Made by a program: the position numbers and the translations under genes. From Alkalimarinus coralli (GTDB taxonomy: Bacteria > Pseudomonadota > Gammaproteobacteria > Pseudomonadales > Oleiphilaceae), in NCBI RefSeq assembly GCF_023650515.1, contig NZ_CP096016.1:1946001-2010000 (forward strand): a DNA stretch of 64,000 bases, given 5' to 3'. Below, in pieces: positions 1 to 64,000 of this stretch. Below the pieces are notes generated by a model, which worked only from the letters and a program-made list of their open reading frames with translations, did not search any database and had not been told where the DNA came from. Position 1 is the first letter of the stretch. Each line of letters begins with the position of its first letter.

Positions 1-321
1 TGCTTTACGCTCTTCTCCGTAATAATAGTCCAGCCCTGTCTCGCCAATAGCTACCACTTTGGGATGGTCTGCTAATGTAAGGAGCCTTTCTACCGTAGGC
101 TCTTCTCCAACATCAGTGCCGGGGTGGACACCGACTGACGCAAACACGTTTTCATAACGCTCTGCTGCACCAATCACCTTATCAATATTTTCAAGGTCAA
201 TGGCCACACATAGCATCTCAGTAACACCCGCTTCGCCTGCTGCGTCTATGGCACCATCAAGGCCCGTGTCGTACTTATCGAGTTTTAAGCGATCAAGGTG
301 ACAGTGAGAGTCTACGAACAT
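1..321 (-). CDS. tatD: TatD family metal-dependent hydrolase, N-terminal part (runs off the window)
   Basis: The first 107 codons of a TatD-type nuclease/hydrolase (TIM-barrel amidohydrolase fold) are present; the rest lies beyond base 1. Visible motifs are the N-terminal metal-binding HCHLD (residues 6-10), SVGVHPG around residue 67 and GETGLDYYY near residue 95, all typical of the family. TatD proteins are cytoplasmic Mg-dependent 3'-5' exonucleases linked to DNA repair. It lies downstream of pilZ in the same direction, as in Pseudomonas (holB-pilZ-tatD), but a terminator-like hairpin stands between the two genes, so it may have partly separate transcription. The start is the ATG beginning MFVDSHCHLD, which matches the family start. 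Confidence 0.93.
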   Translation of the reverse strand, partial: MFVDSHCHLDRLKLDKYDTGLDGAIDAAGEAGVTEMLCVAIDLENIDKVIGAAERYENVFASVGVHPGTDVGEEPTVERLLTLADHPKVVAIGETGLDYYYGEERKA

Positions 322-333
322 TTATTTCTCCAC

Positions 334-367
334 AAAAAAAGGCTAGTAACACCAGTCTACCAGCCTT
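334..367 (-). terminator. Terminator-like hairpin between pilZ and tatD
   Basis: On the minus strand an imperfect stem (AGGCT/AGCCT closing pairs, with a further GGTA/TTAC section separated by a bulge) is followed directly by seven T. It lies 31 bases after the pilZ stop and 13 bases before the tatD start. It could reduce read-through from pilZ into tatD. Confidence 0.55.
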
Positions 368-398
368 CTAACAGTTTCTAAAATACACTACCTATTAC

Positions 399-749
399 TT
401 ACATCGTGTGGGTTGGCCTATCGGAGTTTAATGATCCGGCAAGGTATGTTTCTATCTTGTTCTTAGCCGTTTCATCTTCGCCATTAAACTGAACACCAAT
501 ACCCGCAGCCCTGTTCCCTTGTGCGCCTTTTGGGGTCACCCAAATGACCTTACCCGCTACTGGTATTTTTTCCGGCTCATCCATAAGGTTTAGCAATAGA
601 AAAACCTCATCCCCGAGGTTGTAGCTTTTTGAGGTGGGAATAAACAACCCACCGTTTTTGATAAAGGGCATATATGCCGCATAAAGCACTGCTTTATCTT
701 TGATAGTTAGGGTCAATATACCGCTACGAGCACCAAAGCCAGGTGGCAT
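399..749 (-). CDS. pilZ: PilZ type IV pilus assembly protein
   Basis: A 116-residue protein that closely follows Pseudomonas PilZ along its whole length (about 118 aa), including ILTLTIKDKAVLYAAYMPF, the block around GGLFIPT, and the C-terminal SDRPTHTM. PilZ is a cytoplasmic factor needed for type IV pilus extension. It works with PilB and FimX, and this orthologue lacks the canonical RxxxR c-di-GMP-binding motif. The open frame continues upstream to 872, but the start at 749 (MPPGF) is preferred: a GGAAG-type ribosome site sits just upstream, the length matches the family, and the longer version would overlap holB. It lies directly downstream of holB. Confidence 0.93.
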   Translation of the reverse strand: MPPGFGARSGILTLTIKDKAVLYAAYMPFIKNGGLFIPTSKSYNLGDEVFLLLNLMDEPEKIPVAGKVIWVTPKGAQGNRAAGIGVQFNGEDETAKNKIETYLAGSLNSDRPTHTM

Positions 750-838
750 TACACATTCTTCCTGTAGTTTTATTTTTGATATCTGTTCATTGTAGATAAA
801 TACAAAAAATAATCCAGACTCTTCAACAAGATACCTGC

Positions 839-1885
839 CTAAGCAGTTCGCTTCTGCATTAACTCCCCCCAACCTACCAACAGGTTTTCTATCAGTATCT
901 GATTATTAGGGTTTGTTTTTCGTGCCAGTAAATCGCTGGATGTCTGCACCTTATCTAGCAACCCATAAAAGTGGCTGGTCGGATGCTTGCCCGCAAGATA
1001 CTGAATCATTTTGAGCAGTTTTTCGTCTTTTACCAGCTTAGGGTTTTGCGTCATGGAATAACGTATAAGCTGCTGAACCCATGTAATATTCCACGCAAGC
1101 ACGACCTGAAGTTCATACTTTTGCCACTTTGCAGCCACCGAAACAGCCGTTGATTCCCGCTTAAGCACCTTCGCAAGATCAGCTATCATCGTCTGCTTTT
1201 GCGCTACCGCCTCACTTGCTGACAGTTGATATGCCTTGATAGGACTGCCCGCCGAAAGCTCCAGCAAGTCTTCATGAATGGAGCTATCAGGAAGTGCTGA
1301 CTTAAGCCACTCAAGCGACTGGTTATAATTTGGCAAAGGAAAATCGATTACCTGGCAACGCGACCGAATCGTCGCAAGCATTCTTCCCGGTTGATCAACA
1401 ACCAATATGATAAGCGATTTTTGCGAGGGCTCCTCCAACGACTTTAACAGGGCGTTCGCTGCATTATGATTCATTGCCTCCGCCGGATGTATAATCGCGA
1501 CCTTGTATCCCCCCTGCTGGCTCGACTTAGCAATGTACTCGTTCAGCTGGCGTATTTGATCTACCTTAACAACGGTCGACTTTTCCTCTGGCGAGAAATA
1601 ACGTATATCTGGATGAGCCTCTGCGCTGATCAAAGTGCAGTTTTTACATTTACCACAGGGGGCCGGGCTTTGCTGGGGAGCACTGTTTTCAAACGGCTGT
1701 TCGCATAACACCAAACTTGCGAGCGAGTTTGCAAATCGAGTTTTACCGGTGCCTTCTGTACCACTAAGCATTAATGCATGGGGGAGCCTACCGCTAGCAA
1801 ACACGGCACCAAGCTTAGCCCACTGAGAAGATTGCCACGGGTAAAAGTGCTCACTCGTATTTGTTAAAGTGCTGTCATCGCTCAC
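839..1885 (-). CDS. holB: DNA polymerase III subunit delta'
   Basis: A 348-residue clamp-loader subunit. It has the AAA+ Walker-A-like GTEGTGKTRF near residue 42, a four-cysteine zinc module (CEQPFE... CGKCKNC, about residues 62-83), and the SRC motif (TIRSRCQVIDF, about residue 173) that acts as the arginine-finger region. The downstream HNAANALLKSLEEPS block matches DnaX/HolB proteins. It helps load the beta clamp together with DnaX and HolA. pilZ follows at once. In Pseudomonas tmk precedes holB; here the TgpA gene precedes it, only 37 bases upstream, so the usual mltG-tmk partners are not adjacent. Confidence 0.95.
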   Translation of the reverse strand: MSDDSTLTNTSEHFYPWQSSQWAKLGAVFASGRLPHALMLSGTEGTGKTRFANSLASLVLCEQPFENSAPQQSPAPCGKCKNCTLISAEAHPDIRYFSPEEKSTVVKVDQIRQLNEYIAKSSQQGGYKVAIIHPAEAMNHNAANALLKSLEEPSQKSLIILVVDQPGRMLATIRSRCQVIDFPLPNYNQSLEWLKSALPDSSIHEDLLELSAGSPIKAYQLSASEAVAQKQTMIADLAKVLKRESTAVSVAAKWQKYELQVVLAWNITWVQQLIRYSMTQNPKLVKDEKLLKMIQYLAGKHPTSHFYGLLDKVQTSSDLLARKTNPNNQILIENLLVGWGELMQKRTA

Positions 1886-1922
1886 GCTACAGTTGAAACC
1901 TCTCTATGCTACCCGCTGTGGC

Positions 1923-4013
1923 TTACTTCGCTGATTTTTTAATTGCTTTTAACAACTTTCTGCTTTTAACTTTCATACTGTTTAAAAGCCTGAGCTGTTC
2001 ATTTTTGTCATCTGTACGGCTGTACTGTAAGTAATTAAAGCAGCGGGAGATGTAAGCCAGGCTCTCTTTTTGCTCAGGAAACCTCTCCGCCAAGCGGTCA
2101 GTAAACTGATTAGGTGTTTCGCCTACCTCTCGTGTCATACCGCTTTTCTCAGCAGCCTTGCAAAAGCGCTCGAATTCTAACACGACTTTATTCACTGGGC
2201 CTCGTTTTTTATCCGCACTCAAAACCCAAAATGCAATGCCGATAACCAGGCCTGCCACTAGCGTCATAATTAGCGCCAGCGTTTGAAATGTAACCGCACC
2301 AAACCAGCGGCTTAAAAAGTTTAATTGTGTTTGACCATCATAGCCCACCACCCATTTTTGCCAATTGTAATTTACCGAATCCAGCTTCAATCTCATCCAG
2401 CGAATCACACCAATTTGATTATATCGCGCTGACGAGAACGCGCTGCCTGATAAAAAACTCCCCTCTTCCCGAACCGCTTGTTCCAGGCCATTTTCTATCC
2501 TTTCAGGCGCAACCATAGCAGTTGGGTCGTATCGAACCCAGCCAGCATCATCACTCCAAACCTCAACCCATGCGTGGGCATCATACTGATGCACTATTAG
2601 ATATCCCTCTTGTTCATTTACTTCCCCACCTTGATAACCCACAACGACTCTAGAGGGTATTTTGGCAAGCCTCAGCATGTAAACCAGACTGCCAGCATAG
2701 TGAGAGCAAAACCCTTTTCGAGTGTTGAACAAGAAGTCATCAAAAAAGTCGCTATTCGTTAGCGGGGGTTTAAGTGTGTAGTAAAAAGGCTGCACTCTAA
2801 AATAGGACATTAGCCGTTGAATCAGGAAAGATTGGCTCACCCTTTGATTCAAAAGTTCCGTAACGAACAACCGTGTTTTGGGGTTACCCGATAATGGAAG
2901 CTGTAAATATCGCCTCCGTTCATCTCTACTCAAAGACCTGGCCTGCGTCTTGCCGAGGGGCGCACCTAGAGCTCGATCACCAATATTAGGCGCTTCATAC
3001 GATAGCCTGTATCGCGTAGGCTGAATAATATTGTTCTTAAAACGAACAAAACCTCGTTCATTAATATAAATATTGTTTGATGCGACATCGGACGACGCAA
3101 GGGCATAACCCCACCTATTGTTCGTTGGCTCAATTAAAATATCATAGCTGTTTTTGCCTTTGGTGTTAGTCGTTCGCACCTCATCTAACCGCCCGAGGAA
3201 GCGCCCAGAAATAAGTTCACTGCTGCGCCAAGTATTTCCTTCCAGCAAATCCAGCTCCAGACCACGCCAATAAAGTTGGCTTCGCGGGGGGGCTTCTCCT
3301 GTAAACTCTATTCTGAATGCGCGTGCAGCAGACTGTGTTAATTCGGCAATTTCACCCGGAGACATCGAGTCACTGATACCAGTCTGGGCTTTTCCGGTTG
3401 ATAACGGAATACTCCACAGCGGCGCAATTCGAGGGAAAAATACAAAGATGGATATAACTAAAGGCACAGAAATAACTAGCAACTTGGATAGCTCAAACAC
3501 CCTCACCCTACTGGGTACATTCAATCTACCTTTATGCAGTGAAAACAAAACCGATAAAACAATACATGTAGCAAACAGTTGGTATAGCGCGGTCAAAAAC
3601 GTTTGTGAGAATAAAAACTGACATGCGCAGAGGTAAAGCAAGATAAATACAAACAGGTAACAGTCTTTTGTGAACTTCACCTCTATCAGCTTGAGCGATA
3701 CAGCAAGCACAAAAAATGCGACGGCACTCTCTACGGTATACTGTTGGCGATAAGTTAAATAAAAAGCGCCTATCGCAATCAGCACTAACAGCGTTTTAAC
3801 GCTCGAATTAGGAAAGCTGAGCCAACCTCTGAAAATACTAGCCCGCCATAATGCAACGCCTACAGAACATACAACTAGCCAAGCCTCAATATTAGCGTAA
3901 TGAGGCAGCATTACCGATAAAAAGGCAATCATCAACAGAAACAAAGAGCCGCGTGGTATAAGCGGAGCGTTGCCTGTTTGGTTTGATGTTTTTTTCTCAA
4001 CCGAATTAATCAT
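1923..4013 (-). CDS. tgpA: TgpA-type transglutaminase-like membrane protein (DUF3488/transglutaminase core/DUF4129)
   Basis: A 696-residue inner-membrane protein. The first ~200 residues hold several hydrophobic segments (DUF3488 region). A large periplasmic part carries the transglutaminase core with a Cys-His-Asp triad at about C436 (KGFCSHYAG), H480 (YDAHAWVEVW) and D496 (YDPTA). A further membrane segment near 575-600 precedes a cytoplasmic DUF4129-like tail. Family members such as P. aeruginosa TgpA are essential or growth-related, and their substrate is unknown. The gene follows a DUF58 gene, the usual partner, 43 bases upstream, and precedes holB. Confidence 0.9.
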   Translation of the reverse strand: MINSVEKKTSNQTGNAPLIPRGSLFLLMIAFLSVMLPHYANIEAWLVVCSVGVALWRASIFRGWLSFPNSSVKTLLVLIAIGAFYLTYRQQYTVESAVAFFVLAVSLKLIEVKFTKDCYLFVFILLYLCACQFLFSQTFLTALYQLFATCIVLSVLFSLHKGRLNVPSRVRVFELSKLLVISVPLVISIFVFFPRIAPLWSIPLSTGKAQTGISDSMSPGEIAELTQSAARAFRIEFTGEAPPRSQLYWRGLELDLLEGNTWRSSELISGRFLGRLDEVRTTNTKGKNSYDILIEPTNNRWGYALASSDVASNNIYINERGFVRFKNNIIQPTRYRLSYEAPNIGDRALGAPLGKTQARSLSRDERRRYLQLPLSGNPKTRLFVTELLNQRVSQSFLIQRLMSYFRVQPFYYTLKPPLTNSDFFDDFLFNTRKGFCSHYAGSLVYMLRLAKIPSRVVVGYQGGEVNEQEGYLIVHQYDAHAWVEVWSDDAGWVRYDPTAMVAPERIENGLEQAVREEGSFLSGSAFSSARYNQIGVIRWMRLKLDSVNYNWQKWVVGYDGQTQLNFLSRWFGAVTFQTLALIMTLVAGLVIGIAFWVLSADKKRGPVNKVVLEFERFCKAAEKSGMTREVGETPNQFTDRLAERFPEQKESLAYISRCFNYLQYSRTDDKNEQLRLLNSMKVKSRKLLKAIKKSAK

Positions 4014-4056
4014 ATTTACCTTTGCATGAGGCTTGCCTGCACGCAGTTTTAACTTA

Positions 4057-5016
4057 TCACGGCACTAGCGCAAGCGCTCTCAAGCAGGACATTTTATGCT
4101 CATCTCCCTGTGAAGGCTCAATAACCCCACCGGGAAATACCATTCCAAAACTCTGGCCTTTGCTGCTATAACTGAGCACATCATGACATAGATAGCTCAG
4201 CCTTTGCTCCTTATCACCACTCACATAGTCCTTGTAATTTAGCCAGCGAGTCGATGAAGTTAACCCGTCAAACTCTTTCACATAGAGCTCTCCTTTTGCA
4301 GCATAGTGCTTCCAAGCTATTCGGCTGGGTGCATCGCCAACAACATAATCACGCAATCCTGCAAGCTCGTCTTCCCCTTTACAGTGTATGCCAGCATCGG
4401 TCTCGTCTCCCTGTACCGCGTCCGAAGGCGCTCTTATCCCTTCATTCGGTATAGGAAAATTTAATGCACATGTCTCAAACTCCAGCCACGTCCATGCCCT
4501 AATTAAACCCAAAGGGTAAACCGTCTCTATCTTAATCCGCCCCAGCGAAACAAGCCCCCTATGTTCAGATAGCTTGGACAGTACAAGCGATGCCACCTCG
4601 GCTGCTGATACATCAACTTTCTTCGTCGGCTGCCCAGGAACAACAAAACCTAAAGACTCACAGTACTGGCTTGGCTTGGTTTTCAACGTAAATGTATAAA
4701 ATGAATCTTCATTAGCAAAATTCTCGCTCGCCTTTACCAGCGATACTTGAAGTCCAGAAAGGTTTTTAAAACACAAGATTATTGAAAGAATGAACAGCGC
4801 ACCAAGGAAGAAAACAAAAAGGTAAATCAAACTACTCTGGTAGTTGATCGCAGTTAAAAGCAGCAGAGCCAGTAAACAGGCATAAAGCCCCCCTTCCTTA
4901 GTTGGAAATATATATACATTTTTGTGGGTTAGCACCTTCATATCTGATGGGGGGCTGCGCCTGGCGATCCATTGAAAGAACTTCGTTCGCCACCACTTTT
5001 TAATATTGCTACTCAT
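4057..5016 (-). CDS. DUF58 domain protein, partner of TgpA
   Basis: A 319-residue protein. It has two adjacent hydrophobic helices near residues 38-82, then a soluble region with the DUF58 core: GEDELAGLRDYVVGDAPSRIAWKHYAAKGELYVKEF (about 214-249, long motif given in pieces: DYVVGDAPSRIAWK is the diagnostic part). DUF58 proteins are normally encoded as MoxR-DUF58-TgpA units and are thought to take part in envelope assembly. The MoxR gene is not present upstream; a divergent secreted-protein gene takes its place. The start codon lies inside a 16-bp tandem repeat. Because 16 is not a multiple of three, upstream ATGs in the repeat are out of frame, so this start is kept. Confidence 0.85.
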   Translation of the reverse strand: MSSNIKKWWRTKFFQWIARRSPPSDMKVLTHKNVYIFPTKEGGLYACLLALLLLTAINYQSSLIYLFVFFLGALFILSIILCFKNLSGLQVSLVKASENFANEDSFYTFTLKTKPSQYCESLGFVVPGQPTKKVDVSAAEVASLVLSKLSEHRGLVSLGRIKIETVYPLGLIRAWTWLEFETCALNFPIPNEGIRAPSDAVQGDETDAGIHCKGEDELAGLRDYVVGDAPSRIAWKHYAAKGELYVKEFDGLTSSTRWLNYKDYVSGDKEQRLSYLCHDVLSYSSKGQSFGMVFPGGVIEPSQGDEHKMSCLRALALVP

Positions 5017-5064
5017 TAATATTGCTACTCATTAATACTGCTACTCATTAATACTATTTCTCAA
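5001..5064. repeat. 16-bp tandem repeat over the DUF58 start codon
   Basis: Three near-identical copies of TAATATTGCTACTCAT (5001-5016, 5017-5032, 5033-5048; the third has one change) and a degenerate fourth copy to 5064. Each copy carries an ATG on the minus strand. The innermost one is the DUF58 start. Expansion or contraction of the repeat would move upstream sequence, and any ribosome site, relative to the start. Confidence 0.9.
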
Positions 5065-5289
5065 TCTTATTACTCAATCCAATAAACATAATAAAGTCAT
5101 CACTTTACTACACAAGCGTAGTTTCTTTACGATTAATAACAAAATATGATAAATGGGCACTTGAAAATCAATCAAATAAGCCAAATACTGATAACTATCG
5201 GGAGATACGTGATCCAAAAACAAAAAGCAGTCGGGCTGTTTAGCGGCTGTAGTGTCTCAAGTTACTCAAACCACAAAAAGAGAACTCTC

Positions 5290-5952
5290 ATGACTATCAA
5301 AACATCATCAATCGCCACTCAAGCAAGACCAAGAGCGTTTGCTACTGGCAGTGCTGTTTTGAGTATCACAGCACTCGCGGCCCTTTTATCGGTCAATGTA
5401 TCCGCTGATGTTAAGTCCCTTACCAGTTCTGAGCTTACTGAGACTTACATAAAAGACTCAACGATTATCGTAACCCCTAAGAAAAAGAAAAAGGAAGCGC
5501 AGAAAAAATCCTTAGGAAGCATTACCATTTCACCTGGTGAGCCCGAAAAAACAGAGGAAGAAGAACTGTTAGAGTTCGAACAAGCCGTTTATGAAAATGA
5601 CGCCCAAACCATTGGCGCGATTCTAAACACCGAAGAACAGTTAAGAGAACTGGCTTTTTCTACTTCAGGCCCCCAGATAGAAGCCCTTCGGCCCAAGGTT
5701 CCTGACATCGAAATTCCATATAACACACCTCCGGAGTTTGAGTTTATTGATATCACCCAAAACTTCACTTACGCCCCGGTTGGCAATGATCTCGGCCTCA
5801 GCAGAAATGAAGACCAGCTGACATTTTCTATTGGCAATCTGCCAGGCGTCAATACCATCAATATCCCTCAAGGTATCAACGAAGGGCCAGTACTTCTGGT
5901 GCCGCGACAAGGCGGCGGGTTTGATCTGACGATTGATATACCGCAGAATTAA
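5290..5952 (+). CDS. Small secreted protein, function unknown
   Basis: A 220-residue exported protein. A long N-region followed by a hydrophobic stretch (SITALAALLSVNVSADV, about residues 22-38) looks like a Sec signal peptide cut after SADV/SA. The mature part starts with a KSLTSSEL stretch, then a Lys-rich patch (PKKKKKEAQKK), an acidic patch (EEEELLEFEQ) and a C-terminal half rich in beta-type, Pro-containing segments. No catalytic motif was recognised. The frame is open from 5146, but the ATG at 5290 puts the signal peptide at the N-terminus and is preceded by a purine-rich AAAGAGAA. It is followed by a lipoprotein gene and by the paralogous secreted proteins, which suggests one surface-protein locus; this is inference. 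Confidence 0.6.
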   Translation: MTIKTSSIATQARPRAFATGSAVLSITALAALLSVNVSADVKSLTSSELTETYIKDSTIIVTPKKKKKEAQKKSLGSITISPGEPEKTEEEELLEFEQAVYENDAQTIGAILNTEEQLRELAFSTSGPQIEALRPKVPDIEIPYNTPPEFEFIDITQNFTYAPVGNDLGLSRNEDQLTFSIGNLPGVNTINIPQGINEGPVLLVPRQGGGFDLTIDIPQN

Positions 5953-5968
5953 CTAAACCCATAGACTA

Positions 5969-5990
5969 TGGCCATGAACCAGCATGGCCA
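5969..5990. other. Hairpin downstream of the small secreted protein gene
   Basis: A perfect 8-bp inverted repeat TGGCCATG/CATGGCCA with a 6-base loop, 16 bases after the stop codon. There is no T tract, so it is only a weak terminator candidate. Confidence 0.4.
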
Positions 5991-6220
5991 AATCCGCTCA
6001 ATTTAAGGCTTTCCTTCTAACATTTTTCTCCGAAATACTCCCGGCATAACTAAACAAAAGCTCACCCCATCAGCTAATACGTTGCCACCAATGTTTTTTT
6101 TAATGTGAACCAATGTTAATTTCATCAATATATTGGTAGCTGAATGTAAGCGTATTTAATACCATTTTAATAAATACCCGTTCATATGCTTTATATTCAT
6201 TTCATAAATGGAGTTTATTA

Positions 6221-8653
6221 ATGAGATCGATTTCTCGTTGTGCCATATCGCTAGTTTTGTTGGCGGCCCTCTCTTTTATAAGCGCCTGTAGCGAGACTAA
6301 AAGCGCAGACACGCCTCGCATACTCGGCAACCCTCCAGAAATTGCATATATTGACGTTCTCTATGAGCACGAATTTGGCGCAGACGGAGGAGATAATATA
6401 CTAACCTACCGAATAGTAGATGCTCCATCCTGGCTAAACATTGAAAGCATAAACGGCGTAAAACCTTCATTCAGAATCTACGGCGTACCAAAGCTGGATG
6501 AGTCAGAGAATTTTAACACCTATGAAGAAACGCCATTCGACATCACTCTGGAAGTCAGCGATGGCGCTAGAAGCCAGCAGTTCACGTACACTGTCACACT
6601 TCAAAAAAACAAAGTAGACTTCTCCATCGCAACAGTAGAGGTTAATGAGGGGAAGCAAGCAGAAGCTATAGCAGCAGGTGTGTTTGATGAACAGTGTAAG
6701 ATTCCCCCACTGGCACCCAAAACCGTTAACGGCAAAACGGCATATCCACTCCCGATCTTTGTATCAATGGCACACCCTTCGGAGTCTGACGTTACATTGA
6801 GAGTTGCGCTTACAACGGCTTTTAATGAACTTAAAGATGACAGAGACCCCTCCAATATTCGAAGCGCTAAAGAGAACGAAGATTATGTCAGCGAAGATCG
6901 GTTTGTAACGCTTAAAGCCGGCGTTCAGACCTGCCTATTTACAGTAGACATATTGGATGATGACATTATTGAAGGGGGAGAAGCTTTTGATCTCACTTTG
7001 ATAGAGGCTACTGAAGGTCTCGTTGAGCACGAGAGGCCAGGTAAATCTAAAGTCACAATTACAGATAACGAACCCAGCGTCACGTTTGAAGGCGAAGATA
7101 TCATTCTGACTGAAGGAGAAACCAGTAAGGTATACGATGTTGTTTTATCAAAAGCCGTCGACTACCCGGTTGTCGTCAACGTATTTGCTGACAAAACATC
7201 TACCGCCACAGCAGATGATTACACCTTATCTGCCACTACACTTACCTTTCCGCCATCAAACACAAAACAGTCATTTTCAGTCGCCATACTAGACGACGGC
7301 GATAACGACGCAGGAGCCACCACAACAACAAAAGACGAAACTGTCGTTATAAAGACAGATGTCTCAGACATATTTGAGCAACCTCCTCTCAAAATAACCA
7401 TAAACGAATGGGATACACTCACTCAAAGTGCAATCTCAACAAACAACAGACAATCACACGCACTTATTACTGATAACGATGGTAATGTCATCGTGCTAAA
7501 CAGCGTAAACAACGCCACAAAGGATGTTGAGATCGTTTATTATGATCGAGGTGGCGTCTCAAAAGCATTTAGTGCTACCCCGTCAGACAGTGATATCGCA
7601 TCAGCTGATCCGGCAGATGAAACCCCTGTTGCCATTGACTACAAGCTTAGCGGCAATTTTAACGAGCTTGCTGTGCTGATTGAAACCGAAGGAACCCTAG
7701 GAGCAAGCCATAAGGGAAATAAGGATGTTTATTTGCGAAAATATAGCCGAAAGGTTGGTAACGCCTTATACAGTAAATCATGGGACATACAGATTGGCAC
7801 CGCGTCAGACGATGTACCTAAAGGTGTATTTATTGACCCTCAGGGAAGCGTGCTCGTATACGGATATTCTGAAGGTACTTTTTCAGCCGACAATACGAAC
7901 AAAGGAAATCGAGACGCGTTCATCGCTAAGTTCGATGCCGATGGCAATGAGCTTTGGACAACGCTCATCGGCACTCCTCAGGAAGATATCGCCACCGGCG
8001 TGAGCTTTGTAGGCACATCACTGATAGTTGTTGGCACAACAAAAGGTCAACTTGATGGCCCAGGAATTGGCGGCACGGACGGGTTCATAGCCACACTAAA
8101 CGATGACGGAACCACCAAGAGTGTTCACCAGTTTGGAACCATATACTCTGACGAAGTTGTAGGGCTGACAAGCTATAACAACCTTCTGAGAATAGCGGGT
8201 CAGAGCAAAGGCGATGTTGTACCACCAAACAATGAAACAACCATCCCACCAGACACCGCTAAAAATTCTATCGACGCTTTTTATATCACCTTTAATACGG
8301 CCTACTCGGTTATTAACGCGACAATGTGGGGTGACGACTCAGCACCAGAAGAAACTTCAACAGTGACAAACCTCACAGATAAATCATTTATTGGAGGACT
8401 CACTAGCGGAGTGCTTACAGACCAGACATCCAAGGGCGGTATAGATGCCACACTGGTTAGTATTGACTCAAGCTCAATCAACAATGATCTCGCATGGCAG
8501 TCTCAGTTTGGAACAGGTGGTGACGATAAAGTTGTTTCAATAGATGTCTATGGCAAAAACAAAATTATGGTGCTATGGGAATCAAATAACGGCGGGGTGA
8601 TTAGTTATAATATATCTCCTTTCAGTACAAGCGGAGAGAATCTTCTCGATTAA
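6221..8653 (+). CDS. Large surface lipoprotein with Ig-like, Calx-beta and SBBP-like repeats
   Basis: An 810-residue lipoprotein. The signal peptide ends in the lipobox ISAC, with the acylated Cys at residue 23. Residues ~33-125 resemble an Ig-like (cadherin/He-PIG type) domain (YRIVDAPSWL, LEVSDGAR). Two Calx-beta-like modules follow at about 140-290 and 290-395 (ILDDDIIEGGEAFDLTL, VAILDDGDND). The C-terminal half (about 400-800) has repeated GTASDD / DAFIAKFDADGNELW / GTGGDDKV blocks typical of SBBP beta-propeller repeats. The start has a GGAG ribosome site 8 bases upstream. The architecture fits a cell-surface adhesion or scaffold protein with Ca-binding modules. The precise role is not known. 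Confidence 0.75.
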   Translation: MRSISRCAISLVLLAALSFISACSETKSADTPRILGNPPEIAYIDVLYEHEFGADGGDNILTYRIVDAPSWLNIESINGVKPSFRIYGVPKLDESENFNTYEETPFDITLEVSDGARSQQFTYTVTLQKNKVDFSIATVEVNEGKQAEAIAAGVFDEQCKIPPLAPKTVNGKTAYPLPIFVSMAHPSESDVTLRVALTTAFNELKDDRDPSNIRSAKENEDYVSEDRFVTLKAGVQTCLFTVDILDDDIIEGGEAFDLTLIEATEGLVEHERPGKSKVTITDNEPSVTFEGEDIILTEGETSKVYDVVLSKAVDYPVVVNVFADKTSTATADDYTLSATTLTFPPSNTKQSFSVAILDDGDNDAGATTTTKDETVVIKTDVSDIFEQPPLKITINEWDTLTQSAISTNNRQSHALITDNDGNVIVLNSVNNATKDVEIVYYDRGGVSKAFSATPSDSDIASADPADETPVAIDYKLSGNFNELAVLIETEGTLGASHKGNKDVYLRKYSRKVGNALYSKSWDIQIGTASDDVPKGVFIDPQGSVLVYGYSEGTFSADNTNKGNRDAFIAKFDADGNELWTTLIGTPQEDIATGVSFVGTSLIVVGTTKGQLDGPGIGGTDGFIATLNDDGTTKSVHQFGTIYSDEVVGLTSYNNLLRIAGQSKGDVVPPNNETTIPPDTAKNSIDAFYITFNTAYSVINATMWGDDSAPEETSTVTNLTDKSFIGGLTSGVLTDQTSKGGIDATLVSIDSSSINNDLAWQSQFGTGGDDKVVSIDVYGKNKIMVLWESNNGGVISYNISPFSTSGENLLD

Positions 8654-8722
8654 GTAGCCTTGGCTAGTTTTGTTGCCAATATTTAACCCGCTGAAATAGG
8701 TGCTTATGTTAAGTACCTATTT

Positions 8723-8760
8723 CACAACACACAACACACAACACACAACACACAACACAA
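8723..8760. repeat. 7-bp microsatellite (CACAACA)5
   Basis: Five perfect copies of CACAACA plus three bases, beginning 69 bases after the lipoprotein stop. It lies in noncoding DNA; an open frame across it has no support as a gene. Confidence 0.95.
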
Positions 8761-8834
8761 GAATATCATCAAGCATCCGCAGTTCAGTTCAACCCGATTC
8801 AGCTCAATTCAAACATCTAACTAACAACGCCATA

Positions 8835-8850
8835 GCGTTAGCGCTAACGC
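8835..8850. promoter_or_regulatory. 16-bp perfect palindrome
   Basis: GCGTTAGCGCTAACGC is a perfect 16-bp palindrome in the 305-bp gap between the lipoprotein gene (+) and copy 1 of paralogue A (-), where both genes converge. It could be a protein-binding site or a hairpin; nothing in the sequence decides between them. Confidence 0.4.
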
Positions 8851-8898
8851 CCTCCCGTCCAAGCCTAAAATCTCTTGTGTAAGAAACTATAAATGAGG

Positions 8899-8942
8899 AA
8901 TACCAGAAGGAGGCAATTTCTGCACTCCACCCTTCTGGTATT
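8899..8942. terminator. Convergent hairpin after lipoprotein gene and paralogue A1
   Basis: A perfect 12-bp stem (AATACCAGAAGG with CCTTCTGGTATT) and a 20-base loop lie 17 bases beyond the A1 stop. The T tract is poor on both strands, so termination efficiency is uncertain. Confidence 0.45.
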
Positions 8943-8958
8943 AGCGGGTCACACAAAC

Positions 8959-9774
8959 TTAATGGCCGTATATTTCTAATGTAGAACCGTTTAGCTTAAG
9001 GTCATTCACATACACAGAGCCTATCGATGCGCCGCCTATATTAATCGTCGGCAACACGATATCCGCCTCAAACTGAACTACGTCAAACTTAAGCCCTTTG
9101 CTGCCTTTATAAATATTTAGGTTAACCGGCATCATTAAGTCTGAAACGCCGTAGCTATTAACCTCCATATTTTCGATATAACCCGTCCCTGCAATGACCG
9201 CATCTTCGATACCAATCCCCAGAAATTCGATCTCGGTATCCAGGTCATCAATACCAAACCCTGCCTGCAGGTTTATCACACTGGATGCTTCATCTATCCG
9301 AATCTTTAGCTCTGAAGCAACCCCCGTAAAACTTAGATTGGACAGCAATGTGGTATGACTTGTTCCGTTTGACTGCATCAATCGCCAAGCACCTGTAGAT
9401 ACGCCAAAGTCAACCAGGTTGCCGTATGCTGGCAGCGGCTTGGCCACAATCCACAAATCACCATCATTGGCAACATCAATATCCAGCTTAATGCCATCCA
9501 GCATATCGCCGGAGTGAGAACCGGGCCCCCAGTCAATACCGAAGTACTCCTGTTTGTTTGCTCCCCCTATCAGAATATCCTCAATGGCTATGCTGCCTCC
9601 ATCGGTATAGCGGAACTCACCCATTTTTACCTTTGCACTTAAATCAATGGATATACCCGCCTGCCCTGTCACCTCACCCAGCAAACCATCATCAAGCGGT
9701 TTAATCTCCGCGTATGACACGACAGGCAAAATGGAAAGTGCAGAAACAAGCAGCTTCTTTTTTAAATCCATCAT
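8959..9774 (-). CDS. Secreted paralogue A, copy 1 (DUF6160/FilA-like signature)
   Basis: A 271-residue protein identical in sequence to copy 2 (11426-12241). A signal peptide (KKKLLVSALSILPVVSYA) is followed by the mature start EIKPLDDGLLGEVTGQAGISIDL. The short motif LDD..(M/L)GE(V/M)TGQAG near the mature N-terminus, the beta-rich, Gly/Asp-rich body and the C-terminal IYGH are shared with the neighbouring paralogue B. This N-terminal pattern recalls DUF6160 proteins and FilA of the Acinetobacter fil locus; this assignment is from memory. An open frame continues upstream to 9840, but that extension is encoded by the inserted element. Copy 2, without the element, shows the true start, with AGGA just upstream. 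Probably exported or surface-bound; function unknown. Confidence 0.7.
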   Translation of the reverse strand: MMDLKKKLLVSALSILPVVSYAEIKPLDDGLLGEVTGQAGISIDLSAKVKMGEFRYTDGGSIAIEDILIGGANKQEYFGIDWGPGSHSGDMLDGIKLDIDVANDGDLWIVAKPLPAYGNLVDFGVSTGAWRLMQSNGTSHTTLLSNLSFTGVASELKIRIDEASSVINLQAGFGIDDLDTEIEFLGIGIEDAVIAGTGYIENMEVNSYGVSDLMMPVNLNIYKGSKGLKFDVVQFEADIVLPTINIGGASIGSVYVNDLKLNGSTLEIYGH

Positions 9775-9797
9775 AATTTTCCTTTTTTTATTTATGA

Positions 9798-9958
9798 GAG
9801 ACCTTTGCACGACGTGACGAGCGAAGCAAAGACAAGGCAAAAAATGAAGAAAAAGCGCAGCTTATGTGTAATAAGTCTCGGTCGACTCTGGAGAGCGCAC
9901 AATTTTGAGTCATTTTTTAACGCTGTATTTGTAAGCGCAGTAGTCGTGCTAAGGTCTC
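9798..9958 (+). mobile_element. MITE-like element, copy 1 (161 bp)
   Basis: A non-autonomous element starting GAGACCTTTGCACGAC and ending with its near-perfect inverse (GTCGTGCTAAGGTCTC), flanked by the 5-bp direct repeat TATGA (9793-9797 and 9959-9963). The empty site is preserved in the second copy of the tandem duplication, where TATGA occurs once at 12260-12264. The insertion lies 24 bases upstream of the A1 start codon, between any distal promoter and the gene. It codes for no transposase. It shares a longer middle section with the copy at 51792. Confidence 0.93.
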
Positions 9959-10076
9959 TATGACTTACTTAATGATCACCCTCTCTCTACCTCATTACTC
10001 CCCTATACAGTAATAAAGAGCGGGCAACCCCATAAGTTCTGACAACCAATAAAACCGGTTTCGATTTAACCTTACA

Positions 10077-10115
10077 ACCAAAAAAAAACCACCCGACAAG
10101 GGTGGTTTTTTCTTA
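10077..10115. terminator. Bidirectional rho-independent terminator after B1
   Basis: An 8-bp stem AACCACCC/GGGTGGTT (10087-10094 and 10100-10107) with a 5-base loop. It is flanked by an A run on the left (T tract for the minus strand) and a T run on the right. It ends transcription of paralogue B before the A1 leader and implies that A1 needs its own promoter. Confidence 0.9.
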
Positions 10116-10134
10116 TACCAAAGATGGCTCGATC

Positions 10135-11238
10135 TTAGTGACCGTAAACATCCATAGTCGCTGTAACTTCAAGATCAGTGATGTAAACACTACCGATTGA
10201 AGTTCCGCCGATGTAGATATCTTCCATATCCATATCTGCAGAGAAGTCTTTAACGTCTACGAATAGACCTTTAGAGCTAGCAGAAACAACCGCTGCTGCG
10301 TGTGCGTAACCAGCAGTTGCCAGCTTGTTAGCACCACGGCTGTTGTTCATAGCGAAACGACCGATTTCAACATCCATGAAGTCAAACTTCATCGCGTTAG
10401 CTGCTGCGTTTCCAGCTACACCACCAGCAACCTGGAAGTATGCGCTAACTGCAAGCTTTGAAGTATCTTCGTCGATGATGATATCAACAGGACCGATCTT
10501 ACCCGCTAGCTCGATACCAGAAACCAATACAGTGTTTGCTGCAGCGGCTGGCGCTAAAGGATCAACACTTGAACCAACAACGTAGTCACTCTTACGTAGA
10601 GCCACTTCACCCAACGTCATACCGAAGTCAACGCCGTCAAACTTCTCAGATCCTGCAACAGAATCGTCATAGCCGTTAGTTGTTCCCAAGTGGATAACCA
10701 GGTCACCATCAGCAATTGCGCCGTCTGCTGCACCAGTAGACGTCTCAAGAAGATCAGCAATTGAAGTTACGTCAGCAGCTCCACCATTGCTACGGTGAAG
10801 AGCATAAGCACCGATAGCTGCTTGCTGTGTAGCGTCAGTAGTTTGTGCTGCCAAGTCAGCAAGACCCGTCGCTGGAGAGTCAGCGATGTAGTCATTAACC
10901 TGTGCTTCTAGACCGAATTTGAAATCAGCGTTTGATTCACCAGCACCAGCAACATCGATGTAGATAGTGATGTTGTCTAATACAGTGTTTGCACCTACTG
11001 CTGCGCCTGCTGCAGTGATACCAGCACCACCTAATTTCATGTCAGTCATTGAGATGAAACCGCCATCTTTGTACGCGATCTCACCCACTTCTACGTTTGC
11101 AGTCAAATCGATAGTCAAACCTGCTTGACCAGTCATTTCACCCATAACGCTGTCGTCTAGCGACTTAAGTTCTGCTTGTGCTCCAGCTGAGATAGCTGCG
11201 ATAGCTGAAACTAATGCAATTTTTTTCAGGCCTTTCAT
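10135..11238 (-). CDS. Secreted paralogue B, copy 1 (DUF6160/FilA-like signature)
   Basis: A 367-residue exported protein identical to copy 2 (12435-13538). The signal peptide MKGLKKIALVSAIAAISAGAQA is followed by ELKSLDDSVMGEMTGQAG, the same mature N-terminal signature as paralogue A. The body is Ala/Gly/Asp-rich and beta-prone. The C-terminal block (IYIGGTSIGSVYITDLEV...DVYGH) is clearly related to that of A (NIGGASIGSVYVNDLKL...IYGH). A strong AAGGAG ribosome site lies 6 bases before the start, which suggests high expression. Function unknown; likely an abundant envelope or surface protein. The family name is recalled, not searched. Confidence 0.7.
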   Translation of the reverse strand: MKGLKKIALVSAIAAISAGAQAELKSLDDSVMGEMTGQAGLTIDLTANVEVGEIAYKDGGFISMTDMKLGGAGITAAGAAVGANTVLDNITIYIDVAGAGESNADFKFGLEAQVNDYIADSPATGLADLAAQTTDATQQAAIGAYALHRSNGGAADVTSIADLLETSTGAADGAIADGDLVIHLGTTNGYDDSVAGSEKFDGVDFGMTLGEVALRKSDYVVGSSVDPLAPAAAANTVLVSGIELAGKIGPVDIIIDEDTSKLAVSAYFQVAGGVAGNAAANAMKFDFMDVEIGRFAMNNSRGANKLATAGYAHAAAVVSASSKGLFVDVKDFSADMDMEDIYIGGTSIGSVYITDLEVTATMDVYGH

Positions 11239-11425
11239 TTTATTCTCCTTACAAGAATTTAGATTGTTTTTGTTATTTAATATAACACCGCCCGGCGTTT
11301 TTTTATTATGCCGTTTGGTTGATAGTCATTCTACGTAGCTTATTGTTAACTTCCGTGAAGATTGTCACAGTTTGTTACTTAATAAAAAGTCAATGTATGG
11401 CTATATCGACATGGTTCACAAAGAC

Positions 11426-12241
11426 TTAATGACCGTATATTTCTAATGTAGAACCGTTTAGCTTAAGGTCATTCACATACACAGAGCCTATCGATGCGCC
11501 GCCTATATTAATCGTCGGCAACACGATATCCGCCTCAAACTGAACTACGTCAAACTTAAGCCCTTTGCTGCCTTTATAAATATTTAGGTTAACCGGCATC
11601 ATTAAGTCTGAAACGCCGTAGCTATTAACCTCCATATTTTCGATATAACCCGTCCCTGCAATGACCGCATCTTCGATACCAATCCCCAGAAATTCGATCT
11701 CGGTATCCAGGTCATCAATACCAAACCCTGCCTGCAGGTTTATCACACTGGATGCTTCATCTATCCGAATCTTTAGCTCTGAAGCAACCCCCGTAAAACT
11801 TAGATTGGACAGCAATGTGGTATGACTTGTTCCGTTTGACTGCATCAATCGCCAAGCACCTGTAGATACGCCAAAGTCAACCAGGTTGCCGTATGCTGGC
11901 AGCGGCTTGGCCACAATCCACAAATCACCATCATTGGCAACATCAATATCCAGCTTAATGCCATCCAGCATATCGCCGGAGTGAGAACCGGGCCCCCAGT
12001 CAATACCGAAGTACTCCTGTTTGTTTGCTCCCCCTATCAGAATATCCTCAATGGCTATGCTGCCTCCATCGGTATAGCGGAACTCACCCATTTTTACCTT
12101 TGCACTTAAATCAATGGATATACCCGCCTGCCCTGTCACCTCACCCAGCAAACCATCATCAAGCGGTTTAATCTCCGCGTATGACACGACAGGCAAAATG
12201 GAAAGTGCAGAAACAAGCAGCTTCTTTTTTAAATCCATCAT
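11426..12241 (-). CDS. Secreted paralogue A, copy 2 (DUF6160/FilA-like signature)
   Basis: The same 271-residue protein as at 8959-9774. Its leader is uninterrupted: the ribosome site AGGAAAATT precedes the ATG and the region back to the B2 terminator is 193 bases. It is therefore the reference for judging what the element did to copy 1. Transcription order in the locus is B2, A2, B1, A1, each B being followed by a strong terminator. Confidence 0.7.
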   Translation of the reverse strand: MMDLKKKLLVSALSILPVVSYAEIKPLDDGLLGEVTGQAGISIDLSAKVKMGEFRYTDGGSIAIEDILIGGANKQEYFGIDWGPGSHSGDMLDGIKLDIDVANDGDLWIVAKPLPAYGNLVDFGVSTGAWRLMQSNGTSHTTLLSNLSFTGVASELKIRIDEASSVINLQAGFGIDDLDTEIEFLGIGIEDAVIAGTGYIENMEVNSYGVSDLMMPVNLNIYKGSKGLKFDVVQFEADIVLPTINIGGASIGSVYVNDLKLNGSTLEIYGH

Positions 12242-12376
12242 AATTTTCCTTTTTTTATTTATGACTTACTTGATGATCACTCCTCTCTAAATCATTACTC
12301 CCCTATACAGTAATAAAGAGCGGGCAACCCCATAAGTTCTGACAACCAATAAAACCGGTTTCGATTTAACCTTACA

Positions 12377-12415
12377 ACCAAAAAAAAACCACCCGACAAG
12401 GGTGGTTTTTTCTTA
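12377..12415. terminator. Bidirectional rho-independent terminator after B2
   Basis: An exact copy of the terminator at 10077-10115: an AACCACCC/GGGTGGTT stem with A and T runs on either side, located 20 bases past the B2 stop. Confidence 0.9.
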
Positions 12416-12434
12416 TACCAAAGATGGCTCGATC

Positions 12435-13538
12435 TTAGTGACCGTAAACATCCATAGTCGCTGTAACTTCAAGATCAGTGATGTAAACACTACCGATTGA
12501 AGTTCCGCCGATGTAGATATCTTCCATATCCATATCTGCAGAGAAGTCTTTAACGTCTACGAATAGACCTTTAGAGCTAGCAGAAACAACCGCTGCTGCG
12601 TGTGCGTAACCAGCAGTTGCCAGCTTGTTAGCACCACGGCTGTTGTTCATAGCGAAACGACCGATTTCAACATCCATGAAGTCAAACTTCATCGCGTTAG
12701 CTGCTGCGTTTCCAGCTACACCACCAGCAACCTGGAAGTATGCGCTAACTGCAAGCTTTGAAGTATCTTCGTCGATGATGATATCAACAGGACCGATCTT
12801 ACCCGCTAGCTCGATACCAGAAACCAATACAGTGTTTGCTGCAGCGGCTGGCGCTAAAGGATCAACACTTGAACCAACAACGTAGTCACTCTTACGTAGA
12901 GCCACTTCACCCAACGTCATACCGAAGTCAACGCCGTCAAACTTCTCAGATCCTGCAACAGAATCGTCATAGCCGTTAGTTGTTCCCAAGTGGATAACCA
13001 GGTCACCATCAGCAATTGCGCCGTCTGCTGCACCAGTAGACGTCTCAAGAAGATCAGCAATTGAAGTTACGTCAGCAGCTCCACCATTGCTACGGTGAAG
13101 AGCATAAGCACCGATAGCTGCTTGCTGTGTAGCGTCAGTAGTTTGTGCTGCCAAGTCAGCAAGACCCGTCGCTGGAGAGTCAGCGATGTAGTCATTAACC
13201 TGTGCTTCTAGACCGAATTTGAAATCAGCGTTTGATTCACCAGCACCAGCAACATCGATGTAGATAGTGATGTTGTCTAATACAGTGTTTGCACCTACTG
13301 CTGCGCCTGCTGCAGTGATACCAGCACCACCTAATTTCATGTCAGTCATTGAGATGAAACCGCCATCTTTGTACGCGATCTCACCCACTTCTACGTTTGC
13401 AGTCAAATCGATAGTCAAACCTGCTTGACCAGTCATTTCACCCATAACGCTGTCGTCTAGCGACTTAAGTTCTGCTTGTGCTCCAGCTGAGATAGCTGCG
13501 ATAGCTGAAACTAATGCAATTTTTTTCAGGCCTTTCAT
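12435..13538 (-). CDS. Secreted paralogue B, copy 2 (DUF6160/FilA-like signature)
   Basis: Identical 367-residue protein to 10135-11238, with the same signal peptide, LDDSVMGEMTGQAG motif and AAGGAG ribosome site. The ~140 bp upstream are shared with copy 1, so each B copy probably has the same promoter. An AT-rich TTATATTAAAT box about 40 bases before the start is a candidate -10 region. Unique DNA begins at about 13680, so this is the outer edge of the duplicated unit. Confidence 0.7.
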   Translation of the reverse strand: MKGLKKIALVSAIAAISAGAQAELKSLDDSVMGEMTGQAGLTIDLTANVEVGEIAYKDGGFISMTDMKLGGAGITAAGAAVGANTVLDNITIYIDVAGAGESNADFKFGLEAQVNDYIADSPATGLADLAAQTTDATQQAAIGAYALHRSNGGAADVTSIADLLETSTGAADGAIADGDLVIHLGTTNGYDDSVAGSEKFDGVDFGMTLGEVALRKSDYVVGSSVDPLAPAAAANTVLVSGIELAGKIGPVDIIIDEDTSKLAVSAYFQVAGGVAGNAAANAMKFDFMDVEIGRFAMNNSRGANKLATAGYAHAAAVVSASSKGLFVDVKDFSADMDMEDIYIGGTSIGSVYITDLEVTATMDVYGH

Positions 13539-13734
13539 TTTATTCTCCTTACAAGAATTTAGATTGTTTTTGTTATTTAATATAACACCGCCCGGCGTTT
13601 TTTTATTATGCCGTTTGGTTGATAGTCATTCTACGTAGCTTATTGTTAACTTCCGTGAAGATTGTCACAGTTTGTTACTCGCCAACAAAATAAAAGAATC
13701 AAAGATCTTATTCGTTCACACACTTGATAACACT

Positions 13735-14310
13735 TTACTGTTTCGAGCCCTTTGACTCAGCCTCTGACTTAACAAATATTTTTGGCGGAAACTCTTTTTC
13801 ACCGGAGTTGCCGTAAATAATTGCTCCATTGACCACCTCATACTCAATAGCCCTGGCCACAGCAACACCTGGTAAGTGCTCAAGCTCGACAACAATTTTG
13901 CTACTGGGAGAACCGTCTGGCTTAGTGTCTTCAAGGATATAATAAACAGCACTTGCAACAATCTGCTCTTTTACTGCATTAACATGGAGTGTTTTTCTAA
14001 TTGCGGGCAACGCCAAATTTGGTGGTGGCAGTTTTTCCGGTTCTACACCCACATCAGCCCATACATAGCGAACTTTACCTCCCCCAAACAAAGCCGCACC
14101 AAATGGGTAAAACTTACCATCTTTAGCGAGTTTCTCTTTAGCTTTAACCAAACTCTGCGCCATCAGGTAGTTCATATTATTAAAGGCTGTTTTTTTAACA
14201 TCTTCAGTAATACCGAGCTCTAACGCTTCTTCTGCATTCACCAAGAAGGTAAAGGAAGAAAAAACCATTACAATCATAAATTTAAAAAACTTGTTATTTT
14301 TAATACGCAC
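13735..14310 (-). CDS. Secreted protein, function unknown
   Basis: A protein of about 191 residues with an N-terminal signal peptide (RIKNNKFFK followed by the hydrophobic MIVMVFSSFTFLVNA). The frame is open to a TTG at 14325. The GTG at 14310 is preferred because AAGG lies 8 bases upstream and it gives a normal signal peptide. An ATG at 14277 is the shorter alternative but has no ribosome site. The mature part has an amphipathic helix (MNYLMAQSLVKAKEKLAKDG) and a beta-rich C-terminal half. No motif was recognised. It is upstream of, and in the same direction as, the duplicated paralogues, with 196 bases between. Confidence 0.6.
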   Translation of the reverse strand: MRIKNNKFFKFMIVMVFSSFTFLVNAEEALELGITEDVKKTAFNNMNYLMAQSLVKAKEKLAKDGKFYPFGAALFGGGKVRYVWADVGVEPEKLPPPNLALPAIRKTLHVNAVKEQIVASAVYYILEDTKPDGSPSSKIVVELEHLPGVAVARAIEYEVVNGAIIYGNSGEKEFPPKIFVKSEAESKGSKQ

Positions 14311-14561
14311 CAGCAACACCTTCAAACCATTGATTTAAGACAGTAAGGAATGTACGAAAAACGAAATATAGTTTCAACGTAAATAGTTAACAAAAATAGA
14401 TACAGCCCCCAAAAATAGATTAAATACTCTATTTAAATCCCTGATAACTACACCAACATGCACGCACAAGCCAACACTTACACCAACTTCAAACACTCAA
14501 ACCTATCACTGCAATTCGCTTTCCACTAAAATACGCCTTTTTCTATAGCGGCTCTTTAAGC

Positions 14562-15986
14562 ATGGTTTACAAAAGCACCATTATCCTTCATCAATATAAA
14601 CCGACAGACACAGCCCTTCGCATGCTTGAAGAGTTAGGAGGGATTGCATGTTTGTCAGGCAGATGGGGTCAGCCGGATATAAGTGACAACTTTGAAATTA
14701 TCACGGCGGCCCCTTCTATAAAGCTAAAAGAGGATCAACAATACCTTTATATAGAGGATAACAACGGGACAACAAAAACCACCAAAACCACCAAAACCAA
14801 TGGCATTGAATGGCTAAAGGATAGCCTAACGGCCACTTCGTCACAGTTAAGGGGCACCACATCAGAGTTCAATATTCCGACCGTTTTCGGCTTCATTGGT
14901 TACATGGGGTACAACTATAACGCTGACCAGAATAAAAAGCCGGACACGATGTCAAACACAACAACCCCTAATTTTTGTGGCGGTATATATCAGTGGAATC
15001 TAATTAACGACATAGAGAACCGTACAACTTATCTGGCATTTCACCATACCTGCCCCCCCCAATTACGAGAAAAGCTTACATCCATCTTTTATACGGGTTC
15101 AGACGACTCTCTTGCACCTTCTAGTGCGCCTGCTACCAAATTTAAGTTACTGTCCCGGTTTAAGCCCAGCAATAGTTTTAAAGAGTATCAGCAAGCGTTT
15201 GACCGCATCCGTCAATATATTGTTCAAGGCGATTGCTACCAGATAAACTATTCACACCGCCATGCGTCAAATTATCAAGGCAACCCGGCAGAGGCATATG
15301 CGGCCCTTAGTAAGTCCTTAAATACCCCCTATTCAGCCTATTTAGACTTTAATGACCATCAAGTTCTAAGCTTTTCACCCGAACGCTTCATTAAAGTAGA
15401 CGGGGACGAGGTAGAAACCAAACCCATAAAAGGGACTCGCCCCAGAGGAATATCTGTAGACGAAGACCAAAACCAAATAGATGATCTAAAAAGAAGCACG
15501 AAGGATCGAGCCGAAAACCTAATGATTGTCGACTTATTACGAAATGACTTAAACAAAACCTGCCTACCAAACAGCGTTAAGGTTCCAGAGCTGTTTAAAA
15601 TTGAGACCTACCCTAATGTCCATCACCTTGTTAGCACTATTACAGGCCGTAAGCCCTCAAACACGTCGCCCGTTGAAGTGTTAAAGCAAGCGTTCCCAGG
15701 CGGTTCGATAACGGGCGCCCCTAAAATAAGAGCAATGGAGATTATTGACGAACTCGAAACACACCGTCGCAGCATTTATTGCGGATCAATTTTTTACTTG
15801 GGGTTTGACGGAACCATGGATAGTAATATTTGCATACGCACATTGTTGTGCAAAGACAGCAACATCTATTGCTGGGGGGGAGGTGGAATTGTTGCTGACT
15901 CACATTGCGAAGATGAGTATCAGGAATCGATTACAAAGGTTAAAAACCTAATGGATGAACTTGAGAAAATGAGCGGATTACGCTGA
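14562..15986 (+). CDS. pabB: Aminodeoxychorismate synthase component I
   Basis: A 474-residue chorismate-utilising enzyme. It converts chorismate plus ammonia, supplied by the PabA subunit, to 4-amino-4-deoxychorismate for folate synthesis. Family blocks are IKGTRPRG (about 288), AENLMIVDLLRNDL (about 317), and PGGSITGAPKIRAMEII (about 385), with a catalytic-pocket CWGGGGIVADS near 445. The PIKGT version (rather than PIAGT) fits PabB with a covalent-Lys mechanism. A Thr-Lys repeat (TTKTTKTTKT, about residues 69-78) is a lineage-specific insertion. The neighbours thrH and cysH match the Pseudomonas order. Confidence 0.92.
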   Translation: MVYKSTIILHQYKPTDTALRMLEELGGIACLSGRWGQPDISDNFEIITAAPSIKLKEDQQYLYIEDNNGTTKTTKTTKTNGIEWLKDSLTATSSQLRGTTSEFNIPTVFGFIGYMGYNYNADQNKKPDTMSNTTTPNFCGGIYQWNLINDIENRTTYLAFHHTCPPQLREKLTSIFYTGSDDSLAPSSAPATKFKLLSRFKPSNSFKEYQQAFDRIRQYIVQGDCYQINYSHRHASNYQGNPAEAYAALSKSLNTPYSAYLDFNDHQVLSFSPERFIKVDGDEVETKPIKGTRPRGISVDEDQNQIDDLKRSTKDRAENLMIVDLLRNDLNKTCLPNSVKVPELFKIETYPNVHHLVSTITGRKPSNTSPVEVLKQAFPGGSITGAPKIRAMEIIDELETHRRSIYCGSIFYLGFDGTMDSNICIRTLLCKDSNIYCWGGGGIVADSHCEDEYQESITKVKNLMDELEKMSGLR

Positions 15987-16011
15987 TCAAAAACAACCCG
16001 TCAAGCATTAA

Positions 16012-16042
16012 CAAAGCAGGTTGGAAATTTAAACCTGCTTTG
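16012..16042. terminator. Convergent hairpin between pabB and thrH
   Basis: A 9-bp inverted repeat CAAAGCAGG/CCTGCTTTG with a 13-base loop. It lies between two convergent genes and lacks a long T tract. Confidence 0.5.
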
Positions 16043-16065
16043 CCATGCCACACTAAAACCAAGGC

Positions 16066-16677
16066 TTAGCTATGCACTTCACTTGCTTTTAGAAATTCTG
16101 CTTTTAAATCTTCATACTCGTGCACAGCAGGAAACTGCGGGAACTCGTCAATCACATTTTGTGGCGACTTAAACAAAATACCTGCCTCAGCCTGCTTGAG
16201 CATCGTTGTATCATTATATGAATCGCCCGCTGCTACCACTCTGTAGTTAAGAAGCTGGAATGCCCTTACCGATTGACGCTTCGGATCTTTCTGTCTTAAC
16301 AAGTAGTTAGTGATTTTTCCTTCTTCATTGACCTCTAATTTGTGGCAAAGCAGCGTTGGATGGCCAAGTTTAGCCATAAGAGGCATAGCAAACTCGTAAA
16401 ATGTGTCAGATAGAATAACAACTTGGTACTTGGTGCGGAGCCAATCTAAAAACTCTTTTGCCCCAGGTATTGGATCTAACTCACCAATAACCTCTTGAAT
16501 GGCTGGCAACCCATAACCGTGTTCATCGAGAATTCGAAGCCGCTGCTTCATCAATACGTCATAATCAGGGATATCTCGGGTCGTTGCCTTAAGCTCTTCA
16601 ATTCCTGTTTTTTCTGCAAAGGCGATCCAAATCTCAGGGATTAGCACCCCTTCTAAATCAAGGCAAGCGAGTTCCAC
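16066..16677 (-). CDS. thrH: Bifunctional phosphoserine phosphatase/homoserine phosphotransferase ThrH
   Basis: A 203-residue HAD-superfamily protein, the length of P. aeruginosa ThrH. HAD motif I is LDLEGVL (residues 6-12, with the DxE variant), motif II is ILSDTFYEF (about 89-97) and motif IV is AAGDSYNDTTML (about 149). ThrH moves the phosphate of phosphoserine to homoserine, joining serine and threonine synthesis. It is transcribed away from cysH, as in Pseudomonas (thrH next to pabB and cysH). Confidence 0.9.
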   Translation of the reverse strand: MELACLDLEGVLIPEIWIAFAEKTGIEELKATTRDIPDYDVLMKQRLRILDEHGYGLPAIQEVIGELDPIPGAKEFLDWLRTKYQVVILSDTFYEFAMPLMAKLGHPTLLCHKLEVNEEGKITNYLLRQKDPKRQSVRAFQLLNYRVVAAGDSYNDTTMLKQAEAGILFKSPQNVIDEFPQFPAVHEYEDLKAEFLKASEVHS

Positions 16678-16905
16678 ATTAGACTCCAGTTGTCACATAA
16701 TAGGTGTATTGGTTTGTATATGGCCGACAATAATATAGAAATTATAGTGAGTGGCAAGCCCCATTGCAGCAGATACACAAGAGTACATAGCATTAGGCTA
16801 TTAATTTATGCTTTTTTATTCTTTTTTTAACTAATTAGCTATCTGCTAAGCTGCTAATTATTCATAATAAACACATCTGTTTAATCGACGACACCGAGAG
16901 CAAAG

Positions 16906-17634
16906 ATGACTAGTTTTGATCACGATATTAACGCGCTTAACGAAGAGCTTAGTTCCAAGTCCCCAAGAGAAATCCTCAAATTCGCTTTGTCTAATTTCAA
17001 TAATATTGCCATCTCTTTCAGTGGGGCGGAAGATGTGGTGTTAATCGAACTTGCACATAAACTGACGGATCCACTCCAGGTATTCTCCTTGGATACCGGC
17101 AGACTGCACCCGGAGACTTATCGGTATATAGACAGGGTGAGAAATCACTACGATATTGATATTGAAATAATGTCCCCACAACCAGAAAAATTACAGGAAC
17201 TCACTAAGGCTAAAGGACTGTTTAGTTTCTATGAAGACGGCCACTCTGAGTGCTGCGGCATTAGAAAAATTGAACCGTTACGAAGAAAGTTAGCAACCGT
17301 TGACGCATGGATAACAGGTCAGAGAAAAGATCAAAGCCCAGGCACTCGATCTAACGTTGCGGTGGTTGAAGTTGATGAAGCGTTTTCGACTAACGAAAAA
17401 AAGCTTATTAAATTTAACCCTCTTGCAAACTGGACTTCAGAGGACGTTTGGAACTATATCAAAATGTCCGAGGTTCCGTACAACGAGCTACACGAAAAAG
17501 GGTATATCAGTATTGGCTGTGAACCTTGTACCAGGCCCGTTTTACCTAACCAACATGAAAGAGAAGGACGCTGGTGGTGGGAAGAGGCAACTCACAAAGA
17601 GTGCGGTTTGCACGTAGGTAACATCCAAAAATAG
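16906..17634 (+). CDS. cysH: Adenylyl-sulfate (APS) reductase, assimilatory, iron-sulfur type
   Basis: A 242-residue enzyme reducing activated sulfate to sulfite with thioredoxin. The PP-loop SFSGAEDVV is at residues 37-45. The Cys pairs C116-C117 (ECCGIRK) and C205-x2-C208 (GCEPCTRP) are the [4Fe-4S] ligands that mark APS-type reductases and are missing in E. coli PAPS reductase. The catalytic Cys is C233 (KECGLH). The protein ends shortly after it, as expected. It is convergent with cysB, its expected activator. Confidence 0.93.
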
Positions 17635-17649
17635 CGGGTAAGTTCCCTA

Positions 17650-17677
17650 CTATAGGGTGCGCTTGCGCACCCTATAG
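17650..17677. terminator. Convergent hairpin between cysH and cysB
   Basis: A perfect 13-bp inverted repeat (CTATAGGGTGCGC with GCGCACCCTATAG) and a tiny loop, lying between the two convergent stop codons. T tracts are absent. Confidence 0.6.
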
Positions 17678-17690
17678 ATGCTATTGCGGC

Positions 17691-18668
<978 letters not shown>

Positions 18669-18715
18669 TCACCCTCCCGGCGCAACTGAATCAATATGAC
18701 CCATCTAAACAAATT

Positions 18716-18742
18716 GGAATAAAAATATAAACAAATATTCCT
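18716..18742. promoter_or_regulatory. AT-rich interrupted palindrome in the cysB-tauE divergent region
   Basis: GGAAT and ATTCC frame an A/T-rich core in the 151-bp region between the divergent cysB and exporter genes. It could be a regulator site, perhaps for CysB itself, but CysB sites are degenerate and the match is not diagnostic. Confidence 0.25.
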
Positions 18743-18819
18743 TTTCAGAATAGATCAAACCCTATAAATTGGCTAATTCTGTTCGTTTATTCCTTTATAA
18801 GGTAGTGTAGACCAATTTT

Positions 18820-19599
18820 ATGGAAACACTGTTATATATTTTAGCCGGTGCCGGGGTGGGCTTAGCGGTTGGAGTCACCGGAGTTGGAGGTGGATCATTA
18901 ATGACTCCCCTGCTACTGCTTTTTGGATTTCCAACCAACATAGCTATTGGTACTGACCTCATTTATGCAGCCATAACCAAGGGAGGCGGGGTTTTTTCTC
19001 ACCAACGTCAATCTACAATACAGTGGGATGTGGTATTTAGGCTTGCGCGGGGAAGCATCCCTGCATCTATCGTCACAGTAATAATTCTTAACCTTTTCTT
19101 TGAAGACCCCGAAAGCTATTCCCATGTGCTTGTTACAACACTCGGCGTGATGCTGATTCTCACATCGGTAGTGCTGTTATTTAAAAGACGCTTGCAGTCT
19201 CTGAGCCATTCCAAACTCAATGGAGACTCGTTTTTATCTCAACACCGTAATAGCCTTACAACGTTAATGGGCGTTTTATTAGGCATTTGTGTTACATTGT
19301 CGTCAGTAGGCGCTGGTGCCTTCGGCGCTGCTGTTTTACTCGTGCTCTACCCGCATTTAAGTCCAATAAAAGTGATCGGCACAGACATCGCACATGCGGT
19401 TCCTCTTACCCTGATTGCAGGTTTAGGCCATCTTTCGCTTGGAAACGTTGATTTTGTATTGTTAATCAGCCTATTGATCGGCTCGCTACCCGCCATTCAC
19501 CTTGGGACAATGTTAGGTAAAAGATTACCTGACAAGGTTCTTCAGCCCACTCTAGCCAGCATTTTATTGATAATTGGTGTAAAATACGCTTTTTTCTAG
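18820..19599 (+). CDS. TauE/SafE family anion permease (probable sulfite or organosulfonate exporter)
   Basis: A 259-residue integral membrane protein with about eight hydrophobic segments. It carries the two Gly-rich half-repeats of the family: GVGLAVGVTGVGGGSLMTPLLLLFGFP near residue 13 (diagnostic core VTGVGGGSL) and the second-half GVLLGICVTLSSVGAGAFGAA near residue 151. TauE/SafE proteins move sulfite, sulfoacetate or related anions across the inner membrane. The divergent CysB gene supports a sulfur role. No clear ribosome site precedes the ATG, but the start matches the family. Confidence 0.85.
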   Translation: METLLYILAGAGVGLAVGVTGVGGGSLMTPLLLLFGFPTNIAIGTDLIYAAITKGGGVFSHQRQSTIQWDVVFRLARGSIPASIVTVIILNLFFEDPESYSHVLVTTLGVMLILTSVVLLFKRRLQSLSHSKLNGDSFLSQHRNSLTTLMGVLLGICVTLSSVGAGAFGAAVLLVLYPHLSPIKVIGTDIAHAVPLTLIAGLGHLSLGNVDFVLLISLLIGSLPAIHLGTMLGKRLPDKVLQPTLASILLIIGVKYAFF

Positions 19600-19719
19600 C
19601 TCTAACAGGGCATACAGAAAATTGGCTCTCCGCATAAATACTACTGCTTGACAAGCAACGGAATTGTAGGAGAATTTTCGTACAGCTGTTATTCAATTAT
19701 ATGGATATATACACTTTCG

Positions 19720-22431
19720 ATGCTTTTAAAAACGAAATTCTTAGCCCCTGCATACAATCCAAAGAGCGTCGAGAGAAGCCGCCTGATTAGCCGTTTCGAT
19801 AACCGTCATGGACGAAAGCTCATTACAGTTGTAGCACCAGCGGGCTATGGCAAAACAACCTTGGTCACCCAGTGGATTCATCATCAGAAAAGTGAGTATT
19901 GCTGGCTTTCACTGGATGATGCAGATAACGACGCAAGCCGATTTTGGCAGTACCTGATTGGCTCGTTTAGCAATACGTTTGCGTCCTTTGGCAAAGAGCC
20001 CCAGCAACTTCTCGCACAAAAAGAACTTCCAATTGAGGCCGCAGTAACAGCCCTCGTTAACGAAATTAGCCTTTTAAGTTCACCATCGCCGATCTACCTT
20101 GTACTTGATGATTATCACAGAATAGTAAACGAAGAAATCCATCAGTCGATGGCCTTCCTTGTCGATTACCTGCCCCCTTCTATACAACTTATTATCACAA
20201 GCCGCATTGAGCCGACGCTGCCGGTAGCAAGGTGGCGAGTAAAAAATGTTATTGATGAAATCCATGCGCACGACCTGGCCTTCTCCATGGAAGAGAGCCG
20301 TTTATTCTTTAACCAATACATGGAGCTCAACCTATCCGACGAAGATATTGCGATTGCTACAGAAAAAACAGAGGGCTGGGTTGCCGCTATGCAACTTGCC
20401 GTTATTTCAACACAAGGAAACCCCTCTGCTGCGAGCAGTTTTGCAGTTTTTCAAAACTATTCTGGCGAAGACCGGCTGATCAGCGATTATGTTTTGAGTG
20501 AGATTCTTGACTCACAACCAGAACAAATAAAAGAGTTCCTTTTATACACATCATGCCTTATTCGCCTGAATGCACAATTGTGTAACGCAATCAGAGAGCA
20601 AGACGACAGCCAGAGCTACCTGGAAAAGTTAGACAAAATAAACCTATTTATCATTCCTCTCGATACACACAATAACTGGTTTCGTTATCACGACCTTTTT
20701 CGTGAGTCGCTGTTACAACGCCTAAAGCAAACAAACCCGCAAAAGCTTCAATTACTACAGAAACTCGCTATCGACTGGCTACTGAGTCATGGCCAGATAC
20801 ATGAAGCAATATACCAACTAATTGAGCTTGACGACCAACAATGGTTAGTTAATGTGCTTGAAGAACATGGGAATACCTTAATACACGAGGGGCATCACCT
20901 ATCAGTCCTTGATTGGTTGTCATCTATCACTGAGGAAACCCTTGATGAGCACCCCAGGCTATTAATGCTTAAAGTATGGGCACTCTTCTTTGGTAATAAA
21001 ATAGATATTATCCCACCTCTACTTGAGCGGTTGGAGGATATACTTGACGAACGAGTGTGCAACTCTCACCCCGCCGCACAAGACGCGCTCGCGTTACACA
21101 GTGAAATATCACTTATCAGGTCTTACTTAGCGAGGACTCAAAGTGACCTGACTAGCGCGAGCAGCCTGACACAGCAAGTATTGCAAGATTTGGACAACTC
21201 CAATATGCCACTTAAGTCTGTTACCTACTACGGGCTGGGCATGGACTGCTTTGCTCAAGGTGATTTGATATCGGCCCGTTCAGCCCTCGAAGCCTCCATA
21301 CAACATGGAAAAAAGGAAAAGAAATACTCCACAGTACTCTCCAGTACTGGCTTGCTCGGCTGGATTCTTTACTATCAGGGAGAGCTAGATCTCGCCAGAG
21401 AAATTTGTACCAGCAACCAGCTCTGGATCGATAGCTACCACGACCCTTCCCAGCCAAAACTCGTATCATGCTGGCAAAATTGTGCACTGGCGCAAATATA
21501 TAGAGAAAAGAACCAACTGACCGTTGCACAGTCATATATCAACCCGCTGCTTAAGCACCTGGAGGCTGGTACAGAGCCTGCCCAGCATATTATGATCCAG
21601 TATGTTAGGGCACACTTGGCGTTCTCTACCGGTGATTATGACAATGCAATTAATTGGCTGGATGATGCATTAAATATGTATCAGCACAAGCAGGATACAC
21701 TGATGTTTGAGCCCCCCTCTATCGATGCATTACGAGCCCGGTGCTATCTTGCATTAAACGAACACGAAAAAGCAGCACACTGGGCTGATCTTGCAAGTAA
21801 AAAGCACAACTCCCCTTCTGCTATTAATAATGAACAAACAGACAATACAATTGCTCGGGTTTTGATTGCAAATGGGCACTATCAAGATGCGATCAATAAA
21901 ACAAACCGTGTACTCAAAAAAGCTGAAGCCGGGGCTCATATCAACTTGTTGATTGAGTTATGGATTGTTCAAGCATTGGCATACGGCAAGCTGAACAACA
22001 TAGAGCAAGCAAGAAACGCTATAAACAAAGCGCTCGAACTAACATCAAAGAATGGTTTTATTAGAATCTTTTGCGAGGAGGGACTAGCAATTAAAGACAT
22101 AATCCTGCTTGCAGATGACGTTGCAATCCCAGGTAGCTATATACGTGAATTGCACCTGGCTCTTGATGTTCAACAACACAATAACCAGCCCCAAAAAGTA
22201 GTAGAGGAGCCATCTCAAAAGCCAGAAAACCCGATGCAAGAACCACTAAGCCAACGAGAGCAGGAAGTATTAAACTTAATTAACCAAGGGTTAGCCAACA
22301 AGGTTATTGCTAACCAACTTTTTTTGGCTCCAGCAACAGTGAAAGCCCATATACGTAATATATACGGAAAAATCGGCGCTAAAAGCCGTACTGAGGCTCT
22401 CGCCAAGGCAAGGGAGTATGGTTTATTATAA
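19720..22431 (+). CDS. MalT-type LuxR-family ATP-dependent transcriptional regulator
   Basis: A 903-residue STAND-class regulator. The frame is open from 19648, but MLLKTKFLAP at 19720 is the usual family start. Walker A is APAGYGKTTL (about 39-48) and a Walker-B-like YLVLDDYH lies near 122. A long TPR-like helical region occupies about 370-790, and the C-terminal LuxR HTH (LSQREQEVLNLINQGLANKVIANQ core, with TVKAHIRNIYGKIGAKSR) fills the last ~65 residues. Such proteins bind an inducer, oligomerise with ATP and activate promoters; E. coli MalT senses maltotriose. The inducer here is unknown. It is 120 bases downstream of the TauE/SafE gene in the same direction. Confidence 0.88.
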   Translation: MLLKTKFLAPAYNPKSVERSRLISRFDNRHGRKLITVVAPAGYGKTTLVTQWIHHQKSEYCWLSLDDADNDASRFWQYLIGSFSNTFASFGKEPQQLLAQKELPIEAAVTALVNEISLLSSPSPIYLVLDDYHRIVNEEIHQSMAFLVDYLPPSIQLIITSRIEPTLPVARWRVKNVIDEIHAHDLAFSMEESRLFFNQYMELNLSDEDIAIATEKTEGWVAAMQLAVISTQGNPSAASSFAVFQNYSGEDRLISDYVLSEILDSQPEQIKEFLLYTSCLIRLNAQLCNAIREQDDSQSYLEKLDKINLFIIPLDTHNNWFRYHDLFRESLLQRLKQTNPQKLQLLQKLAIDWLLSHGQIHEAIYQLIELDDQQWLVNVLEEHGNTLIHEGHHLSVLDWLSSITEETLDEHPRLLMLKVWALFFGNKIDIIPPLLERLEDILDERVCNSHPAAQDALALHSEISLIRSYLARTQSDLTSASSLTQQVLQDLDNSNMPLKSVTYYGLGMDCFAQGDLISARSALEASIQHGKKEKKYSTVLSSTGLLGWILYYQGELDLAREICTSNQLWIDSYHDPSQPKLVSCWQNCALAQIYREKNQLTVAQSYINPLLKHLEAGTEPAQHIMIQYVRAHLAFSTGDYDNAINWLDDALNMYQHKQDTLMFEPPSIDALRARCYLALNEHEKAAHWADLASKKHNSPSAINNEQTDNTIARVLIANGHYQDAINKTNRVLKKAEAGAHINLLIELWIVQALAYGKLNNIEQARNAINKALELTSKNGFIRIFCEEGLAIKDIILLADDVAIPGSYIRELHLALDVQQHNNQPQKVVEEPSQKPENPMQEPLSQREQEVLNLINQGLANKVIANQLFLAPATVKAHIRNIYGKIGAKSRTEALAKAREYGLL

Positions 22432-22616
22432 TTTTATCGTGAACTTTTATACCAAATACGCCTTTTGGACGATTACACTACGCCCCCCTCCCCCTTATTA
22501 TTGAAACCATCGAGAGACAGGTTGAACAAAGCACAAATTCAGGCCTTGTGTTTTATTTATCAACCATGTATCTGTAAAAATTAAAGTGCATATTTAACGA
22601 GCACTAATACAGCGGA

Positions 22617-22649
22617 CGGCGACAATTAATTATTGTTGCCGTTTTTTTT
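22617..22649 (+). terminator. Rho-independent terminator downstream of the MalT-type regulator
   Basis: A 10-bp stem CGGCGACAAT/ATTGTTGCCG (one G-T pair) with a short loop and eight T. It lies 185 bases beyond the regulator stop and is oriented for the plus strand. Confidence 0.85.
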
Positions 22650-22684
22650 GTAAAATTTTTGGTATTCAGCAATTTAGTTTACTA

Positions 22685-22824
22685 GAGACCTTTGCACGAC
22701 GTTATGAGCGATGCAAAGACAAGGCAAAAAATGACGAAAAGGCGGAGTTTATATGTAATAAATGAGCATTTTGAGTCATTTTTTAACGCCGTATTTGTGA
22801 GCGCAGTAGTCATGCAAAGGATTC
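22685..22824 (+). mobile_element. MITE-like element, copy 2 (140 bp)
   Basis: Starts GAGACCTTTGCACGAC and ends GTCATGCAAAGGATTC, a slightly decayed inverse. It is flanked by the 5-bp direct repeat TACTA (22680-22684, 22825-22829). The right-hand target copy contains the stop codon of the dinG gene (TAG on the minus strand), so the insertion abuts that gene's end without changing the protein. It belongs to the shorter subfamily with the copy at 39116. Confidence 0.92.
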
Positions 22825-22826
22825 TA

Positions 22827-24983
22827 CTAATACTTTCGTTTAAAGGGAGGCAGTGACTCCAATATCATCTTACCGTACCGACGACTCATCATTCGACTAT
22901 CAAACAGTGTAACTTGCCCATAGTCACTTTCAGTTCTCAGCAGCCGACCACATGCCTGTATCAGTTTAGTAGAGGCTTCAGGAACCGTTATCTCCATAAA
23001 CGGGTTCCCTCCTTTTGACTCGATCCACTCGCTCAGGCCGGCCTCAATGGGATCATTGGGCACTGCAAACGGTATCTTGGCTATAAGCACATTGGTTAAG
23101 TAATCTCCCGGTAAGTCAATCCCTTCCGCAAACGAGGCCAGGCCAAAAATAACGCTCTTCCCGCCCTCATCAACCTTTCTTTTATGTTCCTTGATTACTT
23201 CTTGCTTACTCATCTCATCCTGGCTGATTATTTGCTCTCTTAAGCTGCCGGGTAAGCCATCTAATACATCATTCATCTGCTTTCTTGAGCTAAAAAGGGC
23301 CAGCGTACCTTGATGGCCTTCGATAAACGAAGGAAACAGCTCGATAAGCTCCTCCGTATGATCCGCACTATTACCTGGATCAGATTTCATTGCCGGCAAG
23401 CAGAGCGTCGCGACATCACTATAATGAAAAGGACTTGCGACCGCCAGGTATGCACTTTCTTCAGGCAAGCCCGTTTTATTGGTCAATCGATGAAAGTTGC
23501 CTAATGAAGTTAACGTAGCAGAGGTCAGCAAGGCTCCGTAGCACTTCGACCATAAGCGGGAATACAAAAGATTGTCTGCCATTAGCGGGCTTCCAAACAA
23601 CTCTATATCTTCATGGTTGTCGAATATTTTTTTAACCGCCCAACGCGCAGATGGGGGTTGACCTTTTACATCGTCTACTGAAAAGAAACGCCACAAGTCC
23701 TGGTATGACTGTGCTCGTGAAAGTATTGATCCGATAACCGGAAACCAACGCTCGCTATCTTCTTTATCCAAACTTGCGTCAGATTTTTCATCCATAGAGC
23801 GAATGATATCGTTGTTAATTTCATCTACCAAACGGCATAAAGAGATAAATAGCTTTAATAACTCTGACGTAATTGCTTTCAACTCGTCTGGAACCAGACC
23901 TTCGCTAAAGCGGGATAAAACCTGGTTATCTCGCTGTTGAACAGGCTTTTGGCCAAACTTATCGTCATTTGCATCCCAATCAAGCGATAGCTCCATCTGC
24001 TGATATAGCTCTTCGATTTTGCTATGTATCGGCTGTGCCGTATTACTAATCTCTTCTACCGTTTTTTGAAGCCGAGATGAAGGCTTTATAAACGGTAACA
24101 GCTCTGAAAACACCTTGGTAATCTGCTTTAACCAGTTCTGAGTCCCTTTCAATGGAGAGTGCACTGCAAAGTGGCCTAGCGCTTTATCTGCCAAATGATG
24201 GGCTTCGTCGAAAACGTAAATAGTCTCCTCTGGAGCAGGCAATACAACACCGCCTCCCAGTGATAAGTCGGCGAGAATGAGATCATGATTTGCAACGACG
24301 ACATCAGCGTCTTCGAGCAATTTACGCGACTCATAATAACTACAACTGTGAAAGTAACTACACCTACGATTCGAGCATTGCTGGTTATCTGTGGTAATAA
24401 GGCTCCAGGCTTTATTCTCTATATTGTCAGGCCATTTATCTCTGTCACCATCCCACTGCTGATTTGCATAAGCTGCAAACATGGTCTGATAGAGAGGTTT
24501 ATTGTCTGGCGACCCAAGCCCATTCTCAATCATAAATAGTGGAAGACTATCTTGCGCTTCGCCATCATCAGCCAACTGAGTTTCAAGTTTACTTAAGCAA
24601 ATATATCTGCCCCGCCCTTTGGCCAGCGCAAACTTAAATTTTAATCCGCTGTTCTTAACAATATCCGGCAGATCTTTGGCCACGATTTGTTCTTGTAACG
24701 CCGTTGTCGCAGTAGAAATAATCAGCTTTTTCTTTTTATTTAACGCCAGAGGAATTGCCGAGATACAATAGCCCAGTGTTTTACCTGTCCCTGTGCCAGC
24801 CTCAACAACGCAAACTTTGTGTTTGGATTTTCTATTGCCATTTGAATCTGACTCTATCCCGCCCAGATAACGCGCGAATTCGGCTATCATCTGGCGCTGG
24901 CCATAGCGGGATTTATATTTTTTTTGTGCAAGAAACGCTGAGTATGCAGATTGAATTTCTGCTTTAACTTCATCAGTTAGCAT
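22827..24983 (-). CDS. dinG: ATP-dependent DNA helicase DinG
   Basis: A 718-residue XPD-like superfamily 2 helicase, close to the 716 residues of E. coli DinG. Walker A is EAGTGTGKTL (61-70). The iron-sulfur cluster Cys are seen in RGRYICL (about 137) and in CSNRRCSYFHSC (about 197-208), and the DEAH box is VFDEAHH (about 257). Motif VI is QACGRLLRTESDYG near 680. DinG unwinds forked DNA, R-loops and G-quadruplexes during repair. No LexA box was identified upstream. The stop codon lies inside the target duplication of a MITE-like element. Confidence 0.9.
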   Translation of the reverse strand: MLTDEVKAEIQSAYSAFLAQKKYKSRYGQRQMIAEFARYLGGIESDSNGNRKSKHKVCVVEAGTGTGKTLGYCISAIPLALNKKKKLIISTATTALQEQIVAKDLPDIVKNSGLKFKFALAKGRGRYICLSKLETQLADDGEAQDSLPLFMIENGLGSPDNKPLYQTMFAAYANQQWDGDRDKWPDNIENKAWSLITTDNQQCSNRRCSYFHSCSYYESRKLLEDADVVVANHDLILADLSLGGGVVLPAPEETIYVFDEAHHLADKALGHFAVHSPLKGTQNWLKQITKVFSELLPFIKPSSRLQKTVEEISNTAQPIHSKIEELYQQMELSLDWDANDDKFGQKPVQQRDNQVLSRFSEGLVPDELKAITSELLKLFISLCRLVDEINNDIIRSMDEKSDASLDKEDSERWFPVIGSILSRAQSYQDLWRFFSVDDVKGQPPSARWAVKKIFDNHEDIELFGSPLMADNLLYSRLWSKCYGALLTSATLTSLGNFHRLTNKTGLPEESAYLAVASPFHYSDVATLCLPAMKSDPGNSADHTEELIELFPSFIEGHQGTLALFSSRKQMNDVLDGLPGSLREQIISQDEMSKQEVIKEHKRKVDEGGKSVIFGLASFAEGIDLPGDYLTNVLIAKIPFAVPNDPIEAGLSEWIESKGGNPFMEITVPEASTKLIQACGRLLRTESDYGQVTLFDSRMMSRRYGKMILESLPPFKRKY

Positions 24984-25061
24984 TTTGGTTCTACTGAGGT
25001 GTGGGACACATTTAACGCGCCGGTGAAAATTATATTGAGCAGCCTTTGATCTAAATTCTTT

Positions 25062-26066
25062 CTACCTTGGTGAATACCAATCTCGCAGAACGCCTATTTT
25101 AAATGACTCGCCCTCTAACGATAAAATAATGCCCTCTTCAGTAATCTGCTCTACCTTCATACCTGAAAAGGATTGTCCTTCCCTCAAGTAAATATTGTTA
25201 ATCATCACCCGTCGAGAGCTGGGTTCATTTGTAAAAATGTGGCTATTAAAAGCCATGTCGGGTATCTGGAGCTGAAACGAGTGTGGCTTATCCGTGATAT
25301 GCATGATATCAGTGCTCTCTATTTCGCTTATTTCCTCAACGTTTTTTTGTTTCGAAGCATTTATCTCAGTTTGAGGTTTAATAAGCTGCCCCCCATCATT
25401 TTGTGCTAACGGCTGGTAGCCAGGGCCGGTATAAGGTCGAGACTTTCCTTTTGGCGTTATCAGTAGCGGAGCTTCTTCTTTCAGCTGTACATCAGCAATC
25501 GCGGACTCTTCGATGGAAGCATGGCGATTTTCAGAAACAACACTCGTCGGGATTGTGTTATCAAGGACTGTGCTATCAAGGGCTATGCGCTTAGGCTCTA
25601 CCCTCTTCTCTGATGCTGCCGAAGCCGGCTGCTTGTTTTCGGCAGCATCTGCTGAGTTACTGCTCTGAATAGATACAGCGCTTTGATCATTGCTTTGAAC
25701 CACCTGCTTGGCCAATCCCGTTGAAACCTCTGACGACTCGGTTTGGACCTGCTCCCGAAGGCTTAAAGGCCTCCCAGTCATTTGGGGATGGCTTGAGCTG
25801 TCTGGATAATTGATCGGCTTAAACGCTTGGTCGACTTGCTCTTCCACATATTCAGACTTTACGTCACCATGCGTTGGCTTATTGGTCAAAAACCAATACG
25901 CCACAACAAATATATTAATGGCTAGCAGTATACCAATAACCCACGGCCAAACGACTGCCTTAGATCTTGAGCTATGGATCAGAGTAGAGTTACTCCCTAG
26001 ATTAGGAACCTGGCCCTGATGCCTTTCTTCTTCAGACTTCTTAAGCGCGTCTAATATATATGACAT
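25062..26066 (-). CDS. gspB: General secretion pathway protein B
   Basis: A 334-residue inner-membrane protein. It starts with the GspB/ExeB hallmark MSYILDALKKSEEERHQGQ (residues 1-19), has one membrane segment at about 39-62 (VVWPWVIGILLAINIFVVAYWF core), a long low-complexity periplasmic linker, and a C-terminal GspB domain (VMINNIYLREGQSF...EGIILSLEGESFKI). Together with GspA it helps place the type II secretin GspD through the peptidoglycan. It follows gspA by 19 bases, so the pair is one operon. No other gsp gene is in the window. Confidence 0.88.
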   Translation of the reverse strand: MSYILDALKKSEEERHQGQVPNLGSNSTLIHSSRSKAVVWPWVIGILLAINIFVVAYWFLTNKPTHGDVKSEYVEEQVDQAFKPINYPDSSSHPQMTGRPLSLREQVQTESSEVSTGLAKQVVQSNDQSAVSIQSSNSADAAENKQPASAASEKRVEPKRIALDSTVLDNTIPTSVVSENRHASIEESAIADVQLKEEAPLLITPKGKSRPYTGPGYQPLAQNDGGQLIKPQTEINASKQKNVEEISEIESTDIMHITDKPHSFQLQIPDMAFNSHIFTNEPSSRRVMINNIYLREGQSFSGMKVEQITEEGIILSLEGESFKIGVLRDWYSPR

Positions 26067-26085
26067 TCAATAATCCCGTTGTCTG

Positions 26086-27915
26086 CTAAGATCTTGGCGA
26101 TCCTGGTTGTACCGATTTCCTAACCAGTGTTGGAATATCAGGATTAATGTAATTATTTAGGTGAATAAGCGTCAGCGCGCCGGCAATCCCATCAGGGGTC
26201 AAGCCTTCAGACCGTTGAAACCATTGTATCTTTTCCTGGATTGGTGAGTTGTCACTTAAACCAACAGCTGTTTCCGCTCCTTTTTGCGAGGCCTGAGACG
26301 CTTTAACATTGGTAATATTGCTATTCAGCCATTTATCAGGGTCATTTACAGTGCCAGGGGTTATCACTCTCGACTTGTAAGGAGGGAGCTTCCAAATAAC
26401 TGAATAATCCCCGTACCATTGCTGGTCTATCGCATCTAACGACGTCCAGATAGTTTTGTTTCCTATAGCAACTTTGGCGTAATCACCCTCAATAGCAAGC
26501 AGGCCAATGTAAAATGGCTGACCTTTCTGGTTCGAAAGTTTCATCACTGTAGGCCTGTTTATTTGCAGCAACCCCCTCCAGTTTCCTTGCTTATGGAGGC
26601 AACCAAGGCCCTGTAACTCTGCAAACTCGCACACTAACTTGCTCTTGTGCTGGGTATAGTTAACGCCCCATACCGAAAGCACTGCCTGGTATGCCGTTAA
26701 CTTGTTATTAAACGGCGGGGCAGTATATTTAAGACTGCCAACGTAATCAGTACCATAACGTTTTTTGGGGTCGAACCCTGACCTGTTTACAGTACCAAAG
26801 CTGCTATTCAGCGGCCGGGGCACGTGAGCGCCTTCGGTGCCAGTATCGCAACTATCATCTCCTTCAACACAGCGTTCAGAGTATTCCGCTGCTTGAAGAG
26901 CTGTTGTGTTGCTAGCATCATCCAAAGCGCTATTGGTTTGAGCTATATCCTGATTAGAAGCATCACCATCAGACAGGCGGTCAGAGTAAAGTTCCTTATC
27001 CTTGCCCAGAAAACCCGCGACTAGAAATATGAGTAGCGCTCCAAATACAGCCCCCATACCCGCGCCTGTTACCACCCATTTTGGAATAATTGAAAGGACG
27101 TTTTTTTTCTGTTCTGCGCCGATCTCATTAAAAGCCTGCTTAATATTCTTGGCATCGACGACAGTGGCACTTTGAGAGTATGCACCAAGCAGCGCTCTGT
27201 CACAGACGAGATTAATTAATCTGGGGATACCGCCACTTTTACGGTATATCGTTTTAATTGCTCCTGGCTTAAAGAGATCTTGTTTTTGACCTGCAACCGC
27301 GAGTCTGTAACGTATATAAGCAGTAACCTCTTCTTTGTTTAATGCCTTAAGGTGGTACCGTGCCGTTATACGTTGAGCAAGCTGACGAAGCTCTTTCTGG
27401 GCAAGCATATCCTGTAATTCGGGCTGACCTAACAAGATAATTTGGAGCAACTTCTTTTCTGACGTTTCTAGATTCGTTAGCAGCCGCAGCTGTTCAAGCA
27501 CATCGATGCGCAAGTTTTGTGCTTCATCGATAACGAGCACCGTATGACGTCCCTCAGAATGTGCTTGCAAAAGGTAGTGGCTAATCAAGTCGTTATAGAT
27601 TTTAATTGACGCACTATGGGGGTGCTGAATTCCGAATTCGTCACAGATATTGGCAAGAAGTTCTCGCGCAGAAAGTTTGGGGTTTACTATAAATGCAACA
27701 TCAGTGTTGTCAGGAACCTGCTGCAGAAAGCAACGGCAGACCGTTGTTTTTCCTGTACCTACTTCACCAGTCAGTACGACAAAGCCCCCTTGCCCAGATA
27801 CGCCGTACAACAGATGTGCCAGCGCCTCTTTATGGCGCTCACTCATATATAAATATCGGGGATCTGGTGCTATTGAGAAAGGAAGCTCTTTCAGACCGAA
27901 ATAATCGCGGTACAT
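26086..27915 (-). CDS. gspA: General secretion pathway ATPase GspA/ExeA
   Basis: A 609-residue protein. The N-terminal cytoplasmic AAA ATPase has Walker A GEVGTGKTT (50-58) and Walker B VLVIDEAQNL (about 125). One membrane segment lies near 285-307. The periplasmic part includes a cysteine-peptidase-like region (about 405-515) and a C-terminal peptidoglycan-binding domain (IQWFQRSEGLTPDGIAGALT, about 563-582). ExeA in Aeromonas uses ATP and peptidoglycan binding to help secretin assembly. It is upstream of gspB in one operon. Confidence 0.9.
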   Translation of the reverse strand: MYRDYFGLKELPFSIAPDPRYLYMSERHKEALAHLLYGVSGQGGFVVLTGEVGTGKTTVCRCFLQQVPDNTDVAFIVNPKLSARELLANICDEFGIQHPHSASIKIYNDLISHYLLQAHSEGRHTVLVIDEAQNLRIDVLEQLRLLTNLETSEKKLLQIILLGQPELQDMLAQKELRQLAQRITARYHLKALNKEEVTAYIRYRLAVAGQKQDLFKPGAIKTIYRKSGGIPRLINLVCDRALLGAYSQSATVVDAKNIKQAFNEIGAEQKKNVLSIIPKWVVTGAGMGAVFGALLIFLVAGFLGKDKELYSDRLSDGDASNQDIAQTNSALDDASNTTALQAAEYSERCVEGDDSCDTGTEGAHVPRPLNSSFGTVNRSGFDPKKRYGTDYVGSLKYTAPPFNNKLTAYQAVLSVWGVNYTQHKSKLVCEFAELQGLGCLHKQGNWRGLLQINRPTVMKLSNQKGQPFYIGLLAIEGDYAKVAIGNKTIWTSLDAIDQQWYGDYSVIWKLPPYKSRVITPGTVNDPDKWLNSNITNVKASQASQKGAETAVGLSDNSPIQEKIQWFQRSEGLTPDGIAGALTLIHLNNYINPDIPTLVRKSVQPGSPRS

Positions 27916-27991
27916 AGAATAACTAAAGCGCCATAAGTTTAAAGTACAATACGGTTGTTAGAAGACTGCAATCGGCTCAACAACATATGCT

Positions 27992-28031
27992 ATTCAAGCT
28001 TTCCAGATAAGATTCAAGCTATCCAGATAAG
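27992..28031. repeat. 20-bp tandem repeat, two copies
   Basis: ATTCAAGCT(T/A)TCCAGATAAG occurs twice in tandem with one mismatch, in the region upstream of gspA. Confidence 0.85.
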
Positions 28032-28191
28032 ACTTAAACTGGCTAGCCCACTTAGTGTTGAGTAACGCCTCAGCCTTAATGAGGGTTCATGATAACGGGC
28101 CGGCGCAACAAAGAAAACTCCCTTTTATATTATTTTGGCCAACTAAATTAAACAGACTCTCTAGAACCGAAAGTAAGGACTAAGCCATTCG

Positions 28192-28229
28192 GACAGAAAC
28201 AAACGACCCAGACTGAAACAAACGACCCT
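28192..28229. repeat. 19-bp tandem repeat, two copies
   Basis: GAC(A/T)GAAACAAACGACCC is repeated with a 19-base period just downstream of the patatin gene. Confidence 0.75.
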
Positions 28230-28241
28230 GGCTAAACCAAA

Positions 28242-29717
28242 CTAGCCGTTATTAGCAATGACCCGTAAATCTGCCCTCGATCTATTCGCTTTAACTTTTA
28301 GCCTTGATATACAGTTTTCAAGTGTCTGGCTAATTTTGGCATGCGTTCTGATCATGGCTAGCTTCGGCCATGTTGCTTTTTCGCCAGCCAGAATAAGTTC
28401 TTTAACCAAGTCAGGCGAAGGGTTACGTAAAATACTCATGTAGTGCCGCCAACTGTAATGAGGCGAAACCGTTACATCGCCATAATAGTTCTGCGCCATA
28501 ATAGAATACATATGCCCGGAGACTTGCCTGAACAACTCGTTATCGACACTATTTCTTAGGTAATCAAAAGTTGCCTTTCCATGAAATTGAATTTCAGACT
28601 TTAAGACTCGAGCCGGTAACGAAAGTGGCCCAGTTAGCTTTCTCTTTCTATTCATCGCCATAAAAGGAACGATATGCGGATTGGTCTGGCTTACGATGGA
28701 AAAGTTTACATCATACAAGTGCATCAGTCTTTCAACCGGTAAATCACTTACTACAGAGCCGTCCACCCAACGAAGCCCTGACATATACGGCACCAGATTG
28801 CCATCAACATCCTTTTTCATCAGCTTAACAGGAGGAAATATCCCCGGCACCGAACAAGATGCCAAACTTGCGCTCCATACGGACAAGTATGGTGATGTAA
28901 ACCCGCTTAATAAACGCTCTTTTTGATGTTCGTGTACGGGTGAAACAGTAATATTGATGCTTCTTCCTGTTCGTTCGTACGCCTCCTGAAATGAGTATTC
29001 ACCAATATTGGCTCTCAAACAGCTTTCAAGCTGTTTTTGATCCATAAAGCCCTGACCTTTCAAGCCACTCATTATCCCTAGCCATTTCCAGGCCTTGAGA
29101 TTATGACGGTTAGGGTCAAGCATTTCTGGTAGCTCTGCATCGGTGTGCGTGCCCAACATTGCAGCCATAATTGACCCAACACTTGAGCCAGCAACAACCT
29201 GCGGCAACAAGCCCCTCTCCCATAGCGCCTTGATTACCCCTATATGAAACATACCCAATGAGGCCCCGCCGCTAAGTAATAGCGCTGGACGACCGTAACT
29301 GAGGAGAGTGTCTTTAAAGAAGTCGAGTTTCTTCTTACTAGGAAGTTCTTTAATCTCGTTATCGCAAATATAGTTGAGCGATTCACATACCTGGTTAATA
29401 TACTCCTCAATGAGATGTTTAGTACCAATGTTACTGCGATTGTATAATTCGCTGTTGCCCATATTTCCTAAATCGTGATGCAACCCTTCTCTGAGTGCGC
29501 GGATCATTAGGTCGTGATCTTTTTTCTGGCTACATTCACGTAGCTGGCTAAGGCGATCATAAATTAATTCGTAGTTGTATAAATCAGAGGCAAAAGCCTC
29601 CTTCCACTCAACATTCCGGTCGATATAATCAAGTTCCAGAGCCGCACCTTTCCAAGACTCATAGTCTCGGGCTTCAAGCATCATCTTTTTATATTTTTTA
29701 GCTTTATTGATCATCAC
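28242..29717 (-). CDS. Patatin-like phospholipase with DUF3336 N-terminal region
   Basis: A 491-residue protein. The N-terminal ~140 residues match the DUF3336 region that precedes patatin in many proteobacterial and fungal (TGL-type) lipases. The patatin domain has the oxyanion Gly-rich loop LLSGGASLGMFHIG (about 147-160), the nucleophile elbow GSSVG (S179) and the catalytic Asp in WVDGSVV (D319). It is expected to release fatty acids from phospholipids or triacylglycerol. No signal peptide is visible, so it is probably cytoplasmic or membrane-associated. It lies near other lipid genes. Confidence 0.88.
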   Translation of the reverse strand: MMINKAKKYKKMMLEARDYESWKGAALELDYIDRNVEWKEAFASDLYNYELIYDRLSQLRECSQKKDHDLMIRALREGLHHDLGNMGNSELYNRSNIGTKHLIEEYINQVCESLNYICDNEIKELPSKKKLDFFKDTLLSYGRPALLLSGGASLGMFHIGVIKALWERGLLPQVVAGSSVGSIMAAMLGTHTDAELPEMLDPNRHNLKAWKWLGIMSGLKGQGFMDQKQLESCLRANIGEYSFQEAYERTGRSINITVSPVHEHQKERLLSGFTSPYLSVWSASLASCSVPGIFPPVKLMKKDVDGNLVPYMSGLRWVDGSVVSDLPVERLMHLYDVNFSIVSQTNPHIVPFMAMNRKRKLTGPLSLPARVLKSEIQFHGKATFDYLRNSVDNELFRQVSGHMYSIMAQNYYGDVTVSPHYSWRHYMSILRNPSPDLVKELILAGEKATWPKLAMIRTHAKISQTLENCISRLKVKANRSRADLRVIANNG

Positions 29718-29837
29718 TATATAGACAACTTTACAAGGGGAAATTTAAGGTCATACAGTGTTAACTATAGGCAGGGTTACTCAATTTTGCTGTTAACAAA
29801 TGTAACTAAAACAGGATGGGTATGCAAAGGCACCAGA

Positions 29838-29863
29838 GTCAAGCTGCACACTCACAGCTTGAC
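29838..29863. terminator. Hairpin downstream of mlaA
   Basis: A 9-bp inverted repeat GTCAAGCTG/CAGCTTGAC with an 8-base loop, 20 bases past the mlaA stop. No good T tract, so it may act as an mRNA 3' end stabiliser. Confidence 0.5.
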
Positions 29864-29882
29864 CTTAAATTCTGTTGCTTAT

Positions 29883-30626
29883 TTAAAAATCTTCAAAGTC
29901 ATCAAAGCTTTCATCAGCGAACGGGTCATCAACGACACCGTCATTGATCAGAAAATCCCTGTGCTGAATATAAGCGTTTCGAATAAACGTATATTTGTCG
30001 CCCATTATAAGGTTTTCAGACGCGAGTAAGTCAGCGCGAAGATCGATGAACCAAATAGCTTTCTTTGCGACAAAAGCGCCCAATGATTCAGACTGGTAGT
30101 ATTGTGGATCCAGAAAGATATCAACCACAACACCGCTTGTATCTCTAACAGTAGACGGGCCAAGAAAGGGCAAGACAACATAAGGGCCTGCCCCTACGCC
30201 CCAAACGGCAAGGGTCTGGCCAAAGTCTTCTTTTTTCTTTTCCAAACCAAAGCTGGTTGATACATCAAAAAACCCGGCGAGACCAAACGTGGTATTAAAG
30301 ATTACCCGTGTTGTCATTTCAATTGCCTGCCCGCCTTTGGCTTGGAAAAGCGAGTTGCTGATACTCACGACATCAGAAATATTGCCAAAAAAATTGGTAA
30401 TTCCTTTATCAATAATTGACGGGGTAATGGTTTTATAACCAACGGCTACAGGCCTAAACAAATACTCATCAAGTGTCTCATTAAATGAAAAGATGGCTCG
30501 ATTAAATCCTTCCCAAGGGTCTACATCTACCGGATTTTCTGCGCCATACGCATTTTCATTTACCGCAGCAGTTCCACTGAAAGGGAGTAATAGCAACAGA
30601 AAAAAACTAATAACCAACTTACGCAT
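29883..30626 (-). CDS. mlaA: MlaA/VacJ family phospholipid-transport protein
   Basis: A 247-residue protein of the MlaA family, which removes misplaced phospholipids from the outer leaflet of the outer membrane and hands them to MlaC. Family blocks include DPWEGFNRAIFSFNETLD, the Pro/Gly-rich GPYVVLPFLGPSTVRDTSG and the YTFIRNAYIQHRDFL region. The start at 30626 (MRKLVIS) is chosen because it begins a clean signal peptide and has AGGAA upstream; the frame is open to 30701. The signal peptide has no lipobox Cys (…LLPFSGTAAVNENA), so unlike E. coli MlaA this one does not look like a lipoprotein. The tail is acidic (DDPFADESFDDFEDF). Confidence 0.9.
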   Translation of the reverse strand: MRKLVISFFLLLLLPFSGTAAVNENAYGAENPVDVDPWEGFNRAIFSFNETLDEYLFRPVAVGYKTITPSIIDKGITNFFGNISDVVSISNSLFQAKGGQAIEMTTRVIFNTTFGLAGFFDVSTSFGLEKKKEDFGQTLAVWGVGAGPYVVLPFLGPSTVRDTSGVVVDIFLDPQYYQSESLGAFVAKKAIWFIDLRADLLASENLIMGDKYTFIRNAYIQHRDFLINDGVVDDPFADESFDDFEDF

Positions 30627-30738
30627 TGAAGTTCTATTCCTTGGTGAGATAAAAAATTCTAAACATCCTTGTTTCTTTGTGGGCGCTATACGTCGCATCA
30701 TTTAAGGCAATGAGCAAGATTCATCAACATAACACCTT

Positions 30739-31872
30739 CTAGCACTTTCGCAGTAACACACTGCCTACCGAATAACCTGCGCCAAAGGAACAGATAACAC
30801 CGATATTTCCCTTTTCAATATCATCTTTATATTTATGAAACGCAATAACTGACCCTGCTGAGCTGGTATTGGCATACTCATCAAGAATAACCGGCGCTTC
30901 AAGAGTGTTAGGGTCACGCCCCAATACCTTTTTGGAGATCAGCTTGTTCATGCTCAAGTTTGCCTGGTGTAGCCACATTCTTTTAAGTTGCTCAGGTGAC
31001 AAGTCATTTTCTTTTAAGTGGTCACTAATAATTGATGCAACCATAGGCACGACTTCTTTAAAGACCTTCCGGCCCTGCTGGATGAATAGCTTGTCGGGTT
31101 TGTCGACGCCAGACTCATCGCAACGGTTTAAAAAGCCAAAGTTATTCCTGATGTTATTAGAGAACACCGTTTTCAATTTAGTTCCAATAACCTCATAAAT
31201 ATTGTCGCCTGATGCATCCTCCATGCGCTCTACTACAATTGCTGTACAGGCGTCACCAAAAATAAAATGACTATCACGATCTCTAAAGTTTAAATGTGCC
31301 GTACAGATTTCCGGACTAATAACCAACACCGCGCGGGCAGTCCCGTTTTCTACCGCATTGACTGCCGCCTGGAGGCCAAACGTCGCAGACGAGCAAGCAA
31401 CATTCATATCATACGCAAAACCATCGATACCCAGCCGACTTTGAACTTCAACCGATAGCGCTGGATAGGCTCTTGGCATATTTGAGCATGCGATGATCAC
31501 CGCATCAATATCAGACTCCTGTTTACCCGCCTGGGAGAGCGCTTCTTTTGCTGCTGCAACAGCCATGTCACACTGGATGCTTGGCTCATCATTACTTCGT
31601 TCTGCAATGAAAGGCTTCATTCGCGAAGGATCAAGAATGCCAGACTTATTGATCACTCGTCTGTTTTTAATGCCGGATGCTTTCTCAATAAACTCAGCTG
31701 ATGAGGCCTGTAAAGGCTCGATAATTCCATCTGAAATATCTGAAGAATGCTGCTCATTAAAGTTTGCAACATACTGATTAAACGCCTCGACTAGCTCTTC
31801 GTTAGAAATAGATTCTGGAGGGGTGTAGAGTCCTGTACCACTGATTGCCGCTTTAATCACCTTATACCCCAC
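30739..31872 (-). CDS. Beta-ketoacyl-ACP synthase III-like enzyme
   Basis: A 377-residue thiolase-fold condensing enzyme with the Cys-His-Asn triad of KAS III: C160 (NVACSSATFG), H302 (LHQAN) and N335 (YANTSSAGS). It is longer than housekeeping FabH (about 317) and has an N-terminal extension around residues 40-60. This resembles the Pseudomonas KAS III-like protein that takes medium acyl-CoA from beta-oxidation back into fatty acid synthesis (PA3286 type); this is recalled, not searched. It sits immediately upstream of mlaA (112 bases between the coding regions), in a lipid-metabolism stretch. Confidence 0.82.
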   Translation of the reverse strand: MGYKVIKAAISGTGLYTPPESISNEELVEAFNQYVANFNEQHSSDISDGIIEPLQASSAEFIEKASGIKNRRVINKSGILDPSRMKPFIAERSNDEPSIQCDMAVAAAKEALSQAGKQESDIDAVIIACSNMPRAYPALSVEVQSRLGIDGFAYDMNVACSSATFGLQAAVNAVENGTARAVLVISPEICTAHLNFRDRDSHFIFGDACTAIVVERMEDASGDNIYEVIGTKLKTVFSNNIRNNFGFLNRCDESGVDKPDKLFIQQGRKVFKEVVPMVASIISDHLKENDLSPEQLKRMWLHQANLSMNKLISKKVLGRDPNTLEAPVILDEYANTSSAGSVIAFHKYKDDIEKGNIGVICSFGAGYSVGSVLLRKC

Positions 31873-32004
31873 TGTAAAAATGTAAAAATGTAAAAATTGA
31901 TGTTAGTAAACAAAGAGAAATATTAACACAATATTATAGAATATCGCGCATAAACGTTAGTCTAGTACCCAGGCAGCAATAGTGCCGTAATTAGTTGTTT
32001 GATA

Positions 32005-35000
32005 CTACTTTTTGACAAGGCCCCACTGTTTATTCAAACGTTTTTCCGAAATAGTCATAGCCGTCCCTAGCTTTTGGGAAAACCAGGATACCCTAAGCTC
32101 TTCCATCATCCATCGATAATTTTGAAGTTCAATATCAAAAATCCCTTGCTGCTCATGTTGCTGTCTAAGATTGTTGTACTGCTCCCAACATCCCTCAATA
32201 GTGGTTAAAAATGCCCTCTCATTTCCCATTTCTCGCGGCATTTTCTCCAAACGGTCGCTGGCTGCCTGTAAATATCGTGGGTAATGTTGCAGCCACTCTT
32301 GTGGTGTATCAGAAATAAAACCTTTATAGACCAAGTTACTCAGCTGAAACTTTAGGTCAGCCATTGAGTGAGCCAGTGCCAGGTTTATCTTGCCCTTAAG
32401 CTGTTTCATTAACTGATGGTGCTGCTGTGCAATATTATTAAGCAACAACGCTAACTCGCTGGTGTGATCAAACAAGGCAGACCGACAATCGGTGAGCCAG
32501 CTATCAAACTGTGCTGAGGTACGGGGTATTTCACGGTTAGACAATAGCTGAATTATGCTACCCATTAGCAAGTCATCTGCAAGATCAGTGGCTTTGACGT
32601 AGGGCGCAAACAATAAGCCTGTTTGCTGCATTTTCGGGAGCTTGCTGAGGGTAAATTTCACCTGCTCTGGGAGTGCCAGCAAACTCAATCGAGCAATCGC
32701 TTTGCGAGTGCGTCTATCAGCGGTCAACCGATCATTTGAAAGGGCGAGCTTAACGCAGCGGCCTTGATCTTCCAGACAAGGAATAAGGCTTAATTTAATT
32801 CCTCCCTGGTCTACTTCCTTGCTAAGCTCCAACTCACCAAAACCCCAGTCAGTAAATTCAGTCTGGTACTGCTTTTGGTCTTTTTCATTCCCGGCAGCCA
32901 TGTTGTAGTCAACATCTTTGAACTGCTCCATCAAGCCCAGCACATCGCGACTTTCCTGGTCAACATTCCCTTTGTCATCAACAACCTGAACATTAAATTT
33001 CAGATGATCATCCACCCCTTCAGAATTCCAGCTCTCTTCTGGTATCTTAACCCCGGTCATGCGAGTTAATTGCTGTCCTAGAACCCTTGTCACAGGCTCA
33101 TTACTCGGCTGAATATGTTCTAGCGCCTTATCAACATAGTCAGGAACCGGTACAAATTGCTTGCGAATGCTTCTTGGCAGCGACTTAACCAGCTGGATGC
33201 ATTTCTCCCTTAACAGCCCTGGCACGAGCCATTCAAGCCTGTTTAAAGGAAGCTGCCTTACAGCCCCTTTCGGAACAACAATCGAAACACCGTCACCTTC
33301 CTGGCCTGGCTTAAAGTTATAGTTAAGCTTAAAATTGATATTATTTAACTGAATGGCATTCGGGTAGTTCAACTCGTTGACCTCCGATGCCTCCCTCTTC
33401 ATTAAGAAGTCTTTTGTCAGTAGTAATTCAGACAACGCTGATTGATCAAGTTTTTTCCACCATGACTCAAAATGGCGTCCACTTATAATATTCTCAGGTA
33501 TTCTTTCGGCGTAAAAATCGAAAAGGGTATCATCGTCAACTAGAATATCTTTCTTTCGAATACGCGTTTCAAGCTCGTCAACCTGTTCGATAAGTTCGCG
33601 GTTTTCACGCAAGAATGGCGCCTTAGAGCGAAACTCACCCTGAACCAGCGCATGACGAATAAACAGCTCACGAGAAATGGCCGGGTCAATAACGCCATAG
33701 TGGATTTTTCGTCTAGGTACAATATCAAGCCCATATAGAGAAACCCGCTCATAAGCTACCACCTGAGCTCTTTTCTGCTCCCAGTGCGGCTCAAAGTGAG
33801 AACACTTAGCAATATGTACCGCCAGCGGCTCGACCCACTGGGGCTCTATTTTTGCGTTAACGCGGGCGAATACCTGAGAGGTTTCGACCAGCTCAGCACT
33901 AACAACCCACTTAGGCGGCTTTTTATAACACGCCGACCCTGGAAATATATTAAAGTGTCGGTTACGAGCCCCTTTGTACTCCTTTTTTTCGTCTTTCTCA
34001 CCAATGTTATTCAAGAGTCCTGAGAGCAAAGCGCGGTGTATTGATTCATAATTCGCAGCAACCGGGTTTTCTTTAAATTTAAGCTCCTTACATATCAGGT
34101 GGAGCTGCCTGTGAACCTCACGCCACTCTCGCATTCTCATAAAAGACAAATAGTTTTTTATGCAATGCTTTTTTAACTGGTTACTGGATAACGCTTGCCG
34201 TTCTTGCTCAAAACTATTCCACAAATTTACAAATGCAACAAAGTCAGAATCTGGATCTTTGTAGGCGGCATGGGCTTGATCCGCGGCCTGTTTCTTTTCC
34301 GCCGGACGTTCTCTTGGATCCTGTATGCTCAGAGCACTTGTGATAATAAGCGCCTCACTAAGGCTACCCTGCTTGTTCGCCTCGATCAACATACGACCAA
34401 TTCTCGGATCAACGGGAATTTTGGCGAGCATTTTCCCTTGCTCAGTCATATCTCTTTTAGCATCAACAGCACCAAGCTCAAACAGAAGTTTAAAGCCATC
34501 GTTAATGAGTCGTTTGTCAGGGCTGTCTACAAACGGAAACTGGTCAATTTGGCCAAAGCCTAAATCAATCATTTTAAGAATAACGGAGGCCAGATTGGTT
34601 CTTAAAATTTCGGCGTCGGTAAACTCTGGGCGATTGTTAAAGTCTTCCTCGCTATAAAGCCGGTAGCAGATGCCTTCTGCAACTCGCCCACAGCGTCCTT
34701 TCCTCTGGTTAGAACTGGCCTGAGACACTGGCTCGACGGGTAAGCGCTGAATCTTTGAGCGATAACTATAACGACTGATGCGTGCGGTGCCAGGGTCAAT
34801 CACATAACGAATACCCGGCACGGTGATCGATGTTTCTGCGACATTGGTTGACAGAACAATACGGCGCCCACGATGCGGCTTAAATACTCTCAATTGATCA
34901 GCCGCGCCCAGCCGCGCATATAAAGGGAGTACTTCTGTATCCTTTATATCGTAATCTCGCAGGTATTTTGCCAAATCCCGTATTTCTCGTTCACCCGGCA

Positions 35001-35901
35001 AAAAAACCAGAATGTCGCCCAACGGCTTTTTAGTTATTTTCTCTTCGTCTATTATTTCTAAAACGGCCTGCAAAACACCGTCATTAAGGGTTCGTTCTTC
35101 GTCTCCATCATCACTTTCATAAAGCGGCCTATATCGCGTTTCAACGCTATACGTTCTGCCGCTTACTTCTATCACTGGCGCATTATTAAAATGCTTTGAA
35201 AAACGCTCTACATCAATGGTTGCAGAGGTAATAATGACTTTTAAATCCGGTCGTTTGGGCAACAAACGCTTTAGATAGCCCAATAAAAAATCTATATTGA
35301 GGCTTCGTTCGTGGGCCTCATCAATAATAATGGTGTCATAGGCATTTAGAAAACGGTCTCGTTGAATCTCCGCCAGTAAGATACCATCTGTCATTAGCTT
35401 GACGAGAGTATTATCAGACACTTGATCGTTGAAGCGCACCTGATAACCAATAACACCACCTAATTCACATCCAACTTCTTCTGCAATCCGCATTGAGACT
35501 GATCGAGCAGCCAGGCGGCGAGGCTGGGTATGTCCGATAATACCTTTAACCCCTCTACCCAACTGCATACAGATTTTGGGGATCTGTGTTGTTTTACCCG
35601 AACCAGTTTCACCGGCCACAACCACAACCTGGTGATCCTTAATCGCGGCTGCTATTTCGTCACTTTTTTGACTTACTGGTAGCTCTGGTGGGTAGCATAT
35701 TTCTGGAACTGCATTCTGTCTCGCAATGACTCGCGCTTTGGATCTCTCGACCTTTGACTGCAACTCATCAAACGCCTTATCTTTTTTTGCCAAATCTTTG
35801 ATTTGATCAACTTTTCGAAGGCGTCGACGTATATATGCCTGATCTTTGATAAGGCAATCGGTGAGTTGTTCTCTAATTATTTTCTGTCTATTTACAGTCA
35901 T
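32005..35901 (-). CDS. hrpA: ATP-dependent RNA helicase HrpA
   Basis: A 1298-residue DEAH-box helicase, similar in length to E. coli HrpA (1300). Walker A is GETGSGKTTQ (97-106), the DEAH box is IIIDEAHERSLN (about 192), and motif VI QRKGRCGRVAEG lies near 398. The helicase-associated domain, OB-fold and the long C-terminal DUF3418 region follow. HrpA resolves stalled or colliding ribosomes on mRNA and has been linked to fimbrial mRNA processing. It is a single gene between fadD and the KAS III gene. Confidence 0.95.
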   Translation of the reverse strand: MTVNRQKIIREQLTDCLIKDQAYIRRRLRKVDQIKDLAKKDKAFDELQSKVERSKARVIARQNAVPEICYPPELPVSQKSDEIAAAIKDHQVVVVAGETGSGKTTQIPKICMQLGRGVKGIIGHTQPRRLAARSVSMRIAEEVGCELGGVIGYQVRFNDQVSDNTLVKLMTDGILLAEIQRDRFLNAYDTIIIDEAHERSLNIDFLLGYLKRLLPKRPDLKVIITSATIDVERFSKHFNNAPVIEVSGRTYSVETRYRPLYESDDGDEERTLNDGVLQAVLEIIDEEKITKKPLGDILVFLPGEREIRDLAKYLRDYDIKDTEVLPLYARLGAADQLRVFKPHRGRRIVLSTNVAETSITVPGIRYVIDPGTARISRYSYRSKIQRLPVEPVSQASSNQRKGRCGRVAEGICYRLYSEEDFNNRPEFTDAEILRTNLASVILKMIDLGFGQIDQFPFVDSPDKRLINDGFKLLFELGAVDAKRDMTEQGKMLAKIPVDPRIGRMLIEANKQGSLSEALIITSALSIQDPRERPAEKKQAADQAHAAYKDPDSDFVAFVNLWNSFEQERQALSSNQLKKHCIKNYLSFMRMREWREVHRQLHLICKELKFKENPVAANYESIHRALLSGLLNNIGEKDEKKEYKGARNRHFNIFPGSACYKKPPKWVVSAELVETSQVFARVNAKIEPQWVEPLAVHIAKCSHFEPHWEQKRAQVVAYERVSLYGLDIVPRRKIHYGVIDPAISRELFIRHALVQGEFRSKAPFLRENRELIEQVDELETRIRKKDILVDDDTLFDFYAERIPENIISGRHFESWWKKLDQSALSELLLTKDFLMKREASEVNELNYPNAIQLNNINFKLNYNFKPGQEGDGVSIVVPKGAVRQLPLNRLEWLVPGLLREKCIQLVKSLPRSIRKQFVPVPDYVDKALEHIQPSNEPVTRVLGQQLTRMTGVKIPEESWNSEGVDDHLKFNVQVVDDKGNVDQESRDVLGLMEQFKDVDYNMAAGNEKDQKQYQTEFTDWGFGELELSKEVDQGGIKLSLIPCLEDQGRCVKLALSNDRLTADRRTRKAIARLSLLALPEQVKFTLSKLPKMQQTGLLFAPYVKATDLADDLLMGSIIQLLSNREIPRTSAQFDSWLTDCRSALFDHTSELALLLNNIAQQHHQLMKQLKGKINLALAHSMADLKFQLSNLVYKGFISDTPQEWLQHYPRYLQAASDRLEKMPREMGNERAFLTTIEGCWEQYNNLRQQHEQQGIFDIELQNYRWMMEELRVSWFSQKLGTAMTISEKRLNKQWGLVKK

Positions 35902-35937
35902 ATAAAGCTAGTCTGAAACAAGTTTGAATATTTAAGC

Positions 35938-35968
35938 AAAAAACCCCACTGTCGCCAGCAGGGTTTTT
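35938..35968. terminator. Terminator between fadD and hrpA
   Basis: An inverted repeat AAAAACCC/GGGTTTTT closes a stem that extends through CTG/CAG, and on the minus strand ends in six T. It lies 29 bases past the fadD stop and separates the two genes. Confidence 0.8.
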
Positions 35969-35996
35969 AAAGACCAAACACAAGAGTTAACAAGTG

Positions 35997-37682
35997 CTAG
36001 GTTTGTTTATTAGCCTCTTCATCGCGTAGTTCTCGACGAAGTATTTTTCCGACATTAGTTTTGGGTAACTCATCTCTAAACTCGAAAACCTTAGGCACTT
36101 TATAAGCAGTGAGTCGCTCACGACAGAACTCTTTAAGTTCACTATCTTTCAAGTTCGGGTTAGAAGTAACCGCATAAATCTTAACGGCTTCTCCCGCTTT
36201 AAGGTCTGGAATGCCAACCGCCGCACACTCAATAATATCAGGGTGACCAACCAACACATCTTCTATTTCATTAGGGTAAACATTAAAACCAGAAACCAGG
36301 ATCATATCCTTTTTACGATCCACAATTTTAATGTAGCCATCATCTTGCACAAGGCCGATATCGCCTGTTTTAATCCACCCGTCTTCGGTTATAGTCTTTG
36401 CAGTTTCATCGGGTCGCTGCCAATACCCTTTCATCACCTGAGGGCCTTTGGCACAGAGCTCCCCAACTTCGCCAATCGGTAGATCGTTACCTTCTTCATC
36501 AACTGTTTTAACCAGCGTTGATGGAACCGGCATACCTATGCTGCCAATTTGAATATTGTTTAGCGGGTTGATTGTAACCACAGGTGAGGTTTCAGTCATG
36601 CCATAGCCCTCGGCTACATCACACCCCGTGACAGTTTTCCACATTTTTGCGGCGTCTTTGGTCAGCGCCATACCACCCGAAGCAGTCACTTTAAGGCTGC
36701 TGAAGTCTAAGTCCTGGAACTCTTCATTATTACATAGAGCTACAAACAGCGTGTTCAGCCCCATAAAACAACTGAACTTCCAGTTTTTCAACTCTTTAAC
36801 AAAACCGGGAATATCCCGCGGGTTTGGAATCAATACACTGTGATTACCCGTAATAACCATAATGCCGCAGTTCAGGGTAAATGAGTAGATGTGGTACAGC
36901 GGCAGTGGTGCAATAACCGTCTCCTGCCCTTCTCCGAGCTTCGCAGTTAACAGCGGCTTTAGCTGAAGCATATTACAAACCAGGTTGTGGTGCGTTAGCA
37001 TTGCGCCTTTTGCCACACCTGTCGTTCCGCCCGTATATTGCAGCACAGCAATATCCTCTCGACTCACGTCAACAGGCTTGAATGTATATTTTGCCCCCGC
37101 AGAGAGTGCTTTATTGAACGAAACCGCGCCGGGTATATTAAAAGCAGGAACCATTTTCTTAATATACTTAACCGCAGCATTCATAACTGTTCGCTTGATA
37201 GGCGAATGCATATCAGCAATCTCAGTTACAATGACATGCTCAATACTGGTATGAGGAATAACTTCCTGGGCCAGGCTAGCCATATTTGCCAACACTACAA
37301 GCGCTTTGGCACCGGAATCATTAAACTGGTGCTCAAGCTCCCGCTTGGTATAAAGCGGGTTGGTATTAACAACAACTAAACCTGCACGCATGGCACCAAA
37401 AACGACAATGGGGTATTGAGTAAGGTTTGGCAGCTGAATAGCTATCCGGTCGCCAGGTTTCAACGTCGTTTTATTCTGGAGGTATGCAGCAAAGTCTTTT
37501 GTTAGCTGGTCAAGCTCACCATAGGTTAAGGTAACACCGATAGCTGAAAATGCGGGTTTATCTGAAAACTTCTTACAAGATTTTTCGAAAACATCCACAA
37601 CGCTGCTATATTGATTGGGGTCTATCTCTGCTGGTACCCCAGGAGGATATTTATCCTTAAAGAAATTTTCCAATTCCATCAC
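35997..37682 (-). CDS. fadD: Long-chain fatty acid-CoA ligase
   Basis: A 561-residue AMP-forming acyl-CoA synthetase, the length of E. coli and Pseudomonas FadD. The ATP/AMP motif is YTGGTTGVAKGAM (about 215-227), the adenine-contact GYGMTETSP lies near 361, and the FACS motif DGWIKTGDIGLVQDDGYIKIVDRKKDMI region (short core GWIKTGDIG) is near 432. The C-terminal Lys in TNVGKILRREL completes the active site. It activates imported or released fatty acids to acyl-CoA for beta-oxidation or lipid synthesis. Its products could feed the KAS III and MaoC enzymes encoded nearby. Confidence 0.93.
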   Translation of the reverse strand: MMELENFFKDKYPPGVPAEIDPNQYSSVVDVFEKSCKKFSDKPAFSAIGVTLTYGELDQLTKDFAAYLQNKTTLKPGDRIAIQLPNLTQYPIVVFGAMRAGLVVVNTNPLYTKRELEHQFNDSGAKALVVLANMASLAQEVIPHTSIEHVIVTEIADMHSPIKRTVMNAAVKYIKKMVPAFNIPGAVSFNKALSAGAKYTFKPVDVSREDIAVLQYTGGTTGVAKGAMLTHHNLVCNMLQLKPLLTAKLGEGQETVIAPLPLYHIYSFTLNCGIMVITGNHSVLIPNPRDIPGFVKELKNWKFSCFMGLNTLFVALCNNEEFQDLDFSSLKVTASGGMALTKDAAKMWKTVTGCDVAEGYGMTETSPVVTINPLNNIQIGSIGMPVPSTLVKTVDEEGNDLPIGEVGELCAKGPQVMKGYWQRPDETAKTITEDGWIKTGDIGLVQDDGYIKIVDRKKDMILVSGFNVYPNEIEDVLVGHPDIIECAAVGIPDLKAGEAVKIYAVTSNPNLKDSELKEFCRERLTAYKVPKVFEFRDELPKTNVGKILRRELRDEEANKQT

Positions 37683-38039
37683 ATCATCTCCTATCCAAAC
37701 ATATAATTGATTATTCTATACCCTGATGTCAGCCCTACCGAGACCACCTTGCGGGCTCTCAGAATGTGGAACGGCCAAATTGGTAAAAAAGATATTAAAA
37801 ACGCGCTTAGAATACCAGTTTTAGACTTTCGTATATAGACAAAATTAGGCCTGTAGCACTGAAAAAAACGCATATTACCGCTGTCTACCTCGCGTTACTT
37901 TCACCTCATCGCTAACATTGGCGACTTTATGCACATTTGTTCACAAACAAACATTAAATTTCTGATTCGAACAGGAATATTCGTTACAATCGTTAACAAT
38001 TAAATTTTGAATAATGATCAACCTCCAATGGTGGCGACA
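37683..38039. other. 357-bp divergent regulatory region between fadD and the lipase gene
   Basis: The region must hold the promoters of both divergent genes. It is A/T-rich close to the lipase start. No convincing FadR or PsrA operator, terminator or gene was seen. Confidence 0.5.
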
Positions 38040-38975
38040 ATGAAGCAGGATGAACTCACTCTTACAGCCAAAGATGGGCATAATATCTTCTTGAGAAGTT
38101 GGCGGCCGTCCCGTAAAAAACCACAGGGCATCGTGCATATTTCACACGGGATGGCCGAACACTCTGCCAGATATGAAGACACCGCAAAGCAGCTCTGTGC
38201 ATCGGGTTTTATTGTATTCGCTCATGACCACCGAGGACACGGGCGTTCAATGAATGGCTCCCCATCTGGACACTATGCGGGTGAAAATGGCTGGGCATTA
38301 GTCAAAAGCGACCTTGGTCAGGTTCAAACCCACATTGCAAACACCTACCCATCACTCCCTCTGTTTTTACTTGGACATAGCATGGGGTCATTTATTTCGA
38401 TGTCGTACCTCATCGATTTCAACCCTAAGCTTTCAGGTGTAATACTCTCAGGCTCCAATTACGACCACCCCATAAAATACAAAGCACTGAAACCTATTAT
38501 TAAGGTGGAGAAACTGAGGGCTGGCGCGACGGGTAAAAGCCCTATTATTGATTTTCTGACATTTGGAGGCTTTAACAAAGGCGTTAAAAGCCCAGAAACC
38601 AAGTTTGATTGGTTATCCAGAGACCAGGACGAAGTAAAGAAATACATAGACGATGATGAGTGTGGGTTCTGTTGCACTAACCAACTTTGGGATGACTTAA
38701 CTGACGGCCTGATAGATATCTCTTCGAATACCCGATTACGAGAGATCCAGTCAGACCTTCCAATTTACCTATTTGCCGGTTGTAAAGACCCCGTAGGAGA
38801 AAATAGCAAAGGCGTCAGGCGACTCACACACAAACTAATCAGCAGCGGTCATACAGATGTAACCTGCAAACTCTACCCTGAAGGACGACATGAAATGTTA
38901 AATGAAACCAATAAAGTAGAGGTTGTTGATAACCTGATTGCATGGTTGACGACACAAGTTCGTCGTTCAAGCTAG
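38040..38975 (+). CDS. Monoacylglycerol-lipase-like alpha/beta hydrolase
   Basis: A 311-residue serine hydrolase of the lysophospholipase/monoacylglycerol lipase family. Visible are the oxyanion block HISHGMAEHSARY (33-45), HDHRGHGRS (62-70), the nucleophile elbow GHSMGS with Ser114, the acid in FAGCKDPVG (about 253-261) and the catalytic His in GRHEMLNE (about 282). No signal peptide is present, so it is likely cytoplasmic or inner-face. Starts at 38007 (TTG), 38028 (ATG) and 38040 (ATG) are possible; 38040 is chosen since a weak GGTGG precedes it and the family homology begins there. Confidence 0.85.
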   Translation: MKQDELTLTAKDGHNIFLRSWRPSRKKPQGIVHISHGMAEHSARYEDTAKQLCASGFIVFAHDHRGHGRSMNGSPSGHYAGENGWALVKSDLGQVQTHIANTYPSLPLFLLGHSMGSFISMSYLIDFNPKLSGVILSGSNYDHPIKYKALKPIIKVEKLRAGATGKSPIIDFLTFGGFNKGVKSPETKFDWLSRDQDEVKKYIDDDECGFCCTNQLWDDLTDGLIDISSNTRLREIQSDLPIYLFAGCKDPVGENSKGVRRLTHKLISSGHTDVTCKLYPEGRHEMLNETNKVEVVDNLIAWLTTQVRRSS

Positions 38976-39080
38976 CCCAAAGGTCGACAGAGTCAACGAT
39001 TATACAATACGTTACATAATATGCCTTGTTTGGTCTAAACTTTAACTTATGCTGTCACGTAATAACAAAACGTTAGGCGC

Positions 39081-39111
39081 TATGCTTCTGAAACCTTTTC
39101 ATAGAAGCATA
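39081..39111 (+). terminator. Hairpin downstream of the lipase gene
   Basis: A 9-bp inverted repeat TATGCTTCT/AGAAGCATA with a 13-base loop, 105 bases past the stop. The MITE-like element copy 3 has inserted at its right foot: its left target duplication AGATT begins at the last base of the stem. Confidence 0.5.
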
Positions 39112-39115
39112 GATT

Positions 39116-39255
39116 GAGACCTTTGCACGACGTTACGAGCGAAGCAAAGACAAGGCAAAAAATGAAGAAAAAGCGCAGTTTATGAGTAATAAATGAGCAT
39201 TTTGAGTCATTTTTTAACGCTGTATTTGTAAGCGCAGTAGTCGTGCAAAGGTCTC
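39116..39255 (+). mobile_element. MITE-like element, copy 3 (140 bp), best-preserved ends
   Basis: Starts GAGACCTTTGCACGAC and ends with its exact 16-bp inverse, flanked by the perfect 5-bp direct repeat AGATT (39111-39115, 39256-39260). Inside are two direct copies of AAGCGCAGT (39171-39179 and 39230-39238) and an inner inverted repeat AAAAAATGA/TCATTTTTT, so the single strand can fold. No coding capacity. It ends 99 bases upstream of the MaoC gene. Confidence 0.95.
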
Positions 39256-39354
39256 AGATTAAATATGTGAGACATTTCTCAAACCACCTGTATTGCTCCA
39301 CACGGTTTGCTTTTGGAAATGTTGTAATAATAGCGATAATAAGTTGGCGAGTTT

Positions 39355-39840
39355 ATGGAAGCGTTAGAAAATATCACCTATGACGAACTAAATGTTGGAG
39401 ATTCTGCAACCTACACACGAACCCTGACAGAGGAAGAGTTAGTACTATTTGCAGCCGTATCAGGCGATGTAAACCCTGTTCATCTAGACAAAGAATACGC
39501 AAGTAAGTCACTATTTAAAGAAAGAATTGCACATGGGATGTGGTCTGGTGCGCTTATTTCCGCTGCGTTAGCAACCGTAATACCAGGCCCTGGCACAGTA
39601 TACCTTGAGCAGAGCCTGAACTTTAAACGCCCTGTAAAGTTAGAAGACACACTAACCGTTAAACTAACGGTGTTACGTAAAGAAGAGCGAAATCGTGTCG
39701 TGTTTGAGTGTGAGGTTATTAATCAGGATTCAGACATGGTGGTCACAGGGGAAGCTAAAGTTATTGCACCAGCCGAAAAAATATCACTTGAAAGGCCAAT
39801 ATTACCCAAAATCACTATTGGCGAGCTACCTGAAGCATAA
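39355..39840 (+). CDS. MaoC-like (R)-specific enoyl-CoA hydratase
   Basis: A 161-residue hot-dog-fold hydratase. The R-hydratase 2 motif is clear: FAAVSGDVNPVHLDKEYA (about 32-49) with the catalytic Asp38/His43 pair, followed by RIAHGMWSGALIS. Enzymes of this size (PhaJ type) turn enoyl-CoA from beta-oxidation into (R)-3-hydroxyacyl-CoA for polyhydroxyalkanoate or other lipid synthesis. The exact substrate cannot be told from sequence. Transcribed alone, it converges with the ExbD/TPR cluster. Confidence 0.85.
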   Translation: MEALENITYDELNVGDSATYTRTLTEEELVLFAAVSGDVNPVHLDKEYASKSLFKERIAHGMWSGALISAALATVIPGPGTVYLEQSLNFKRPVKLEDTLTVKLTVLRKEERNRVVFECEVINQDSDMVVTGEAKVIAPAEKISLERPILPKITIGELPEA

Positions 39841-39866
39841 GCTCAGCCCCTACCTCCGTTAAGCGT

Positions 39867-39897
39867 AAAAAGCCTTCTCAAACGAAGGCTTTTTTTA
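39867..39897. terminator. Convergent terminator of the MaoC gene and the envelope cluster
   Basis: A perfect 10-bp stem AAAAGCCTTC/GAAGGCTTTT with a 7-base loop and a T run on the plus strand, and an A run on the other side. It overlaps the end of the AgmX/PglI gene and can serve both directions. Confidence 0.9.
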
Positions 39898-40833
39898 TGA
39901 CTGAAAGAAGTCTATCGGATAGGTAATGGTTTTCGCAGCGACAGCCATGGCACCAAAATTAAACAACTTAACCCTGGATACGATTTTCCTTTCAAGAGAC
40001 GGCGATTCCAGGTCAGATGATACTATTTCACACTTAGACACGCTTCCGTTCGGCTCTATTATCAGTTTTAATACGACTTTCCCCTCCAGAGACGGATCCT
40101 TCCTTAGCTCCCTATGGTATAGCGTAAATAACGATGACTTATTTTTATCAAAAACTCGTCTGATATTGCCACTACTCCTCTCCTTGCTTTTAGACGTCTT
40201 TTTGGCTTGAGCTGTCAACTTTTCAGCCTCAGTTTCCTCAAGAACAGTGTCATCTCTTTTAGCCAGCGAAACCGTTTCTGCAGGTGCGGCCATATCTGAT
40301 GTATCGACCCCACCACTACCTGATAAAGCACGACTGGAGTCAACAGCATTGGCTTTAGCCGCAATGGTTTTGGCCACCATGTTAGGTGTTGAGGTCAGCG
40401 CTTCAGTATCCAGTGTGGCTCTCATGTCTGCCAAGTCGTCCTGCAAGGCTAACAAGCCGCTGGATTTCGCTACCTCTTTTGCCTTCTCAATATCCTTCTT
40501 CGCTGGTGTTTTTTCAATTTTAGGTTTCGGCTCAGGTTTGACTTCTTTTTTTACTTCCTCTTTCTTTTTTTCAACATCTTCCTTTTTAGGCGGCACCTTC
40601 TCTTCTTTCGGCTTTTGAACCACCTTCTTTTTCTCAATAATGACTTTGGCGAGTTGCGGAGGAAGTGCTTCCAGCTGCGCACGATCCTTCTCAGGCAATT
40701 CAATCGTTGGGATTACGAACGCAATAGGCAATATCAATGCAAAAAGCAGAAATACTATAATCCAATAACGCCTCGACTCATGCGCAACACGACTCCATGG
40801 CAACACAAGCTGGTCTGCATAATATTGGCTCAT
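39895..40833 (-). CDS. TonB-like protein with AgmX/PglI C-terminal domain
   Basis: A 312-residue inner-membrane-anchored periplasmic protein. One membrane helix at about 22-46 is followed by a Lys/Glu/Pro-rich stretch (about 60-120), as in TonB and TolA. The C-terminal ~95 residues (from RRVFDKNKSSLFTLYHRELRK) resemble the AgmX/PglI-type TonB-like domain that often carries a short Cys-containing VSKCEIVSSDL strand. It would carry ExbB/ExbD energy across the periplasm to an outer-membrane partner. It is the last gene of the nine-gene cluster and starts 1 base after the preceding ExbD stop. Confidence 0.82.
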   Translation of the reverse strand: MSQYYADQLVLPWSRVAHESRRYWIIVFLLFALILPIAFVIPTIELPEKDRAQLEALPPQLAKVIIEKKKVVQKPKEEKVPPKKEDVEKKKEEVKKEVKPEPKPKIEKTPAKKDIEKAKEVAKSSGLLALQDDLADMRATLDTEALTSTPNMVAKTIAAKANAVDSSRALSGSGGVDTSDMAAPAETVSLAKRDDTVLEETEAEKLTAQAKKTSKSKERSSGNIRRVFDKNKSSLFTLYHRELRKDPSLEGKVVLKLIIEPNGSVSKCEIVSSDLESPSLERKIVSRVKLFNFGAMAVAAKTITYPIDFFQS

Positions 40834-40834
40834 G

Positions 40835-41344
40835 CTATCCCTCCCCCTTGTGCGCGACTTTGGAGACCGCTAAAGAGATATTTGTATAGTTAGCCGCCAC
40901 GCAACTTTCCATTATTTTTTTCAGCGACTGATAGGGAATATCTTTGTCACCCATAATCGTTATGGGAAGCCCCGCTGCTGTGGACTCTGCCGATACTAAG
41001 TGTTTGTTGCGCGAGGCTTGGTATTCAAGCTCTTTTTTAATGCCATCTACGATCTGGTTATCAGCTGACAAGTCCGCTAATCCGGCCACTTTACGACCTT
41101 GTATCAGTATGTCTTCTCCAACCACCGTCAACACGATAGTCTCTTTTGTGTCTGCGCTAGCGGTAGATTTAGGAAGTTCAATTGAAGGGTTCTGCTGCAG
41201 CACTTTCACATCAGATGAGTTCACCATTAAGAAAAACACCAAAATGGTAAATATATCCATTAGCGATACCAGGTTGAGACCTCCCGTCTTGTGCATGCGG
41301 CCATAGTGGCGCTGCATACGACGCGCTCTTCTTGAAACTTTCAT
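40835..41344 (-). CDS. ExbD/TolR-type protein with the conserved proton-path Asp
   Basis: A 169-residue ExbD-like protein. A basic N-terminus (RRARRMQRHYGRMHK) precedes the single membrane helix at about 23-44 (LVSLMDIFTILVFFLMV). Asp30 aligns with the essential Asp25 of E. coli ExbD. A periplasmic domain follows. With the ExbB-type protein it should form a proton-driven stator. It overlaps the upstream ExbD gene by 4 bases and the downstream gene almost touches it, so the three are co-translated. Confidence 0.88.
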   Translation of the reverse strand: MKVSRRARRMQRHYGRMHKTGGLNLVSLMDIFTILVFFLMVNSSDVKVLQQNPSIELPKSTASADTKETIVLTVVGEDILIQGRKVAGLADLSADNQIVDGIKKELEYQASRNKHLVSAESTAAGLPITIMGDKDIPYQSLKKIMESCVAANYTNISLAVSKVAHKGEG

Positions 41345-41877
41345 TGGGCATCTCCTGCACTCTGCGCCTGCGAAGCATCATTTGCTACTGCAGGTAAATC
41401 GGGAGCATCGCCAATAGATATTTCTGGAAAGAGTTCAGCCTCAACTAAACTTAATGCGACAACAGCCGGGTATGAACGCACTGTATCCATTGCTGTCACC
41501 AAAGTCTGGTAGGATGTTTCTTTTTCTGCCAGTAAGGATATATCTTTTTTATCGGGCAGCCTCGCCTTTAACTGCTTCAAGATATCCTGTAGAGCACTAA
41601 ACTGGTATTCGCCACTGTTGTTATCAATGCGTTTTATCAAGCCGCCTTTAGAGTCTGCTACGATAAGGGCATCCGCACGAATAACCACCTGCAGCTGCAG
41701 GTTTTCGTCATCCAGTTTTATCTCTGAGGGGCCGGAGGGAAAATTTAAGTCCAATATACTTGTATGCGCAAAAACCATGCTTAAAAGCAGCACAGGTACT
41801 AGCACTATCATCAAGTTCATGAACGCAGTAATATCCAGTTCTGCCTCAACCTGTAGTTTTCTGTGTTTCCTTCTCAT
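41341..41877 (-). CDS. ExbD/TolR-type protein with Asn at the proton-path position
   Basis: A 178-residue ExbD-like protein. The membrane helix at about 17-38 reads ITAFMNLMIVLVPVLLLSM; Asn21 occupies the place of ExbD Asp25 (TPFIDVMLVL in E. coli). The rest follows the ExbD pattern: basic N-terminus (MRRKHRKLQ), then a periplasmic domain with SLLAEKETSYQTLVTAMDTVR. The protein is probably a stator partner without its own proton carrier, working beside the second ExbD. The Asp15 six residues earlier is at the membrane edge and could partly substitute. Confidence 0.85.
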   Translation of the reverse strand: MRRKHRKLQVEAELDITAFMNLMIVLVPVLLLSMVFAHTSILDLNFPSGPSEIKLDDENLQLQVVIRADALIVADSKGGLIKRIDNNSGEYQFSALQDILKQLKARLPDKKDISLLAEKETSYQTLVTAMDTVRSYPAVVALSLVEAELFPEISIGDAPDLPAVANDASQAQSAGDAQ

Positions 41878-41977
41878 ACAACCTTTCTTTTAGATTATTC
41901 CTTTTGATGCAATCAAATTAACTTGATATCAATAACTCAATTCGATTGCCCATAGGTGTCCATCAAACCAATGAAAA

Positions 41978-42634
41978 TCAATCTTTATTTATTGAAGGTT
42001 GCTCAGAAATTATATTGAGTAGTTTTACGCCAGCCATTTCAAAGCTATCGACAATTTCATTAGTCTTTGTCTGAAGGACGGCATGACAGAGCAGTAAAGG
42101 TATTGCTGACATCAACCCAAAGGCAGTAGTATTCATTGCAACAGAGATACTTTGTGACAACAACGAGGCTTTTTCAGCAGGGTCAGCATTTGCAACAGCA
42201 GTAAATGCAGCAATAAGGCCAATAATTGTTCCCAACAAACCTAACAATGTTGAAACATTGGCCAGCGTAGCCAGGTATTGCGTGCGTTTTTCCAGCCGGG
42301 GGAGTGTTTCCATCAAGCCTTCTTCCATCGCATACTCAATATCTTCCCTCTTTTGTCTGTTTATTAACCGGCTTAATCCCGCTCCAACGATTGAAGCAAT
42401 GGCCGTAGATGAGTCGTTGGAAAATTCGAGTGCACGTTTATAATCTCGCTTTTTCAACAACGGCAATATAGCTTTATCAAATGCACTACGATTAGCGTTT
42501 TTTGCCATACTGAGATAAACAAATCTTTCAATAGCAATGGCCACACCTAATACAAGTACGATAGCAATAGGGTACATGAACAACCCGCCTTCCTGAAAAA
42601 AACGAACTACCGTATCAGTCATATCCTTTAACAC
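41978..42634 (-). CDS. ExbB/TolQ/MotA-family proton channel protein
   Basis: A 218-residue membrane protein with three hydrophobic regions: about 15-34 (FMYPIAIVLVLGVAIAIERF), 105-130 (ANVSTLLGLLGTIIGLIAAFTAV) and 150-175 (AMNTTAFGLMSAIPLLLCHA). The LLGLLGTIIGL and NTTAFGL blocks are the usual ExbB/TolQ pore motifs. It forms the pentameric channel around the ExbD helices. It lies 100 bases upstream of the two ExbD genes. Confidence 0.92.
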   Translation of the reverse strand: MLKDMTDTVVRFFQEGGLFMYPIAIVLVLGVAIAIERFVYLSMAKNANRSAFDKAILPLLKKRDYKRALEFSNDSSTAIASIVGAGLSRLINRQKREDIEYAMEEGLMETLPRLEKRTQYLATLANVSTLLGLLGTIIGLIAAFTAVANADPAEKASLLSQSISVAMNTTAFGLMSAIPLLLCHAVLQTKTNEIVDSFEMAGVKLLNIISEQPSINKD

Positions 42635-42715
42635 TCCGTAATTTATAAATATTGATAATTATACTGTTAATATCTGATGGTTAACTTGGCTCGCTTAACG
42701 CAAATAAACAAAACC

Positions 42716-43060
42716 TTATTTTTGACCGTTTAATGCTTGAACTTTAACTTCCAGCTTTTTCCTAAAATAGTAATCTTCATTGTGAAATTCGGGTTCAATT
42801 GGCTTAATTATTCCACTCAACGTTGTATTGGGAGGATGTTGGGCTCTTTTCTGGTAAGAAGGCGGTTGCCATGGAACAATATACAACACCTGTGGAAGCT
42901 CATTACTGCCTGTTACGCTAATACCTTCAAACTCCGGTTTATTTTTTTGATCCGCATAGATATTGCCTGAACTAAGTAACACCAATAACACGAACCTTAC
43001 CGAGTGCTTCATAATGCGGGCGATCATGAACGACGAAAACAGGTCAGAGAATATCCTCAT
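42716..43060 (-). CDS. Small exported protein of the ExbBD/TPR cluster
   Basis: A protein of up to 114 residues with an N-terminal hydrophobic export signal (HSVRFVLLVLLSSGNIYA, about 18-35) and a mature part of about 78 residues rich in Pro and aromatic residues (VPWQPPSYQKRAQHPP). The start is uncertain: the first Met gives a long N-region, and MKHSVRF (residue 17, base 43012) would give a normal signal peptide. It overlaps the end of the TPR lipoprotein gene by 4 bases. No known family was recognised. Confidence 0.6.
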   Translation of the reverse strand: MRIFSDLFSSFMIARIMKHSVRFVLLVLLSSGNIYADQKNKPEFEGISVTGSNELPQVLYIVPWQPPSYQKRAQHPPNTTLSGIIKPIEPEFHNEDYYFRKKLEVKVQALNGQK

Positions 43061-43758
43061 CTGCTGCGCCTCTTAAGATCTTTGATCCAGTTTGCTACTT
43101 TTTTATCTTCACTCTTTTCATTGTTCAACGTTAAATAGCGTTCGTAATGTTCAACTGCTTTAGCGTAGTCATGTAAATAAATTTCATTCAAGACAGCCAT
43201 ATTGTAATGCAGCTCCGGGTTATCAGGCGCGACAGTCAAGCCCTGTTGGTAATAGTCCCGAGCGTCCTCAAAATTCCCTAATGTACGGGCGATTACGCCA
43301 AGGTTATTAAACGCCAGGTAATAGTTTTTATCCTTCTCTATGGCCTGTTTGTAAAAAGAAACAGCGTTGTCCAAATCCTGCTGAGCTTCGGCAATAATCC
43401 CAAGGTTATACAACGGAGCAGCAAGATCGGGGTATGTTTCGGCTATTTTAATTAACAAGCGGTCAGCTTTAACCAACTCCCCTTGATCAATAAACGCCAG
43501 CGCATCGTTATAGTCTTGTGCAAGTAGCGGGTCAATAGGCCTGGACTCTTCTGCTGGTACTGAGCCAACCTGATCAATACCCTGAATATCTTCTTCAATT
43601 GGCTTGCTCCCCTTTCCTGCGCATGCAGAGAGCGTAAAGAGAGCGAGCAACATCATTACCAGCTTGATAACACGGTATGCTTTTATATTTTGAGCTAACA
43701 AATTCCAACAAACAGCTATGCGAGTTGCTAAATTATTGTATATTTCGATCATAGCCAA
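43057..43758 (-). CDS. TPR lipoprotein of the ExbBD cluster
   Basis: A 233-residue lipoprotein. The lipobox LSAC puts the acylated Cys at residue 46 after a hydrophobic VMMLLALFTLSAC. TPR units follow at about 80-210 (LAAPLYNLGIIAEAQQDLDNAVSFYKQAI, YYLAFNNLGVIARTLG and PELHYNMAVLNEIYLHDYAKAVEHYERYL regions, shortened here to positions). The start is taken as TTG at 43758, which has GGGGAG 7 bases upstream; an ATG at 43752 is the alternative. It overlaps the end of the large TPR gene by 26 bases. Likely an outer-membrane-anchored scaffold. Confidence 0.8.
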   Translation of the reverse strand: MAMIEIYNNLATRIAVCWNLLAQNIKAYRVIKLVMMLLALFTLSACAGKGSKPIEEDIQGIDQVGSVPAEESRPIDPLLAQDYNDALAFIDQGELVKADRLLIKIAETYPDLAAPLYNLGIIAEAQQDLDNAVSFYKQAIEKDKNYYLAFNNLGVIARTLGNFEDARDYYQQGLTVAPDNPELHYNMAVLNEIYLHDYAKAVEHYERYLTLNNEKSEDKKVANWIKDLKRRSR

Positions 43759-46612
43759 GTGACTTCTCCCCTCTCAAATAACGCGCGGGTACAATTGTAC
43801 TCAAAACCCGATAGCTTTCTTTTACCCAATTATCATAAATCCCATCTTTAGTTCGGCTAATATTGATTTCGTGAACTTCAATTGATTTTTCTTCAAACGG
43901 ATAAGCCTGCTCTTCGAGCAAAATTTCATATTGTTCAAGTTGCAGTTCGTTGAGTGATGATGGCCTCTCAGATATCAATATATCGCTGCCCAATTGACGA
44001 TATATCTCAGCCAGTTGAAACGTTGCTTCTGTAGTGAACTGTGCTACCCCATACTTGGGTATCTCTTGTAGTTGGTCAACAGTCTTCTTTAACAAAAGAC
44101 TCTTTTTCTTAAGCGATTTTTTCAGCGGCAGTGTCAACTTGGCTGACGCAAATTGCTCCAGACTCTGTTTTGCCAAAACCATACTTGCGGATGCAGCCAG
44201 ATATTTTGAGCGAGCGTTCCGGTCAGCCCCTGCTTTGGCATCAGCCTTGATCAAGTTTTTCAGCCAAACATCCCGTTTTTTAAGATTACCTGTTTCATTA
44301 TAAAACTGGGCAATCGTTTGATGCCCCTCTATATATAAATCAAAAGGCTTGGGGTAGTGAGACACGTATTCTATTAATAACGTAACGGACTTTTCCTTTA
44401 GGCCCGCAGAGCCATAGAGATCAGCAGCTTGATAAAGCGCAGCCCTTGAATCTGAAGACCCTGGGTTTCGTTTGCTCAACAGTATCAACTGATCAGCAGC
44501 ATCCAGTTTGTTACCACTTTCTAAATATGCATAGATTAGTTTTTCTGGAATCGTGTCTGCCAACGGATGATCAGGGTGCTCTTTTTGGAAGCGTTTTAAC
44601 ATACCTGTCGCCTTGCGCCACTGTGCCAGTTCGAGCATTTGCACTGCTGCATCATACTGCGCATTTGCGCTTAGCTCTGACGAAGGAGCAACACGGGTCA
44701 GTCTCAAAAACTGGTCAATTCCCCCTTGCCGGTCTCCTAACGCGACCAATAGCTCCCCTTGTTTATAAATTGAAGCAGCCAACCGGTCTTGCACCAAAAC
44801 CAATGTTTTCTGATCACTTTCAAGTAGATCAATAGCCATACTGTACGCGTGCTCAGCTGCGGCATAATCTTCCAGTTCAAAGTTGGAATGGCCATTCACA
44901 AGCCAGCTGGAGCGCTTAAGTTCAGGTGTGGCCAACGGGTGATCCAAAACAGCCCTGGAACTATCTCGTGCCTCAACAAACTGAGACTCATTCAAGTGCT
45001 CATTCGCCAAATCATTTAATACAGCCGGAACACGCGGGTCGTCGGGAAACCGGGACGTAAATAAAAATATACTCTCATAGCGATGGCTCTGAGCCTCAAG
45101 CCCAAACTCTTTACTTTGTGCTTTCAGCTCGTTATGGGTAAGCACTGCTGCATAGCCCGACTCCAAGGCATATGGGTGGTCACCAGCTTGATACGCAGAG
45201 TATTCGTAATCTACAATCGCCAGCTCAAATTTACCCGCTTTATTGAAAGATTCAGCAGCCAAAAAACTGTACTTGCCCACATTGTTATCAGCAGGAAATG
45301 CCTCAACCAACTGACGATAGTACTCACCTGCCTTGTAATACAATAACCTTGGACTTTGCCCGCTATTAGTTGCGGTCGCTGCATTTTGAGCCGATACATA
45401 ATAAAAGTGGGACAACTCTTCCAGATACTGGCGCAGCCACTGGGCAACATCAACCATATTATTAGCCGTCACGGAACGTTGAACTGATGCATTGTCGCTA
45501 TCACTTGACGTTAATTGGTTTACAGCCATAAATTCAGGCCCAAAACTCGCCACAAATTTTTCTTTTTCTTCCCAGACTTTAAGAGGAAAACCGCCCTGAT
45601 TGTAGGCTTTGATAACAGAGTGATGCATCATGGGGGCTTTGCTGTCGGCCGCATACCTCCTAATGTAGGCTCTTGCCGCATTTGCACTATCTTCAAAACG
45701 TTCCTGAGACAAGTACAATTCCGAAAGCTGGATATATAACATATAGCCATACTCTCTATCACCCACATCTTCTAACAAGTCATTAATTCCAGAAGCACCT
45801 TTGTCATATGAGAAGGTGATGCCCAATGCTCTCAATGTATCTTTAGCCGTCTCGCCATCAATACCATCAAGCTCAAGCATCGTTACTTGTTTTTCTTTGG
45901 CTTTGCTATTCAGTAAATCCAAAACAGCCACAAACGTTTTGCCTGACTGCTCATACTTGCCTTGCTTAAACTGGGACCACCCCATCATAAACAGGGCTTT
46001 GTCGTGAAATTTTGACCCTTTACTCTTAATTAACGATTTCTTATAGGCCTGCTCAGCTTTTTGGTATTGGCCTAATGAAAAGTGCGCTTCTCCCACCCGG
46101 AACTGGGCTTCGATAGCCAGGTGCGAATTCGGGTAAAGACCAACTAGCTGCTTAAGACTTTTTAAGGATTTTTCGTACTGGCCGGTGAGGTCGTATGCCT
46201 TAGCCGTTTGATACAAAAGTTCATCGATACGATTATAATAAACCCCTGTTCCAACAATCATTTCATAACTATCTAGCGCCTTTTTATACAACGCTCTCTC
46301 TTCTTCAATAGAGCGCTCTTTTTGATCCCCATAAATAGCTTCTAAATTGGTCAGTCGATGCAATACATCGATCCTTACTTCAGGTACTGATGTTTCATCG
46401 AACAGTCGTTGATAACGCCGAATAATCTCTTTAATTGGAACCGACGGTAGCGGAGCCTGATCAAAGTTAAGAAACGCAGGTTTAATGTCGCCAATAGTTT
46501 CTGGCTCTGCATCCAAATCGATCTCAAATGTATTTTTACCAGCGCTTTGAACCGCGCCAGAAGTTAGCACTGCCAACAGAGCAGATAACCTTAACAGAGG
46601 TGATAATTTCAT
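43733..46612 (-). CDS. Large periplasmic TPR protein
   Basis: A 959-residue exported protein. A signal peptide (LLRLSALLAVLTSGAVQSAG, cut near residue 24) is followed by an acidic segment and then many TPR-like helix pairs along the whole length (YEKSLKSLKQLVGLYPNSH, FRVGEAHFSLGQYQKAEQAY and QFKQGKYEQSG near residues 145-225, with more to about 760). It resembles the long TPR scaffolds that accompany ExbB/ExbD/AgmX sets, for example GltE/GltH-type proteins in Myxococcus; that comparison is by architecture only. It overlaps the preceding gene by 4 bases. Confidence 0.78.
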   Translation of the reverse strand: MKLSPLLRLSALLAVLTSGAVQSAGKNTFEIDLDAEPETIGDIKPAFLNFDQAPLPSVPIKEIIRRYQRLFDETSVPEVRIDVLHRLTNLEAIYGDQKERSIEEERALYKKALDSYEMIVGTGVYYNRIDELLYQTAKAYDLTGQYEKSLKSLKQLVGLYPNSHLAIEAQFRVGEAHFSLGQYQKAEQAYKKSLIKSKGSKFHDKALFMMGWSQFKQGKYEQSGKTFVAVLDLLNSKAKEKQVTMLELDGIDGETAKDTLRALGITFSYDKGASGINDLLEDVGDREYGYMLYIQLSELYLSQERFEDSANAARAYIRRYAADSKAPMMHHSVIKAYNQGGFPLKVWEEKEKFVASFGPEFMAVNQLTSSDSDNASVQRSVTANNMVDVAQWLRQYLEELSHFYYVSAQNAATATNSGQSPRLLYYKAGEYYRQLVEAFPADNNVGKYSFLAAESFNKAGKFELAIVDYEYSAYQAGDHPYALESGYAAVLTHNELKAQSKEFGLEAQSHRYESIFLFTSRFPDDPRVPAVLNDLANEHLNESQFVEARDSSRAVLDHPLATPELKRSSWLVNGHSNFELEDYAAAEHAYSMAIDLLESDQKTLVLVQDRLAASIYKQGELLVALGDRQGGIDQFLRLTRVAPSSELSANAQYDAAVQMLELAQWRKATGMLKRFQKEHPDHPLADTIPEKLIYAYLESGNKLDAADQLILLSKRNPGSSDSRAALYQAADLYGSAGLKEKSVTLLIEYVSHYPKPFDLYIEGHQTIAQFYNETGNLKKRDVWLKNLIKADAKAGADRNARSKYLAASASMVLAKQSLEQFASAKLTLPLKKSLKKKSLLLKKTVDQLQEIPKYGVAQFTTEATFQLAEIYRQLGSDILISERPSSLNELQLEQYEILLEEQAYPFEEKSIEVHEINISRTKDGIYDNWVKESYRVLSTIVPARYLRGEKSLGYDRNIQ

Positions 46613-48501
46613 TTTTCACCTCCTTTTGACGCCTTATTTTCAATTGAGTATTGAGTCATCGCAACAAACTCATATAAATGCGCCAGACGCTGCTGTGCAG
46701 TCTCATGATAAGTAACAAACTCACTCTTTTTCTCATGCAGAAGCGCCAATATTTTCTCGTTGAGCGCTTTATCCTGTGTTGCTCGAACCTTATCAACATT
46801 CTGCTTAACTTCTTTGACCCGTTTTTTGTAGGCAGAGACCCGCGACTTTAAGTCTTCCAGACGTTTGGGGCCTTTTGCTATAAGTAACTCGAAGTTGTTC
46901 AGGTTTTGCTCGTATCTGGCAACTTCTTTCGTTAGGGAAGCCAGCGTCTCTTTGCTCAGGCGTAAGTTCCGCTCGTACTGCTCTTTGGCCTCCCACATAA
47001 CTAACCCTTGAAGCCTCCCTAACCTTTCACGAAAATGTTGGCGCTCTCTCGATGTTAGCTTATTTTTTACTTTTTCCAGTTGTGCATTGAGGTTATCAAT
47101 TGACTCAAATCGTCGCATCGTGTGACCGGCGGATACTGCTAGCAAATCCTGGTTTTTATCGGCGTCTGCAAGAGATTTTTCCAGCTTTTGAGCCTGTAGA
47201 GCGATACCTTTAAGGCGTTGCTTTCTTTTTTGAGTGTCAGTTTTTTTTATACGCTGGTAATAGCCATTAATTCGGTCACCCAGCATATCGTCGTATATAG
47301 TCAAATTTCGTTCCCATAGCGACAAGTTCTGGTGCAACATCTCAAGTTCAATAGACTGTTTAGCTGACTGGTGTAGTCTGCTATCCGACATAATAAGCTT
47401 GAAGTAAGCTACCTTCGGTGTGTTCGTTGCAATACTATCTGAGAGAAACCACTCAATATCATCAAATGAGCTGCTCTCAAAAAACACCTCTCTTGCACCT
47501 TTATCTGACACGGCGGAGATTATTTTATCTATATTTCGCGTTTCTTTATCAAAGACAGAGATTGCCTCCAGGTATGATGAGATCGCTTTACTGCTGTAAC
47601 CTTCTTTATCGTATGCATATGGAATGGCTAAAAAAGCATCGGCAACGCCGGGGTCGATTAAGGGGTATTTTTTAACTCGATACCACGACTGAATAGCCGC
47701 GCGGTAGTACTCCTTACTCGCATTGGCAACACCGTGCATGTAGAGCGCTTTGGATGCCAGGTCGCTATCAACTCGAACATTATTTAAAAAACTCAGCGCC
47801 TTATCATAATCTTCCGCCTGAACCGATAAATAGCCCGCTGAAAGTGATGTCTTGTCTTTTAGCTCAACCAAAGGCGCACTGTCTTGAGGGTTAAGGGCTT
47901 CAGCGACACGAAGTGAAATGATCGATCGTGTGGGTTCGCTATCAAGCTCAGCATATGACATTGCCAGGTTGTAATAGGCGTAAGCTGCCCATGACCCAGT
48001 CTTCATCTTGCTAAGGATTTCGGCAGCAGTACTATATTGCTCAAGCTGCATATACGTTCTAGCTTTGTAATAGCGTAATTCCGCAAGCAAAGCTTTGTCG
48101 ATATTTTTTTCTGCTTTATTAAACCACTGGAGTGCCTGTTCCCAATTAGACTCACCGTACGCGATAACACCGAGACGGAAGTGCGAGGATGCCTTAGTCT
48201 TTGCCCCTCCTTTAGCTCGAAGCATTTCATAGTGCTTTTTTGCCTGGGCAGTAAGACCAAAGTGAGACAGCGAGTCAGCCAGACTTAATGCGACTTGCTC
48301 ATCAGCGGTTTTTGGCGTGCGAATAATCGCATCAAAATAATTATTTTGGTGAAGCTCAAACAGCATCATGCCAGTCGCCAGACGCTCAGGAAGAGGCGTA
48401 CCTTTGGCGTTATCAGCAACAGAGGGGCTTGCAAAACATGTACAAGAGATAAGTACAGTAAACACTCCCGCCCAGTAGTAAGGCGACAATAGTCTAGTCA
48501 T
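46609..48501 (-). CDS. Periplasmic TPR and coiled-coil protein
   Basis: A 630-residue exported protein. The signal peptide ends near residue 25-30 (LISCTCFASPSVA). Residues ~40-330 contain TPR-like repeats (GLTAQAKKHYEMLRAKGG, HFRLGVIAYGESNWEQALQWFNKAEK). Residues ~400-600 are highly charged, heptad-rich helix (LERNLRLSKETLASLTKEVAR region), predicted coiled coil. It may bridge partners in the envelope. It is transcribed between the small coiled-coil protein gene and the 959-residue TPR gene. Confidence 0.75.
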   Translation of the reverse strand: MTRLLSPYYWAGVFTVLISCTCFASPSVADNAKGTPLPERLATGMMLFELHQNNYFDAIIRTPKTADEQVALSLADSLSHFGLTAQAKKHYEMLRAKGGAKTKASSHFRLGVIAYGESNWEQALQWFNKAEKNIDKALLAELRYYKARTYMQLEQYSTAAEILSKMKTGSWAAYAYYNLAMSYAELDSEPTRSIISLRVAEALNPQDSAPLVELKDKTSLSAGYLSVQAEDYDKALSFLNNVRVDSDLASKALYMHGVANASKEYYRAAIQSWYRVKKYPLIDPGVADAFLAIPYAYDKEGYSSKAISSYLEAISVFDKETRNIDKIISAVSDKGAREVFFESSSFDDIEWFLSDSIATNTPKVAYFKLIMSDSRLHQSAKQSIELEMLHQNLSLWERNLTIYDDMLGDRINGYYQRIKKTDTQKRKQRLKGIALQAQKLEKSLADADKNQDLLAVSAGHTMRRFESIDNLNAQLEKVKNKLTSRERQHFRERLGRLQGLVMWEAKEQYERNLRLSKETLASLTKEVARYEQNLNNFELLIAKGPKRLEDLKSRVSAYKKRVKEVKQNVDKVRATQDKALNEKILALLHEKKSEFVTYHETAQQRLAHLYEFVAMTQYSIENKASKGGEK

Positions 48502-48511
48502 TTAACTTACC

Positions 48512-49054
48512 TTAATGCCATTCTGTAAACTTGAATTCGGGCTCAACGCCCTGGGAGTCTGTCAGCCCAATCTCTATAAACTTAGACCGGTTAGACTTCT
48601 CGAAGTGGAACGTTTTGTCTTTTCTAAAGTAGTGGTCATTAGCACCTTGACCATTAAATACGGCGGTAAGCTTGTGGGGGCCTGAGGATATGTTGCCCAT
48701 ATAGAGGCGTTGAATGCCTCCTTTTTCCAGCGCTTTTATCTCTGATGCAGTGTAAAGATAGGTCGTTGCTATTTTCCCGTCTATTTTTATCTCTACCGAG
48801 TCAAGCAGAAATTTATTCTTGGTTCTCAGAGATAAAAACAGTGCAACTTGGGTGTCTGCCGGGTACAGCAGCTCTTCTTCCAGCTCGAACAGTGCCCTAT
48901 TCAACTCAACGACTTCAGATTTTAGGCTTTGAGCCTTAGCCTGAATAGACTCTTCTGCGCCATTCGCGGGGGTATAAGCCCCACTTATAAACACAGCAAT
49001 AAAACATATTGTCAGGATTAGCGATTTTTTTTGTTGTTCGAAAAGCAGTGTCAT
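48512..49054 (-). CDS. Exported coiled-coil/beta protein, first gene of the ExbBD/TPR cluster
   Basis: A 180-residue protein. The N-terminal hydrophobic segment (LILTICFIAVFISGAYTPANG, about 12-33) is an export signal. A short heptad helix follows (AKAQSLKSEVVELNRALFEL, about 39-58), then a beta-rich region with a DxxEIKIDGK strand pattern (about 80-180). No family name was recognised. It is the first gene of the minus-strand cluster, 10 bases before the next gene, and has a 371-base noncoding region behind it that should contain the promoter. Confidence 0.65.
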   Translation of the reverse strand: MTLLFEQQKKSLILTICFIAVFISGAYTPANGAEESIQAKAQSLKSEVVELNRALFELEEELLYPADTQVALFLSLRTKNKFLLDSVEIKIDGKIATTYLYTASEIKALEKGGIQRLYMGNISSGPHKLTAVFNGQGANDHYFRKDKTFHFEKSNRSKFIEIGLTDSQGVEPEFKFTEWH

Positions 49055-49317
49055 GCATCCTTACTCTTTATAGCTATACAAATCTTTACAAATACTATCA
49101 TCAAAGCCGCAATAATTTACGGTACCTAATTCACCAATTTGGCAAATATTCAAATCAAGGGCAAGAAAGGTGTTCTAATCCCGGATTTAAAGCTAACAAC
49201 ACCGTTAAATGCGTTAGGATTTGTCGGAATAATTTACACTAAGGTCAATTTTTAACCACAAAAATGTGCTCCCTGTCACACAAGCGGTTGTTTTAAATGA
49301 TTTAAAGAAATATCTGG

Positions 49318-49397
49318 CAGAGTTTATGTATAGGTATAGGTGATTCAAAAATATGCCGAGTTTCGCCGATGAGCCTCAACCTCATCGGCTTTTTTTA
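49318..49397 (+). ncRNA. Candidate small RNA ending at an orphan plus-strand terminator
   Basis: In the gap 49055-49425 no plus-strand gene exists, yet a strong plus-strand terminator lies at 49365-49396. A promoter-like TTGTTT (49288-49293), 17-base spacer and TATCTG (49311-49316) would start a transcript of about 75-80 bases ending in that terminator. The -10 match is weak and the start is a guess. Confidence 0.3.
49365..49396 (+). terminator. Strong rho-independent terminator without a plus-strand gene upstream
   Basis: A perfect 9-bp stem GCCGATGAG/CTCATCGGC, 7-base loop and seven T. On the minus strand the T tract is missing, so it does not fit the CoxE gene that ends at 49426. Confidence 0.9.
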
Positions 49398-49425
49398 TTC
49401 CTGTGGAATATCTATCGCAAGTCGC

Positions 49426-50604
49426 TTACTTGGTAAGCTCCTTCATTCCTTTTTCCAACCCCTGAATCGTTAATGGGTACATTTTATCCTGCACTAACTG
49501 CTGGGTAATACCCAATGAGCCACCACTTCCCCAGTATGATTCAGGCATAGGGTTTAACCAGATAACCTTATCAAAGTGTTCTACGACACGCTGCATCCAT
49601 ACGGCACCGGCTTCATCGTTCCAGTGTTCAATACTGCCGCCTGGTTGAGTAATTTCGTAGGGCGCCATCGAGGCGTCTCCAACAAAAATCACTTTGTAAT
49701 CAGGGGTATACTTGTGAACCAAATCCCAAGTGTTGGTCGTTTCGCTCATTCGGCGAACATTGCTTTTCCATACACTCTCGTATATAAAATTATGGAAATA
49801 GAAATATTCGAGATGTTTAAACTCTGTTCGACAAGCAGAGAAAAGTTCTTCGCAGACCCGGATATGAGGGTCCATTGAACCGCCCACATCCAAAAACAAG
49901 AGCACCTTAACCGTATTATGCCGCTCGGGAACCATTTTGATATCCAGATACCCGGCATTGCGTGCAGTTGACCGAATCGTATCGTCTAAATCAAGCTCCT
50001 CAACGGCACCCTGTCGAGCAAATTTACGCAACCTTCGCAACGCCATTTTGATATTCCTTATACCAATCGTGACGCTATCATCGAGGTCTTTGTAGCCTCG
50101 TTTCTCCCAGACTTTAACTGCACGCCCATGCCTGGACTTATTCTGCCCTATTCGAAAACCCTCTGGGTTATAACCATTGGCACCAAAAGGGGAAGTCCCT
50201 CCTGTACCAATCATTTTATTACCGCCCTGGTGTTTTTTCTTCTGTTCTTCAAGCCGCTTTTTAAACGCCTCGATCAACTCTTCCAAGCCCCCCATGCTTT
50301 CAATCTTGGCTTTTTCTTCGTCAGACAACTGCTTTTCAAATTCAGCTCTTAACCACTCATCCGGTATTGCTTCAGCCATTAAGTCATCTAAATGCTCAAT
50401 TCCTTTGAAGTAACGTTCGAATGCTCTATCAAATTTATCAAAGTGTCGTTCGTCCTTTACCAAACATAGCCGGCTTAAAAAATAGAAGTCGTCTATATCA
50501 GCAAATGCAATATGCTCTTTGAGCGCCTCAAGCAAATCCAGGAACTCCCGTAGAGTCGCTGGGACTTTTGCCTTCCGAACTTCCAGAAAAAACGCTACTA
50601 ACAT
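49426..50604 (-). CDS. VWA protein of the CoxE family
   Basis: A 392-residue cytoplasmic protein. The C-terminal VWA-like domain carries the metal site LLFLDVGGSMDPHIRV (about 238-253; DVGGS is the form usual in this CoxE-like branch) and a second metal loop VFVGDASMAPYEI (about 305). The N-terminal ~170 residues are helical and charged, with a KKRLEEQKKKHQGGNK stretch. Such proteins pair with MoxR ATPases as metal-dependent chaperone systems. The MoxR partner starts just upstream, 75 bases away. Confidence 0.88.
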   Translation of the reverse strand: MLVAFFLEVRKAKVPATLREFLDLLEALKEHIAFADIDDFYFLSRLCLVKDERHFDKFDRAFERYFKGIEHLDDLMAEAIPDEWLRAEFEKQLSDEEKAKIESMGGLEELIEAFKKRLEEQKKKHQGGNKMIGTGGTSPFGANGYNPEGFRIGQNKSRHGRAVKVWEKRGYKDLDDSVTIGIRNIKMALRRLRKFARQGAVEELDLDDTIRSTARNAGYLDIKMVPERHNTVKVLLFLDVGGSMDPHIRVCEELFSACRTEFKHLEYFYFHNFIYESVWKSNVRRMSETTNTWDLVHKYTPDYKVIFVGDASMAPYEITQPGGSIEHWNDEAGAVWMQRVVEHFDKVIWLNPMPESYWGSGGSLGITQQLVQDKMYPLTIQGLEKGMKELTK

Positions 50605-50679
50605 CTCAAATACCCAAACTAGGATCTAAACACTCAAGCAAAGACCGGATTTAAATAAGCCTAAACCTAAAATTTATCG

Positions 50680-51522
50680 TTACCCTTTTCTACGGCTCAT
50701 AAATGCTAGCCGTTGAAGCAGATGAACATCTTGTTCATTTTTTACCAGCGCACCATAAAGCGGTGGTATTGCCTGAGATGGGTCATGCTCTTTAAGCAGA
50801 GAGGTCCCCAGCTCATCAGCCATCAACAGTTTCAACCAATCAATCAGCTCTGAGGTCGACGGTTTTTTCTTTAGGCCTGGAACTTTTCGTACATCAAAAA
50901 AGATATCAAGTGCTTCTTTAACCAACTCTTTCTTTATACCTGGAAAGTGAACATCGACGATTTTATTCATCGTGTCTGCATCAGGGAAGCTAATGTAGTG
51001 GAAAAAGCAACGACGTAAAAAGGCATCAGGTAGCTCTTTTTCATTATTACTTGTAATGATTACAATGGGGCGATTAGTCGCTTTGACAACTTCCTGTGTC
51101 TCATAGACAAAAAACTCCATTTTATCGAGCTCTTGCAGTAAGTCATTGGGAAACTCGATATCTGCTTTATCAATCTCGTCAATCAACAGAATAACCCGCT
51201 CATTGGCCTGGAATGCTTCCCAAAGCTTCCCTTTAACGATGTAATTACCAATGTCTTTAACGCGGCTATCACCCAATTGAGAGTCTCTAAGGCGAGATAC
51301 CGCATCGTATTCATATAGCCCTTGTTGCGCTTTACTGGTCGACTTTATGTGCCAAGGGATCAATTTAGCATCCAATGATTTGGCAAGCTCTTCTGCCAGC
51401 ATTGTTTTACCTGTACCAGGCTCTCCCTTGATCAGAAGAGGACGTTTGAGCGTAATTGCGGCATTAACAGCCATCTGTAAGTCATCTGTAGCAACGTATT
51501 GATCAGTTCCTGTAAATTTCAT
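50680..51522 (-). CDS. MoxR-family AAA+ ATPase
   Basis: A 280-residue AAA+ ATPase. Walker A is GEPGTGKTM (about 33-41), Walker B VILLIDEIDKAD (about 114-125), and sensor 1 IVITSNNEKELPDAFLRRC (near 150-170, with the Arg finger) follows. It works with the CoxE-type VWA protein encoded downstream, most likely to assemble or remodel a client complex; which one is unknown. There is no CoxL/CoxM or RuBisCO gene nearby, so no CODH or Rubisco activation role is implied. Confidence 0.9.
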   Translation of the reverse strand: MKFTGTDQYVATDDLQMAVNAAITLKRPLLIKGEPGTGKTMLAEELAKSLDAKLIPWHIKSTSKAQQGLYEYDAVSRLRDSQLGDSRVKDIGNYIVKGKLWEAFQANERVILLIDEIDKADIEFPNDLLQELDKMEFFVYETQEVVKATNRPIVIITSNNEKELPDAFLRRCFFHYISFPDADTMNKIVDVHFPGIKKELVKEALDIFFDVRKVPGLKKKPSTSELIDWLKLLMADELGTSLLKEHDPSQAIPPLYGALVKNEQDVHLLQRLAFMSRRKG

Positions 51523-51791
51523 TGAGCGCCTCTAATAAATTAGAACTATATTCTAGTTGCGAGTATATTATTTTAAATTCCGCATCACAAATATCATCCG
51601 TATTATTTTGATTAATAACTAAACAGGATTAGGGTTCAATCAATAACACGGATAATCAATTCGATTAACTTGTTGATATTCATACTGGCGAGAAGCCCTC
51701 CCTATATACCTAATCATGGTTTGAACTATTGTTATTTTTCGATTAACAATCTACGCTTTGACCAGACATAACCCTATATTGGCTTATCATT
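51523..51791. other. Intergenic region upstream of moxR
   Basis: About 270 A/T-rich bases between the MoxR start and MITE-like copy 4 (the full gap to cysK is 470 bases). It must hold the moxR promoter. No gene, terminator or repeat was seen. Confidence 0.5.
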
Positions 51792-51952
51792 GAGACCTTT
51801 GCGCGGCTACTGCGCTTACAAATACAGCGTTAAAAAATGACTCAAAATTGTGCGCTCTCCTGGATCGACCGGGACTTATTACTCATAAACTGCGCTTTTT
51901 CTTCATTTTTTGCCTTGTCTTTGCTTCGCTCGTAACGTCGTGCAAAGGTTTC
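51792..51952 (-). mobile_element. MITE-like element, copy 4 (161 bp, reverse orientation)
   Basis: Reads as the reverse complement of copy 1 with about the same 161-bp length and the same longer middle section. The end facing cysK has decayed to GGTTTC. It is flanked by the 6-bp direct repeat ATCATT (51786-51791, 51953-51958). It ends about 40 bases upstream of the cysK start, so it may form part of the cysK leader or promoter region. Confidence 0.9.
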
Positions 51953-51992
51953 ATCATTATATGTAGGCCTCAGACTTTGGAGATATAAGCTC

Positions 51993-52955
51993 ATGGCACG
52001 GATATACAATGACAATACGCTTTCCATTGGAAATACGCCTCTTGTTAAGCTTAACCGCCTTACAACAGGAAATGTGTTTGCCAAAATTGAAGGAAGAAAC
52101 CCTGCTTATTCAGTAAAGTGCCGGATAGGTGCCAGCATGGTCTGGGATGCTGAAAAATCAGGCAAGCTCAAACCAGGGATGACGCTGGTTGAACCAACAA
52201 GTGGCAACACCGGTATTGCACTTGCTTTTGTCGCAGCATCCAGAGGATACAACCTCATTTTAACAATGCCTTCTTCGATGAGCCTTGAGCGTCGCAAAGT
52301 GGTCAAAGCACTGGGCGCAGAAGTTGTGCTTACAGAGGCAGCCAAAGGCATGAATGGAGCAATAGCAAAGGCCAGCGAGATAGTCGCAGAAAACCCTGAT
52401 AGCCACCTGATGCTACAACAGTTTGAAAACCCGGCAAACCCAAAAATACATGAAGAGACAACCGGGCCAGAAATCTGGAATGATACGGACGGCGAAATCG
52501 ATATACTCGTTGCCGGAGTGGGCACAGGGGGGACAATTAGCGGCGTATCGCGTTATATAAAGAAAACAAAAGGTAAGCAAATTACCTCTATTGCGGTTGA
52601 GCCTGAGTCCTCACCGATTATCTCCCAGACGCTCAACAATCAAGAACTCACTCATGCTCCTCACAAAATTCAGGGAATCGGGGCTGGATTCATTCCCGCA
52701 AACCTTGATTTGGACATGGTTGATTCGGCAGAGCAGGCAAGCAATGAAGAAGCAATAACTTTCGCTCACAGGCTGATGAAGGAAGAAGGTATTCTCGCAG
52801 GCATTTCGTCTGGTGCAGCCGTGGCGGTGGCATGTAGGGTAGCCGAACGCCACCCAGACAAAAATATTGTTGTAATCATCCCTGACTCTGCAGAACGCTA
52901 TCTATCGAGCCCACTGTTTGAAGATTACTTTACAGATAACGAAATGGTTCAATAG
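51993..52955 (+). CDS. cysK: Cysteine synthase A (O-acetylserine sulfhydrylase)
   Basis: A 320-residue PLP enzyme that makes cysteine from O-acetylserine and sulfide. The Schiff-base Lys is K42 in NPAYSVKCR, the substrate loop is PTSGNTGIA (about 68-76), and the PLP phosphate loop is [10 protein letters not shown] (about 177-186). The sequence follows Pseudomonas CysK ([20 protein letters not shown] start, SAERYLS near the end). It is far from cysB/cysH but could share CysB control. A MITE-like element lies directly upstream. Confidence 0.93.
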
Positions 52956-53023
52956 CATTTCCATTGGTTAGCTTGTATTTGGTTAAGCTGTATTTGTTTA
53001 AGTCAAAGCTCTGAATGAGCATT

Positions 53024-53055
53024 ACACAGGGCTTTGATTTATAAGCCCTGTGTTT
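53024..53055 (+). terminator. Terminator-like hairpin downstream of cysK
   Basis: A perfect 10-bp stem ACACAGGGCT/AGCCCTGTGT, 10-base loop and a short T-rich tail, 69 bases after the cysK stop. Confidence 0.65.
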
Positions 53056-53112
53056 GAGTTGCAACGGCTTAAATACTCTACGTTTAAATCAAACCGACTA
53101 GAATACCCGTAT

Positions 53113-53880
53113 TTAAAGCTCGACCAACTCTCCGAGTTCGAACACGGCCAGCTCCCCTGGTTGCATTTTCACCCAAGACTCATTGGTCGTTAATGGCTCT
53201 GTCGCAATCACCGTTACAACGTCATCCTCTGAGGTTTCTTCAATAAAGTTAACTGAAATATCATCATCTTGCAGCGTAGCAACGCCAAATGGTGCCCTTC
53301 TTGTTATCCAGCTCAGCTTTGTGCTGCAGTAGACATATAGCCTCTTTCCATCAGATAACAGCATATTGAACACGCCTAAGCTCGCTAACTTATCTGCACA
53401 GGTTTTGATCAACGTTTGACGTTCGTTTTCCGATGGATTTTTTTGTTTCGCAACCTGCCCCATTAACCAGCAAAATGCAGCTTCACTATCTGTACGACCT
53501 ACCGCCGAAAACCGCTGCTCTTCTGTAACGAGAGATGAAGTATTTTCGAGCTGGCCATTATGCGCAAAGCACCAATATCGCCCTTCAAGCTCCCTGATAA
53601 AAGGGTGCGTGTTTTCGAGACTAACGTCGCCCACATTTGCTTGTCTAATATGGCTGATGACTACCGTGCTTTTAATCGGGAAGTCTTTGATGAATTTTGC
53701 AATCTCGCTGTCAAAGCCGGGTTGAGGGTCGCGAAACTCTCTTATGCCTTTCCCGTCATAAAAGGCTATTCCCCAACCATCTTTGTGCGGCCCTGTTCCC
53801 CCACCTCTTTTTATTAGCCCTGAAAATGAGAAGCAAATGTCAGTAGGCACGTTTGCACTCATCCCCAATAACTCACACAT
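53113..53880 (-). CDS. Class II glutamine amidotransferase, YafJ-like
   Basis: A 255-residue Ntn-type glutaminase. MCELLGMSANVP puts the nucleophilic Cys at position 2. The family motifs GGGTGPHKDGWGIAFYDGKG (about 27-46), ISHIRQANVGDVSLENTHPF (about 76-95) and FAHNGQL (about 103) are present. YafJ-type proteins are stand-alone amidotransferase domains of unsettled substrate. It is transcribed just downstream of, and in the same direction as, the VWA gene (53915-56401), with 34 bases between, so one operon is likely. Confidence 0.88.
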   Translation of the reverse strand: MCELLGMSANVPTDICFSFSGLIKRGGGTGPHKDGWGIAFYDGKGIREFRDPQPGFDSEIAKFIKDFPIKSTVVISHIRQANVGDVSLENTHPFIRELEGRYWCFAHNGQLENTSSLVTEEQRFSAVGRTDSEAAFCWLMGQVAKQKNPSENERQTLIKTCADKLASLGVFNMLLSDGKRLYVYCSTKLSWITRRAPFGVATLQDDDISVNFIEETSEDDVVTVIATEPLTTNESWVKMQPGELAVFELGELVEL

Positions 53881-53914
53881 GGTTCCGGCCCTCTGGACAC
53901 ATAAGCGCTAACAC

Positions 53915-56401
<2,487 letters not shown>

Positions 56402-56571
56402 GAGGAACCTGCTATAAACTATTAATAAGGTATTAGTGAATATTTATAGCAGATTTAACAATAACAACAACGTGATTTTACATAAAAAGCCTGAATAAAA
56501 TCTCATTAGTTGTTGTATTTTATGAAATTATAATGACGCTGAACTATCGTCATGCTCGCGAGTAAACACAA

Positions 56572-56814
56572 TTATTTTCCATGCCAGGCGAACCGAGGCA
56601 CCTCTTCGCCATTACTCACAACCATTTCTGTAAACATGCTGAAAGGACGAACCCAAAGCTTGCCCTCTCCATACAAAGGGCGATAAACAACTAATGCCTC
56701 TTCAGTTTCGCTATGGGTTGCGGTGCCATAAACCTGATATAAATTGCCTTTATAATGACGATAAGTACCAGGTGTAATTTCGCTAATATTGTCAGTAAGA
56801 TCTCTATTGTTCAT
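56572..56814 (-). CDS. DUF1653 domain protein
   Basis: An 80-residue protein with the DUF1653 pattern: PGTYRHYKGNLYQVYGTATHSETEE, LVVYRPLYGEGKLWVRPFSMF (motif cores GxYxHYKGxxY and YxPLYG...WVRP). These small proteins occur widely in bacteria; their function is unknown. It lies 14 bases downstream of the preceding membrane-protein gene on the minus strand and ends the rnd-led operon. Confidence 0.88.
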   Translation of the reverse strand: MNNRDLTDNISEITPGTYRHYKGNLYQVYGTATHSETEEALVVYRPLYGEGKLWVRPFSMFTEMVVSNGEEVPRFAWHGK

Positions 56815-56828
56815 CCGTAGAAGCTCTT

Positions 56829-57173
56829 TCAGGCATTGTGTAAATGGAGTAATTTTCTAACGACATATTCCAAAGTAAGGAGTGCTGTTAACAACGTAAG
56901 CGCCCCTAATAAGTGCATGCCCGCCTTAACAGCTAAGTGTGTATTCCCAATAACCCACTCGTAGCCTCCTACCAGATAGGCTGGCGCAAACCACTTGGCA
57001 TCCAAACCAATGTCTACCGGTGTCAGCAGCAGTACCACTACGACTAATCTTAGTATTTTTGTTAAGTCTTTATACGGGATAGACCGGGTCATTCTCCAGA
57101 AAACAATAATTAGCCCAATAGCTGAAAGCAGATAGCATCCCCATGCTATCAGGTAACTCTGACTAACAATCAC
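56829..57173 (-). CDS. Small integral membrane protein, unknown
   Basis: A 114-residue protein with about three hydrophobic segments (YLIAWGCYLLSAIGLIIVFW about 7-26, LRLVVVVLLLTPVDIGL about 42-58, and LLGALTLLTALLTLEYVV about 89-106). It starts with GTG inside the GTGA overlap with the ycgN stop, so the two are translationally coupled. No family name is certain. Confidence 0.7.
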   Translation of the reverse strand: MIVSQSYLIAWGCYLLSAIGLIIVFWRMTRSIPYKDLTKILRLVVVVLLLTPVDIGLDAKWFAPAYLVGGYEWVIGNTHLAVKAGMHLLGALTLLTALLTLEYVVRKLLHLHNA

Positions 57174-57625
57174 AGGTTAATAACTCCTTCGATAATATGA
57201 TCTTCCCATTCATCTTCAGGGACATCATTCTCACAAATAGCTCGATTTCTTACCGAGCTGCCAGATTGGTGCACCGAGTTTTTATCGCCCGTAATGAGCG
57301 GGTGCCACTCAGGCAGTGGTTTACCTTCGAGCAATAGCCTGTATGCGCAGCTTGAAGGCAGCCAGCTAAACTCTTCCAGCCTACTTAAACTTAACGATAT
57401 GCACGACGAAACTTTTTCAAGTCTGGATTCATAAACACCACAACTACAGGCATTGTGATCAAGATACTGACAGGCAATATCGGTGTAATACAAATCACCG
57501 GTATCCTCGTCCTCAAGTTTTTGTAAACAACATTTTCCGCAGCCGTCACATAACGACTCCCACTCCTCTCGATTCATCTCGGGAAGTGTTTTTACCAACC
57601 AATAGGGGGAAACCTGGGCTATCAT
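57170..57625 (-). CDS. ycgN: YcgN-type cysteine-cluster protein (UPF0260)
   Basis: A 151-residue protein. Conserved Cys motifs are CDGCGKCCLQK (about 27-37), IACQYLDHNACSCGVYESR (about 50-68) and a later CISLSLSRLEEFSWLPSSCAYR (short core LPSSCAYR near 90). These Cys sets are typical of the YkgJ/YcgN zinc- or iron-chelator-like group. Function is unsettled. Its position between ycgL and a small membrane protein is common in Pseudomonas relatives. Confidence 0.9.
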   Translation of the reverse strand: MIAQVSPYWLVKTLPEMNREEWESLCDGCGKCCLQKLEDEDTGDLYYTDIACQYLDHNACSCGVYESRLEKVSSCISLSLSRLEEFSWLPSSCAYRLLLEGKPLPEWHPLITGDKNSVHQSGSSVRNRAICENDVPEDEWEDHIIEGVINL

Positions 57626-57630
57626 CTATA

Positions 57631-57936
57631 TTAGTCTTCAACGTCTTTTAGCTTCTTGTTAAACTCAACAAACCCGGGCAAATAGTTCTCTTCTACCGGC
57701 GGCATTTGAAGCAAAAAACCTTTTTCTGCAATTTCAGCAAGCACTTTTTTTGCGTCTACCCGTGCAAGTTTCTTTTCTTCAGTCAGCAGCATATCAAACA
57801 CATGAATAGGCGTACCAAAAAAAGCCAGCAACGCTTCTGGTAATACATCCAGCCCTTTTTTCTTCTCGATATAGACGTACATTTCTGACTTTTTCGAGCT
57901 TTTATAAACAGAACACAGCAGTCGACTTTCAGACAT
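57631..57936 (-). CDS. ycgL: YcgL-domain protein
   Basis: A 101-residue protein (frame open to 58044). The start at 57936, MSESRLLCSVYKSSKK, is preferred because it matches the family length of about 95-108 residues, and it overlaps the rnd stop by 8 bases. The YVYIEKKKGLDVLPEALL and FLLQMPPVEENYL blocks are typical. Function is not known; YcgL often sits next to rnd, as here. Confidence 0.9.
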   Translation of the reverse strand: MSESRLLCSVYKSSKKSEMYVYIEKKKGLDVLPEALLAFFGTPIHVFDMLLTEEKKLARVDAKKVLAEIAEKGFLLQMPPVEENYLPGFVEFNKKLKDVED

Positions 57937-59083
57937 TAAACTTACTCTCGGCAATTTTTTTAAAAGTGTCACCCAGCAGTTTTGTTCTCCAGACACCAAA
58001 CTCTTTGGGTAACGCCACGTTTCCTCGCTTCTCGTTCTGCGCAAAGAGCAGATTAATATATTGTTCTAATAGCCTTTTTCTTCCCAGAAGCTCAGGCGCA
58101 ATGCCCCTCTCTAGCGCTATCGTCTCAGAGGCCTTTCTGATAGTTCGGTAATACTCCAGCTTTTGACCGCTTAATGAACGGGGTATTCGTTTAAAGTCAG
58201 CATTCACTTCATGCGCCGCATTGATAACAGAGAGCAGGTAATCACCATATTTACGCTGCTGTCCAGGATTCAAAATCCGACTGGCCTGAAGTGCATTAAT
58301 ACTCTTTGGCATGCGCTCTGCGATTTCAAGAAGCTGCTTGTCACTGATGACCCTGCCACGGGGTTTGTCCCTTGTGCGCGCTTCCCGTTCTCGCCAGGAT
58401 GACAGTTTTTTCAGTACTGCCTGATTACCAATGGGCAGTTTCCACCCACCTCTAAACTTTAAATAATAGCTGTCAATATCTGAAATTTGATTCTGCATCC
58501 CCTTGTTTATCAATTCGCACTCTTGCTCTACAACGCCCAGCATATCGCGTTCTTCAAGTTGCGAAACAACTTGGGGGTAAACATCATAAAGATAGTGAAC
58601 ATCTTTTGCTGCGTACTCTAGCTGGGAGTCATCAAGAGGCCGCTTAAGCCAGTCTGAGCGAGTTTCGCCCTTATCTATCACCAGCCCCAGATACAGCTCA
58701 ATAAACTTCTGATACCCTACGGAAACACCCTGCCCTAGAAGTGCACAAGCTATTTGAGTGTCAAAAATATTATGCGGGGTGCAATCTGAAATAGTCTGAA
58801 ATAACACCACATCCTCACTCATCGAGTGCATTATCTTGATGGTGTCACTTAATAGCAAAGGCTTGAGTAAGGTAAGATCTTCAATACAGAGCGGGTCGAT
58901 CAGGTAAACCCCGGTATCATCTGCCACTTGTATCAAACCAGCTTTAGGATAAAAGGTATCGACCCTTACAAATTCGGTATCGAGCGCTACATAAGGCAGT
59001 GTCTGCCAGTAATCTAACTTTTCTTGCAGGCGCTCAGGGTTTCTAATCATTTCAACACTGAATGCGCAGTTCACATTACTCAT
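57929..59083 (-). CDS. rnd: Ribonuclease D
   Basis: A 384-residue 3'-5' exonuclease for tRNA 3'-end maturation. The DEDDy exonuclease residues are seen in YVALDTEFVRVDTF (D36/E38 region), HSMSEDVVLF (about 87-96), and YAAKDVHYLYDVY (about 156-168, D160 region). An HRDC-like domain follows, covering about 215-290 with KPRGRVISDKQLLEIA. The start MSNVNC matches a normal N-terminus. It is the first gene of a compact rnd-ycgL-ycgN-membrane protein-DUF1653 run. Confidence 0.94.
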   Translation of the reverse strand: MSNVNCAFSVEMIRNPERLQEKLDYWQTLPYVALDTEFVRVDTFYPKAGLIQVADDTGVYLIDPLCIEDLTLLKPLLLSDTIKIMHSMSEDVVLFQTISDCTPHNIFDTQIACALLGQGVSVGYQKFIELYLGLVIDKGETRSDWLKRPLDDSQLEYAAKDVHYLYDVYPQVVSQLEERDMLGVVEQECELINKGMQNQISDIDSYYLKFRGGWKLPIGNQAVLKKLSSWREREARTRDKPRGRVISDKQLLEIAERMPKSINALQASRILNPGQQRKYGDYLLSVINAAHEVNADFKRIPRSLSGQKLEYYRTIRKASETIALERGIAPELLGRKRLLEQYINLLFAQNEKRGNVALPKEFGVWRTKLLGDTFKKIAESKFNV

Positions 59084-59105
59084 CTACCGGTCCTGTCCCG
59101 TTGTA

Positions 59106-59708
59106 TCAGCCATCAATCGGTTTTCGCCCCGTTAAAGCATGGCTCAAGGTACCGCCATCAACATACCCCAACTGCCCACCAACAGGAATGCCGTGAGCAA
59201 TACGAGTTACCAGAATATTCTGCCCTTCTAACAAGTCTGCGATATAAAATGCGGTCGCATCACCTTCAATGGTCGAGTTGGTTGCGAGGATCACTTCGCG
59301 AATGGACGCCTCCGAAACAAGCCGCATTAACTTATCAAGGCCTATTTCCTCTGGGCCAATCCCATCAATAGGCGATAGATGTCCCATCAGCACAAAGTAA
59401 CGGCCACTAAAGGTATTGGATAGTTCAATCGCTAATAAATCCGACGGCGTTTCAACAATACAAAGCTGGCCATTATTGCGCTTTTCGTCCGAGCATAGCC
59501 TACAGATATCAACCTCAGTCAGGTTTTGGCATTTCTCACAGCGCCCGACCCCCATAACAGACTCATTGATTGCATTCGCCAGCCTTAGTGCACCATCCCG
59601 GTCGCGCTCAAGTAGCTGCAAAGCCATACGTTGAGCAGATTTTTGGCCTACTCCCGGTAAACAGCGCAGAGATTCAATAAGTTCATCGACTAACGGGCTA
59701 AAGCTCAT
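59106..59708 (-). CDS. recR: Recombination mediator RecR
   Basis: A 200-residue RecFOR-pathway protein. The helix-hairpin-helix [16 protein letters not shown] (about 13-28), the zinc finger [16 protein letters not shown] (C57, C60, C69, C72) and the Toprim domain [14 protein letters not shown] (about 83-96) are all present, and the length equals that of E. coli RecR (201). It helps load RecA at gaps. It belongs to a dnaX-ybaB-recR transcription unit, but a MITE-like element lies in the ybaB-recR gap. Confidence 0.95.
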
Positions 59709-59793
59709 AAATAAAGCGTCATATAAGAGGAATGTAAAAAAAGTGCACTGATGCGGGCATTAAACCCTGCATCAGCTTGTTGTTTAATTGGTA

Positions 59794-59870
59794 GAGACCT
59801 TTGCACGACTACTGCGCTTTTTCGTCATTTTTTTGCCTTTGCTTCGCTCATAACGTCGTGTAAAGGTCTC
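59794..59870 (-). mobile_element. MITE-like element, copy 5 (77 bp, internally deleted, reverse orientation)
   Basis: Has both ends intact (GAGACCTTTGCACGAC and an inverse with one change) but lacks the middle. The join falls exactly at the AAGCGCAGT direct repeat seen twice in copy 3, which indicates loss of one repeat and the ~59 bases between; a further 5 bases are missing and one added. Flanks are TGGTA (59789-59793) and TGATA (59871-59875), a 5-bp duplication with one change. It lies 2-7 bases after the ybaB stop codon and inside the ybaB-recR transcript. Confidence 0.9.
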
Positions 59871-59876
59871 TGATAG

Positions 59877-60203
59877 TTAGAATGGCATTTTAAAGCCAGG
59901 AGGCATTTCCATCCCCGCGGTCATACCAGAAAGCTTGCTTTTACTGTTTTCCTCTACTTTTCTTACGGCATCATTGACTGCTGCGGCTAGCAGATCTTCC
60001 AGTAACTCTTTGTCTTCCTGCAATAACGAGGGGTCAATGGTGACATTTTTAACATCGTGCCGTCCGGTCATAACCACCTTAACCAAGCCTGCGCCGGACT
60101 CACCAGAAACTTCTGCATTCGCCAACTCTTCTTGAGTTTTTTGAAATTGCTCCTGCATCTTTTGAGCTTGCTTCATCAACTCGCCCATACCACCTTTAAT
60201 CAT
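59877..60203 (-). CDS. ybaB: Nucleoid-associated protein YbaB/EbfC
   Basis: A 108-residue DNA-binding dimer subunit. The pattern [29 protein letters not shown] (about 4-32) and the conserved core [25 protein letters not shown] (about 37-61) and MPPGFKMPF end are typical. It is downstream of dnaX and upstream of recR, as in most gammaproteobacteria. The gap from dnaX is unusually long (about 420 bases) and filled with repeats, so ybaB may have its own promoter. Confidence 0.95.
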
Positions 60204-60400
60204 AACAACCTCGAATGTATGTAATTTCTATTGGCCATTCAATTCAACTTTGCGCATATAGCTAACACGTCTAAGTTAGAGTTAGACCTGCCAAACATCT
60301 TTAAATTCAATCTATATAGGGCGTGACTCAACAACCATATATTTTGTACCAAACACTTAACCCCTAACCCGAGTGCAACGCCCATAAGGCATAAAAACCC

Positions 60401-60474
60401 GGCACTGTCATTCTTAACAAATAAAGACCCAACACTGTCATTCTTAACACATAAAGACTCAACACTGTCATTCC
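60401..60474. repeat. 30-bp tandem repeat, 2.5 copies, in the dnaX-ybaB gap
   Basis: Units 60401-60430 and 60431-60460 (core CACTGTCATTCTTAACA(A/C)ATAAAGAC) followed by a half unit that leads straight into the inverted repeat at 60467. An open frame across this region is not supported as a gene. Confidence 0.85.
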
Positions 60475-60542
60475 CGCGAAGGCGGGAATCCATTTAGAAC
60501 GAATTCTATAGCCCTATGGATCCCCGCCTTCGCGAGGATGAC
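60467..60542. repeat. REP-like palindromic repeat with 27-bp arms
   Basis: Left arm 60467-60493 (GTCATTCCCGCGAAGGCG...) and right arm 60516-60542 (…CGCCTTCGCGAGGATGAC) are inverse copies with a few mismatches, separated by 22 bases. Each arm also contains its own short CCCGC/GCGGG palindrome. Sequences of this ATTCCCGC-type pattern are common dispersed repeats in proteobacteria. It can form a long hairpin in the dnaX-ybaB transcript. Confidence 0.85.
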
Positions 60543-60625
60543 AAGCTTAAGCAAGCTCCTTTCAACCCATCCCCCATATCCACACTCAATCGAGCACACA
60601 ATTTACAGCTCGAACAAAGGGGCAA

Positions 60626-63004
60626 CTAATCGATAGGCTCTACCGTTGTAGTTAATATGGTTGCATCAAACTTATTTACAAGGGTTACAACATTTGGGTC
60701 TTGCTCAATAGAAGACACTGCTAACGCCAAACGCTCTTCTCTTTTTCGTTCTTTCCATTCTGCGGGTGTTTCAACTTCTGTGCGCCCCAACGAAAAGTCA
60801 ACCTGGAATGAGTCACCAAACAGCCGTTTGAATGCCGCAATAATACGCGATTTGTGTGTATCAGTTAATAGCTTATAGTTGCCTTCCGCTGCGCACAGCT
60901 CCGCTCTGTCATGTTCAAGCTTCAAACCTGTATTAGCAGCAAGGTTTTGCGTCATTCCGGTTAATTTGAGCAACGGTAATATATGCGGCCACGGATTATC
61001 TATTGAAAGAAAGTCATCGATACCGGCCGACTCCGGCAGTACTTCCTGAGTACTGGAGACCGGTGCAGGCGCTTTGGGTATCTCTGCCGAGTTATCAGTC
61101 TCAACGTTGCTGTTATTATCTATAGTCCCGCTTTGAAGGTCGGCTACGCTTCTGCCAGCGCCTGGTTCAGTGACATTCGTCTGCGGGGCTAAGTCAGGCT
61201 TCTGCTCTCGCCGCCCCTGCTGGGCATCAGCGTCAGCGGCTAACGTAGGATCAGCCGTTTTTTTTTGAGTCGAATCCGTAAGCGGATTATCTTCAGTTGA
61301 CCCCGGAGTACCTGAACCCGATTGCTCGTCATTTGATTGAGCACGTAAATACTGTTCATCATAGGAGTCAACATTACCCTGCCCCCCATTATGAGCTGGG
61401 AGCCCTTCGGGTGGCGCATCTGAATGTGCGCCGAACGATTGACTAGCTGTCACTTCGGCCGGGCTGGAAACCCCACCATTCGAAGAGCTCGCCTCAGTAA
61501 AACCGGTAGCTGGCGCGACGGCTTCTGAGCTTATGTAGTCAGGCGAGTGAGTATCCCATGGGGGAGCACTTTCCGTCCCTGCTGCTTGTTCAGTCTCAGA
61601 AGGCGAAGCCGCTTGGGCATTTATAGCGGCCGTAGCTGGGGATGATGTTTCTGCCAAGCCTTCGGCAGCACTAACCGCGTCGGATGCGGTCTGCTCCTTG
61701 GCATTATCACTGTCACCAACAGGCTGTTCAGCGTTAGCAGTTGTTTCTTCTGCGTTTGCGATTGTCTCTTCTGCGTTTGCGATTGTCTCTTCTGCGTTTA
61801 CGATTGCTTCACCGCGAGGCCCAGCCGCCTGGGGTTGAGTTGCCACTTGTGAGACGACAGCTTGCGCTTCGTTATTCCCGTCACTGGAGGTTAATTGAAG
61901 CTTTGGCGTATTTTTGTCAACGTTTGGCTGAAACGCCAACATTCTAAGTAGAACCATTTCCAATCCGGCCCGTTGATCCGGTGAAATGGGTAAATCGCTA
62001 CGCCCTACCAGTGCGACCTGGTAGAACAACTGAACATCTTCCGCAGATAGTGCCGAAGCCAGATCAACGATTTGCTGTTGGTCACCCATTGAATTGTCGG
62101 TACTGCCGGGCACCGCCTGCTCAATCGCCACACGGTGCAACACCGAAATAACATTGGCCAAAACAGCACTGTAGTCAGGTGAGTATTCAGCGAGAGAAGC
62201 GACCTCATCCAGCACTTTTTCTGCATTTAAATTAGCAACCGCTTCAATAATTCGATAAACCTGTTTTTGGTCAATCGATCCCAACATCGCACTGACTTCT
62301 CGCTCAGCCAGTTTATGGTTGCCATACGCGATTGCTTGGTCTGTCAGACTCAATGCATCCCGCATACTTCCATCAGCGGATCGGGCAAGCAGCCAAAGTG
62401 CGCTCTCTTCAAACGCTATTTGCTCCTGACCCAGAACATTTTTTAGATGCCCTACGATTCGTTCAGGTGGCATATTCTTTAAATTAAATTGCAGGCAGCG
62501 AGACAAGATTGTAACGGGGAGTTTTTGCGGATCAGTGGTCGCAAACAGGAATTTGACGTGCTCAGGAGGCTCTTCCAGTGTTTTAAGCAATGCATTAAAA
62601 CTGGACTGCGAGAGCATGTGCACCTCATCTATCAGGTACACTTTAAACCGCCCTCGTGTGGGCGCATATTGTACGTTATCAAGCAGCTCTCGCATGTCTT
62701 CCACTTTGGTACGAGAGGCCGCATCAATTTCAATCAGGTCAACAAACCTGCCCTCGGTGATCTCCCGGCAGGCATCGCATTGGCCACAAGGCACTGACGT
62801 AATTTCGGTTTCACAATTGAGGCATTTGGCAAGTATCCGCCCAATGGTTGTTTTTCCCACACCTCGTGTACCAGTGAACAGATAAGCATGATGTAATCTT
62901 TTCTGGTCAAGGGAATGAATCAACGCTTTAAGTACGTGCTCTTGCCCCACCATTTCCTTGAAGCTTTGGGGGCGCCACTTTCTTGCGAGAACCTGATAAC
63001 TCAT
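60626..63004 (-). CDS. dnaX: DNA polymerase III subunits tau/gamma
   Basis: A 792-residue clamp-loader ATPase. Walker A is GTRGVGKTT (45-53), zinc ligands lie at C64, C73, C76 and C79, Walker B VYLIDEVHMLS is near 122, and the SRC motif ILSRCLQFNLK near 168. Domain III runs to about 370. Residues ~375-655 are a long low-complexity linker rich in Ala, Glu, Ser and Pro, with a 7-residue repeat (ETIANAE). The C-terminal tau domain (from about 665, DDFLSIDNPWPHILPLLKL) binds the polymerase and helicase. It is longer than E. coli DnaX (643), mostly through the linker. An A9 tract at codons 580-583 may allow synthesis of a gamma-like short form. Confidence 0.94.
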   Translation of the reverse strand: MSYQVLARKWRPQSFKEMVGQEHVLKALIHSLDQKRLHHAYLFTGTRGVGKTTIGRILAKCLNCETEITSVPCGQCDACREITEGRFVDLIEIDAASRTKVEDMRELLDNVQYAPTRGRFKVYLIDEVHMLSQSSFNALLKTLEEPPEHVKFLFATTDPQKLPVTILSRCLQFNLKNMPPERIVGHLKNVLGQEQIAFEESALWLLARSADGSMRDALSLTDQAIAYGNHKLAEREVSAMLGSIDQKQVYRIIEAVANLNAEKVLDEVASLAEYSPDYSAVLANVISVLHRVAIEQAVPGSTDNSMGDQQQIVDLASALSAEDVQLFYQVALVGRSDLPISPDQRAGLEMVLLRMLAFQPNVDKNTPKLQLTSSDGNNEAQAVVSQVATQPQAAGPRGEAIVNAEETIANAEETIANAEETTANAEQPVGDSDNAKEQTASDAVSAAEGLAETSSPATAAINAQAASPSETEQAAGTESAPPWDTHSPDYISSEAVAPATGFTEASSSNGGVSSPAEVTASQSFGAHSDAPPEGLPAHNGGQGNVDSYDEQYLRAQSNDEQSGSGTPGSTEDNPLTDSTQKKTADPTLAADADAQQGRREQKPDLAPQTNVTEPGAGRSVADLQSGTIDNNSNVETDNSAEIPKAPAPVSSTQEVLPESAGIDDFLSIDNPWPHILPLLKLTGMTQNLAANTGLKLEHDRAELCAAEGNYKLLTDTHKSRIIAAFKRLFGDSFQVDFSLGRTEVETPAEWKERKREERLALAVSSIEQDPNVVTLVNKFDATILTTTVEPID
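61258..61266 (-). promoter_or_regulatory. Candidate slippage site (A9) in dnaX
   Basis: The minus strand reads CAA AAA AAA ACG GCT GAT in frame. After a -1 shift the frame reads AAC GGC TGA, stopping within three codons. A +1 shift reaches TAG after five codons (CGG CTG ATC CTA CGT TAG). Either slip yields a protein of about 585 residues without the tau C-terminal domain. This is like the Thermus dnaX A9 transcriptional slippage and the E. coli A-AAA-AAG shift, but there is no direct evidence of use here. Confidence 0.5.
61727..61810. repeat. 21-bp in-frame tandem repeat in dnaX
   Basis: Four units of 21 bases (the two central ones identical, TTCTGCGTTTGCGATTGTCTC; the outer two diverged) encode ETIANAE-type heptads in the DnaX linker. 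Copy number changes keep the frame. Confidence 0.9.
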
Positions 63005-63245
63005 CTGTTTATTTTACCTGAGAAAACGACAACGCAAGCTTATCATGTCTTGGTGGATATACAGAATAGTTATGAGAGATATTTAGGTAAGAAGAGAGCC
63101 TGACAAGACGTTGTTAGCCTAATAACAGATTATTTGCAGTATTTTTGGCCTTGGTAATTACCGGGGCAACCTCGCCTTGTTAACGGTTTGGCTGGGCACC
63201 ATTTCAGGCTTGTTATCATACAAGCACTGCTTTTTATGGGCCCCT

Positions 63246-63277
63246 AAAAAGGGTGGCCATGATAGAAACAGCCACCC
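63246..63277 (-). terminator. Rho-independent terminator downstream of cydB
   Basis: On the minus strand a 7-bp stem GGGTGGC/GCCACCC with a 13-base loop is followed by TTTTT. It lies 13 bases beyond the cydB stop and ends the cyd transcript before dnaX. Confidence 0.85.
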
Positions 63278-63289
63278 AGGACGGCGATA

Positions 63290-64000
63290 TCAGTACCCGT
63301 CTGCCTGATTTGTTTTGCCAGAAAAAACACGGTAAGCATATGCGTTATACAGCAAGATAACCGGCAAGAAGATTATCACTCCGATAAACGAAAAGCTTAA
63401 GGTACTGTCGGGCGCAATCGCCTGCCAAATGGTGACATCTCGCGGAATGATATAAGGGAACATACCAACAACCAGCCCAATAAGTGAGAGGACAAAAAGC
63501 GAGGTTGCCAACAACAGCGGAATCAAGTGATGGTGCTCGGGCTTCCGAATCGCTCTTAACAGCGCAAACGCCACACCAACAGTCAACAGCGGTATTGGCG
63601 CCAGGAAATAGATATTGGGTGTACTCAACCAACGGTTTAACACAGAAGGCTCGTTAATAACCGTCCAGAGCGATACGCAAGCAAGCCCCACAAGCACTGC
63701 CGCCAACAGTGGTTTAGCGAGCATTCTTGCTCTGCTGCCAAGATCACCTTCTGACTTTCGTATCAACCAGCAGCTACCCAGCAACCCGTACCCTGCCAAT
63801 AGAGATAATGCAGTAAGGGCGCTAAAGGGCGTTAGCCATGACACAGGAATAGCAGGGTCTACCTGAATGCCTTGAACCAACGTACCCAAAATCAACCCCT
63901 GACATAAGGTCGCCAGCGTGCAGCCAAATGCGAAGCTAAGATCCCACCATCGTCGGCTGCTATCTGCCTTAAAACGAAACTCAAAAGCAACCCCGCGAAA
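63290..64000 (-). CDS. cydB: Cytochrome bd ubiquinol oxidase subunit II, C-terminal part
   Basis: The last 236 residues of an integral membrane protein whose frame stays open to the window end. Reading starts FRGVAFEFRFK at base 64000 and continues through FAFGCTLATLCQGLILGTLVQG, the CydB pattern that follows the quinol-oxidase helix II region. Several hydrophobic helices follow, ending near the stop with YNAYAYRVFSGK. CydB with CydA forms the cytochrome bd quinol oxidase for low oxygen conditions. The Met-like TTG inside the frame at 63895 is not the true start. cydA should lie beyond 64000. Confidence 0.92.
   Translation of the reverse strand, partial: FRGVAFEFRFKADSSRRWWDLSFAFGCTLATLCQGLILGTLVQGIQVDPAIPVSWLTPFSALTALSLLAGYGLLGSCWLIRKSEGDLGSRARMLAKPLLAAVLVGLACVSLWTVINEPSVLNRWLSTPNIYFLAPIPLLTVGVAFALLRAIRKPEHHHLIPLLLATSLFVLSLIGLVVGMFPYIIPRDVTIWQAIAPDSTLSFSFIGVIIFLPVILLYNAYAYRVFSGKTNQADGY

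Follow-up and report, generated by a model that had tools for sequence, protein, structure and literature searches.

The interior of a MITE is generally regarded as a remnant free of constraint, and MITEs commonly occur without a detectable autonomous partner. Among the described systems closest to the family reported here is MITEPsy1 of Pseudomonas syringae pv. phaseolicola, a non-coding element of 100 nt with the ends GGAAGGTCTGAAAAAGCC and a 4-bp duplication (CTAG/YTAA), which has the IS5-type ISPsy2 as its probable partner, has been shown to transpose in vivo and has similar sequences noted in other genera (PMC3189936). Compared by description and ends alone, it resembles our family in being small, non-coding and bounded by inverted ends, but the ends themselves differ, and the part of the report available to us mentions no structured or portable core (PMC3189936). 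ERIC and Correia/NEMIS are small MITEs whose transcripts form hairpins, with RNase III or RNase E effects, and in the available portion of the source a covarying core common to elements with unrelated ends is not described (PMC10969869). The R178 repeat of P. fluorescens, as far as its available description goes, measures 101 bp, has copy numbers of 18, 28 and 9 across three strains and contains an internal 11-bp inverted repeat; likened by description alone, it is possibly the core described below without the ends (PMC2718517). Among open-licence papers no earlier description of this core was found.

The window analysed here is a stretch of 64,000 nucleotides from Alkalimarinus coralli. Transposon RNAs of the HEARO / IS605-orfB-I type, which are structured, carried by mobile elements and were catalogued before their role was known, adjoin a transposon gene, whereas the window family carries no gene and no Rfam model matched the element (0 matches in the window at the gathering score and, over 10 relatives at E values up to 5, four sub-threshold matches, none of them in the element). 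Its sequence presumably also differs from those of ERIC and Correia/NEMIS.

Copies in the window and in the genome

The sequence-only reading had reported five copies with 16-bp inverted ends and target duplications, in window order 161, 140, 140, 161 and 77 bp long, and all of them were recovered with these positions and lengths:

9793-9963, plus strand: copy 1, 161-bp type, with its duplications (TATGA at 9793-9797 and 9959-9963)
9798-9813 and 9943-9958: ends of copy 1
9814-9942: core of copy 1, with loop III altered
22680-22829, plus strand: copy 2, 140-bp type, with its duplications (TACTA at 22680-22684 and 22825-22829); core at 22701-22808
39111-39260, plus strand: copy 3, 140-bp type, with its AGATT duplication
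39132-39239, plus strand: core of copy 3, the 108-nt reference core
51786-51958, minus strand: copy 4, 161-bp type, with its ATCATT duplication; core at 51808-51936, minus strand
59789-59875, minus strand: copy 5, 77-bp deletion derivative lacking the apical part of the core, with an imperfect duplication (TGGTA/TGATA)

Compared with the 16-mer GAGACCTTTGCACGAC, the left ends of copies 1 to 5 have 0, 0, 0, 2 and 0 mismatches and the right ends 1, 3, 0, 1 and 1. The duplications of copies 1 to 4 are exact and that of copy 5 agrees at four of five positions. Copies 1-3 share one orientation, and copies 4 and 5 have the opposite one.

When the whole genome (G000; 4,826,299 bp, one contig) was searched with this 16-mer at up to two mismatches, a check that had been proposed together with the claim of a mobile MITE family of many copies, 93 forward and 95 reverse ends were found, an abundance that is not due to chance because the reversed control pattern gave only 1 and 0 in the same search. 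The claim is supported, and 72 distinct elements were located, these being the ones whose ends could be paired within the stretches examined. Thirty-six are 140 bp and 20 are 161 bp long, the rest lying between 37 and 162 bp; nine are shorter than 130 bp, including core-less forms of 37, 39, 47 and 50 bp (the last twice). An exact 5-bp duplication flanks 46 of the 72 elements, against 1.4 expected when right flanks are swapped among elements, while two have a 6-bp duplication, one a 4-bp duplication and 23 none. The five repeats are copies of a non-autonomous MITE family: its members are short (37-162 bp), non-coding and bounded by 16-bp terminal inverted repeats, the duplication has a constant length, and there is evidence of movement in an empty site.

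That site is the one occupied by copy 2, the one of the five window copies tested in this way: in congener G002 and in G004 the alignment runs straight through the junction and the element is absent, and G003 and G001 have no element there either, but their sequence has diverged. At up to one mismatch four congeners have 0-1 ends per strand, and copy 3 is identical to two other copies in its own genome, so the recent activity proposed from the sequence is borne out. Copy 2 is a recent insertion and the family has no fixed gene position. Of the opposing possibility, a structured RNA whose position relative to genes is conserved, the structure proved real, in the form of a covarying hairpin, and the fixed position did not. 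The 39-bp core-less form is present both in A. coralli and in G002 with different duplications, so either movement may not need the core or a deletion at the same GCAAAG microhomology may have arisen on two occasions.

The core hairpin

The interior of the element, overlooked in the sequence-only reading, is no mere filler; it is a hairpin that covaries and is conserved widely. The core is about 108 nt long (129 nt in the 161-bp type, in which one strand of loop III is replaced and which nonetheless reaches 20 copies) and folds as a single long hairpin with three conserved internal loops. Helix 1 is followed by the conserved loop AAGGC/AACG, helix 2, a tandem GA/GA loop, helix 3, a GSA/UGA loop with a bulged A, and an apical helix with a G.U base; conservation is among the highest at the GA/GA loop, the GSA/UGA loop and this bulged A. 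Over 68 rows, 96.3% of 1971 cells are paired and both sides have changed in 23 of the 29 pairs. The covariation score is 0.425 against 0.154 (sd 0.007) in shuffled alignments, with none of 500 shuffles as high, and falls to 0.036-0.075 when the structure is slid. The plus strand folds with a z-score of -7.96; the fold of the opposite strand is roughly as exceptional (z -8.90), but at -49.7 against -54.7 kcal/mol.

On the strand taken as plus in copies 1-3, G-U outnumbers A-C by 98 to 32 cells over 113 rows (68 of alignment A2 and 45 new ones of alignment A3), and by 84 to 29 when each combination of taxonomic family, pair and state is counted once; the apical G.U is found in 63 of the 68 rows of A2 and 51 of the 52 of A3, seven rows being common to both sets. 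In the own-genome control the G-U and A-C departures are 16 and 15 over 40 copies, a count of departures from the commonest state that follows a different rule from the lineage count and in which one pair, mostly G.U in this genome (28 of 40), therefore lies outside the 16. The contrast between lineages and own genome is modest (Fisher p 0.015 on cells and 0.12 on distinct states), and these p-values are optimistic because the rows are related.

Compensatory changes are also produced by template-switch correction, and it might be argued that these are ordinary palindromic MITEs whose self-complementarity is kept at the DNA level only, through such quasi-palindrome correction or cruciform extrusion, without any RNA role. 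The whole 140-bp copy is 73% self-complementary and both strands fold well, which speaks for this view; correction would, however, erase mismatches, yet conservation is among the highest at the two loops (GA/GA and GSA/UGA) and at the bulged A, and neither the 84:29 strand asymmetry nor the sharing of loop sequences with Bacteroidota contigs (see below) would be predicted. We consider this explanation unlikely.

Distribution of the core and search for a partner

A homologous interior was found in 95 of 390 genomes of the order, and covariance model R1 matched 151 of 369 genomes of the class (about four of ten sampled) and 101 of 398 of the phylum, two samples that overlap and both include the A. 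coralli genome. Contigs of gut Bacteroidota contain the apical hairpin too, with shared loop sequences. Elsewhere the same core is flanked by different terminal repeats with different duplications (3-4 bp in the examples, against 5 bp in A. coralli). Conservation of the core extends over the order, the class and the phylum, and Bacteroidota contigs contain relatives of it, while the ends and the duplication length vary by lineage.

Among 135 elements in relatives, 32 lack matching arms. Of the remaining 103, 71 have no duplication by the rule used, and 34 have YTAR on both sides, identically in 22 against 10.2 expected, figures that are indicative since the boundary rule favours both YTAR and duplications. 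They replace a first automatic count that gave no excess over the null because palindromic YTAR had been absorbed into the arms. The G186 type shows TCA/TGA and ends close to those of ISPsy19 (GAGGGTGTAGACAAAAT); G186 has five end pairs 140-172 bp apart and three lone ends. The 5-bp type of the window is not of the IS5-family YTAR/TNA target habit.

A transposase elsewhere in the genome had been proposed as the mover, and this claim was not confirmed: none of the 68 exact GAGACCTTTGCA places in A. coralli showed an insertion sequence bounded by such ends, flanks being inspected by eye and ends paired, with diverged ends partly covered (67 places in their surrounding DNA, one as a listed match only). 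Three further exact 12-mers comprise one 138-bp element and two lone ends. Candidates were sought among the 14 PF01609 matches, which are 12 copies of one element with 546-codon frames, IS1182-like by our judgement, and two fragments; none is enclosed by a matching end pair. Seven unpaired ends were checked by eye for long frames, and none of these was transposase-like. In genomes G553, G706, G452 and G282 the end search gave 24 places, 22 of them in G553 and mostly elements of 139-141 bp, with no insertion sequence seen. Neither was a partner for the window end type seen in six other genomes (19 places, 10 loci examined, the rest being second ends or elements already seen), nor one for the G186 type among its five end pairs. 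That no autonomous partner with the same ends was found lowers the claim of a partner, not the claim that the family works like a MITE.

Two of the PF01609 loci lie near ends: L064 adjoins the end of a neighbouring element, and L074 is accompanied by a lone end with four mismatches, in a region rejected on rereading.

Gene context and the role of the core

Of 62 copies in A. coralli, 58 lie between two called genes, one is inside a gene and three are undecided; scored against the flanking genes they are ++ in 22 cases, -- in 17, -+ in 16 and +- in 3, and 79 copies in relatives are ++ in 18, -- in 29, +- in 13 and -+ in 10, with 4 inside genes and 5 undecided. There is no clear orientation preference in either set. 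A cis-acting RNA kept by its hosts, as terminator, mRNA stabiliser or RNase processing site in the manner of ERIC or Correia elements, would account for a stable hairpin found in intergenic DNA; it is nevertheless improbable given this lack of preference, the few convergent sites in A. coralli (3/62), the G-U preference absent from resident copies, the empty orthologous site and copy 3, where a terminator-like site was looked for and none was found. Slightly less probable again is a single-stranded DNA hairpin, one strand of the core being recognised in transposition as in REP/IS200-type systems, for although a strand-asymmetric constraint would fit a single DNA strand too and G.T is the better-tolerated mispair in DNA, terminal inverted repeats with duplications of 5 bp here or 3-4 bp elsewhere are a sign of double-strand DDE transposition.

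The explanation that we regard as probable is a portable, structured and probably RNA-acting core that is spread as MITEs by several transposases. Because it recurs in many bacteria, including another phylum, with different mobile-element ends, the evidence suggests that evolution preserves the hairpin itself. The element would be moved in trans by transposases that cut at its terminal repeats; these would come from several insertion sequences, some of which at least have an IS5-type target habit, and the core would repeatedly have been joined to new ends. The strand of the core that acts as RNA would be the plus strand as defined by copies 1-3, because G-U far exceeds A-C there across lineages and one G.U position is near-universal. 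Selection would bear on those copies that later transpose, and so on the mobile lineage, rather than on resident copies, because among the latter the two kinds of departure are equal; copies within the A. coralli genome look neutral. As a guess made with low confidence, the hairpin might help to mobilise a source copy through binding to the transposase or to a host factor that is broadly conserved, a role that we would prefer, no more confidently, to regulation of neighbouring genes.

A more far-reaching reading, which we put forward tentatively as somewhat short of an even chance, is that of a new mobile RNA family, a single structured RNA that has repeatedly captured the ends of unrelated insertion sequences and lives as a parasite of their transposases, and without which source copies would not be mobilised or would not persist; such a family would be common to Gammaproteobacteria, Desulfobacterales and Desulfuromusa MAGs, and gut Bacteroidota. 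If a core survives the loss of its ends, shows covariation between families and reaches another phylum, this would point to selection on a mobile non-coding RNA-like module and supply a new Rfam-type family, and it raises the question of whether a gene-less element can exploit several transposases through its own structured RNA.

The core variant L182 had no match in an E. coli collection, nor was there a match in the phages searched. Among viral contigs, scanned for the ends only, the 16-mer was found in three stretches, two with lone ends and one with a pair about 100 bp apart.

The element family in the genome of Alkalimarinus coralli

The five copies in the window were found with the positions, ends, lengths and four exact target duplications described in the sequence-only reading, the fifth duplication, that of the 77-bp copy, matching at four of five positions and thus not being exact. 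The genome-wide search with the 16-mer end revealed many further copies: on the single 4,826,299-bp contig, of which the window spans 1,946,001–2,010,000, this end occurs 93 times in forward and 95 times in reverse orientation at ≤2 mismatches, compared to 1 and 0 for a reversed-pattern control. From the stretches examined, 72 distinct elements were paired (140 bp in 36 cases, 161 bp in 20, 37–162 bp in the others), and exact 5-bp duplications flank 46 of them, with 1.4 expected by flank-swapping; two have 6-bp duplications, one a 4-bp duplication and 23 none. Their left 12-nt flanks are 77% A+T.

Three copies of the 140-bp type are identical. When the flanks of copy 2 were joined, they gave a one-piece match in three congeners (G002, G003 and G004) and a match in two pieces in a fourth (G001); at the junction, G002 and G004 align straight through, constituting an empty site, and G003 and G001 have diverged sequence with no element present. 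Four congeners contain 0–1 ends per strand at ≤1 mismatch. G002 carries a core-less element of 39 bp flanked by an AAACT duplication (L109:1501-1539), which is almost identical to one in A. coralli (L048) that has a different duplication. This form, found in two congeners, may be either a mobile micro-element or the result of recurrent microhomology deletion; together with the 161-bp type, the 39-bp forms suggest that movement or spread does not require the whole core.

The proposal that a transposase elsewhere in the genome moves the family did not lead to a partner in A. coralli: no insertion sequence was found at the 68 exact GAGACCTTTGCA places (paired ends and long frames viewed by eye; surrounding DNA examined for 67, one known from its listing alone), and none of the 14 matches to PF01609 is enclosed by a matching end pair. 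An IS1182-like insertion sequence is present twelve times in this genome (L061–L072); its copies have 546-codon frames, equal PF01609 scores and unrelated ends. Exact 12-mer ends occur at 19 places in five of six other genomes, and each of the 10 loci examined among these holds an element, a single unpaired end or a loose pair due to chance, with no insertion sequence. In other genomes the end type of the window is also accompanied by 5-bp duplications, e.g., ATAAT (L128), GATAA (L422), ACAGG (L427), TATAA (L432) and TTCCT (L426).

A covarying core with interchangeable ends

BLAST with the 140-bp copy matched 95 of 390 genomes of the order (E ≤ 0.001), often only in the interior (approximately positions 15–126), and 29 loci together with 40 further stretches contain one core flanked by differing ends. 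Alignment A2 and the covariance model R1 were built on 68 sequences, excluding the near-copies L132, L151 and L184. The structure has 29 pairs, with 96.3% of 1971 cells paired, and both-sided changes affect 23 pairs and 289 cells (78.7 in shuffles). Covariation is 0.425 versus 0.154 in shuffles, none of 500 being as high, a control in which relatedness among rows remains in the score; sliding the partners lowers it to 0.036–0.075, a control favouring the structure, which was derived from the same alignment. A compensatory subfamily was also seen in A. coralli, where an apical-helix T-A pair is A-T in 9 of 40 copies (columns 49/64 of alignment A4).

The terminal ends of core-bearing elements are interchangeable.

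End types of core-bearing elements and associated duplications
CAGGCTGTTGAAAAAC: CTAG or TTAA
GGAGCCTCTGATTAAC: TTAA
GCTTTGTCTGAAAAG: CTAG
GAGGGTGTTTACAAA: TCA/TGA
GAGACCTTTGCAC: 5-bp duplication

The GAGGGTGT type resembles the ISPsy19 end GAGGGTGTAGACAAAAT given in PMC3189936. Non-identical elements with sufficient flanking sequence number 135; under the rule applied, the arms match in 103 and fail to match in 32. Of the 103, 71 lack duplications, 27 have 4-bp and five have 5–7-bp duplications. YTAR flanks both sides in 34 of the 103 and is identical in 22 (10.2 expected), under a choice of boundaries that favours both YTAR and duplications. Counted without this choice, duplications are not in excess, because the palindromic target is absorbed into the arms.

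RNA or DNA, and possible function

We consider it likely that these are non-autonomous MITEs with a portable structured, probably RNA-acting core, moved in trans by several transposases; our confidence is slightly reduced by the good folding of the opposite strand and by differing rules in the wobble control. On the core strand, 98 G-U and 32 A-C cells were counted (113 rows from A2 and a further core alignment, A3, to which L241 contributes three matches; apical G.U position excluded), or 84 and 29 when each taxonomic family counts once per pair and state (p 2e-7, the events not being fully independent). At the apical position, G.U is seen in 63 of the 68 A2 rows and in 51 of the 52 A3 rows (seven rows common to both), although these two bases may not truly pair. 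Among 40 copies in A. coralli, 35 of which are distinct, deviations from the most frequent state number 16 G-U, 15 A-C and 17 other standard pairs, plus 30 mismatches, under rules different from those of the 113-row count and with one mostly-G.U pair not counted; the contrast between lineages and this genome gives a p value of 0.015 when cells are compared and 0.12 when distinct states are.

Correction of palindromes at the DNA level is the main alternative. Such correction predicts neither the G-U/A-C strand asymmetry nor the conserved mismatched loops. Folding energies alone cannot pick the strand, since unusually good folding is found for the opposite strand too. Insertions possibly adding hairpins were seen by eye at core loops in several lineages. 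Size variants in relatives (L401, L404 in G186, L324, L325, L328, L332 and L263) have extra sequence at or near conserved internal loops, paralleling the 161-bp type of the window.

A cis-regulatory role in the host is opposed by the lack of a clear strand preference relative to flanking genes (crude frames ≥120 codons) and by resident A. coralli copies that look neutral, and selection on source copies is favoured for the same reasons. That the portable core helps in mobilisation is a guess, with an even chance at best.

Distribution and known relatives

Matches to R1 at E ≤ 1e-4 occur in 151 of the 369 class genomes and 101 of the 398 phylum genomes searched, samples that overlap and both include A. 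coralli; copy numbers are lower bounds, at most 9–10 candidates having been scored per genome. A pattern scan for the apical hairpin in named genomes matched at least 118 stretches. Among the 80 matches listed are Pseudomonas, Stutzerimonas, Halomonas/Vreelandella, Marinobacter, Nitrosomonadales, Gallionella, Chromatiales, Thiotrichales, Methylococcaceae, Desulfobacterales and Desulfuromusa, and 16 contigs labelled as gut Bacteroidota (Alistipes, Rikenellaceae, Bacteroidaceae), mostly ruminant by title. Apical hairpin identity in these matches reflects how they were selected, since the pattern fixed it. Beyond the region that the pattern fixed, both AGGC and AACG are retained at the loop closest to the ends in 11 of these 16 contigs; L282 keeps AGGC with CAACA instead, L273 and L303 depart from the motifs on the 3' side, L317 is truncated and L320 has neither motif. 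The two of these contigs that were folded each close a long outer stem whose sequence is their own.

No match was found in a phage collection (two queries) or an E. coli collection (one query); seven and nine plasmid records, and four viral contigs, gave matches. A partial, diverged core is present in L194, a plasmid of the insect symbiont Candidatus Fukatsuia symbiotica (Enterobacterales). Tandem cores replace the usual single element in L241:1501-1850 (three) and in L312, a Thalassolituus MAG (several, with a repeated spacer).

The element has no match in Rfam, and the literature searched contains no account of a covarying core common to MITEs with different ends. From this literature, MITEPsy1 and R178 are possible relatives. 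Elsewhere in the window, an 810-codon frame (6221–8653) resembles in part, with a score below the curated cut-off, the SBBP-repeat beta-propeller model.
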